This document shows positions 1 through 28,993 of a stretch of DNA of 28,993 nt, one piece after another (within the stretch, counting starts at the first letter, position 1; each line of letters starts with the position of its first letter). The stretch spans positions 1-28,993 of the IMG/VR virus record IMGVR_UViG_3300031659_000061, one strand, 5' to 3'. The DNA is from a virus. Position numbers and translations under genes: made by a program. The notes beneath the pieces were generated by a model. The model saw only the letters and a list, made by a program, of their open reading frames with translations. It did no database searches and was not told where the DNA came from.

Positions 1-1304
1 CTAGGTTCTGTCATTGGACCTTTTCTCCAATCTTTCCACAATTCTTCGATCTTACCTAATGCATTTCCTATCTCAACAGAATCCATTGATTCAACATATT
101 CTTCGTTGACTGCTTTACTTTCGTATAATCCAATTATACCTTCATCATCAAGTTTTTTATATCCTTTTTTATCTAGCATAGTTAAAACATCATCCATTGT
201 ATCGTATCCAATTTCAGAGTCTAACTCTTCACTACCATTTCCAACAACAGTCCAATCATATATGAATTGGTTCCAATCATCGGTAGTAACTTCGTCTCCC
301 TTATTATAAGCTTTCATAAACGCTTTAACTATTGTCTTAGCGTCGTTTTCATTAATTACTGATTCGTTTATACAGAATTCATTAATTGATTTTAAATTTT
401 TCATAATATTGTTATTTTCTTTTATTGGACTTAGAGTATTTTGCAAAGCTTTATAAAAACTGTGTATACTTTTCGGTGTTAGTTGTTTGAATGTTTTTTC
501 ATCATCTATCTTAAGAGCATTTCTTACTTTAGATGCTGAGATGTTTTCACCTGTTCTAGGAATTTCAAAACCTTTAAAATCTGGATGAACTCCAAGTTGA
601 TCTCGGTATGCTTGCTTATCAATCATATTACCATAATCTTTTTTTCTATCAGTACCAAATCCCCACATCATTGGTTCATATGCTGGTCTTGCTGCTGCAA
701 ACATTGTATCAATTGCTCCATTAGGAACTACGAAACTTGCTTCTAAAAATGGATATTGCTTTTTCATTTTAGCAAACATTGCTTGTTGTGTATCTTCATC
801 AAATGGTCTTTTCTCTGGATCAGGCTTTCTACCTCTCACCATATAAACCACAACAGGCAAACCGTTTTCTTTATGCATTTTTTCAAATACCTTAACATGA
901 CCTAATGTAAAAGGTTGAAATCTACCAACAAACATGTTTACTGGTTTTTTACCTTGTTCTTTATGAGGAACTGATAAAGCTTCATTGATGATAGTTGTCT
1001 TTGTTGCATTCATAACTCTTTGTCCGTATGGTGATAATGAAAATGTTTTTACCCCTTCTTGATCTTCGCTTATGTTAAACAAAGTTTTGTTTCTATTTAA
1101 CCATCTCTTATGAGCTTTAAGCTCTGTTAATATTTTAGCCATTTCGTCTTCAGTAATATGACCATCAGCTATAGCTTCTATTATACTAGATCTTATTCTT
1201 GCAGATGTTGATACATTTTTTGCAGGGTGAGATTCAGTATACCGTCTTTTAACTGTTACTTTCTTTTCTGTTAAGAAATTGTTTATGTCTTTTAAGTTGT
1301 CCAT
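1..1304 (-). CDS. NadM-like nucleotidyltransferase with prohead-targeting leader (C-terminus cut by window edge)
   Basis: The frame is open from an ATG at 1304 to the left edge, 434 codons with no stop. Residues about 122-290 form an HIGH-superfamily nucleotidyltransferase. GRFQPFTLGH (127-136) carries the (H/T)xGH motif, and ISASKVR (255-261) matches the second conserved ATP-binding motif. The following LTPKSIHSFYKAL segment matches the VPKSVVEYIKEI end of archaeal NadM enzymes. This family transfers AMP from ATP to nicotinamide mononucleotide to make NAD, but other substrates (FMN, pantetheine phosphate) cannot be excluded. The N-terminus, MDNLKDINNFLTEK, resembles the capsid-targeting leaders of neighbouring genes. 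A second leader-like sequence, MKNLKSINEFCINES, begins in frame at residue 301 and opens an unrecognised acidic C-terminal domain, suggesting a gene fusion. INE-A at 106-109 and INE-S at 312-315 are candidate prohead-protease sites that would release the catalytic domain. No Shine-Dalgarno is visible. Confidence 0.78.
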   Translation of the reverse strand, partial: MDNLKDINNFLTEKKVTVKRRYTESHPAKNVSTSARIRSSIIEAIADGHITEDEMAKILTELKAHKRWLNRNKTLFNISEDQEGVKTFSLSPYGQRVMNATKTTIINEALSVPHKEQGKKPVNMFVGRFQPFTLGHVKVFEKMHKENGLPVVVYMVRGRKPDPEKRPFDEDTQQAMFAKMKKQYPFLEASFVVPNGAIDTMFAAARPAYEPMMWGFGTDRKKDYGNMIDKQAYRDQLGVHPDFKGFEIPRTGENISASKVRNALKIDDEKTFKQLTPKSIHSFYKALQNTLSPIKENNNIMKNLKSINEFCINESVINENDAKTIVKAFMKAYNKGDEVTTDDWNQFIYDWTVVGNGSEELDSEIGYDTMDDVLTMLDKKGYKKLDDEGIIGLYESKAVNEEYVESMDSVEIGNALGKIEELWKDWRKGPMTEP

Positions 1305-1319
1305 TTATAATCTATATAT

Positions 1320-4163
1320 TTACTTTTGTATTGCAATTCCCATATTAGCATTAAATGGCATTGGTATACTAGCTTTTTGCTCAAACACAAAATCTGCTGT
1401 GCTAAAGGGTACTGTTTTAAATTCAAAATTACCATTCTTAGTCTTTACATCTAAATACAATTGCTTGACATCTGTAACTATCTGTGAATACTTTGTTAAT
1501 TCTTTAGTATACTTTTGGTTAAGAGCATGAGTTAACTCAACCATTAATGGATAAAACACAACACCTAATTTGTGGTTGCCTTTGAACTTTTCAAAACCAT
1601 CAACGTTTGTTTTTAATTTTGCCTCATTCCATTCATAAGTTGATTTTTCCCAAAAGGTACGTAAGAACTTAGTAAATTCAGCTTTATCAGTATATAAATT
1701 GTCTAAGAATTCTTCAACTGCATCTTGTGTTGCATTGCTAGGCTGTAGCTCTGCTTCTTTCAAAAGATACCAGTATGCAGATTTGTTATGATCATTAAGG
1801 TTTACACTGCATAGAGACATAATCCTGCCATAAATCTTACTTCGTGCTAACTTCATAGGATTAACCCAAGTATCTATTACATTATTATAAAAATCCTGCT
1901 CACCTGCAGTTTCAAAACTCAATGGGCCTGGTACTCGTTTTTTGTCATTAGCCATTTTATAGATTCTTTGTATGATAGTATCGCCAGTTGGTGTACCGCC
2001 TTTTTTACCACCCTTTGATGATATACTGTATGTATCAAAATAGAAATCTACTAAAGGTTCACTTTCACCTGGTGGATAGCTTACACCATCACCAGGGTTT
2101 CTTAGTATGTTAAGTAGCATAAAGCCACCTAAAACTTCACCGTAGTCATTTCTGATATTCTGAATTGATAATTGATCAATACCATCAAATAAAGATTTTG
2201 TAATAGGGTATGTTATAGTGTGAACTGGTGCGTTTGCATATTCAGTAAAATCTTCAAATTTACCAGCATTTTTAGTATTACTACTAATTTCTTTAGCCGC
2301 CTCGAGCATAAAGTTTTTATAATTTTCTGGATAGTGTGAATCATTCAAGAATTTTTCTACAGGTGAAAGTAAACTTGCCCAATTTTTATAGTTAGTATTA
2401 CCCATACCTAATTTAGCTGGTGTTAAATCTTTCTTACCTACAATAGCAGCTTCCCCGGTTTTCTTAGAGATCTTATAACGATTTGTTATAATAAAGAAAT
2501 CACTAATGCCGTAAGATTGTCTTAGTTTATTATCAGTTGCTTTTTGTATAATTATTTTATATGCAGCATAATCACTAGAAAGATAACCAACTGGTAATTC
2601 TTCGATCTTAAACGATCTTTTCTTTAAACCTACTACATTTGATATAAGAAATTTTTCGATAGCAGCTTCTGCTGTCCCATCATTAGGACCAAAGTTACCC
2701 CTAAGTACTTCACCATGATCGCCAGTTCTATTTGAAACTTTAACAAAATCAGTTATCATTTTCATCTTGGTAGTATATTGCTTATATGCCTTTATCCAAA
2801 ACTTCTCAACATCACCCTTTGTAATTTTCTTTGCTTCATTTATATTGTCTTCATTAATATCAATCTTACCTAAATGAATAAAGTTATTATAATTAAGAAC
2901 TTTTTCTTCTACTACAAGTTCCTCTAAATCTTTGTAGTTTATAGTCTCTGTAACTTTAGTATTTAAGTAATCCCCGAATGTTTTGAATTCACCATCAGTT
3001 TCTTTATTAATTGCATCTGTGATTTTATCAACCATCTTGTTAAAATCTTCTACTACTGATTTTGTCATGATCGAACCTACTCTCTCAGGATTTCTTTTCT
3101 TCCTTAAAGATCCAACCATTATTTTATATAAGTTTTGTAAAGATTCAGATTTTTGTAATATTTCCCTGGTTCTATTATTTTTAATTAAGTCTAAATTTAA
3201 ATTAAACTCTGGGCCTTTTGCAAACTTTGCCTTTTCAATATCTAATTTTTGAAGATCAACACCTCTCTTGGCTATATAATCATTAAACAGATTTGACATT
3301 AATTCTAAGTATCTTTCTTCAGGTACTGATGTCAATAGTTCACCGCCACGCAATCCTCGCTCTTCGACGAATGCTAAGATATCTAATAATAAGATTTCAT
3401 TAATATCAGCAGGAGCTCTTCTTAAATCAATAGGTTCTTTATCTTTCATTAATCCTTGTGTATAAGGATCAATCATTTTTGCAGTAAATATTTGATTAGT
3501 GCCTTGTTTAAAAAACTTAAAGATTATAGAATCTATCGGTTTGTCTAAATCGTTTTGTAGCGTTGTTTGTTTGATCGTTGGATTTAATGCATCAATTAGA
3601 TATTTAGCAAATGAACTAGTTCCAAATACCTCTAACTGATCTTCCTTTGGTGTTTCAAGGAATTCTCTAATCTTTTTCTTTTGTGCTTCTTTTAAATAAC
3701 CACTAAAAATTGGAATAAGTGGAGTTACGTCAAAAGCAGAGGACCAATCTCTAAGTACCCTAGGATCTTCGATTACTTTGGCAATCTTTCCCTTTGGGTT
3801 TCTTACTTGTATATGTGTAAGTAATAAATTATTAGTTGGTAAGTTATCATACTTGATTGCACCAGGCTGGTTGTTAACAAAATATTGGAAACAGAATCTC
3901 CAATATTCTGGCAAGTCTTTTATATGACCTTCGGTTTTATTTAGAATGTATTGAATTGCTTGTTCATAATACATCATTAGTGTCCTGTCCACTAAATTGA
4001 TTGGTTGCTTATTGCTACCTTTAAAAAATCGTAGTTCATCGCCATGTCTCTCAAACGAGAATGACGATCCTGATAATTTCTCAGTCACCAATAAGTAATC
4101 TTTAAATAGATCATCTATGAATTGCTGCCCGGTTTCTTTATATATGTTTGTTAACTCTTTCAT
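1320..4163 (-). CDS. 947-aa protein with degenerate ligase-type nucleotidyltransferase N-terminus and unknown C-terminal region
   Basis: I do not recognise the whole protein. Residues 1-235 look like a diverged member of the covalent nucleotidyltransferase (DNA/RNA ligase) superfamily. EKLSG with K29 is in the place of motif I (KxDG). YWRFCFQYF around Q93 is in the place of motif III, where glutamate is usual. DSIIFKF (211-217) followed by FTAKM with K229 stands for motifs IV and V. The order and flanking residues parallel the KTDG protein encoded at 5067-6338. Three key acidic positions differ (KxSG for KxDG, Q for E in motif III, D for E in motif IV), so it may be catalytically dead or structural. 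The remaining ~700 residues are lysine-rich, mostly helical-looking and without a motif I can name. The start follows a promoter-like element and a terminator, so the gene probably heads its own transcript. Its N-terminus lacks a clear prohead leader. Confidence 0.8.
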   Translation of the reverse strand: MKELTNIYKETGQQFIDDLFKDYLLVTEKLSGSSFSFERHGDELRFFKGSNKQPINLVDRTLMMYYEQAIQYILNKTEGHIKDLPEYWRFCFQYFVNNQPGAIKYDNLPTNNLLLTHIQVRNPKGKIAKVIEDPRVLRDWSSAFDVTPLIPIFSGYLKEAQKKKIREFLETPKEDQLEVFGTSSFAKYLIDALNPTIKQTTLQNDLDKPIDSIIFKFFKQGTNQIFTAKMIDPYTQGLMKDKEPIDLRRAPADINEILLLDILAFVEERGLRGGELLTSVPEERYLELMSNLFNDYIAKRGVDLQKLDIEKAKFAKGPEFNLNLDLIKNNRTREILQKSESLQNLYKIMVGSLRKKRNPERVGSIMTKSVVEDFNKMVDKITDAINKETDGEFKTFGDYLNTKVTETINYKDLEELVVEEKVLNYNNFIHLGKIDINEDNINEAKKITKGDVEKFWIKAYKQYTTKMKMITDFVKVSNRTGDHGEVLRGNFGPNDGTAEAAIEKFLISNVVGLKKRSFKIEELPVGYLSSDYAAYKIIIQKATDNKLRQSYGISDFFIITNRYKISKKTGEAAIVGKKDLTPAKLGMGNTNYKNWASLLSPVEKFLNDSHYPENYKNFMLEAAKEISSNTKNAGKFEDFTEYANAPVHTITYPITKSLFDGIDQLSIQNIRNDYGEVLGGFMLLNILRNPGDGVSYPPGESEPLVDFYFDTYSISSKGGKKGGTPTGDTIIQRIYKMANDKKRVPGPLSFETAGEQDFYNNVIDTWVNPMKLARSKIYGRIMSLCSVNLNDHNKSAYWYLLKEAELQPSNATQDAVEEFLDNLYTDKAEFTKFLRTFWEKSTYEWNEAKLKTNVDGFEKFKGNHKLGVVFYPLMVELTHALNQKYTKELTKYSQIVTDVKQLYLDVKTKNGNFEFKTVPFSTADFVFEQKASIPMPFNANMGIAIQK

Positions 4164-4184
4164 TATTAGTTTTTAGTTATACCT

Positions 4185-4194
4185 TTTATATATT
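4185..4194 (-). promoter_or_regulatory. Late-promoter-like element AATATATAAA
   Basis: On the minus strand this reads AATATATAAA and ends 21 bases before the ATG at 4163. The same ten bases, or nine of them, precede the genes starting at 8620, 14435 and 25887. It resembles the T4 late promoter (TATAAATA, at -10, with no -35 box). It lies just downstream of a hairpin terminator at 4210-4238, as expected at a transcription-unit boundary. No transcription data support it. Confidence 0.5.
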
Positions 4195-4209
4195 TGATTG
4201 TTTAAGAAC

Positions 4210-4238
4210 AAAAAAGGTGAGACATTTAACTCACCTTT
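4210..4238 (-). terminator. Rho-independent terminator after the 108-aa gene
   Basis: AAAGGTGAG (4213-4221) pairs perfectly with CTCACCTTT (4230-4238) around an eight-base loop. On the minus strand the stem runs into six T residues (4215-4210). It lies about 40 bases past the stop codon of the gene at 4279-4605 and before the promoter-like element of the next gene, so it probably ends the transcript coming from the right. Confidence 0.8.
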
Positions 4239-4278
4239 AATACACTTAACGTGATTTTAATATATTATTACATTAGCA

Positions 4279-4605
4279 TTATGATATGTCCATGTGGTCA
4301 CCGTAGTCACATACTATACCCTTTTTCTTTAGTTGTTTACAAATCTTATCAAGTTCATCCGTTTCGTATCTACTTGGTACTTCATCTTTGATACCAATAG
4401 ACTTTAATAATTCATTAGTTGCATCTAAACTAATTTTAGATTTTTTACTAACATTTGCAGTTTTAGCAACATCATATAAAGATGTTCCATAAAATTTACC
4501 ACCCTGTTCAGTATAAACAAAATCAATTCCCTTGATGCTAAAGCCTTTACCACTTCGATCTTTGTATTTAATAGCCTCAGTTATAAATTCATTAAAGTTT
4601 TTCAT
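4279..4605 (-). CDS. Small putative encapsidated protein with prohead leader (108 aa)
   Basis: The function is not recognised. The N-terminus MKNFNEFITEA is nearly the same as the capsid-targeting sequence of T4 internal protein III (MKTYQEFIAEA). A prohead-protease cut is predicted after E10. The rest (residues 11-108) is a small basic domain with a lysine-rich middle (KKSKIS) and a C-terminus containing two cysteines. The start codon lies one base past the stop of the gene at 4607-4966, so the two are probably translated together. The gene is followed by a strong terminator. It is best read as a candidate internal or core protein carried in the head. That rests on the leader and the neighbours, since no domain family is recognised. 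Confidence 0.75.
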   Translation of the reverse strand: MKNFNEFITEAIKYKDRSGKGFSIKGIDFVYTEQGGKFYGTSLYDVAKTANVSKKSKISLDATNELLKSIGIKDEVPSRYETDELDKICKQLKKKGIVCDYGDHMDIS

Positions 4606-4606
4606 A

Positions 4607-4966
4607 TTAGTCTAATTTAGATTTACCATCCCATACTTTAACAGTATAATCTTTACCATCTTTTTCTAAGTACCTAGGATCTTTTTTAGTCGGTCTCATT
4701 AATAATCCAGCAGAATTTGCATTTCTACCATGATCACCTTGTTTCATTGTGTTTTTTCTCCATGAAGAACCGCCTGAAAAATAAGATGAAAACTGACCAC
4801 GATTATCTCTGTCATCTGGATCTAAACCTTTTAAAGTTAAAATAAATTTCTGCAAGTCTCCCCATTTAGATTTACCTTTCTTTTCAGCAAAATCCAAAAC
4901 TTGTTTTTTGATTGTTTCCAATTCGTTTGATTCATTTAGAGAATCGTAGCTATGCATATGTTTCAT
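4607..4966 (-). CDS. Small putative encapsidated protein (119 aa)
   Basis: The function is not recognised. The N-terminus, MKHMHSYDSLNES, is a looser version of the leader shared by the neighbouring genes, with NE-S as the candidate cleavage site at residues 11-13. Residues 15-50 look helical and lysine-rich. The middle is rich in Gly, Ser, Arg and Asn (about 55-90), and the C-terminus is basic and charged. The protein resembles small internal or core proteins of T4-like heads in size and charge only. It is separated from the next upstream gene by 100 A/T-rich bases (4967-5066) in which I see no clear terminator. It is separated from the downstream 108-aa gene by one base. Confidence 0.68.
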   Translation of the reverse strand: MKHMHSYDSLNESNELETIKKQVLDFAEKKGKSKWGDLQKFILTLKGLDPDDRDNRGQFSSYFSGGSSWRKNTMKQGDHGRNANSAGLLMRPTKKDPRYLEKDGKDYTVKVWDGKSKLD

Positions 4967-5066
4967 ATCTTTTGTATTTTTATTATATTATAAATATAAT
5001 CAATTTTGTTTAGTTTCGTACTATAAACTCTTGTTTTGTTTTGGAAAGTTATTAACAATCTTAAAA

Positions 5067-6338
5067 CTATCTACCGTACCTCATAATACCCATCAACTGA
5101 TTAATTGCAGCAAAAGTTCCAGTTAATTTATAAGTAGTACCTTTGTACTTAAATACAAGACCTTCTGTTGGTATGATTGATTCTACTCCACCAATCCTAT
5201 CTAATCTTTCAAGTTCTTTAGTTACCTTTTCAATCTGGTCTAAACTACCACTCTTTTTAATACCTTCTGCTGCTGCTTTGATTTGCTTGTGAAGTCTTTG
5301 CATTTCTTTAGTAGGATTAGCTGCTACGAAGTTACTTGCATTCTTTAATATAACACTCCCTAACTCTAAGAACAGATCTTCAAACGGTCTAATGTTTTCT
5401 TTTTGTTTCTTTTTAACATCTTCTTTATCAAACTTCTTAATGATTGCTGCCTTTTCTTTACCTAGATCTTTATCAAGAGATCTTAGATTAAGTGTCTTTT
5501 TATCAGCATATGCCCATCTTAATAATAAACCTTCTTTTTGCTGTTGTGATAGTTCAGGGAAGTTTGCTTCGATTTGATCTCTCCACCACATTTCGTGATA
5601 TTTTGAAACCTCATCGTCGTCTGATAAATTATATACATTCTTCAAGTCTTCAACCTTTTTAATAAATTTAGCTACATTTTCATCAAAGTTAATATCCTTT
5701 CTTAATGCTAGAACCTTTGGAGGGATTATCGTAAAAGTTTTACCGATATCCGATTTAAGCTTCTTAAGAACTCCGGCTATTTTTTTAGCAGCAGATGGAT
5801 CATCTCCAATAATTTTACCATCACCGTCTGTCTTTTTAATACCATGAAATTGTATAACATCAATATCATAATGGATAACATTAGGATTCTTTGAGTATAT
5901 TAATTCCATATTCATGAAGTTCTTACCATTATCAAATACTTCATCCTGTGTTTTAACTGGAAGCTTTATTAATAAGTTTGCTAAATCAGCGGCGGCAAAC
6001 TGAAAAGTATCCTGCACTAATTTACTAGCATGACCGTCAAACTTTTGATTAATTCCTTGTAAATCTAAAGGTGATCTCATTTCACCTTGATTTCTTGCGA
6101 ATTTAACTTCACCGTCTTGTATTGTAGCAAATAAGTTTTGGCCATCTGTTTTTTCTGTAGGTGCTTCCTCGAAATTCAATTCACCACTTAAACCAGAATT
6201 AATGAGATTTTTAAAGTCTCTAAATGTTAAGTTCTTATTATCAAATGGATGCTTCATATGACCAGCAGCTCCACCTTCTAACAACAATGGCTGACTTTTG
6301 TCAGTCAGCCATTGTTCAAACAGTTTTATATGTTTCAT
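5067..6338 (-). CDS. ATP-dependent ligase-type covalent nucleotidyltransferase with prohead-type leader
   Basis: The protein has the signature motifs of the DNA/RNA ligase superfamily, which attach AMP to an active-site lysine. Motif I is TEKTDGQ with K63, followed by FARNQGE with R82. Motif III is FMNMELIY with E145. Motif IV is TEGLVFKY with E392 and K397, and motif V is TYKLTG with K404. About 240 residues separate motifs III and IV, far more than in a minimal ligase, and this insert is helical and lysine-rich. No OB domain follows motif V, and the protein ends at residue 423. The N-terminus MKHIKLFEQWL, with LLLE-GG at 18-22, fits the leader and cleavage pattern of the neighbours, so the enzyme may be carried in the head. 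Whether it seals RNA or DNA cannot be told. A 13-bp perfect hairpin lies within codons 8-19. Confidence 0.8.
   Translation of the reverse strand: MKHIKLFEQWLTDKSQPLLLEGGAAGHMKHPFDNKNLTFRDFKNLINSGLSGELNFEEAPTEKTDGQNLFATIQDGEVKFARNQGEMRSPLDLQGINQKFDGHASKLVQDTFQFAAADLANLLIKLPVKTQDEVFDNGKNFMNMELIYSKNPNVIHYDIDVIQFHGIKKTDGDGKIIGDDPSAAKKIAGVLKKLKSDIGKTFTIIPPKVLALRKDINFDENVAKFIKKVEDLKNVYNLSDDDEVSKYHEMWWRDQIEANFPELSQQQKEGLLLRWAYADKKTLNLRSLDKDLGKEKAAIIKKFDKEDVKKKQKENIRPFEDLFLELGSVILKNASNFVAANPTKEMQRLHKQIKAAAEGIKKSGSLDQIEKVTKELERLDRIGGVESIIPTEGLVFKYKGTTYKLTGTFAAINQLMGIMRYGR
6283..6316 (-). repeat. 13-bp perfect inverted repeat inside the start of the ligase-like gene
   Basis: AACAATGGCTGAC (6283-6295) and GTCAGCCATTGTT (6304-6316) are perfect reverse complements separated by eight bases. 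The structure is inside the coding region, about 20 bases downstream of the ATG. It is not followed by a T-run on the minus strand, so it is not an ordinary terminator. A stem this close to the start could slow translation initiation or be a binding site. Confidence 0.8.
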
Positions 6339-6376
6339 TTAGTTTATATTTTACTTTAGTTTATATTTTACTTTAG
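6338..6376 (-). repeat. Tandem 17-bp repeat with promoter-like TATAAA cores before the ligase-like gene
   Basis: TTTAGTTTATATTTTAC occurs twice head to tail (6338-6354 and 6355-6371), followed by five bases of a third copy. On the minus strand each unit reads AAATATAAACTAAA and so carries a TATAAA core. The repeat fills nearly the whole gap between the stop codon of the 151-aa gene and the ATG of the ligase-like gene. It may be a doubled late promoter or a translation enhancer, and the sequence does not decide between them. Confidence 0.7.
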
Positions 6377-6379
6377 AAA

Positions 6380-6835
6380 TTATTTAAGGTTTCCTTTAGA
6401 ATCACCTGCAGCATATGCATATCTACCTTCACCACCTTCATCAGCAACAATAATCACTTTTACATCTCCTAGCATTCCTTTATATGCTGCTGTATATGGG
6501 GCTGGCCACATTCCTGTTGCACGTTGCCCGGAGATACTATTATCATTCCCAAGTAAGTCAGCTTTTTTATCTTTAGGGTCAAATTTTGCATCATCATTAG
6601 TAGATGCAACCATTACCATATCAGCAACAGATCTTACTCCTAGATATTTTAAAGCTGGTTTATAATTTTTATTAACATCAGCCAGTGTTAATTCTTTCCC
6701 ATTATCATCATAACCATCCCCATCGCGTAAAACGGTAGAAAGAGTGTTGTAAGGACCGCTCTGAACCCAAGATGGTAATTCGGCTTCATTAATTGATTCA
6801 TTTACAAATTCTGCAAACTTTTTTATATTATTCAT
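6380..6835 (-). CDS. Putative encapsidated protein with prohead leader (151 aa)
   Basis: The function is not recognised. The leader MNNIKKFAEFVNES has the F-x-x-F-V-N-E-S pattern, and a second possible cleavage site, INE-A, follows at residues 16-19. After it comes a compact acidic domain rich in Asp, Gly and Ala. It has a predicted strand-rich C-terminal half (residues 110-145) ending in AYAAGDSKGNLK. No catalytic motif or membrane segment is visible. The gene is 18 bases downstream of the 588-aa acidic protein gene and 41 bases upstream of the ligase-like gene, within the run of leader-bearing genes. It is probably a head-interior cargo or core protein, a role based on the leader alone. Confidence 0.72.
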   Translation of the reverse strand: MNNIKKFAEFVNESINEAELPSWVQSGPYNTLSTVLRDGDGYDDNGKELTLADVNKNYKPALKYLGVRSVADMVMVASTNDDAKFDPKDKKADLLGNDNSISGQRATGMWPAPYTAAYKGMLGDVKVIIVADEGGEGRYAYAAGDSKGNLK

Positions 6836-6853
6836 ATCTTTAGTTTAGTTTTA

Positions 6854-8620
6854 TTATGATCCCATAGTAGATTGTAAAGCTCCAACCATTGCACCATAGT
6901 CTCCATCATGTTTAGAAATTAAACCGTCAATTACTTCAGTTGCTTTAGCTTCATCATAATCATCACCGAATGCTTTTTTCAACACTGCAGTTGCGTATTC
7001 TTTGAATTGATCATCAGAAGTAATATCTTCCTCATTAATCTTAGCTTCTTTTACTAATGGAATTTCAATGCCATCTTCAGATACATCGTTTGCCTCATCA
7101 GGAATTACTTCAGTAACCTTTTGATCTGTTGTAACTAATTTACCAGCTAATGCAGATAAGTTTTTAACTTTACCCTTATTCATTATATCACCAGCAATAC
7201 CAGCTGCAGTTTCTGAACCATCACCTTTAATTGTTGGAATAGCAATACCGTCAGCTCCAGCTACTTGATCTTTTACTTCAGCTTTTTCAACTTTAGCAAT
7301 TACTTCAGCAACACCTTCTTTAACATGCACGTCTTTAGCCCACTGAATATAACTCTCATCACCTTGTTCAAAATCAGATATAATAGTCTCTAAATCTTTT
7401 TTATCATACCCAGCAGATTTACCGAGTTTCAAAAATGATCCTTTTGATTTTAGATCCTTATCAGTTAAATCATTAAACCAATCTAATAAGTTACTTTGTT
7501 GTTTAGCTTCTTTAACTGCTTTAGGTTTACCCTTTGCGTTTACTTCATCTTCGATATCCTCGGCGCGATCTTCATCAACCTCATCTTCATAATCTTCTTC
7601 ACCTTTTTTGGTTTTAGATTTATCACCTTTATTTCCACCAAGTGTTACTTCATCAAAACCTTCATCAGTTTTATCATCATCTTCATAATCTTCTTCATCT
7701 TCTTCAGACTCAGAATCATCACCTTTATTTCCACCCCAAACAACTTTGTCATAGGCTTCATTTACAAAATTAGAAAAAGACATAATAGCAGATTCATTCT
7801 TTTCAGCATCTTCCTCTTCCTCTTTATCAAACTTAGCATCTTTCTTTAAAGATTTGATTTGAGCATCATCAGATTTAACAGCTCCTTTATAATGGTCTGC
7901 TTTTTCTTTATCATCCTCAGAATCAACTTTCTTATCTCCTTTGTCTTCTAACTCATCACCATCTTTTTCATCGTCCTTTCCTTTTGACTCATCGGACTCT
8001 GAAAGGGGATCAGCAGAAGCAGCAACAGGAACAGCATAGTCTTCTTCTTCTTCATTATCATCACGATAATTAACGTTCTTATTAATAGTTTCTTCTTTTT
8101 CTTTAATGAAATCTTCAAAAGCCATAATTCTTTTGGTAGCTTTAGGTGTTTCAACTTCTTCATCAGCAACAGGAACTCCATCTTCATCTGATACTTCATC
8201 AGCTTCTTCTGGTACTTCCTTTGTAACTTCTTGTTCATCTGATACTAAATCATCATCGGCTTCTTCTTCAGTAGCATCTTCCTCTACTTCTTCGACTTCA
8301 GCAGCAACTTCTTCTTCACCTTCTTTAGATTTAGCTTCACCTTCTACAGATTTAGGTTTACCTTTTGCATTTACTTCATCTTCGATATCTTCAGCACGAT
8401 CTTCTTCAAGATCTTCTTCAGAAATATTATCTTTATTGGCAAAGCTTTTGGATAGTGCTTCTAGTTTAGAAAGAAGATCTTTCTCTTTCTTTAATTCATC
8501 TATACTGTTAAAACCAATCTTTTTGATCAATTCTTCGACAGCTTCTTGGCTTACTTTTGCAGATTCTGTGATCGGTTGATCCTTAGCAGACATTGCAGAA
8601 AACTTTTTGACTGATTTCAT
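6854..8620 (-). CDS. Very acidic mosaic prohead core/internal-type protein (588 aa)
   Basis: The start is taken at the ATG at 8620. The open frame reaches 8812, but the extra 64 codons lie mostly inside uvsW, and the 8620 start gives a leader, MKSVKKFSAMSAKDQPITES, with a cleavage-like ITE-S. Long stretches are Glu/Asp-rich. Two further leader-like sequences lie inside, each preceded by Ile and headed by Met: MAFEDFIKEK (from residue 166) and MSFSNFVNEA (from 280). EDRAEDIEDEVNAKGKPK occurs at 73-90 and 350-367, GGNKGD twice (296-301, 328-333), and PEEADEVSDEDG-like blocks at 137-148 and 507-517. The C-terminal part (about 375-430 and 535-588) looks folded, ending in a helical segment. Acidity and leader suggest a scaffold/core or internal head protein like T4 gp22, gp67 or gp68, processed into several pieces. 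No homology to those is claimed. Confidence 0.78.
   Translation of the reverse strand: MKSVKKFSAMSAKDQPITESAKVSQEAVEELIKKIGFNSIDELKKEKDLLSKLEALSKSFANKDNISEEDLEEDRAEDIEDEVNAKGKPKSVEGEAKSKEGEEEVAAEVEEVEEDATEEEADDDLVSDEQEVTKEVPEEADEVSDEDGVPVADEEVETPKATKRIMAFEDFIKEKEETINKNVNYRDDNEEEEDYAVPVAASADPLSESDESKGKDDEKDGDELEDKGDKKVDSEDDKEKADHYKGAVKSDDAQIKSLKKDAKFDKEEEEDAEKNESAIMSFSNFVNEAYDKVVWGGNKGDDSESEEDEEDYEDDDKTDEGFDEVTLGGNKGDKSKTKKGEEDYEDEVDEDRAEDIEDEVNAKGKPKAVKEAKQQSNLLDWFNDLTDKDLKSKGSFLKLGKSAGYDKKDLETIISDFEQGDESYIQWAKDVHVKEGVAEVIAKVEKAEVKDQVAGADGIAIPTIKGDGSETAAGIAGDIMNKGKVKNLSALAGKLVTTDQKVTEVIPDEANDVSEDGIEIPLVKEAKINEEDITSDDQFKEYATAVLKKAFGDDYDEAKATEVIDGLISKHDGDYGAMVGALQSTMGS
7520..7573 (-). repeat. 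54-bp direct repeat, copy 2 (partner at 8351-8404)
   Basis: This copy and 8351-8404 encode the same 18 residues. They differ at five bases, all silent third positions (CGC/CGT, GCC/GCT, GAG/GAA, AAC/AAT, AAG/AAA). This copy has G or C at every one of the five. Confidence 0.85.
8351..8404 (-). repeat. 54-bp direct repeat, copy 1 (partner at 7520-7573)
   Basis: This copy encodes the same 18 residues as 7520-7573 (EDRAEDIEDEVNAKGKPK) and has A or T at each of the five differing third positions. It is the N-proximal member of the internal duplication in the acidic mosaic protein. Confidence 0.85.
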
Positions 8621-8638
8621 GTTAGTTGTTTTATTTTT

Positions 8639-8648
8639 TTTATATATC
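8639..8648 (-). promoter_or_regulatory. Late-promoter-like element GATATATAAA
   Basis: The minus strand reads GATATATAAA, nine of ten bases matching the element before the genes at 4163, 14435 and 25887. It ends 18 bases before the ATG at 8620. This supports 8620 rather than 8812 as the start of the acidic protein. Confidence 0.48.
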
Positions 8649-8675
8649 CATGTCTTACTTAAAAGATATTCTATA

Positions 8676-10181
8676 TTAGAATCTGATGTTTTGTACATCA
8701 AACGGAAACTTTTCTTCTTTATATATTGTTCGCCTAGCAATACCATGTCTATAAACGTAATTAACCCAGTCATGTTCCTCGGCTTTATATCTAAAATCAT
8801 CAATAAAGTCATAGATTTTCACTACATCCTTTGATTCATGTTTTCTTAATCCCCTACCTATACTTTGTCTAATGATCACTTCTGATTTAAAACTTTCAGT
8901 GAAGAATATGTTATGTATATTTTTTATAGATATACCGGTTGAGAATGTTCCATATGATGCTACAATAATAACATCATCGTTTTTTTCCATCCTGGCTTTA
9001 AACTCTTCTCTTATATCTACATTAACTGAACCATCTACATAGTAAACTTTCTTGTCAGTTATTTGTCTTAGTTTTTGATACACCTTTTCGCCGTATGCTA
9101 TTTTATGAAATAGTACTAATGAATTTGATGTTGATTTTTTAATTACTTGGCAAACAAAATCTAATCTTTTTTCACTTTGATTAATAAAGTTTTGTTCTAA
9201 TCCAAATAATTTCTGTCTATCTTGTGGGTTCTTTGAAAGAAACGAGAATGATTCTTTCTGAGCATCAGTTGCATAATCCATGTGGAGCTGCATAACTTTA
9301 CATGAAGCAATAAATCCTTGCTGTTGTAATTGGCTTGCCTTTACTTGAGTAACCAAAGGTCCCATTGCCGACATTAAGCTTAGTCTATTAACAGTTCCTT
9401 TCTTAGGTATTGTTCCACTTAAACCAAACCTAAAATCACAGTGCCAACATTTATCCATTATCTTTTGAATAGATGCAGCTTTTGCTTTATGAGTTTCATC
9501 GACAAACACAGCATCAAATTGACTAAAGTATTCCTCATCTTTTTTAACTAGCGATTGGTATGTACCTATTACTAAGTTAGAACTTTTTCTAATCTCTGCA
9601 CCTGCATATACTTGCTGAGTCTTTAATGGAACGCCACACCTGTTATATTCATCGAAATCACCAGTAGCTTGTAATACTAAATTTACATTAGGAACAATCA
9701 TTAAGATTTTTTTCTTTCCTAACTTATCCATCATATATGCAACTACCATAAAGGATATTAGAGTTTTACCTGCAGATGTTGCAAGCTCAGCTAAACACCT
9801 TCTATATTTTAATATTTTAAATGCTGCATCTATTTGATATTCTCTAGGTTTGAAATTAGGGTGTTTTTCAAAAATACTTGTTACCCATAACCTAAATGAT
9901 TCTTCGTTGATGTCAGTATCAAAAATATCAGTGATACCATTTAAAGAACATTGGAAATCATAATCTTTACAGATATCTAATATCTCTTTCCATAAACCAG
10001 CTGGTATTTTATTTCTTTTTACAAAGGAGACGTTACCGTCCCATACTTTCTTTTTAACTAAAGGATGAAATCTCCACCCTTCAATCTTTTTAGTTAAACT
10101 GCTCTTCAACTGCTCGTACTCTAATTCAGTACATGCATCGATGACCAAAAACTTTTTATTTTCTGATAGGGATAGTTCCAT
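8676..10181 (-). CDS. uvsW: UvsW-type superfamily 2 DNA/RNA helicase
   Basis: At 501 aa this is the same size as T4 UvsW (503 aa). Superfamily 2 motifs appear in order: REYQ near 113-116, Walker A ATSAGKT (134-140), the DEAH-type box DETH (228-231), motif III LSGT (254-257), the motif V region around TGISIK (415-420) and motif VI QSIGRGLR (439-446). The first ~100 residues correspond to the N-terminal DNA-binding domain seen in T4 UvsW. In T4, UvsW unwinds R-loops and D-loops, drives branch migration and helps switch from origin- to recombination-dependent replication. It lies three bases downstream of the uvsY-like gene, as uvsW and uvsY are neighbours in T4. Its 3' end stops 55 bases before the start of the acidic head protein. 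Confidence 0.95.
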   Translation of the reverse strand: MELSLSENKKFLVIDACTELEYEQLKSSLTKKIEGWRFHPLVKKKVWDGNVSFVKRNKIPAGLWKEILDICKDYDFQCSLNGITDIFDTDINEESFRLWVTSIFEKHPNFKPREYQIDAAFKILKYRRCLAELATSAGKTLISFMVVAYMMDKLGKKKILMIVPNVNLVLQATGDFDEYNRCGVPLKTQQVYAGAEIRKSSNLVIGTYQSLVKKDEEYFSQFDAVFVDETHKAKAASIQKIMDKCWHCDFRFGLSGTIPKKGTVNRLSLMSAMGPLVTQVKASQLQQQGFIASCKVMQLHMDYATDAQKESFSFLSKNPQDRQKLFGLEQNFINQSEKRLDFVCQVIKKSTSNSLVLFHKIAYGEKVYQKLRQITDKKVYYVDGSVNVDIREEFKARMEKNDDVIIVASYGTFSTGISIKNIHNIFFTESFKSEVIIRQSIGRGLRKHESKDVVKIYDFIDDFRYKAEEHDWVNYVYRHGIARRTIYKEEKFPFDVQNIRF

Positions 10182-10184
10182 TAA

Positions 10185-10634
10185 TTAATATTCTTTATCG
10201 TCCAGGTTTATTCTGTTACGAATAGCGAATGCTAGATTATCGCAAGTCTTTATACATTCTTGGTAATAGTCCATGTGGGATTGTAGCATTTCCATCTGAG
10301 TTCTTAAATGACTCAAATCAGCTTTGATGAAAGCAACCTTTTCGCCGCTTGTTAATTTAATATCATATTCTAATGAATACTCCCGATATTTAATTTTATA
10401 ATAGCGATCATATGCTGCTTGCCTTTTATGTTTAGTCGTTTTAAAATCTGTAATTTTATCTAACAAGATTTGCCTGTAAGATAACATAAGTACTTGACAT
10501 TCAGCCAAGTTGCTCATTTCTTTTAACAAACCAACAAGGTTAGTTATCTTTTCTTTCCAGTTAGATCGGTCAGTAGCTAATCTAGTTGCTAGAACCTCAT
10601 TAGCCTCACCTGTTGATGTATCATTGTACTCCAT
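10185..10634 (-). CDS. uvsY: UvsY-like recombination mediator
   Basis: At 149 aa it is close to T4 UvsY (137 aa) and occupies the place next to uvsW. The protein is almost wholly helical and charged. It keeps the pattern of the family: a helix with an L..Y core, a basic middle (KTTKHKRQAAYDRYYK), a turn, then a long C-terminal helix ending in CDNLAFAIRNRI. T4 UvsY has CSGALDAIKSRGFAI at the corresponding place. UvsY loads the UvsX recombinase onto gp32-coated single-stranded DNA. The start overlaps the stop of the 72-aa gene (TAATG), so translation is probably coupled. The assignment rests on length, pattern and neighbourhood, and the primary sequence identity is low. Confidence 0.68.
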   Translation of the reverse strand: MEYNDTSTGEANEVLATRLATDRSNWKEKITNLVGLLKEMSNLAECQVLMLSYRQILLDKITDFKTTKHKRQAAYDRYYKIKYREYSLEYDIKLTSGEKVAFIKADLSHLRTQMEMLQSHMDYYQECIKTCDNLAFAIRNRINLDDKEY

Positions 10635-10852
10635 TAGAATATACCTTTATCATTATTAATCTTCTTGTAGCTCTTTACTTTGGGTTGAAACTTCTTTTTA
10701 GGTTCAGGTATTGAGAACTTAGTTTTAACTTCTCCTAATACTGATTTACTAAATTTAGAAAATAACCTAAGTTTTTTACCATCCTCTTCTGCATCTTTAT
10801 AAAAATCATCTAGTTCTTCGCTCACGAAATTATTATATTTTTGTATACTCAT
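10634..10852 (-). CDS. 72-aa protein with prohead-type leader inside the recombination operon
   Basis: The function is not recognised. The N-terminus MSIQKYNNFVSEE has the same shape as the head-cargo leaders (Y-x-x-F-V-S-E). The rest is strongly basic toward the C-terminus (EPKKKFQPKVKSYKKINNDK), which suggests nucleic-acid binding. It overlaps both neighbours by one base (TAATG on each side), between the primase and the uvsY-like gene. In T4-like phages small accessory genes are common in this place. The leader could mean the protein is packaged, or the resemblance could be chance in such a short protein. Confidence 0.65.
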   Translation of the reverse strand: MSIQKYNNFVSEELDDFYKDAEEDGKKLRLFSKFSKSVLGEVKTKFSIPEPKKKFQPKVKSYKKINNDKGIF

Positions 10853-11928
10853 TATATAAAAATAATATCTAATGAGTTATTTGTAAAATATTTATCTAGG
10901 TCACCTAAACAACCGGTTCGATTAGCAAATTCATATTTCACTAGATCATTTAAATCTTTTACTTTTCTTTTTGGGATATCAAAGTCCTTTAAAAACTTTT
11001 CCCACATAAATACAGTTTGACCACCTTTTAATTTCTCTATCATTCGAGTTTTACCCTCCATATCGTTATCAAAGAAATATCTTGCTGTAGGTATTTCGTT
11101 AAATTCAATTATCTGCTTCTTAACTCCAGTTAAACCGATTGAGTTATTCATAAACATTGCATCGATTGGACCTTCAAAGATAGAAAAATCTCTAGACATA
11201 TCTACATTTAAAATACCGAATAACATTGATATTTTATTTAAGTTGTCTAACTCTTCTTCATCTACTTCTAGTGGTCTTTTTAATCTATCATATATCCTTT
11301 CGATGTTCCAAGTCTTATATTTAGGGCCAACATTATCAGCACCTAATGCTCTTGTTTGAAACCCTACAATATTACCAGTTGGTGTTAAATTAAAAACATA
11401 TAGTTCTCTACGTCGTGGATCAAATGCAAACCTTTCAGTTTTATGATGGAGTAACCTACTCTTCAAATAAGGATATGCCTGATACGTTAAACTATTAATT
11501 GGATATACATTAAATCCTAAAGCTACTTCATCAAAAGTTAATGCTATAGATTTAATTTTATCAAATAGATGGAAATCTAAACTTTCACCTAATGAGAAAT
11601 GTTTTCGGTTTTCCTTTATATAATTTATTACATCAATCCTATCATCACCTTCAAAGTTTTCATGATGGTCTGCTAAGAAAACATCTAGAGAGGAATGTGC
11701 GGAGCAGTTATAACAATGGAAGTATAAATCGTTCCAATATAAGTTACCTCGTTTTTTCCTAGGTGTTGATGTTGAATCTCCACAATATGGGCATGCCATA
11801 TTTAGTCTTCCTTTACTTTCTAAAATTCTTCTTTTCTCCGGATGGGAGTGGTTATTATGAAGAACTCGGACCACCTTGTCGATGATCCGAGCTTTCATTT
11901 CAGAAGATATTATTACTTCTGCTGCCAT
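10852..11928 (-). CDS. 61: DNA primase, T4 gp61 type
   Basis: At 358 aa it is close to T4 gp61 (342 aa). The N-terminal zinc finger has C46-P-Y-C49 and C72-Y-N-C75. A TOPRIM domain follows, with the catalytic glutamate in FEGPIDAM (E252) and the metal-binding pair in FFDNDM (D287, D289). gp61 makes short RNA primers for lagging-strand synthesis and works inside the gp41 helicase hexamer. The gene begins five bases after the stop of gene 32 and overlaps the 72-aa gene by one base, so replication and recombination genes form one unit reading 32, 61, 72-aa gene, uvsY, uvsW. No Shine-Dalgarno is visible. Confidence 0.92.
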   Translation of the reverse strand: MAAEVIISSEMKARIIDKVVRVLHNNHSHPEKRRILESKGRLNMACPYCGDSTSTPRKKRGNLYWNDLYFHCYNCSAHSSLDVFLADHHENFEGDDRIDVINYIKENRKHFSLGESLDFHLFDKIKSIALTFDEVALGFNVYPINSLTYQAYPYLKSRLLHHKTERFAFDPRRRELYVFNLTPTGNIVGFQTRALGADNVGPKYKTWNIERIYDRLKRPLEVDEEELDNLNKISMLFGILNVDMSRDFSIFEGPIDAMFMNNSIGLTGVKKQIIEFNEIPTARYFFDNDMEGKTRMIEKLKGGQTVFMWEKFLKDFDIPKRKVKDLNDLVKYEFANRTGCLGDLDKYFTNNSLDIIFI

Positions 11929-11933
11929 ATTTA

Positions 11934-12860
11934 TTAAAGATCTAACCCATTAATGAATTCATCAAAATCTTCTTTTTTCTCAGTACCGCCCGATGTTGGA
12001 GCAGCTTGAGTTTCAGTTTTTGTTTCAGTCGTTACTTTAGTTGCAGCGGCTTCAGTTACCTTTGTATTAACCGGTGCTGGTTTTGATCTTGTGATGTTTT
12101 GTATTGAATCACCTGGAGAATGGAACTGAGATAATACTCCCATTACCTTTCCTCTAACAGTATCATCCCATGCCTTGTAACCCCAACCATTTAAATCTGG
12201 TGCTGTACCTAACAATTCTAAAATTGCTTTACGGCTTGCATCATCATTAGTAACCGGTTCACCGCCGATTGTCATTGGAGATTTATTTCCATGGAATTTA
12301 CTTGAGTCATAATTTGGAAAACCACCCTTCTTAGAAATTACTAATTCAAAGTTTTTTCCTTCGAATGGATCAAACACTTGAGTTGGCTCGTCGAATTGTG
12401 GATTCAGTTCTTCATCAATTTTAGTTTTGATTTTATAACCGAATTTCATAATTTTAACTTGTCCTTCTAAGTCTCTATTTTGTGGATCTTTTACGATTTG
12501 TACCAATGCATAGAATACTTCTCTACGCTTTAAACCTTCTGACATCTTTTTATCTACTGCAGATTCAGAGTTTCTTAGTTTAAAGAACATATCCTGTACT
12601 GGACATTTTTCTCCAACTGTTGAAGGGGAATCAGCATAAAAGCCGTTTCCTTCTCTGTCTTCTAGCCAGTAGACATATTTACGTTCGAATGGTTTTCTTG
12701 GGTTTTTTGCATTAGGTAGAAACCTAATTAAAGATCGGTAGATACCGTCTTGTCCTTGATCTGGTTTAGGTGTGTATAAATCGCTTCCTCCTGTGGAAGG
12801 TCTTTCACCAGTGTCTAAATCTTTTACACTTACATTAAAAATGTCGAATTCGTTTGCCAT
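11934..12860 (-). CDS. 32: Single-stranded DNA-binding protein, T4 gp32 type
   Basis: At 308 aa it is close to T4 gp32 (301 aa). The core OB-fold region includes YWLEDREG, GEKCPVQDMF, the FYALVQIVKDP strand and FDPFEGKNFELVISKKGGFPNYDSSKF; the last closely matches T4 [22 protein letters not shown]. The C-terminal tail is Thr/Glu/Ala-rich and ends in the acidic DFDEFINGLDL, the tail that recruits replication partners. Only one cysteine is present (C86 in KCPV). T4 gp32 binds zinc with three cysteines and a histidine, so the zinc site appears lost. The gene has a long leader (12861-13018) with a promoter-like element and a bulged stem. T4 gp32 represses its own translation at such a leader, so similar control is plausible. 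Confidence 0.93.
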   Translation of the reverse strand: MANEFDIFNVSVKDLDTGERPSTGGSDLYTPKPDQGQDGIYRSLIRFLPNAKNPRKPFERKYVYWLEDREGNGFYADSPSTVGEKCPVQDMFFKLRNSESAVDKKMSEGLKRREVFYALVQIVKDPQNRDLEGQVKIMKFGYKIKTKIDEELNPQFDEPTQVFDPFEGKNFELVISKKGGFPNYDSSKFHGNKSPMTIGGEPVTNDDASRKAILELLGTAPDLNGWGYKAWDDTVRGKVMGVLSQFHSPGDSIQNITRSKPAPVNTKVTEAAATKVTTETKTETQAAPTSGGTEKKEDFDEFINGLDL

Positions 12861-13018
12861 GTTAATTGCCTTTTTTTTGTTATTATTATTAATTGTTTAT
12901 AATTGATAACAAAGCTCTGTGCCTAAACTATTATTTAATTTGCCTATTTACTTTGCCGTGTTATCGCCTGTTTAAAAAGTAACCATTTAATTATTGATTC
13001 CTTTGTTTATTATATATT
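12861..13018 (-). promoter_or_regulatory. Leader of gene 32: promoter-like element and bulged stem
   Basis: AATATATAAT (13009-13018, minus strand) matches nine of ten bases of the late-promoter-like element and lies 148 bases before the ATG. Downstream, 12905-12914 (GATAACAAAG on the plus strand) can pair with 12959-12965 and 12951-12954, leaving a four-base bulge. The last bases before the ATG are A/T-rich, with an eight-A run followed by GGCAATTAAC. AGGCAA followed by TTAA occurs twice. T4 gene 32 carries a structured 5' leader for translational autoregulation, so a similar function is likely, though no pseudoknot is proved. Confidence 0.5.
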
Positions 13019-13027
13019 CACTAAGTC

Positions 13028-13039
13028 AGTTTGTTTCAG
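13028..13039. repeat. 12-bp inverted repeat, left arm, at the 3' end of the co-chaperonin gene
   Basis: AGTTTGTTTCAG spans the stop codon of the co-chaperonin gene and is the exact reverse complement of CTGAAACAAACT at 13348-13359. The two arms bracket that single gene. Confidence 0.7.
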
Positions 13040-13320
13040 ACTACATGAATATTTTTATCTATTATTGCAGTTATATCGTTTTCTCGTAAACTAAATACAG
13101 TATTGCCATCATATTTAAATTCAGTACCTGCTAAATCATGAAAAAGAACCTTTATACCAATTTGATATTCTGCATCTTCTACACCATCACCAACACCAAT
13201 GATCATTCCTGAATATGGCGGAGCATACATACCGTCTTGTTTGACTAAAAGTATACTACCTTTTCTATCTGGTTGTTCGTCCTTTTTTAAAAATATTCTA
13301 TTCCCTAGAGGTTTTAACAT
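13036..13320 (-). CDS. 31: GroES/gp31-like co-chaperonin
   Basis: At 94 aa it has GroES length and is shorter than T4 gp31 (111 aa). The order of segments is that of the Cpn10 fold: MLKPLGNRIFLKKDE at the start, a mobile loop around residues 18-33, YSGMIIGVGDGVED, KVLFHDLAGTEFKYDG and a closing SLRENDITAIID strand (GroES has SESDILAIVE). The loop sequence (DRKGSILLVKQDG) differs from GroES, as expected for a phage version. Phage gp31 replaces GroES on host GroEL, mainly to fold the large capsid protein. The gene stands alone between gaps of 175 and 93 bases and is bracketed by a 12-bp inverted repeat, which may mark separate regulation. Confidence 0.88.
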   Translation of the reverse strand: MLKPLGNRIFLKKDEQPDRKGSILLVKQDGMYAPPYSGMIIGVGDGVEDAEYQIGIKVLFHDLAGTEFKYDGNTVFSLRENDITAIIDKNIHVV

Positions 13321-13347
13321 ATTATTTTAAATTTAATTAGTGTAAAG

Positions 13348-13359
13348 CTGAAACAAACT
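13348..13359. repeat. 12-bp inverted repeat, right arm, upstream of the co-chaperonin gene
   Basis: CTGAAACAAACT lies 28 bases upstream of the co-chaperonin ATG and is the exact reverse complement of 13028-13039. The arms are about 310 bases apart, too far for a simple hairpin in mRNA. Confidence 0.7.
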
Positions 13360-13413
13360 CCACTAGTTGCAATATAATTTTTAACTATTGAATTGAAGAA
13401 TAGTATCTAATTG

Positions 13414-14073
13414 CTAGTTATTTGCTTTTAATGCTTTAAGTATAAAGTAGGCATCAATGATATCGTCTATAGGTTTTGGTATTTTAATGCTAAAGTCTTT
13501 ACCTTGAGTCCATTTCCAAAGTTTAGTTGATCTTAAGTTCTTATCGTTTAGGACATCATCTTGGAATGCTTTAGCCATATAATGTTTGTTTGCATTTCCT
13601 TTACCAGCTAACTTCTTTACATGAGATGGTTGAAATATAGATAGATTCTCAATTGTATACTTTTCTATTAGTTCCTTTCTTAAAAATGTATTATATTGAA
13701 TAATGTCTATAAATGAATTCCCTTTGGATCCGTACGAGAAACCTTCAAGTGCAACTGATACCTCGTCGCCTTCAAATAGTGTAGAAAAAATGTTGACCAT
13801 TAATGAACTAATATTACCAGCATCTTCTAATTTCTGACGCTCCCTGGGTAAAAACTCTTTGCTTGTTACCTCTCTATTATATGGAAATCCTAGCATAGCA
13901 GAATCATCCATGAGTTCTTTATGTACACTAAATGATTTGGGTATCTTTTTACCCTCTTCATCCCATATACGATTCCCATAATTAAAAAAAGTTATAAAGT
14001 GGTATTTACCATCAGCAGTTTCAATACATACTCCTGGGCTATTAAGTGAAAAGTCAATTCCTATATTAATCAT
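13414..14073 (-). CDS. RuvC-like / RNase H-fold nuclease
   Basis: The protein has the acidic signature of RuvC-type Holliday junction resolvases. The first strand is NIGIDFS with D7, VALEGFSYG carries E110, and DDIIDAYFILKAL supplies D203, D204 and D207 in the last helix. QPSHVKKLAGKGNANKH (149-165) matches the positively charged loop and helix before the last acid, similar to the KPSxVKKxxTGxGxAxK pattern of RuvC. At 219 aa it is longer than bacterial RuvC (about 170), because of an insert after the first strands (residues 30-80). It probably resolves branched DNA during recombination or packaging, a job done in T4 by the unrelated gp49. It starts five bases past the stop of the glycine-zipper gene. 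Confidence 0.8.
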   Translation of the reverse strand: MINIGIDFSLNSPGVCIETADGKYHFITFFNYGNRIWDEEGKKIPKSFSVHKELMDDSAMLGFPYNREVTSKEFLPRERQKLEDAGNISSLMVNIFSTLFEGDEVSVALEGFSYGSKGNSFIDIIQYNTFLRKELIEKYTIENLSIFQPSHVKKLAGKGNANKHYMAKAFQDDVLNDKNLRSTKLWKWTQGKDFSIKIPKPIDDIIDAYFILKALKANN

Positions 14074-14078
14074 ATTGT

Positions 14079-14435
14079 TTATATTCTCTTACCGAGAACT
14101 GCACCTAGCGCAGCACCAACAAGACGTGAAGTCATTAAATCATACAAAGCACCCTTTTGGATACCTAGAACTTTAGCAATTGCCTTTCCTATAGTTTTAC
14201 CTAAAGCAAAACCAGTAAGTCCACCAAATATACTTCCCAATATACCTTCGCTTACAATTTCATCTACTACAGTTTCTAAATCCTTCCCGTTCTTATGCTC
14301 TTCCATAATTCTGTCTACTGCCATATCAATAGCTGCATCCTGTTCCTCGGTTAAAGTATGTGATTCATTTAGTAGTTTTTGGATATCTACACCATCATCA
14401 TGTGATTCTGTTAAATAGTCTTTAAAGGTTTTCAT
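14079..14435 (-). CDS. Glycine-zipper protein with prohead leader (118 aa)
   Basis: The N-terminus MKTFKDYLTES is one of the best matches to the T4 internal-protein leader (MKTYQEFIAEA), with a second candidate site LLNES at residues 21-25. An acidic helical stretch follows (27-62). The C-terminal half has small-residue-rich hydrophobic segments with glycine-zipper spacing, GSIFGGLTGFALGKTIGK (67-84) and LVGAALGAVLGKRI (105-118). This arrangement, a packaged leader and a membrane-inserting tail, fits a head-carried protein that enters or crosses the host membrane during DNA entry. That role is inference, and it could also be a small holin-like or capsid-lattice protein. A strong promoter-like element lies 17 bases upstream of the ATG. 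Confidence 0.75.
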   Translation of the reverse strand: MKTFKDYLTESHDDGVDIQKLLNESHTLTEEQDAAIDMAVDRIMEEHKNGKDLETVVDEIVSEGILGSIFGGLTGFALGKTIGKAIAKVLGIQKGALYDLMTSRLVGAALGAVLGKRI

Positions 14436-14452
14436 TTTGAGTTCTTTATTTG

Positions 14453-14462
14453 TTTATATATT
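14453..14462 (-). promoter_or_regulatory. Late-promoter-like element AATATATAAA before the glycine-zipper gene
   Basis: The minus strand reads AATATATAAA, identical to the element before the genes starting at 4163 and 25887, and ends 17 bases before the ATG at 14435. It overlaps the stop codon of the tail-tube-family gene by two bases. Confidence 0.5.
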
Positions 14463-15015
14463 AGGTGACATTGACTACGACATCTAAGATGTTGTAAGTA
14501 AACTCCATCTCAAAAGTTTGGAATTCAACAGTGTTACTTGAGAAGTTTAGATCTAATGCACCTATATTTCTTATAAACATATCTTTTAATTGTACAGTTA
14601 CAAATACATTTCCCTCTGCATCTAACATCTGTACACCAACACCCTCAGGTAAATATGGATGCTTTCCACTTAGTTTATAATAGTAGTCAAACATTTCAAC
14701 AGCCATCCAATAATTAACATATCCATCAAATGCTTGCATTGTAACAGTTAGTGATTTATCAAATAATTGCTGCGTAGGTATACTTGTTCTAAATGATCGT
14801 GTATTACCTGGGTAGTCTGTCTGTTGTACAGGATCAAATGAAGGTCCAGGTAAATTAATAGACTGTATTCCATAATTCCAATAATCAATAGGTTCTTTTA
14901 TTAACCCACCAGGTATTCTTGTTAAGAATGGCTTATACTTCTTAGCAATTTCCTTAGGAATAAAGTTCCTTGGGAAATCAAATTTAAACTGGTTATTTCT
15001 AGCACTTAATATCAT
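14461..15015 (-). CDS. Tail tube / tube-initiator family protein (gp19-like fold)
   Basis: At 184 aa this is in the range of tail tube proteins (T4 gp19, 163 aa). The sequence pattern fits the family: INLPGPSFDP and DYPGNTRSFRTSIPTQQLFDKSLTVTMQAFDGYVNYWMAVEMFDYYY in the first half, then KDMFIRNIGALDLNFSS and FQTFEMEFTYNILDV at the end, where tube proteins have iGaldLnysssnvefkTFevtFkYN. Such proteins stack as hexamers in the inner tail tube or cap the baseplate hub. It overlaps the next gene by four bases (ATGA) in a run of baseplate-like genes. It may therefore be the tube initiator (gp48/gp54 role) and not the main tube subunit. Confidence 0.65.
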   Translation of the reverse strand: MILSARNNQFKFDFPRNFIPKEIAKKYKPFLTRIPGGLIKEPIDYWNYGIQSINLPGPSFDPVQQTDYPGNTRSFRTSIPTQQLFDKSLTVTMQAFDGYVNYWMAVEMFDYYYKLSGKHPYLPEGVGVQMLDAEGNVFVTVQLKDMFIRNIGALDLNFSSNTVEFQTFEMEFTYNILDVVVNVT

Positions 15016-15917
15016 ATCATTTTATTGTTAAAGTTGTCAAAATTACCTCCATTAGCATCGCTAGGCATAGATACACTATTCTTACCAACAGAGTATTGTT
15101 GTAAATTCTTAGCGGCTTGCCTGAAGAAACTTTTCTTTCTGGCTTTATTTTGTGTACCACTGTGTCGTAATGCCTGTTTCTGTTGTCGTATTATAAGTTG
15201 TGCTTGTGCTAGATTCTGGGCAGCTTTTGCTCTTCTTGCAATTTCTTCAACTTGCGATGATTTAAGATCTCCTGCCAGTTCTGTATTAAGATTTGTCAAT
15301 TCTTCATTACTAGTGTTTAATGCCTGTATTGTTACTATGCCTTCCTCATACAACTGTTTGTATTTGTTGCCCCTAGTATTAGCACTAACCAATAACCCCT
15401 CTATTCTTGCAAGTATTCTACTGTACTCTAATCTTTCATCCTCCATTTGAGAAGTTAAAGTTATCCTATTAGCATCCTTGTAAGCCAACCACATACCTTG
15501 ATATAATACCGATTCATCTGAGATAGAACCGTCACCCTCGTCGATCATCTTAGTAGAGATATAAAAATTATTATTATCTAAAGCCAAAATCTTTTTACTA
15601 TCAGACTTAGTAATTCTAAACAATACCTCTCCTCTTGACATATCAACCTCTTGTACTTGGGTATGATTTTTTACTGCTATTTCATCAGAAGATCCAATGA
15701 AATTAATATAAACATTACCAACATTACTTAAATCAATTGGAGTATCTTCACCATCTACTTCATCAAATAAAGTAAATAGAAAATAATCATCAAATGGAGA
15801 TATTCGTATTGTACCATCCCCTTGCGGTAATGGAGTTTCATTAACCGCTAGGTTAACAAATCGCTGGAAGTACTCTTTCTCTGTTGCAGTTAAAGATATA
15901 TTAGTCTGTATTGCCAT
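15012..15917 (-). CDS. Putative tail/baseplate protein with C-terminal coiled coil (301 aa)
   Basis: The function is not recognised. Residues 1-160 look beta-rich, with strands such as YFLFTLFDEVDGEDTPI and FNFYIS-like segments. Residues 170-250 are a long helical coiled coil (ARIEGLLVSANTRGNKYKQL, then EELTNLNTELAGDL). The C-terminal 50 residues are basic and Asn/Gly/Ser-rich, ending NNKMI. A globular head plus coiled-coil stalk is usual in baseplate wedge or fibre-attachment proteins. It shares a four-base ATGA overlap with the tube-family gene downstream and is three bases from the 474-aa gene upstream, so the three genes are likely to be co-translated. Confidence 0.7.
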   Translation of the reverse strand: MAIQTNISLTATEKEYFQRFVNLAVNETPLPQGDGTIRISPFDDYFLFTLFDEVDGEDTPIDLSNVGNVYINFIGSSDEIAVKNHTQVQEVDMSRGEVLFRITKSDSKKILALDNNNFYISTKMIDEGDGSISDESVLYQGMWLAYKDANRITLTSQMEDERLEYSRILARIEGLLVSANTRGNKYKQLYEEGIVTIQALNTSNEELTNLNTELAGDLKSSQVEEIARRAKAAQNLAQAQLIIRQQKQALRHSGTQNKARKKSFFRQAAKNLQQYSVGKNSVSMPSDANGGNFDNFNNKMI

Positions 15918-15920
15918 GGG

Positions 15921-17345
15921 TTAACTTATTTTTGGTTCGCTTGTCGCAGTGTTAACTGCTGTTCCAAAGCTAGCCGATTCTTGGTTTTCTTCTGTTATTG
16001 TTTGTACTTTAACTGGTGATATGGCTGCTTTAACTTTTAGCCTATCTCTAAATGTAGTTACATATTTTGTTTTTACTACTAACTGTTCGGCAATCTGTTC
16101 CGATGTATTTGCACCAGTATCAACAGGTGCACCAGTGCCTATTACTAATTGCTTCCCTGTGTCATTATTAATTTGATTATAAACATTCGCAACTGTTGGT
16201 ACTACTCCTAAATTAATCTGTAACATTTGCCTGCCATATTTCTGAGTAGCAAACGAAGTTAACTTTGCATTTTTAATTATCTGCGTAGCATCAGCCTTAT
16301 TATATAATCTTAATACATAATTAATCGAGAATGAAACTGCAGTATTTGCATTTTTTATAATTGGCCTAAATAAAATAGGATCGTCAAAATCACTAGTTTG
16401 TGTATATACTTGGAAACTTGTCTGTGAAAAAACAGTTCCTACTTGTTCAGTAACACTAACTTCATGGAAAACTACATAATTACCACCTGATGAATTTAGC
16501 TGCGCAATAAGATTACTGAATGAAGATCCAGCAACCTGTCCTGATAATTCAAAATAATCTCCATTAGTTGATTGTATTACTTGTGCATATAGATTGTCAT
16601 AAATATCCCTATTTAATATAGATGTAGAATTAATTTCTTGCATCTCATAGAAGCTATATGCATTCTCTGTTGTTGTTTGGTAAATTCCACTAGCCTTCAG
16701 TGTAATTGGTGGTGTTCCTAGAAAGCCTTGCCCTTCTGTTATTTTGTATGCCACACCGTTTGATACATTTACGTCAAACGAATTATTCATAAAGAACAAT
16801 GCAGGTACTCTCCATTCAATATAAGTAGCATATAACTTGTCTGCTAGTAATAAAGGCTCTGCTGCAAATTGTGGTGTATCAGTTTTAAGAAAGTTAATAG
16901 ATGCAAGATTCATCATAACACCGTCTCTTCTTGGTGCTAAAGTTTCAAATACAATACCATCAAATCCCTCAAAGCTAAATCCTGCTACAAAATGAACTTT
17001 AACTTTATCATATGCAACATCTATATTAGGACTAAATGTCTGTAAAAGATTTGTGCTATCTGTCAACTCAGGACTATAATCGTTGTATGGGATTCCTATA
17101 CTCGTATCTAGCGAGACATATTGTGTTTTAGTTTTATTGTTTGAAACGGCAGCACCATCTCTGTCATTTCCCATAGTAGCATTGACAGTGTCAGTATTAA
17201 AGAAATAAGTTCCTTTAGTATTTGCATCCCTCATGAGCTCAATCGGGTAATCAGTAGTATCAAACTCTGTTGGTGCGGACTGACTAGTATAGATATACTC
17301 TATAAGTATTTGATCCGATAATTGTATAAACCTTGATGATTCCAT
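15921..17345 (-). CDS. Putative baseplate/tail structural protein (474 aa)
   Basis: The function is not recognised. It is a long beta-rich protein with little charge and many Asn, Thr and Ser residues, typical of virion structural proteins. One notable segment is FRPIIKNANTAVSFSINYVLRLYNKADATQ, split here as FRPIIKNANTAVSF and SINYVLRLYNKAD. The last 60 residues are Thr/Ala/Glu-rich. Its position between a spanin-like candidate and a coiled-coil protein, next to a tube-family gene, suggests a baseplate wedge or fibre-adaptor role. No signal peptide or membrane segment is visible. The start is chosen at the ATG that follows a short gap of 14 bases after the stop of the membrane-anchored gene. 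Confidence 0.7.
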   Translation of the reverse strand: MESSRFIQLSDQILIEYIYTSQSAPTEFDTTDYPIELMRDANTKGTYFFNTDTVNATMGNDRDGAAVSNNKTKTQYVSLDTSIGIPYNDYSPELTDSTNLLQTFSPNIDVAYDKVKVHFVAGFSFEGFDGIVFETLAPRRDGVMMNLASINFLKTDTPQFAAEPLLLADKLYATYIEWRVPALFFMNNSFDVNVSNGVAYKITEGQGFLGTPPITLKASGIYQTTTENAYSFYEMQEINSTSILNRDIYDNLYAQVIQSTNGDYFELSGQVAGSSFSNLIAQLNSSGGNYVVFHEVSVTEQVGTVFSQTSFQVYTQTSDFDDPILFRPIIKNANTAVSFSINYVLRLYNKADATQIIKNAKLTSFATQKYGRQMLQINLGVVPTVANVYNQINNDTGKQLVIGTGAPVDTGANTSEQIAEQLVVKTKYVTTFRDRLKVKAAISPVKVQTITEENQESASFGTAVNTATSEPKIS

Positions 17346-17359
17346 TCTATTCTATTTAT

Positions 17360-18145
17360 TTACCACTGCAAAAGCTTTGGATTCCACGAAAGACCAATTC
17401 CAATATAAGGTGCGAATGTACCGTTACCAGTTACTCCCATTCCCATACTTAGACCTAATCCAAATTGTTTTCTGTTTTGCATCTGTAAGCTTTTAAACGC
17501 TTTGCTTTTTCTATCAATCATTATCCCTTCTGTATTATTAAATATAGTTCCTGGATAGTCAGAAGTTAATTTAATAAATATTTCTTTAGTTTTTACATCT
17601 TGTGACAGTGTAGCGTCTAACCAAATATTTTGTTTTAGTCCAATTGTTGCAGTACCGAAGGTTAAACTATCTATTGTACTATAAGGCAACTTAACATTGA
17701 TAGATCTTGAGCTTTTAGCCCAATTACTATCAGAGCTAAAACTCAATATTGAATTGAAACTAGCATTACCTTGAACTGTTATAGTATCTTTAGTTATAAC
17801 TGGTACTTCCACTATTTTTTCTTTTATTATAGTTTTGTATTTAATAATAGTAACGGGGGGCCTGCCTTTTTCATATTCCAAACTATCTTTCAATTCTTCT
17901 AATGATAAACTCAAACCTTTAATTTCCCCAACTGACTCGCCATTTATATTAACATAATTTTTAATAGTATCATTTGCAGCTACTAGATTATTTTGAAATC
18001 TAACAACTTCACCTTTTGCATTTTCAGTTTCATTGCATTGTCTAAGAAGCAAAAAGAAAAGCACCACCATACCACCTAATAAAAACATCCTTGTGTTTTT
18101 TGGGTCTGTTATAATACCAAGAATATTTTTAATAATTAATATCAT
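17360..18145 (-). CDS. Membrane-anchored coiled-coil protein with beta-rich C-terminus (spanin-like candidate)
   Basis: I do not recognise a family. Residues 19-35 (RMFLLGGMVVLFFLLL) form a single membrane anchor near the N-terminus, followed by a C37 and a helical segment rich in Glu, Lys and Asn (40-90). A Val/Ile-rich block (IIKEKIVEVPVITKD) leads into a beta-rich C-terminal half. The last 40 residues have alternating Gly and hydrophobic residues, for example FGLGLSMGMGVTG and APYIGIGLSW, and end LLQW, like the final strands of an outer-membrane barrel. An inner-membrane anchor, a periplasm-spanning middle and an outer-membrane-like end suggest a one-protein spanin for lysis in a Gram-negative host. 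A virion or tail role is also possible. It overlaps the 77-aa gene by four bases. Confidence 0.72.
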   Translation of the reverse strand: MILIIKNILGIITDPKNTRMFLLGGMVVLFFLLLRQCNETENAKGEVVRFQNNLVAANDTIKNYVNINGESVGEIKGLSLSLEELKDSLEYEKGRPPVTIIKYKTIIKEKIVEVPVITKDTITVQGNASFNSILSFSSDSNWAKSSRSINVKLPYSTIDSLTFGTATIGLKQNIWLDATLSQDVKTKEIFIKLTSDYPGTIFNNTEGIMIDRKSKAFKSLQMQNRKQFGLGLSMGMGVTGNGTFAPYIGIGLSWNPKLLQW

Positions 18146-18375
18146 CCTATATACTTAAGAAGCTTATGTGGTGTTACTTCAGCAGCCCCGTATTTTTTTG
18201 CTATTTTTTCAATAAACTTAGTTTCCTTTCCTTTCATTGTATCTACTTCAGTAAAAAGTTCGTCTCTTTTCTTACCTAAGCTAGTGATACTCTTTTGCAT
18301 TAGATCAAGAGAAAGTTGTATTTCCCTATATCTATTTACAAAACCGTTTAAATCTGTTATTTCTTTCTTTGTCAT
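18142..18375 (-). CDS. Small coiled-coil protein (77 aa)
   Basis: The function is not recognised. The protein is nearly all helix: a first coiled-coil stretch of about 10-35, a KKRD turn, then a second stretch (about 40-62) ending FIEKIAKKYG, followed by a short C-terminal tail AEVTPHKLLKYIG. There is no signal or membrane segment. It overlaps the membrane-anchored gene by four bases (ATGA), so the two proteins are probably made in linked amounts and may interact, for example as a partner or regulator. A doubled promoter-like element precedes it. Confidence 0.7.
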   Translation of the reverse strand: MTKKEITDLNGFVNRYREIQLSLDLMQKSITSLGKKRDELFTEVDTMKGKETKFIEKIAKKYGAAEVTPHKLLKYIG

Positions 18376-18379
18376 TTTA

Positions 18380-18399
18380 TTAATTTATATTAATTTATA
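18380..18399 (-). promoter_or_regulatory. Tandem TATAAATTAA promoter-like pair before the small coiled-coil gene
   Basis: The ten bases TTAATTTATA occur twice in direct succession (18380-18389 and 18390-18399). The minus strand therefore reads TATAAATTAA twice, each copy matching seven of eight bases of the T4 late promoter TATAAATA. The nearer copy ends four bases before the start codon at 18375, so the farther one is the more plausible promoter. Confidence 0.4.
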
Positions 18400-18402
18400 C
18401 TA

Positions 18403-20922
18403 TTACGTTGGTGGGCCTCCGATATTAATTACATCATAGCTTGTACCCATTATAGACCATCCAAATTGTACTGTTGATGATTCTCTATTATAGGCAGAGT
18501 GACCTGTACCACTCGTATTCATTCCCCACTGTGATATTTCAAGACCGTCCCATATTAGATCGTATGTTTGTATTTTACCCTCACCTTGTAGCATATCTGA
18601 AGAACTGAAACCAGAGTACAATGTTGTGTATCCTGCAGAATAAGTCTGTCCACCATTTGTTCCTGCCGGTCTGTACCAACTAGACCATGCTGCTCCTTGT
18701 GGAATTGAATTCCTATATTTTGGTAGCCTAATTTGGATCATTCCCCAACTTTCAATAAAGTTTGAAGACTGATTTGCTTGCCACAGATATTTTGCTGCTT
18801 GGTGATATACCTTAAGTGTTAATTTTTGACCTGGATATGCTCCTTCTGGGAAATTAAAAGTATAATCATAATTTGTATTACTTTGTGTCTGACCAGTGAA
18901 TCCTGTGATAGACTGACCTATCCCATATGATAAGTATATAAGTGGTACATTTAAATCTGCAGTAGTTGGCATGCCTGCTGTTGATCCTGGGGATTGCGCG
19001 CCTGTAGTATTCCAACCCCATTTCGTAGTTGGCTTACCGCTCCCACCAGAACTAGTCCAACTAAAATTGAGGGAATTAGGTCGTGAATTACTTAGGGAGT
19101 TTAACTCTCTGACTCTTTTTAATACTAATGGTGTTGCTAAACCGAGTTTACTTTTACTTAATGAAATATATTCTTCCATCCCATCAGTGTCTCTAACTGC
19201 TAACTCTAATGAATTATCATACATGAATTCATCACTAGGGACAGGTAACGATACGGATTCATTACCCATCACTATTTTTATTAAACCTGCGTTTATACCG
19301 GTTGTAGCCTGTAAGCCACCAACCCAACTTTCCATAGTTGCAGCAGGTACATACGCAGTATCACTTTCCGTTCCAGTTTGTCTAAATATTGATAGATCAC
19401 TACCCAATACAGTATCCATACTGTTTGATTGGGAGACATTTGAATATGGCTGTGTTATAGTACTTCCAGCTTGTGTAGCTGCCCAGGTTAACCTTCCCAC
19501 AGTTCTAATATGAGGGTTTGGTGTACTACCACCAGTTATCGCAGCATAATCTAAAGTGATACTAGGCTGCGCTAATGCAGACGGACTTGTATATTTACCA
19601 AGTACTATACTGGAATTAGCTCGTATTAATAATTCACCTTCTGTTGAGTGTTGGTCTATTTGTATATTACCGACTGTTGTAGTTTCAGTTTGTGCTATTG
19701 ATATAGTACCACCAGCGCTAGTTGCAGTAATACCACCAGCAGCAGAATATAAACCAATATTTCCACCTATAGACGTACCTAGGTTAGTTTGTAATCTGAT
19801 ATCACTACCTGCAGTAACTCTAAATTGACCACCTGGTGAAGTAACAAAATTAGTATTACCTGCTAGAACTTGAAATGTTCCAACGTTTGTGATTTGTCCT
19901 CCAGTTACAGGTGTGACATCGATGCTACCACCTGATTCAATTGTTGTTGTAACGGTAGCCCCTAGCGTTGCTACTTTAAATTTATTAGTAGCAGTGTTAC
20001 CTGTTCCAACTTCTATTTCAAAGTTTGAATTTTGCCCTGGCCAGTGCTGATCATTATCTTGCCCAGTTACTAATCTAATTGATCTACCTGCTTCATAACT
20101 CTGCGAACGCATATCAGTAAGAACTTGGAATCCTATCAAATCTGCCTGTGATGTTGGTGAAGTAGGTGCCTTTGGTACTCTCATTACTAATCTGTCATCA
20201 ACTCCTAGGTGAATGTTACTCAACGAGCCTATGCTTGTCTGATTATACTTATCTGTTGGTTGAAACCCACCACCTTGAAACGTGATTGAAGTCCCAGCTG
20301 TATCTTTTTGATGAATGAACAATGAAGAAACATCTGATGATATGCTACCTGCTATTGCATCAGGTATAATATATTTTGCAGTTAGTGGTATACTAGGATC
20401 TACTTCGTCTGCTGTTGTTGGCACCCCACCTATTACGATAGATGGTACACCTTCATTATCAGTAGTTGCACCACCGTTTACCCCAGGTTCATATCCAAAG
20501 GGTTGATTATATCTAGTATTTTTTCCTTGATTTACATACGGTGAACCAAAAGTTCCACCAAATCCACCACCGGCACCAGCAGGGCCAATTGGCCCCATTA
20601 AATCAACAGTAGTTATCAACCATGATAAACCATCATACTCCCAAACCTCACCATTTAATTGCAAGTAATAATCGCTAATCCTTGGTGTAGCTGTTGGATA
20701 TGCAGCGTTTGGTAATGTACCTGGTAATACTGTTGCAGTATCCTCGTACCATGTACTCCCTTTAGGGCCTCTTCCACCAGCAGGACCAGTTGGCCCGGAT
20801 CCACCAATAGGACCAGCAGGACCACCACCGTTAAGTAGCAACTGGTCAAAATTAAAGTTAGTCTTATCGACAAGTTGTGAAATAGTATCTGATGCTATTA
20901 TTTCTTGTATAGTGATTGGCAT
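18403..20922 (-). CDS. Tail fibre with collagen-like repeats (839 aa)
   Basis: The protein starts with a short helix-forming segment (MPITIQEIIASDTISQLVDK) that probably attaches it to the baseplate. Residues 32-56 are a Gly-X-Y collagen-like run (GPAGPIGGSGPTGPAGG and beyond), and a second short Gly/Pro-rich stretch lies at 110-123. Such runs form trimeric stalks in phage fibres. A long Thr/Gly/Ser-rich beta region follows (about 200-480) with many NxG and GG turns, and the C-terminal 200 residues (about 620-839) look like a globular receptor-binding head rich in Trp, Tyr and Gly. Trimer formation and receptor binding are inferred from this architecture. The gene lies between the 77-aa gene and the very large 1651-aa gene, nine bases after the latter. 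Confidence 0.8.
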   Translation of the reverse strand: MPITIQEIIASDTISQLVDKTNFNFDQLLLNGGGPAGPIGGSGPTGPAGGRGPKGSTWYEDTATVLPGTLPNAAYPTATPRISDYYLQLNGEVWEYDGLSWLITTVDLMGPIGPAGAGGGFGGTFGSPYVNQGKNTRYNQPFGYEPGVNGGATTDNEGVPSIVIGGVPTTADEVDPSIPLTAKYIIPDAIAGSISSDVSSLFIHQKDTAGTSITFQGGGFQPTDKYNQTSIGSLSNIHLGVDDRLVMRVPKAPTSPTSQADLIGFQVLTDMRSQSYEAGRSIRLVTGQDNDQHWPGQNSNFEIEVGTGNTATNKFKVATLGATVTTTIESGGSIDVTPVTGGQITNVGTFQVLAGNTNFVTSPGGQFRVTAGSDIRLQTNLGTSIGGNIGLYSAAGGITATSAGGTISIAQTETTTVGNIQIDQHSTEGELLIRANSSIVLGKYTSPSALAQPSITLDYAAITGGSTPNPHIRTVGRLTWAATQAGSTITQPYSNVSQSNSMDTVLGSDLSIFRQTGTESDTAYVPAATMESWVGGLQATTGINAGLIKIVMGNESVSLPVPSDEFMYDNSLELAVRDTDGMEEYISLSKSKLGLATPLVLKRVRELNSLSNSRPNSLNFSWTSSGGSGKPTTKWGWNTTGAQSPGSTAGMPTTADLNVPLIYLSYGIGQSITGFTGQTQSNTNYDYTFNFPEGAYPGQKLTLKVYHQAAKYLWQANQSSNFIESWGMIQIRLPKYRNSIPQGAAWSSWYRPAGTNGGQTYSAGYTTLYSGFSSSDMLQGEGKIQTYDLIWDGLEISQWGMNTSGTGHSAYNRESSTVQFGWSIMGTSYDVINIGGPPT

Positions 20923-20931
20923 TTCTTTCTG

Positions 20932-23900
20932 TTATTTTTTAACTATAGTAACACTGAATCCAAACGATTCTGAGAAACCTGTTCTTTTATTATATATTAG
21001 TCTTAAATCAAATGGGTTTGTATTTAAAGTTTTGGAAGCTACATTATTATTAATAGTTAATCCAGCACTACTTTTTTCAACATCAGTAAGTGTAGCAGTA
21101 TCATAATCAGATCCACTCTTTGTACGACTAGCTAATGTATAAAAATCTACTTTTTCTATTTTATATAGTTTTAATATGTTTTCTTTGATATATTGATTTA
21201 CATCATCATCCAAGGTCTCCAGGTCACCCCACCCATATAGTTTATTTATATACAGTTCAAATTGAGCCTTTATTGGGGCAAACAGATATTCCATCAACCT
21301 TTTTTGGTTTAGCAAGTAGAACTCAAGTGTTGGTGAAGATGGTACTTTCTTAATAGACCTGGTTGTTGTATTACCCTTAGTCTTAATCAATTTTTTATTA
21401 ATTGTAACCGACGGTGTTTCTTGGTGCATAAAAGTTCCCTTTATTAATTCAGTTTGTTTAATTGCTGCTCTAACAAATGGATCTGGTTCAAATGTTTCTA
21501 GAATTATAGTCTCAGGAACTTTTAAATATTTAGATCCAAAGAATGACTTTCTTTCTTTCATTGACCTTGTTCCAATAATTTTTTCTGTTACTGACTTATC
21601 AATACTTTTTGTAAAATAAGAAGGTTCCCAATTAGAAGAAAACATATAGAAATCTTTATAAGCAATACCAATCTCATTGATCAACGGGTATAGACTAGGG
21701 AATGCGCTTTCTCTAGATAACTCCAACACCGTTGATGGATCTTGTTCATTTACTTTATGATAAAAGAAATTTTGTACTTGTCCAAATTTAGGATCACTAC
21801 TATTAAACTGTGAATTTTTATATTTACATAGTTCTAATACTTTTAATTTATACACAGAATCTTGCTGTGGGTCATTAAAGTCTAAATTCATATATGGGTC
21901 TCTGAAAAATAGTGTAGGTAAAGCATATGGCGCGTAATGCCCTGAATGTCTCGCAATCGGTGTTATGTTAGGTATCTTGCGTAGAGATAAATCATAACCA
22001 ACAACATCTGTTAAATTAAACGCAGTAGGCTTGGCTGGGTCTGGTAAAATTCCAATATACACAGATTTAAGAATATCAGCCTGTGCTCTCAGATTTACTG
22101 AGAATGTTTGTGCTAATGTACCATCAAGATTTTTAACCTGACTACCGTCCTCGCTGATAGTTTCATAAATAACATTAGGGTTACCTATATTAACAGCATT
22201 GAAAATTTCACCAAAGCTAATTGAATTTAATCTATTTTCAAATTGTAGATATCCATTATTTTTAATACTATAGACAGCAGATCTTAGTGCTGGTAGACTT
22301 GGTGTAGATATTGGTGGGTATATTGCAATACCATTCCTTGTTAATTCAGTACATATAAGTTGATTAGCCGATACTATATTCTTTATACCAAATATTCTAT
22401 AAAGACTACCAGATATAGTAAATTCAATAGGTGAATACCTCCCATCCTGTAATACTCTAATATCATTCACAAAATCAGGCTGGACACCACTATCACTTTG
22501 CATACCATTAATTGTTAATAATCCAGTTGTAGAATTATAAGTTGATGATGCTAAATTTATGGCCCCTCTTAAAACACCGTTGGTGTATTCATAATTACCA
22601 TCTGGGTCAAGATTAGGTTCACATGCAGTATTTACATCAAACGAACTATTTAAAGAATATAACGTTGTCCTATCTATGATAGAGTTTACACTACCATTTA
22701 AGCAATCATCAGCATAATCTAAAGAAATTAGCATTACTATAGTCTTCCACTTTTCGTTCTTTATAAACTTAACTTGGCTCTCTGGTTTATTTGGCAAATT
22801 TGGAACTAATATAACAGAGAATCGATAATCGTCAAACGAACAGCCTTCTACGTAAGATAGTGCCCTTGCGTTAAAATCAGATTTTTGCTGTCCTACTGCT
22901 TTCTCCTTCACTGTAATTCTTACTCCCCGTAGGAATGTTTGCGCATAGTTGTTTTTATTACCACAATCAAACCTACCATATCTTAGTTGCCTATCAATCT
23001 CGGTAATTCCATTAGTAGTAAATCGCTGCACAATAAAATAATCGTTGAAGTTATCTGTTGTAACATCTTGGAATGTACCAGGTATAAGCGCTGCACCTGT
23101 CATAATATTTGCTGGTGTATTATCTGTCGGTGCAGTGTCAATATAACTCCATGAACTTTTTATAGCGTCTTGTGTAAAATAATTAGGAAACTCTGATAGG
23201 TAATACCATTCATGGGTGAAGCCACTGGCTTCTTGTACTAAGTCCCATCTGGATGGAGCAAAATTGTTAAGACCAAATGCTTGGTTTATATCTAATCGAT
23301 ACGGGTGGTTTCTCACATCTCTACCATCATTAACCCATGCCCATTTATTAATGTATGGAGCAATTCTTGATATGTTAGCTTGTGATGTCAGGTAATTTTC
23401 TTCAAGTCTATTATATTCACTTTTAATATACTCGTTGGTTGGGTTCTCATCCTCAGCATCACCCAATAAACCGATAAGATTATAAAATCCACCATTGTCA
23501 TAAAAACTCCTTATTTGTGGGTTCATGCTAACTCCTTCATATACCGAACCTGATAATGTCACTGATTGTTGGTTGTATTCAGTAGTCTCGTAATCCAATT
23601 CACCCTGTTCGCTATACAGCGTACTATAAAAATCAAAATCAAAATCTTTAACATCAAAGAATGAAAATCTACCAAAAGATGGTTTATAATCTGAGTATAG
23701 TGCTACTTGATTAGATCTTGTAACCATTATCTGGTTATCATTGCAAGTTATGACTACATATTTATTAATATCAGTATATCCTATAATTTGATTTAAGCCA
23801 TTGTATATAGGTTCTTCTGTGTATGGAACCCAGTCTCCAATATTAGTATAGCCACCAGTAGTCTGTACAAAGTTTCCATTAATAAATCTATCTTGGTCAC

Positions 23901-25887
23901 TATTCTCTACTTTAAGTAAACTACGAGTAACATCATTACCACCAACAAAGTTTTTGATTGGGGTAGCTACTACTGTTGTTGGGTATGACTGTATTTGTGT
24001 AAGCTGTTCTGGGTATGTTACGTCCAAACCAAAACTAAGTTGATTAAATCTTGAACCACTAAATCTTGACTTTATGTAAACAGTACTATCATTAAACGTA
24101 GCTGTAAAGAATCTAACATTTTCAGATATACCTGTGTTGATTGCTGATGTTATAGCCTGTGCAACTTCTTGTGTAGTACCGTTGGGATTAAAGAATTTTT
24201 CAAAAGACTTACCAGGAATTGGTGCTAATGTACTATCAGCAAAAATTTCACCAGTCAAGTTTGATGCAATACTAGGGTCACCGTCATAGAAAGATATTTT
24301 AGAACCTTCCTGTACTTGGTTATCAGGAACTGCTGCTGGTGTAAAGAATAGTAACGCATTATCAAGTAATGATACTTTGTTACTTAGCGTCATTGTAGAC
24401 GATCCTATTGTTGTCACTGTAGTACCTTGTGGTATTTTAACACTGCTATGTGTAGACGTTACAACTCGGCCCACTGCAATGGTATTACTAATACTATTAA
24501 TATTTATAGTATCACCAGCAGCTACATTAATTTGTTGCCCATTAACAACAGCTGTCACTGTTGGGTATGGTACAGGTTGTACTGTATTTCCAACAATTTT
24601 CAAGTACATTTGTGCAAAACCTTCGTGGTTTATAATACTTGCATTTGCAAAGGTATCAGGTTGTTTATAGCCAGTAAATAATGAAACGTCTACTTTAGTA
24701 TCAAATAATCTAATCTGATCTTTACCCCAGGTACCACCCTTTTTAACTGTATGGTAGTCGTCTTCTTTATCTTTAACATAAAATACCGATTCAACTTCAT
24801 TTACTCGAGTCGGTGTAGGTAGGCCTGTAACTGTCGTAGTTTTAACAGGATCTAAAAATAATAAAATACCATCCTCGTTTGTAATTTCAAATGGAGTATT
24901 TAAATATTGAGATACTTCTGTTATAGTTTTTATTTTAGGTAACTGAGTTTTTTCTGTATTTTTATAAAATGCTTCACCGGACAAATCAAACCTACCTTCT
25001 TCTATTTCATTAACATACATACCAAAGTATCTATTAATAGTATAGTCATCAGCAGTTGGGTCATCGAATAAGAATTCTAAATTTAAAAGATTTGCTAAAA
25101 GTATTCCATTATTCTGGAAACCTTGTGTAAATAAATACTCGTCTTGTATAATAGTTGAATCTTTAACCACCATATCATCATATGCAAAATTACCACTGCT
25201 AGTAAATCCACCATTTTTATAGGATATACCATTCCATAAGATTGGCTCATCCTTTCTCCATGTCATGTTAAGTGGTACTGTTGGAAACTCTTCTTGGTTT
25301 CTATAGTTTCTAATATAAGCACCTAATAAAGTACCTTCTGTTAGATCAAACGTTTTGATTGCTGTGCAATTTTCTAATACTTGCTTTGTGAAGTTAGCTG
25401 ATGTTTGCGCGTCTACCGTCCCGTCATTCTCACCCTTTGCATTTAGATTGTTAACTCCAACTGGATTGTCTAATCTAAAAATTACAAACGAGCTAGGTAT
25501 CTGTTCATTTAGCCATAGCGGTGCTAACGTCCCTAGGCTTTGTGTATATGATTCTGATGCAATAGATCTAGTACCTGCTGAATAAAACATTTCATATTGG
25601 TTACCATAATCAGATAAGATTGCAGTATCTTCATATTCTTGATGAATTTCGTAAGCTGACTCTATTGGGAATTTTCCGCTATCAAAGAATCTAAATACAT
25701 CTTGGTCATATGTACTAGTTCCATCAACCTTAAAGGCCTTAAATTTTTGGGAAGCTAATCTAGTGTTTGCACTGAACGACTCTAAGTAAATATCCGTTCC
25801 ATCAGATACTATCTTAACATTAGCTGTTAATTTAGGATTAGTTCTTGCAATACTGTATGATGCTTGGTCGAGCAGTTTTTCAGCCAT
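20932..25887 (-). CDS. Very large tail/baseplate protein (1651 aa)
   Basis: The family is not recognised. The protein is beta-rich and Asn/Thr/Asp/Tyr-heavy through most of its length, with no membrane segment or catalytic motif that I can see, and is probably a fibrous or baseplate structural component. The final ~250 residues change character. They contain a basic segment with KLIKTKGNTTTRSIKK, followed by the helical LLNQKRLMEYLFAPIKAQFE and a C-terminal FGFSVTIVKK, suggesting a separate attachment domain. The N-terminus MAEKLLDQASYSIARTNPKL sits directly after a promoter-like element. The gene forms a run with the collagen-like fibre downstream. Its size, position and composition point to a virion role, but a precise role is not supported. 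Confidence 0.75.
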   Translation of the reverse strand: MAEKLLDQASYSIARTNPKLTANVKIVSDGTDIYLESFSANTRLASQKFKAFKVDGTSTYDQDVFRFFDSGKFPIESAYEIHQEYEDTAILSDYGNQYEMFYSAGTRSIASESYTQSLGTLAPLWLNEQIPSSFVIFRLDNPVGVNNLNAKGENDGTVDAQTSANFTKQVLENCTAIKTFDLTEGTLLGAYIRNYRNQEEFPTVPLNMTWRKDEPILWNGISYKNGGFTSSGNFAYDDMVVKDSTIIQDEYLFTQGFQNNGILLANLLNLEFLFDDPTADDYTINRYFGMYVNEIEEGRFDLSGEAFYKNTEKTQLPKIKTITEVSQYLNTPFEITNEDGILLFLDPVKTTTVTGLPTPTRVNEVESVFYVKDKEDDYHTVKKGGTWGKDQIRLFDTKVDVSLFTGYKQPDTFANASIINHEGFAQMYLKIVGNTVQPVPYPTVTAVVNGQQINVAAGDTININSISNTIAVGRVVTSTHSSVKIPQGTTVTTIGSSTMTLSNKVSLLDNALLFFTPAAVPDNQVQEGSKISFYDGDPSIASNLTGEIFADSTLAPIPGKSFEKFFNPNGTTQEVAQAITSAINTGISENVRFFTATFNDSTVYIKSRFSGSRFNQLSFGLDVTYPEQLTQIQSYPTTVVATPIKNFVGGNDVTRSLLKVENSDQDRFINGNFVQTTGGYTNIGDWVPYTEEPIYNGLNQIIGYTDINKYVVITCNDNQIMVTRSNQVALYSDYKPSFGRFSFFDVKDFDFDFYSTLYSEQGELDYETTEYNQQSVTLSGSVYEGVSMNPQIRSFYDNGGFYNLIGLLGDAEDENPTNEYIKSEYNRLEENYLTSQANISRIAPYINKWAWVNDGRDVRNHPYRLDINQAFGLNNFAPSRWDLVQEASGFTHEWYYLSEFPNYFTQDAIKSSWSYIDTAPTDNTPANIMTGAALIPGTFQDVTTDNFNDYFIVQRFTTNGITEIDRQLRYGRFDCGNKNNYAQTFLRGVRITVKEKAVGQQKSDFNARALSYVEGCSFDDYRFSVILVPNLPNKPESQVKFIKNEKWKTIVMLISLDYADDCLNGSVNSIIDRTTLYSLNSSFDVNTACEPNLDPDGNYEYTNGVLRGAINLASSTYNSTTGLLTINGMQSDSGVQPDFVNDIRVLQDGRYSPIEFTISGSLYRIFGIKNIVSANQLICTELTRNGIAIYPPISTPSLPALRSAVYSIKNNGYLQFENRLNSISFGEIFNAVNIGNPNVIYETISEDGSQVKNLDGTLAQTFSVNLRAQADILKSVYIGILPDPAKPTAFNLTDVVGYDLSLRKIPNITPIARHSGHYAPYALPTLFFRDPYMNLDFNDPQQDSVYKLKVLELCKYKNSQFNSSDPKFGQVQNFFYHKVNEQDPSTVLELSRESAFPSLYPLINEIGIAYKDFYMFSSNWEPSYFTKSIDKSVTEKIIGTRSMKERKSFFGSKYLKVPETIILETFEPDPFVRAAIKQTELIKGTFMHQETPSVTINKKLIKTKGNTTTRSIKKVPSSPTLEFYLLNQKRLMEYLFAPIKAQFELYINKLYGWGDLETLDDDVNQYIKENILKLYKIEKVDFYTLASRTKSGSDYDTATLTDVEKSSAGLTINNNVASKTLNTNPFDLRLIYNKRTGFSESFGFSVTIVKK

Positions 25888-25904
25888 ATTTATCTTTTAC
25901 TTTT

Positions 25905-25914
25905 TTTATATATT
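25905..25914 (-). promoter_or_regulatory. Late-promoter-like element AATATATAAA before the 1651-aa gene
   Basis: The minus strand reads AATATATAAA and ends 17 bases before the ATG at 25887. It is the exact sequence found before the genes starting at 4163 and 14435. A 10-bp inverted repeat (TTTATCTTTT at 25889-25898 and AAAAGATAAA at 25919-25928) brackets it, though in such A/T-rich DNA this may be chance. Confidence 0.52.
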
Positions 25915-25952
25915 CACCAAAAGATAAAGTTAATAATTAGGCAACGTTTAAA

Positions 25953-28900
25953 TTACATCACGCCACCGATACCAGTATTACCACCCCATGACGTTCCATT
26001 ATGAGCAGTGTTTCTTGATATGGCTGCTTGATTTAATGAAGGTCTTAATCCTCTTACAACTTTTTCTAAATCATTCAGTCCTTTTGTTACAGTTGCCTGT
26101 GGAAATTGTTTAATACTTAACCTATCAGATCTATAGTTAGCAGAGATTTCAATATCAAATTGTACAACATCGCTGTTGTTTGGGTATATGTCGATACCAA
26201 CCCTTTTAGCATAAGCAAGATTAACTGTGTTACCTGATGAATCACCTGCAACATTTCCTAATCCACTACCAGATGTAACACCAAAGTAATCAGACATCCT
26301 ATACTGGAATACTAATGGAATACTTATAGCATTCTGTTGGCCGAATGCAACTACTTCATAGGACTGTATTGCATCACCATCAACTTGTATATTCTGATGG
26401 TTATCAGATGAAACGAATAGATAAGATCCGCATGATTGTTTACCTAGTGTATATTGATCAAACCCCTCAAATGATGTTTTTGCATTTCTGCTATAATCAA
26501 TAATAGATAAGTTAGCAATATTAACTAATGATGGGCTAGCCTGCAGAGTTTGTATACCGTTATCAAACGCAACATTTCCTAATGATGTAGCTAATGCAGT
26601 AAGATCAGCAACATTCTCATTTAAATATATTGCTTGTTCTTTTCCATAAGTATCATCAATTTTAAGTGGTGCAAATTTAGATTGCCTAAACATAACTGCT
26701 GCTGTACCATTCCCACCAGCGCCTGATGTACAGTTTACTGCTGTACCAAATGCTGGTAATGTTACAAGATCACCAGTTAGTGCTTTGTATGCGTTAGTGT
26801 ATGCTTTATAACTTTTTAACCACGGATGAGCAATAGAAACTTGTACTACTTCATCAGTAGTAGGATAACTCGGTGTTGTTGTTGGTAAGCCACCTGCAGT
26901 AAATCCACCACCCCATATAAACTCAGTACCTGGTAATGCAACACCAGTATCGGTAGTTGCACTATAAATATTTTCTACAGTATCTAAGTTTACTGTGAAT
27001 TCGTCGTTTGGATTAATATAACTATAAAAATTACCCTCAGCAGAAACATCACTAAACCTACTATAAATGTACTGATTCTTGTTCTGTGTTGATTGGAACG
27101 GTGCTAGTGAAACAGTCTGTCCATATTTTGTTGTAGCCGTTACTGAAGGGTTAGTCAATAGAATCGGTGTAAGATCATATTTTCTAATTGTGTTATAATC
27201 TACATCATCAGATCTGTACGTAGCTCTACTATTTGATTGGTTAGCTGCGCTATTATCTAGCCATGCATATGTTGCTGGTAGTATCGTAGCACCACTACTT
27301 ACTGCGGTTGTATTTGTTGTTGAATAAGATCCAGCGTTTTCTGATTGTTTAACCATTCTTGATCTGTTACCAGTAATTCTAGCTATTAATTGTAATGCAG
27401 TCTGTGAAGAATTTGCAATATTAATGAAATATGTTTTTGAGATGATTGCACCTCTTGGGTCGTCTAAGTCTTTTATTTCTTGTGAATAAAAACCTGCGAA
27501 CACTTTAGTAACTGCATTCCTTCTTAAATTAAAAGTATTTCCAGTATCATCAACTAATGTTGTAGTTAATTCACCCTGTGTACTATTTAATATCTCAGCA
27601 AATAAATCTATCTGATTTTGCATTTCATTCAACTTAGTAAATAGATCAATAGGTGTTTGATTTTCTGATAAAAATCCTGATGCTATTACTGGTGTTGAAT
27701 GAGCAAAGTATGTTTCGTTTGCAGTAAAAGAACTACTTAGATGTGTTGGTAGTCCAATAGATTCTAAGTTTTGATTTAATGCAACTAATGATAAGTCTTC
27801 TTTGTTCTGTGCTAATATAGAATCTATCGCGCTATCAGATCCTAGATCGGCTGGAAATTCAACTCTTACTGCTGTACTCCAATCACTTTTTAGTGGATTT
27901 GATGGCCAACCAGCCTCTGATATAGATGTTACTTGTATTTCTACTTGCTCACCTTTTCTAATTGGTATATCTAATTGGTTAATATTAACCGAGTCTGCAT
28001 TATCATCATCAATAGCAACCCATTCATATAAACCTGTAATGCTATTCTTAGTCCTAGGTCTTAATACACTGTCAATAATAACATAATTTGAAAATGCACC
28101 TTGGCTAGTTCCACTACCGTCAGTATAAGTAAACTGATTTACTGGATTGGCTGCACCATCAGCAGACAGATACCTGTAACGGTATGTAAATTTTATTATA
28201 TCCTGTACGCCTGTTTCAGGTGCTGACTTTTCTTCTGGCATTGACCAGAACCCTCTTACTCTATATTTAGGAGATACACTACTTACTGAATTGTCACTAG
28301 CAGATGCATCTATCTCGGTAACTACTGATGAATATAATTTTGCCTGTGATGCACGTTCGGTAATAAGACCTTGTAATGCATTCTTATCAGCATCTCTTTC
28401 AACTTCAGTAGAATAATTCGTTGATTGTATTTTTTCTCTACTCTGTGCAATTGCAACATCTAACTCAGTTAATGTAGACTGAATCGTATTTTTCTGATTG
28501 TTTAAATCTTTAAGTTGTACAATAGCATCTGAGTTACTAACTTGTCCATTTATCAGTGATACTGTAAAATCATCAGGTGACAGCACCGGAGCGTTAGGTT
28601 TTAATCCTTCTCTACTCGTAGGTATCTTATCTTCTGCAAATGACAAAAGATATCTACCAAAATCAACTGCATTTCTCTGATAATAATCAGCTAAGTTCTG
28701 TTGTGTACCATTTGTATCAATAGTAGTTAAGTCATTAGTATAAAAACCACTACCAGGCGACCAGTTAACTGCTGGTATTTTAGAATCTGGATCAATTGGT
28801 TTGATAAAGGTTACACATCTTTCATTAAAACCAACAGTAACGTCAACTTCTAAAAGATCATTTAAGCTTGATCCTATCTTTAATACACCAGCCCCAATAC

Positions 28901-28993
28901 TTATTGTACGCGAACCTTCTTGTAATCTTACTGTTACTGAGTTTGTACTGGTGTCTATTTGGGTTACTGTATATCTAGTATCAATCGGCGTCG
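25953..28993 (-). CDS. Large tail/baseplate structural protein, N-terminus beyond the window (at least 1012 aa)
   Basis: The frame is open from the right edge to the stop at 25953. An apparent start at 28646 is a TTG reading MSFAEDK, but in-frame coding sequence continues upstream (ending YYQRNAVDFGRYLLSFAED), so the real start is outside. A helical, probably coiled-coil stretch lies at about 28523-28301. A beta-rich segment at about 28260-27840 looks like a fibronectin-III-type domain, with YRYRYLSADG, EQVEIQVTSISEAGWPS and STAVRVEFP in order. After a helical segment with LNEMQNQIDLFAEILNSTQ come long beta-rich regions to the C-terminus, which ends with a Gly/Asn-rich tail (GGNTGIGGVM). The architecture is that of a fibre, tail-spike scaffold or baseplate protein. 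No exact family is recognised. Confidence 0.75.
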   Translation of the reverse strand, partial: TPIDTRYTVTQIDTSTNSVTVRLQEGSRTISIGAGVLKIGSSLNDLLEVDVTVGFNERCVTFIKPIDPDSKIPAVNWSPGSGFYTNDLTTIDTNGTQQNLADYYQRNAVDFGRYLLSFAEDKIPTSREGLKPNAPVLSPDDFTVSLINGQVSNSDAIVQLKDLNNQKNTIQSTLTELDVAIAQSREKIQSTNYSTEVERDADKNALQGLITERASQAKLYSSVVTEIDASASDNSVSSVSPKYRVRGFWSMPEEKSAPETGVQDIIKFTYRYRYLSADGAANPVNQFTYTDGSGTSQGAFSNYVIIDSVLRPRTKNSITGLYEWVAIDDDNADSVNINQLDIPIRKGEQVEIQVTSISEAGWPSNPLKSDWSTAVRVEFPADLGSDSAIDSILAQNKEDLSLVALNQNLESIGLPTHLSSSFTANETYFAHSTPVIASGFLSENQTPIDLFTKLNEMQNQIDLFAEILNSTQGELTTTLVDDTGNTFNLRRNAVTKVFAGFYSQEIKDLDDPRGAIISKTYFINIANSSQTALQLIARITGNRSRMVKQSENAGSYSTTNTTAVSSGATILPATYAWLDNSAANQSNSRATYRSDDVDYNTIRKYDLTPILLTNPSVTATTKYGQTVSLAPFQSTQNKNQYIYSRFSDVSAEGNFYSYINPNDEFTVNLDTVENIYSATTDTGVALPGTEFIWGGGFTAGGLPTTTPSYPTTDEVVQVSIAHPWLKSYKAYTNAYKALTGDLVTLPAFGTAVNCTSGAGGNGTAAVMFRQSKFAPLKIDDTYGKEQAIYLNENVADLTALATSLGNVAFDNGIQTLQASPSLVNIANLSIIDYSRNAKTSFEGFDQYTLGKQSCGSYLFVSSDNHQNIQVDGDAIQSYEVVAFGQQNAISIPLVFQYRMSDYFGVTSGSGLGNVAGDSSGNTVNLAYAKRVGIDIYPNNSDVVQFDIEISANYRSDRLSIKQFPQATVTKGLNDLEKVVRGLRPSLNQAAISRNTAHNGTSWGGNTGIGGVM

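Follow-up and report, generated by a model that had tools for sequence, protein, structure and literature searches.

The window, by which we mean the whole 28,993-nucleotide stretch of virus record IMGVR_UViG_3300031659_000061 analysed here, contains no head genes, but eight of its minus-strand ORFs, starting at positions 1304, 4605, 4966, 6338, 6835, 8620, 10852 and 14435, open with short N-terminal leaders; all eight N-termini reported in an earlier note are present (Table 1). The start at 8620 is an in-frame ATG internal to a longer reading frame (6854-8812), the upstream part of which overlaps UvsW. Relatives keep this Met together with the residues that follow it, with 98/100 loci fitting the family's own leader pattern when the start at each locus is taken as the ATG closest to that of the window.

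Table 1. Leader-bearing ORFs of the window and the sites within them
Position	Strand	Feature	Evidence
3..1304	-	ORF, open at window edge; leader, N-domain, NMNAT/cytidylyltransferase-like domain, second leader, variable cassette, conserved C-terminal domain	
1263..1304	-	Leader MDNLKDINNFLTEK	11 aligned sequences: M1, N3, E13 invariant, F10 nearly so
975..992	-	Candidate internal cut site IINEAL, before NMNAT-like domain	Alignment, 11 sequences
360..404	-	Second, internal leader MKNLKSINEFCINES	Alignment, 11 sequences
111..359	-	Variable cassette, VINEN to just short of VNEEYVES	Comparison of 24 distinct tails
87..125	-	Third conserved site YES-KAVNEEYVES, before C-terminal domain	Alignment
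4279..4605	-	108-aa protein, leader MKNFNEFITEA (4573-4605)	ORF reading and relatives
4607..4966	-	119-aa protein, leader MKHMHSYDSLNES (4928-4966)	Leader kept in 12/12 loci
5067..6338	-	423-aa ligase-like KxDG protein, leader MKHIKLFEQWLTDK, candidate cut LLLE/GG	Pattern kept in 66/68 loci
6380..6835	-	151-aa protein, leader MNNIKKFAEFVNES then INEA	Strict core in 15/18 loci
6854..8620	-	Acidic 588-aa protein, N-terminal leader (8561-8620)	Alignment of 16 sequences
8099-8125	-	Leader-like MAFEDFIKE inside acidic protein	Alignment, 16 sequences
7754-7783	-	Leader-like MSFSNFVNEA inside acidic protein	Alignment, 16 sequences
7016-7039	-	Late site INEEDITS of acidic protein	Alignment, 16 sequences
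10634..10852	-	72-aa protein, leader MSIQKYNNFVSEE	Strict core in 124/125 loci
14079..14435	-	118-aa protein, leader MKTFKDYLTES then LLNES and LTEE	Strict core in 130/132 loci

The earlier note had described one leader shared by the eight proteins, and this holds only in a graded form. A strict core, defined as aromatic-x-x-aromatic-[ILV]-x-E, is present in four families, those of 4605 (11/15 loci in relatives), 6835, 10852 and 14435, and the other four carry a looser form: the strict core is absent from all 33 loci of the 1304 family, where Ile stands in place of the first aromatic residue, from the 12 loci of the 4966 family, which has a shorter YDSLNE form, from the 68 loci of the 6338 family, with Asp for Glu, and from the 100 loci of the 8620 family. 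The leaders persist across relatives in all eight families, four strictly and four loosely, as judged for the 1304 family from the 11-sequence alignment. Eight adjoining leaderless genes used as a control have the strict core in 0/961 loci. Within the window, the leader at 6338 has no Glu in register; in the remaining seven, [ILV]-x-E precedes A, S, K or E. The leaders at 4605 and 14435 match the spacing of a T4-type CTS exactly (hydrophobic or aromatic residues at 4 and 7, then [ILV]-x-E), those at 6835 and 10852 have the core displaced by two or three residues, and those at 1304, 4966 and 8620 fit only loosely. The body of the 4605 protein bears an alternative leader, MKYVKPLNEA, in 4/15 relatives; the first 18 residues of the window protein match the PHROG 'internal head protein' weakly (E 0.058), and we do not rely on this. 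A DNA pattern search of the window record gave no match.

The genome-wide motif search proposed in the earlier note, run on relatives as well as the window, found the leader concentrated at initiator Met residues. In four related records the strict core follows 23/525 initiator and 9/2313 internal Met residues, counts that are not independent since these records have orthologues in common; in the distant 462-kb phage LR756500, part of which had been seen before the count, the figures are 21/662 and 2/1707. A regular expression modelled on the eight leaders of the window (R1) fits 13/211 initiator and 2/931 internal Met residues in a 181-kb relative, G001 (OR 30, p 1.6e-8), and 5/23 and 2/131 in the window, although the G001 test was not blind, because its N-termini had been seen already. 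By eye, about 20 G001 proteins are tagged (17 listed, two more and one with a non-ATG start), compared with the 13 found by R1. The final censuses took the longest non-overlapping ATG as the start; the first two, with a Shine-Dalgarno-weighted caller, had given weak or no enrichment because that caller misplaced several starts. Mixed results came from a PSSM of the scaffold repeats described below, applied to the final starts at a threshold of 8 (p 0.09 in G001, 1.0 in G002, 0.10 in G012, 0.02 in G004 and 2.5e-4 in LR756500); on its own it separates starts from internal Met residues weakly in G001 and not in G002. With the patterns used here, enrichment is absent from Tenacibaculum phage PTm1 and Microcystis phage Mel-JY01, both of which are T4-like and have a related protease. 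As to the refutation named in the earlier note, a motif equally frequent on replication genes, R1 fits 0/21 G001 proteins with a named S-SM1 homologue against 13/197, a difference that is not significant alone (p 0.26) because so few proteins are involved. One of the 21, a cytidylyltransferase homologue, has a leader by a looser expression (R2), and among the other 20 are proteins of replication, recombination, transcription and packaging and of the head and tail.

A gp21-like protease gene, which the earlier note suggested looking for, is not in the window, but G001 encodes a T4-type S77 protease (PF03420 exceeds its cut-off at E 6e-16; phrog_207, head maturation protease, matches at E 2e-40). 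It is fused to 14-residue tandem repeats that bear the strict core, and each of 14 non-redundant homologues of this protease-scaffold protein has 6-8 strict cores, or 9-11 if His, Ala or Met is allowed. The gene was found in one of ten records searched, the other nine being shorter fragments; the window itself ends short of the head genes, so a protease in its own genome is only inferred. Directly after the capsid gene of G001 lies a gene for a charged, leader-bearing 356-aa protein. The scaffold repeat, together with the internal leaders and swapped cassettes considered below, is additional to the earlier note.

The bodies behind the leaders proved as unrelated as the earlier note had supposed, with no blastp matches at 1e-3 among 19 leader-bearing bodies of G001 and no body-body matches among 12 of G012. 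Among 25 leader proteins picked from LR756500, six with leucine-rich-repeat-like bodies are paralogues of one another, and matches also occur in a few further pairs. When ten G001 leader proteins were compared with Pfam, seven had no match, an eighth had a sub-cutoff coiled-coil match, and the remaining two matched DUF5824 and SnoaL/CaMKII_AD. Leaders of the same genome were also compared for silent codon differences, with a view to separating old sharing from recent copying; the outcome was mixed (0 to 6 per pair), and we conclude nothing from it beyond one G012 pair, which has 13/14 residues in common and 4 silent differences.

Two of the tagged ORFs may encode enzymes. By profile and motifs, the predicted product of the ORF at the window edge belongs to the NMNAT / nucleotidyltransferase-fold cytidylyltransferase superfamily, with its substrate unknown: it matches Pfam PF01467 (37 bits, cut-off 21), TIGR00125 (31.9, cut-off 27.7) and phrog_395/3041, and holds GRFQPFTLGH and ISASKVR, which we take to be the (H/T)xGH and ISxSxxR motifs of a nucleotidyltransferase-fold cytidylyltransferase. 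An NMNAT proper (NadM/NadR equivalogs) was rejected, the best NCBIfam NMNAT model scoring 24.9 bits against a cut-off of 127. In the family of the KxDG protein, KTDG, NMELIY, EGxVFxY and KLTG are conserved (20 aligned sequences) and may represent ATP-dependent RNA ligase-like nucleotidyltransferase motifs. Its structural model, in which the leader residues fall below pLDDT 50, gives a weak fold match (the first 23 VIA rows are ligases, with Z at most 5.4), while a Foldseek search reached a best E of 0.87 and nothing lower, and no ligase family is among its Pfam and NCBIfam matches. Searches of solved structures with phmmer and profiles found no NMNAT or ligase relative.

The cytidylyltransferase gene seems to string several domains together, with a second leader among them and cassettes that are swapped, and may be polyprotein-like. 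In the 11 aligned sequences (L022 numbering) the second leader has M300, K301, N302, L303, S305, F309 and E313 invariant, and the third site N387, E388, Y390 and E392; at the candidate cut site EAL is invariant, as NEAL in nine sequences and TEAL in two. The 24 distinct tails carry five cassette sequences, some tails having none and one having two. An AlphaFold model decides little (mean pLDDT 52, with the entire N-domain below 50), because both the sites and the whole N-domain are of low confidence. A 300-aa G001 protein, used as the query for a second swapped-cassette family, returned only five loci. More generally, internal [ILV][NT]E[AS] sites are 6.6-fold enriched in the leader proteins of G001 (11/4018 versus 19/45523 residues), where Asp, Lys and reversed patterns are at or below background and a fourth control, [KRDE][NT]E[AS], is 2.1-fold (p 0.28). 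LR756500 lacks this enrichment (1/4757 versus 33/114231), and in G012 it is marginal (p 0.04), the D and K controls there also exceeding 2-fold. Among the matches listed in the open-licence literature, none that we noticed describes scaffold repeats resembling leaders or cargo in polyprotein form.

The internal leaders could instead be internal translation starts of nested genes rather than polyprotein cut sites, which we regard as unlikely but deserving serious attention. The second leader of the cytidylyltransferase ORF begins with the invariant Met (M300, 11/11), as do both internal leaders of the acidic protein; the frame ends shortly after the second leader in relatives L329 and L333, and an internal start is described for T4 gene 21 in the available part of PMC9026906. 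Against nested starts, the frame is open across the junctions in the 11 aligned sequences, and there is no Met at other sites, among them IINEAL and NEEYIE.

We consider it very probable that the leader is a T4-type capsid-targeting propeptide, in a system that is expanded and includes polyprotein-like cargo. What the sequences show are the tags, enriched at starts and conserved, together with the repeats, a relative's protease gene, the internal sites and the exchange of cassettes; packaging, cleavage and injection are inferred. The capsid-targeting and prohead-protease reading is supported in that it fits what sequence could test, and we have seen no virion data for this phage group. Every tagged protein would begin with a short amphipathic segment whose last residues are [ILV]-x-E. 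From the likeness of this segment to a single unit of the 14-residue repeat we infer that a tagged protein can enter the prohead core just as a scaffold unit does, and the prohead protease, by inference from T4, would cut after Glu in the leader, in the scaffold repeats and in the capsid propeptide. The released bodies would then remain in the head and presumably be injected along with the DNA. Since the NMNAT-like protein resembles a domain chain joined by leader-type sites, one leader could import several separable pieces, and the piece behind its second leader is exchanged among close relatives. A fuller version, which we offer tentatively and at somewhat less than even chances, is that the leader is a detached scaffold-repeat unit by which cargo imitates scaffold, and that the cargo genes are polyproteins with prohead-protease sites between their domains and with middle cassettes that near-identical phages exchange, giving a variable set of some 20 effectors, the NMNAT-like and ligase-like enzymes among them, delivered at infection.

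It is improbable, in our estimate, that the tagged proteins are mainly parts of the prohead core that are degraded in maturation and never reach the next cell, even though one of them may be just that: the acidic protein is conserved, highly acidic and bears several internal leaders, and is probably, as judged from its sequence, a prohead-core component, more core-like than cargo-like. The charged 356-aa protein beside the G001 capsid gene points the same way, and T4 gp22, gp67 and another core protein are cleaved into many pieces (PMC9026906, available in part). There is no evident reason, however, for cytidylyltransferase and SnoaL/CaMKII_AD bodies to serve as scaffold, cassettes are swapped, and a leader-bearing S-SM1 homologue of the window cytidylyltransferase was found in virions (PMC3037559, available in part). 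That same homologue, with the match of the leader to the repeats of the protease-scaffold protein and to the gp23 cut of T4, points to the head and leaves very little room for a localisation tag directed elsewhere, to membrane, replication factory or tail, which is favoured only in that we found no localisation data for this phage group.

Scarcely better placed is the possibility that the leaders target proteins to the head yet stay on, the Glu junction being incidental. The leader at 6338 has Asp at the cut position, and in T4 an Asp at position 10 stops processing and not targeting, according to the accessible portion of PMC9026906; the other seven leaders of the window have [ILV]-x-E, however, and the scaffold is filled with the same motif. 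Chance, or an overall tendency of N-termini to be amphipathic, could be argued from the weak counts obtained with the poor start caller and from patterns that were not chosen blind, but it is hardly credible given that the enrichment is specific to starts in each of two separate lineages, with internal Met residues as matched controls, and that leaders are conserved where adjoining genes have none. If the capsid-targeting reading is correct, it provides a sequence rule for recognising which proteins are injected by a phage group often met in metagenome virus records, and extends it to a huge phage, the genes of both being mostly nameless. Dozens of unknown proteins would then be candidates for effectors acting at time zero (restriction inhibitors, NAD or RNA repair enzymes), and a single tagged gene may deliver several proteins by way of linkers that the protease cuts, while its exchangeable slots can take up new ones.

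Among other phages, the cyanophage T4-GC190 cytidylyltransferase likewise combines a leader (MKKFSAFLNEA in S-SM1) with a cytidylyltransferase domain, and in GC71, the neighbour of GC190, the KxDG motif is present in the three phages checked. The presence of the S-SM1 homologue in virions is direct but distant support, and for packaging in the window's own phage it is only indirect: similarity is 26.9% over query residues 64-280, the leader excluded, we noticed no second leader or cassette in the S-SM1 sequence, and the leader is on only 1/209 called proteins there. Phage S-PM2, whose homologue is leaderless and was not detected in the virion, was discarded as a natural experiment, because seven T4-type structural proteins were also missed there (PMC3037559, as far as the available text goes). 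Salmonella phage Munch and PTm1 have fusions annotated as prohead core scaffolding protein and protease, although the scaffold half of PTm1 reads differently and its N-termini lack enrichment of this leader. Several inner head proteins of SPN3US have N-terminal propeptides cut after Glu, but these are mostly long (111 to 127 residues, one of 20) and carry an A-x-E motif (PMC5694885, available in part).

The closest parallel remains T4, in which IPI-III and Alt, cut by gp21, likewise have a short N-terminal leader on unrelated bodies, and the internal proteins have only the leader in common (PMC12373910, partial text). The likeness that the earlier note saw to the T4 leader and the gp23 cut was upheld: MKTYQEFIAEA of ipII/ipIII matches, and gp23 shows the core as FGSFLTE, which ends exactly at residue 65, the published length of the gp23 propeptide (PMC9026906, partial text). 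The available part of the same source assigns targeting to residues 4 and 7 of the T4 leader and processing to 8 and 10, in keeping with the IPIII-like hydrophobic or aromatic residues at 4 and 7, [ILV] at 8 and Glu at 10, and an S77-family protease is common to T4 and the close relative G001. T4 gp22, in contrast to the tandem leader-like repeats fused to the protease in G001, is a separate protein, with one weak match and no such tandem repeat. Four tagged proteins are given for T4 (PMC7411985, partial text) and at least ten for related T-even phages together (PMC12373910, partial text), as against about 20 in the 181-kb relative alone, and the window's group differs further from T4 in its polyprotein-like cargo with swapped cassettes.

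By those sequence tests that could be run, the system encoded here is a putative T4-style capsid-targeting system; packaging, cutting and injection are not shown. All eight leader-bearing N-termini given in the earlier note were confirmed by reading the window. The stricter leader pattern (R1) was modelled on the window leaders, yet it was composed with the N-termini of the relative G001 (181,663 bases, head genes included) already known, so that the test was not blind; in G001 it matches 13/211 initiators versus 2/931 internal methionines (odds ratio 30, P 1.6e-8). The strict core (aromatic-x-x-aromatic-[ILV]-x-E, 17 residues or fewer from a methionine, protease proteins excluded) was found at 23/525 initiators versus 9/2313 internal methionines in four related records that have orthologues in common, and at 21/662 versus 2/1707 in the distant 462-kb phage LR756500. 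No strict-core enrichment at starts was seen in PTm1 (2/294 versus 3/968 internal methionines), Mel-JY01 (1/234 versus 0/918) or S-SM1 (1/209 versus 2/732), and the signal was weak in two initial censuses whose starts had been poorly called.

The 28,993-base window carries T4-like genes (UvsW, UvsY, primase, gp32, GroES-like, RuvC-like and tail tube), and relatives are common in IMG/VR, where UvsW is encoded by 143 stretches and gp32 by 177; the best 80 of each were retained. Among homologues drawn from 136 loci of these relatives, the strict core is kept in the families named by window starts 4605 (11/15 loci), 6835 (15/18), 10852 (124/125) and 14435 (130/132), and is absent from 1304 (0/33), 4966 (0/12), 6338 (0/68) and 8620 (0/100). 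The latter keep looser leader forms of their own, as judged by family patterns for 4966 (12/12), 6338 (66/68) and 8620 (98/100), and by an 11-sequence alignment for 1304. Control genes, seven neighbouring core genes and that of the 947-aa protein, gave 0/961. Three of the 18 loci of the 151-aa family (6835) begin differently, perhaps through misplaced starts, and in 4/15 loci of the 108-aa family (4605) the same body stands under another leader, MKYVKPLNEA.

A motif equally frequent on replication genes would have told against the proposal. R1 matches none of the 21 G001 proteins with a homologue among those named S-SM1 proteins compared, a difference not significant by itself with so few proteins; under the looser R2 the GC190 homologue has a leader. 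The other 20 span replication, recombination, transcription, packaging, portal, capsid and tail genes. Leader-bearing proteins are for the most part unnamed; in G001 they also include one SnoaL/CaMKII_AD and one DUF5824 protein, and the LR756500 set includes a paralogue family read, without a profile search, as leucine-rich repeats (LRR), possibly injected LRR proteins. Separately, the DNA polymerase may be split in the group of G001 (see the table).

Coordinates of individual features in the window and in other phage sequences
Sequence	Position	Feature	Remarks
Window	1320-4163	947-aa protein	Leaderless; EKLSGSS at the position where ligases have KxDG
Window	18403-20922	839-aa structural-looking protein	Short collagen-like G-x-y stretch close to N-terminus
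G001	4728-5852	gp43-like DNA polymerase match	374-aa ORF only
G001	15891-16469	gp2-like DNA end protector	Begins MALIGSFTEDLDLYLTENKG; matches leader regex, real leader not certain
G001 (L138 2041-3111)	22041-23111	Charged 356-aa protein directly after capsid gene	Starts MAKLKTYSEFLNEG; SFEYVAES near end, thus leader-like at both ends
Microcystis phage Mel-JY01 (L236)	11243-13162	GRFQP + KxDG fusion gene	No leader; near terminase, protease and capsid genes
LR756500	13446-15077	LRR-like paralogue	Leader-bearing
LR756500	180972-181730	LRR-like paralogue	Leader-bearing
LR756500	198758-199531	LRR-like paralogue	Leader-bearing
LR756500	331856-332545	LRR-like paralogue	Leader-bearing
LR756500	313382-313912	LRR-like paralogue	Leader-bearing

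The window NMNAT-like domain passes PF01467 and TIGR00125, and no NMNAT model. A distant homologue of this protein, T4-GC190 of cyanophage S-SM1 (26.9%, query residues 64-280, E 4e-5, a match that leaves out the leader), begins MKKFSAFLNEA and is among 41 proteins detected in purified S-SM1 virions (PMC3037559). Annotated starts of nine GC190-type proteins include five with a leader (S-SM1, Syn19, ACG-2014f_US26, S-CAM7 and P-SSM4) and four without (S-PM2, Syn1, RaK2 and Cr30); enzyme and leader are separable, because the Syn1 and RaK2 proteins start directly with the enzyme. The 423-aa ligase-like protein (6338) has conserved KTDG, NMELIY, EGxVFxY and KLTG motifs, and ligases fill the first 23 rows for its predicted model (Z 5.4 to 4.7, weak but consistent). 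GC71, whose homology to this protein is not established, has a KxDG motif in 3/3 cyanophages checked and is annotated beside GC190 in S-SM1, Syn19, S-PM2, P-SSM4 and Syn1; in Mel-JY01 a protein related to the 423-aa one (33.9%) is fused to a GRFQP-bearing NMNAT-like domain. The NMNAT-like and KxDG activities probably work together; that they serve NAD or RNA repair as infection begins is a guess. In LR756500 and loci L340-L344 the NMNAT-like domain is fused to an N-terminal part whose resemblance to the 947-aa protein was judged by eye.

The NMNAT ORF in relatives runs from leader through N-domain, EAL (invariant in the alignment; NEAL in 9/11), NMNAT domain, a second leader of MKNLKS type, a variable stretch and NEEYIE to the C-terminal domain. 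We surveyed the cassettes in 51 sources (50 loci and the window); the frame was found in 50 and a complete tail in 34 (24 distinct), the remaining 16 having contig ends, an early stop or another architecture. The distinct tails contain five cassette sequences or none, and L306 has one type followed in tandem by that of the window; automatic clustering gives five groups because this tandem links its two types. Of 219 pairs across groups, the no-cassette group included, NMNAT identity is 85% or more in 100, and cassette identity in these reaches 28% at most. The closest NMNAT domains between two cassette-having groups are 92% identical with cassettes at 23%, and in one pair whose NMNAT identity rounds to 100% the whole cassette is present in one and absent from the other. 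The units look polyprotein-like; they may be cut apart by the protease or may also be translated from the internal methionine.

Beyond the first 30 residues, and with the protease and capsid protein set aside, G001 has 11 internal [ILV][NT]E[AS] sites in 4018 residues of 17 leader proteins listed by hand. The 193 others have 19 such sites in 45,523 residues, a 6.6-fold difference (P 1.3e-5); two more leader-like proteins placed among these others work against the excess. The excess was 3.8-fold and 4.9-fold for two looser forms. Control patterns that carry Asp (1.0) or Lys (0.9) or are reversed (0) stayed at or below background, and a further control, [KRDE][NT]E[AS], gave 2.1-fold (P 0.28). 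The SnoaL protein has VNEN (123-126) just ahead of its domain (130-249). In the related record G012 the excess is marginal, at 3/2090 versus 11/34378 (P 0.04) with control patterns reaching 2.7 and 2.1; there is none in LR756500 (1/4757 versus 33/114231).

A gp21-like protease gene, which the earlier note had proposed to seek, is present in G001 (PF03420 over cut-off; phrog_207, E 2e-40), where the protein runs on into a tail built from 14-residue repeats that follow the pattern Y-[TSA]-[EDN]-[YH]-[ILV]-[AGS]-E. From 80 loci fetched, 79 had a protease frame, yielding 14 non-redundant homologues (one truncated), all with 6 to 8 strict cores (9 to 11 allowing His, Ala and Met), most of which keep a constant 14-residue register, and all with FMNFL[ST]E as well. 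The capsid protein starts MYANQLINEA...HNLNES. In T4, ipII and ipIII have MKTYQEFIAEA, and the last residue of FGSFLTE in gp23 is exactly 65, which equals the propeptide length given in PMC9026906. Across 24 T4 proteins (8587 residues) there are 3 strict cores, the gp23 cut among them. T4 gp22 has no such tandem repeat, only one weak match, and 20 [LIV]-x-E triplets. Judged from sequence, the present system differs within the T4 style in having more putative cargoes, a repeat-built scaffold fused to the protease, and polyprotein-like, exchangeable cargo.

Follow-up and report, generated by a model that had tools for sequence, protein, structure and literature searches.

An RNA-ligase-like protein and its ligase-fold neighbour with exchangeable C-terminal modules in phage genomes

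Why would a phage keep two ligase-like genes together, one with catalytic motifs that look intact and the other with motifs that look damaged? The question is raised by a stretch of viral DNA of 28,993 nucleotides (IMG/VR record IMGVR_UViG_3300031659_000061; hereafter the window), in which two minus-strand open reading frames at positions 1320-4163 and 5067-6338, confirmed as predicted, encode proteins of 947 and 423 aa. Neither protein had a usable hit when compared with Pfam, PHROGs, NCBIfam, PADLOC and PDB sequence profiles, and no published description of a paired ligase/ligase-fold cassette was found. Wherever both genes can be seen, they are same-strand neighbours (133/133 loci). The reading we favour, to which we give about an even chance, is that T4-type phages conserve the two as part of one cassette, whose products travel in the virion to repair nucleic-acid ends, the larger protein acting as a pseudo-ligase docking hub.

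The N-terminal unit of this larger protein (residues 1-400; 2964..4163, minus strand) comprises a nucleotidyltransferase domain (1-235) and a conserved helical part. Structure prediction had been set beforehand as the check that could refute a ligase fold; residues 1-235 model as an RNA-ligase nucleotidyltransferase, and the original prediction stands on this point. Foldseek matched the model to T4 Rnl2 (2hvr; E 9.7e-6, probability 1.00), and comparison of the N-terminal unit with a viral library returned RNA ligases with E down to 4e-9. The Pfam RNA_ligase profile PF09414 (Rnl2) matched neither the 947-aa nor the 423-aa protein, and the relative L131 scored 14.1 bits against it, below the cut-off of 27. 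Because phages of 634-735 kb encode the unit alone, as homologues of 440-453 aa, residues ~240-430 are counted as part of it. The ~700 residues first described as fused and of unknown sequence are indeed fused, but they resolve into this continuation and a separate module (441-947).

The motifs proposed for both proteins are found at the given residues, on strands of the AF2 models and in the order typical of RNA-ligase nucleotidyltransferases. In the 947-aa protein (all minus strand), they are motif I EKLSG with K29 (residues 28-32; 4068..4082), motif III FCFQYF with Q93 (90-95; 3879..3896), motif IV DSIIFKF with D211 (211-217; 3513..3533) and motif V FTAKM with K229 (226-230; 3474..3488). 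Key acids were said to be missing at three sites; this holds for motif I, where D is replaced by S31, and for motif III, where E is replaced by Q93, but not for motif IV, which keeps its acid. Among 77 distinct sequences of the family, D or E occupies position 211 in all 77; motif III has Q93 in the window's clade and E or D in most of the others; and motif V has a single lysine, at 227 or 229 depending on the clade, although L131, L136 and the huge-phage copies have no lysine at either position. The window's copy (T227/K229) thus lacks the first motif V lysine in addition to the motif III acid.

Position 29 is K in 70 of these sequences, N in 3, Q in 2 and D in 2, so that the nucleophile lysine has been replaced in four lineages (L030, N; L131/L136, Q; L141, N; L142-L144, D/N), for which the family tree needs at least two forced changes, or three by parsimony. 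The gene is nonetheless retained in these lineages, with its position or its fold preserved, and the N-terminal unit is under strong purifying selection (dN/dS ~0.08; 0.06-0.09 against close relatives). It is unusual to see such selection on nucleophile-less ligase-fold proteins that have an intact partner next to them. At the family level, the sequences support a catalytically unreliable ligase-fold partner for the intact-looking 423-aa ligase, and it is at this level that the idea of an intact and a degenerate member survives, with invariant motifs in the one family and a nucleophile replaced in four lineages of the other; the window's copy itself retains K29. Since the lysine is so prevalent, this copy might still adenylylate. 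Both proteins would then be active ligases of different specificity, the window-clade N-terminus working with K29, K48, D211 and K229 despite Q93 and S31, and the swapped modules described below would be different end-healing activities. We consider this account rather unlikely: the frequency of K29, the universal acid at 211, the purifying selection and the Rnl2-like fold argue for it, whereas replacement of the nucleophile by N, Q or D in lineages that retain the gene, loss of the motif III acid in the window clade and a motif V with at most one lysine argue against it.

The 423-aa protein (5067..6338, minus strand) is probably a divergent RNA-ligase-like nucleotidyltransferase that would form ligase-AMP on K63. 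Its motifs (all minus strand) are motif I EKTDG (residues 62-66; 6141..6155; E62, K63, D65 and G66 invariant), motif III MNMELIY (142-148; 5895..5915; E145 invariant), motif IV EGLVFKY (392-398; 5145..5165; E392 and G393 invariant) and motif V TYKLTG (402-407; 5118..5135; K404 invariant). The family thereby contains the RNA-ligase set of K-x-D-G in motif I, E in motif III, EG in motif IV and K in motif V, and K63, D65, G66, R82, E145, E392, G393 and K404 are invariant across 65 distinct sequences. Its members extend to very remote phages (LR756500, LR756508 and Mel-JY01 among them), where the catalytic residues are invariant as well. The AF2 model (pLDDT 81) supports a ligase fold more weakly than does that of the 947-aa N-terminus: the best ~28 Foldseek matches in the PDB are nearly all RNA/DNA ligases, at E 0.02-1.1, and no single PDB match reaches E 0.001. 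As an invariant T406 replaces the second motif V lysine of the T4 ligases in the same 65 sequences, ligase activity is something we infer for this protein.

Both proteins share the nucleotidyltransferase fold and the I-III-IV-V motif order with T4 Rnl2 and T4 RNA ligase 1. In T4 Rnl2, K35 and E99 are 64 residues apart, the same distance as from K29 to motif III in the 947-aa protein. The latter differs from the T4 enzymes in having Q in motif III, D in motif IV and one lysine in motif V, in losing its nucleophile in some lineages and in carrying an exchangeable fused module. The 423-aa protein, for its part, differs from them by a long helical insertion between motifs III and IV, by K-L-T in motif V and by an EGGAAGHMxHPFD block, invariant in its family, ahead of motif I. 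The two proteins do not share their motif spacing with each other, contrary to what had been proposed (947 versus 423: I-III, 64 versus 82; III-IV, 118 versus 247; IV-V, 18 versus 12), and since hhalign finds no significant relation between the two families, we do not uphold the suggested paralogy. In several relatives a canonical PF09414 ligase is encoded at a separate site, and we therefore do not take the pair to be the ordinary RNA ligase of the phage. Phage RNA-repair systems (Rnl1/Rnl2 with kinase-phosphatase; PMC7824862) likewise combine an RNA-ligase fold with partner nucleic-acid enzymes, but no kinase or phosphatase was seen beside the ligase-fold pair.

The ligase-fold unit carries swapped, mutually unrelated C-terminal modules. 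Most relatives have an NMNAT-like domain (type A) fused as the C-terminus, some have a third type (type C), and the window's copy has type B (residues 441-947; 1323..2843, minus strand), a module with nuclease-like motifs. Pairwise comparisons illustrate the exchange: L077 and L066 are 60.8% identical in the N-terminus and 94.9% in the C-terminus, while L066 and L043 are 97.5% and 22% identical, respectively. The type B module, 507 aa long here, is an independent gene of 512-523 aa in three relatives (L134, L137 and L139) and has a homologue in the Kyanoviridae phage C48C1 (hhalign 97.5%, E 5e-12; hmmsearch 5e-22). Its core, E676...D706...S716-K717-x-G (1992..2138, minus strand), follows a PD-(D/E)xK-like pattern, with E676, D706, D710, S715, S716, K717 and G719 invariant in 22 distinct sequences; this reading stays putative, because Pfam, profile and structure comparisons of the module yielded no fold or family match. 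Common descent of types B and C, both of which have an S-x-K-x-G-x-G-like motif, was dropped at an hhalign value of 0.3%.

Because unrelated modules are fused to the unit and swapped, a docking hub is the best fit among the roles first offered (scaffold, inhibitor or sensor); module exchange on a pseudo-ligase hub would, if true, be a new architecture. A conserved N-terminus with swapped C-termini would also suit a polymorphic injected effector, as opposed to a repair factor, in which the unit senses nucleotides or nucleic acids, or inhibits a ligase or defence factor of the host, while the effector is the C-terminal module (nuclease or nucleotidyltransferase). The nuclease-like motifs of type B and neighbours resembling packaged head proteins are compatible with this alternative, yet we regard it as improbable: the commonest module is an NMNAT-like enzyme rather than anything toxin-like, the 947-aa protein has no capsid-targeting sequence, no immunity-like partner is present and the defence-library comparison gave no match.

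In the window, the NMNAT/cytidylyltransferase-like gene (3..1304, minus strand, cut by the window end; N-terminus MDNLKDINNFLTEKK, resembling a capsid-targeting sequence) stands alone, directly downstream of the 947-aa gene. It matches PF01467 (37 bits; cut-off 21) and TIGR00125 (31.9; cut-off 27.7) and contains GRFQPFTLGH, of the (T/H)xGH type (TLGH), and ISASKVR, of the ISxxxxR type. Known phage NMNAT/cytidylyltransferase-like proteins (PF01467, phrog_3041, phrog_395) are matched by this gene and by the type A C-termini; the cassette domain differs from them in its association, by fusion or by gene position, with ligase-fold proteins and in scoring 21-25 bits, far below the cut-offs of 127-181, against the NMNAT equivalogs TIGR01527 and PRK01153. 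In L131/L136, the N-terminal unit, the NMNAT-like domain and the 423-type protein are all fused, and NMNAT plus 423-like fusions occur in phage Mel-JY01 and LR756508. The finding that, in one phage or another, each of the two ligase-fold families is fused to this domain would fit an NAD-centred counter-defence, with NAD+ restored by the NMNAT-like enzyme and with the ligase-fold proteins serving as nucleotidyltransferases in NAD-related metabolism or NAD capping instead of as nucleic-acid ligases. NAD+ restoration by phages is known (PMC7824862, PMC12774641), but the shortfall against the equivalog cut-offs and the resemblance of the ligase folds to RNA ligases rather than NAD enzymes make this explanation, too, a poor prospect.

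Where these proteins act is suggested by their N-termini. The first 21 residues of the 423-aa protein (6276..6338, minus strand), which end at LxE|G in MKHIKLFEQWLTDKSQPLLLE|GG with a putative cut at LLE|G, resemble a capsid-targeting sequence that prohead protease would cut off: E21 and G22 are invariant in all 65 sequences, and nearly all of residues 1-26 have pLDDT<50 in the AF2 model, as expected of a disordered stretch. The EGGAAGHMxHPFD block may be kept for the fold instead of capsid targeting. A capsid-targeting regular expression, which fits 17/64 family members against a background of 13%, was too blunt and was dropped as evidence. The 947-aa protein itself has no such N-terminal sequence, a point against its packaging. 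Three small minus-strand proteins accompany the pair: one of 108 aa (4279..4605) with the T4 internal-protein-like N-terminus MKNFNEFITEA, whose residues 1-18 weakly match the internal head protein family phrog_2667 (E 0.058); one of 119 aa (MKHMHSYDSLNES; 4607..4966), conserved between the ligase-fold pair in L128 and L132; and one of 151 aa (6380..6835) with the capsid-targeting-like N-terminus MNNIKKFAEFVNES and a match to phrog_241, head morphogenesis (E 0.0046). A Peptidase_S77 prohead protease is encoded in 9/16 related contigs, including G013, and is absent from the window's own 53 kb fragment; gp23 is found in 7/10 related contigs. By analogy with T4 IPI, IPII and IPIII, whose short N-termini are resembled by sequences such as MKNFNEFITEA and MKTFKDYLTES, and with the cytidylyltransferase in virions of cyanophage S-CREM2 (PMC10665884), the cassette proteins may be carried in the phage head. 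Unlike the T4 internal proteins, they have enzyme-fold domains. The acidic capsid-targeting-like small proteins and the T4-type head context would even agree with a purely structural role, as head-core proteins with recruited but inactive enzyme folds; the catalytic residues of the 423-aa family, invariant as far away as LR756500, LR756508 and Mel-JY01, make that very improbable.

Under the virion-cargo reading, the proteins would be carried in the head, and prohead protease would remove the first ~21 residues of the 423-aa protein at LLE|G. The processed protein would form ligase-AMP on K63. Residues 1 to ~430 of the 947-aa protein, an RNA-ligase fold with relaxed catalytic chemistry that several lineages have lost, would be kept to bind or dock either the active ligase or the nucleic acid on which it works, or both. 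The modules placed on this unit (NMNAT-like in most relatives, the 507-aa nuclease-like one here, or the third type) are exchangeable. The set would probably act very early in infection by processing and sealing nucleic-acid ends, or by an adenylyl/NAD-type modification of them, probably to counter host damage. A fuller version, namely a virion-delivered modular end-processing machine in which an active ligase works with a pseudo-ligase hub, and recombination plugs one catalytic module or another into that hub, we put forward only tentatively. Two questions become testable: whether an RNA-end-processing kit is injected by T4-type phages, and what marine phages gain from NMNAT-like enzymes in or near the head.

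Comparable gene sets occur in Syn33, C48C1, S-RIM14, ACG-2014d and Stenotrophomonas phage DLP_6, and those of the Kyanoviridae and the Stenotrophomonas phage centre on Pfam DUF6267 (PF19782), on which the literature searched gave no paper. Like the 423-aa protein, DUF6267 has an HxxHxED block followed in the same order by KxDG, EG and KLVxR, its copies in DLP_6 and C48C1 have capsid-targeting-like starts, and its genes often adjoin a cytidylyltransferase gene; its motif III residue is D, that of the 423-aa family E. By hhalign, neither the 423-aa family nor the 947-aa N-terminus is significantly related to the DUF6267-type alignment, and identity of the 423-aa and DUF6267 families is not claimed. 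Genes upstream of the DUF6267-type gene in cyanophages (Syn33_180 and others) were tested as type B homologues, and only the C48C1 gene matched. The cassette hints at what a number of 'hypothetical' phage genes may do, those of the DUF6267 type among them. Syn33_181, a cyanophage member of that type, has tblastn relatives in 470 phage records, and if the modular end-processing machine is real, the DUF6267-related cyanophage sets would imply that it is very common among marine phages.

Both the 947-aa protein (1320–4163, minus strand) and the 423-aa protein (5067–6338, minus strand) are present as ORFs in the window with every motif that the original prediction had named, and in the AF2 models these motifs fall on strands, ordered as in an RNA-ligase nucleotidyltransferase. 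The equal spacing also claimed for the pair did not hold: in the 423-aa protein, motifs III and IV are separated by a long helical insertion. For the 947-aa N-terminus, the predicted structure gave no indication of another fold and matched T4 Rnl2 in Foldseek (E 9.7e-6, probability 1.00); trypanosome REL1, Trl1 and Naegleria Rnl ranked lower, and BFVD gave viral RNA ligases. The fold of this N-terminus counts among the known points. RNA or DNA ligases make up nearly all of the best ~28 PDB matches of the 423-aa model, though each match is weak alone (E 0.02–1.1). Since no profile similarity was found between the 423 and 947-type families, they appear to have the fold in common, while recent descent cannot be demonstrated.

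The proposed division into an intact and a degenerate member stands with a qualification. Across 65 distinct 423-like proteins, that of Microcystis phage Mel-JY01 among them, K63, D65, G66, R82, E145, E392, G393 and K404 never vary, and inspection shows these motifs preserved in the copies of LR756500 and LR756508. The 947-type motifs drift, though not everywhere: among 77 distinct N-termini, 70 have K at position 29 (three have N, two Q and two D), motif III has Q, E, D or N, motif V has a single lysine (227 or 229) or none, and motif IV is D or E without exception. Parsimony places three changes of K29 on the tree, of which well-supported branches force at least two; this count is approximate because two non-K groups sit on long branches. 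Against close relatives, dN/dS was 0.06–0.09 for the 947-type unit and 0.16–0.19 for the 423-aa protein, ratios that are rough because dS is near or above 1; despite its motif drift, the 947-type unit is under strong purifying selection.

In all 133 fetched viral loci where both genes are visible, they share a strand and are separated by no more than 2.3 kb, most often by about 170 bp; three further loci are truncated by a contig end. Because loci overlap in part, the 133 represent a smaller number of independent phages. One contig (L013, 6001–13242) has a tandem duplication of the pair, ligase plus ligase-fold/NMNAT gene. Outside these loci one gene can occur without the other: in the huge-phage records LR745206, LR756501 and LR756504 the ligase-fold unit is present but no 423-type gene could be detected, and Mel-JY01 and LR756508 are the reverse case. 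The window comes from a T4-superfamily phage, with a gp32-like SSB (PF08804, phrog_224), UvsW-type helicase (phrog_16), UvsY (phrog_231), primase (phrog_47), RuvC-like resolvase (phrog_159) and tail-tube gene (phrog_45), every one of these T4-type genes lying on the minus strand. The pair recurs in identical form in a 53 kb viral contig (L001); an S77 prohead protease occurs in 9/16 related contigs and gp23 in 7/10. The window also has a GroES-like co-chaperonin gene (phrog_3188, 13036–13320) and an 839-aa protein with collagen-like GPAGP repeats close to its N-terminus (18403–20922), probably a fibre. Several related contigs (L168, L169, L170) also encode a canonical RNA ligase of its own kind (PF09414, E about 1e-18 to 1e-20), separate and distant from the pair.

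The roughly 700 residues originally described as unknown sequence include an exchangeable module, of which 947-type relatives have three types. Type A, the commonest, is an NMNAT/cytidylyltransferase-like domain with GRFQPFTLGH (PF01467); type B is the window's own (residues 441–947); type C is longer and lacks an assignment. The window has the NMNAT-like domain as a separate gene (3–1304), next after the 947-aa gene; in L134, L137 and L139 it is type B that forms a gene of its own, directly following N-terminus plus NMNAT, and all three are united in one protein in L131, L133 and L136. Relatives have exchanged modules: L077 and L066 share 60.8% at the N-terminus and 94.9% at the C-terminus, L066 and L043 97.5% and 22%. 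The invariant type B residues (E676, D706, S716-K717, then G-rich residues) recall PD-(D/E)xK nucleases, a reading we only infer because no fold or family match backs it.

In Mel-JY01 and LR756508 an NMNAT-like domain is fused to the 423-type ligase itself. A 484 kb phage (L145, 3483–6230) encodes a 915-aa protein in which a ParB-N-like stretch is joined to an NMNAT-like domain and a 423-type ligase. A KxDG protein prefaced by HxxHxED, as in the 423-aa protein, occurs in Kyanoviridae and Stenotrophomonas phage DLP_6, where a cytidylyltransferase gene often adjoins it; none is annotated nearby in cyanophages ACG-2014f, Bellamy and RN05-S. Pfam assigns DUF6267 to the KxDG proteins of DLP_6 and C48C1, and in C48C1 the preceding gene is a type B homologue (hhalign 97.5%; hmmsearch 5e-22). 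DUF6267 and the 423 family are alike in HxxHxED-KxDG order, but profile comparison did not demonstrate homology. DUF6267-type proteins of T4-like phages (L140, L160, L161, L167), which lack functional annotation, resemble ligase-type nucleotidyltransferases (KxDG, EG, KLVxR).

The conservation pattern, adjacency, fusions and swaps are known, and the cassette is a real, unusual arrangement of known folds. In the likeliest mechanism, the 423-aa protein would be the active ligase and the 947 N-terminus, which has that fold too, would be its partner for docking or for binding nucleic acid; modules fused to them or encoded nearby would prepare or modify ends. RNA repair as counter-defence is an accepted proposed role of phage RNA ligases generally (PMC7824862) and, by analogy, may be that of this cassette.

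N-termini resembling the T4 capsid-targeting sequence occur on the 423-aa protein, on the product of the NMNAT-like gene and on several small neighbours. In T4 this sequence directs internal proteins into the prohead (PMC3012670). Cleavage by the T4 protease follows a glutamate (PMC5694885), and residues 1–26 of the 423 model, spanning LLLE|GG, are nearly all at pLDDT <50. S-CREM2 virions contained a cytidylyltransferase, with the authors cautioning about co-purification (PMC10665884). This supports, rather than shows, head packaging of the cassette proteins. Outside the cassette, a 118-aa protein (14079–14435) also has a T4-internal-protein-like N-terminus, MKTFKDYLTES. The 652-aa ORF at 6854–8812 probably starts at 8620 (MKSVKKFSAM...), where relatives begin MKPIKKFSA...ILES, and its product, very acidic and full of repeats, resembles a head-core protein.
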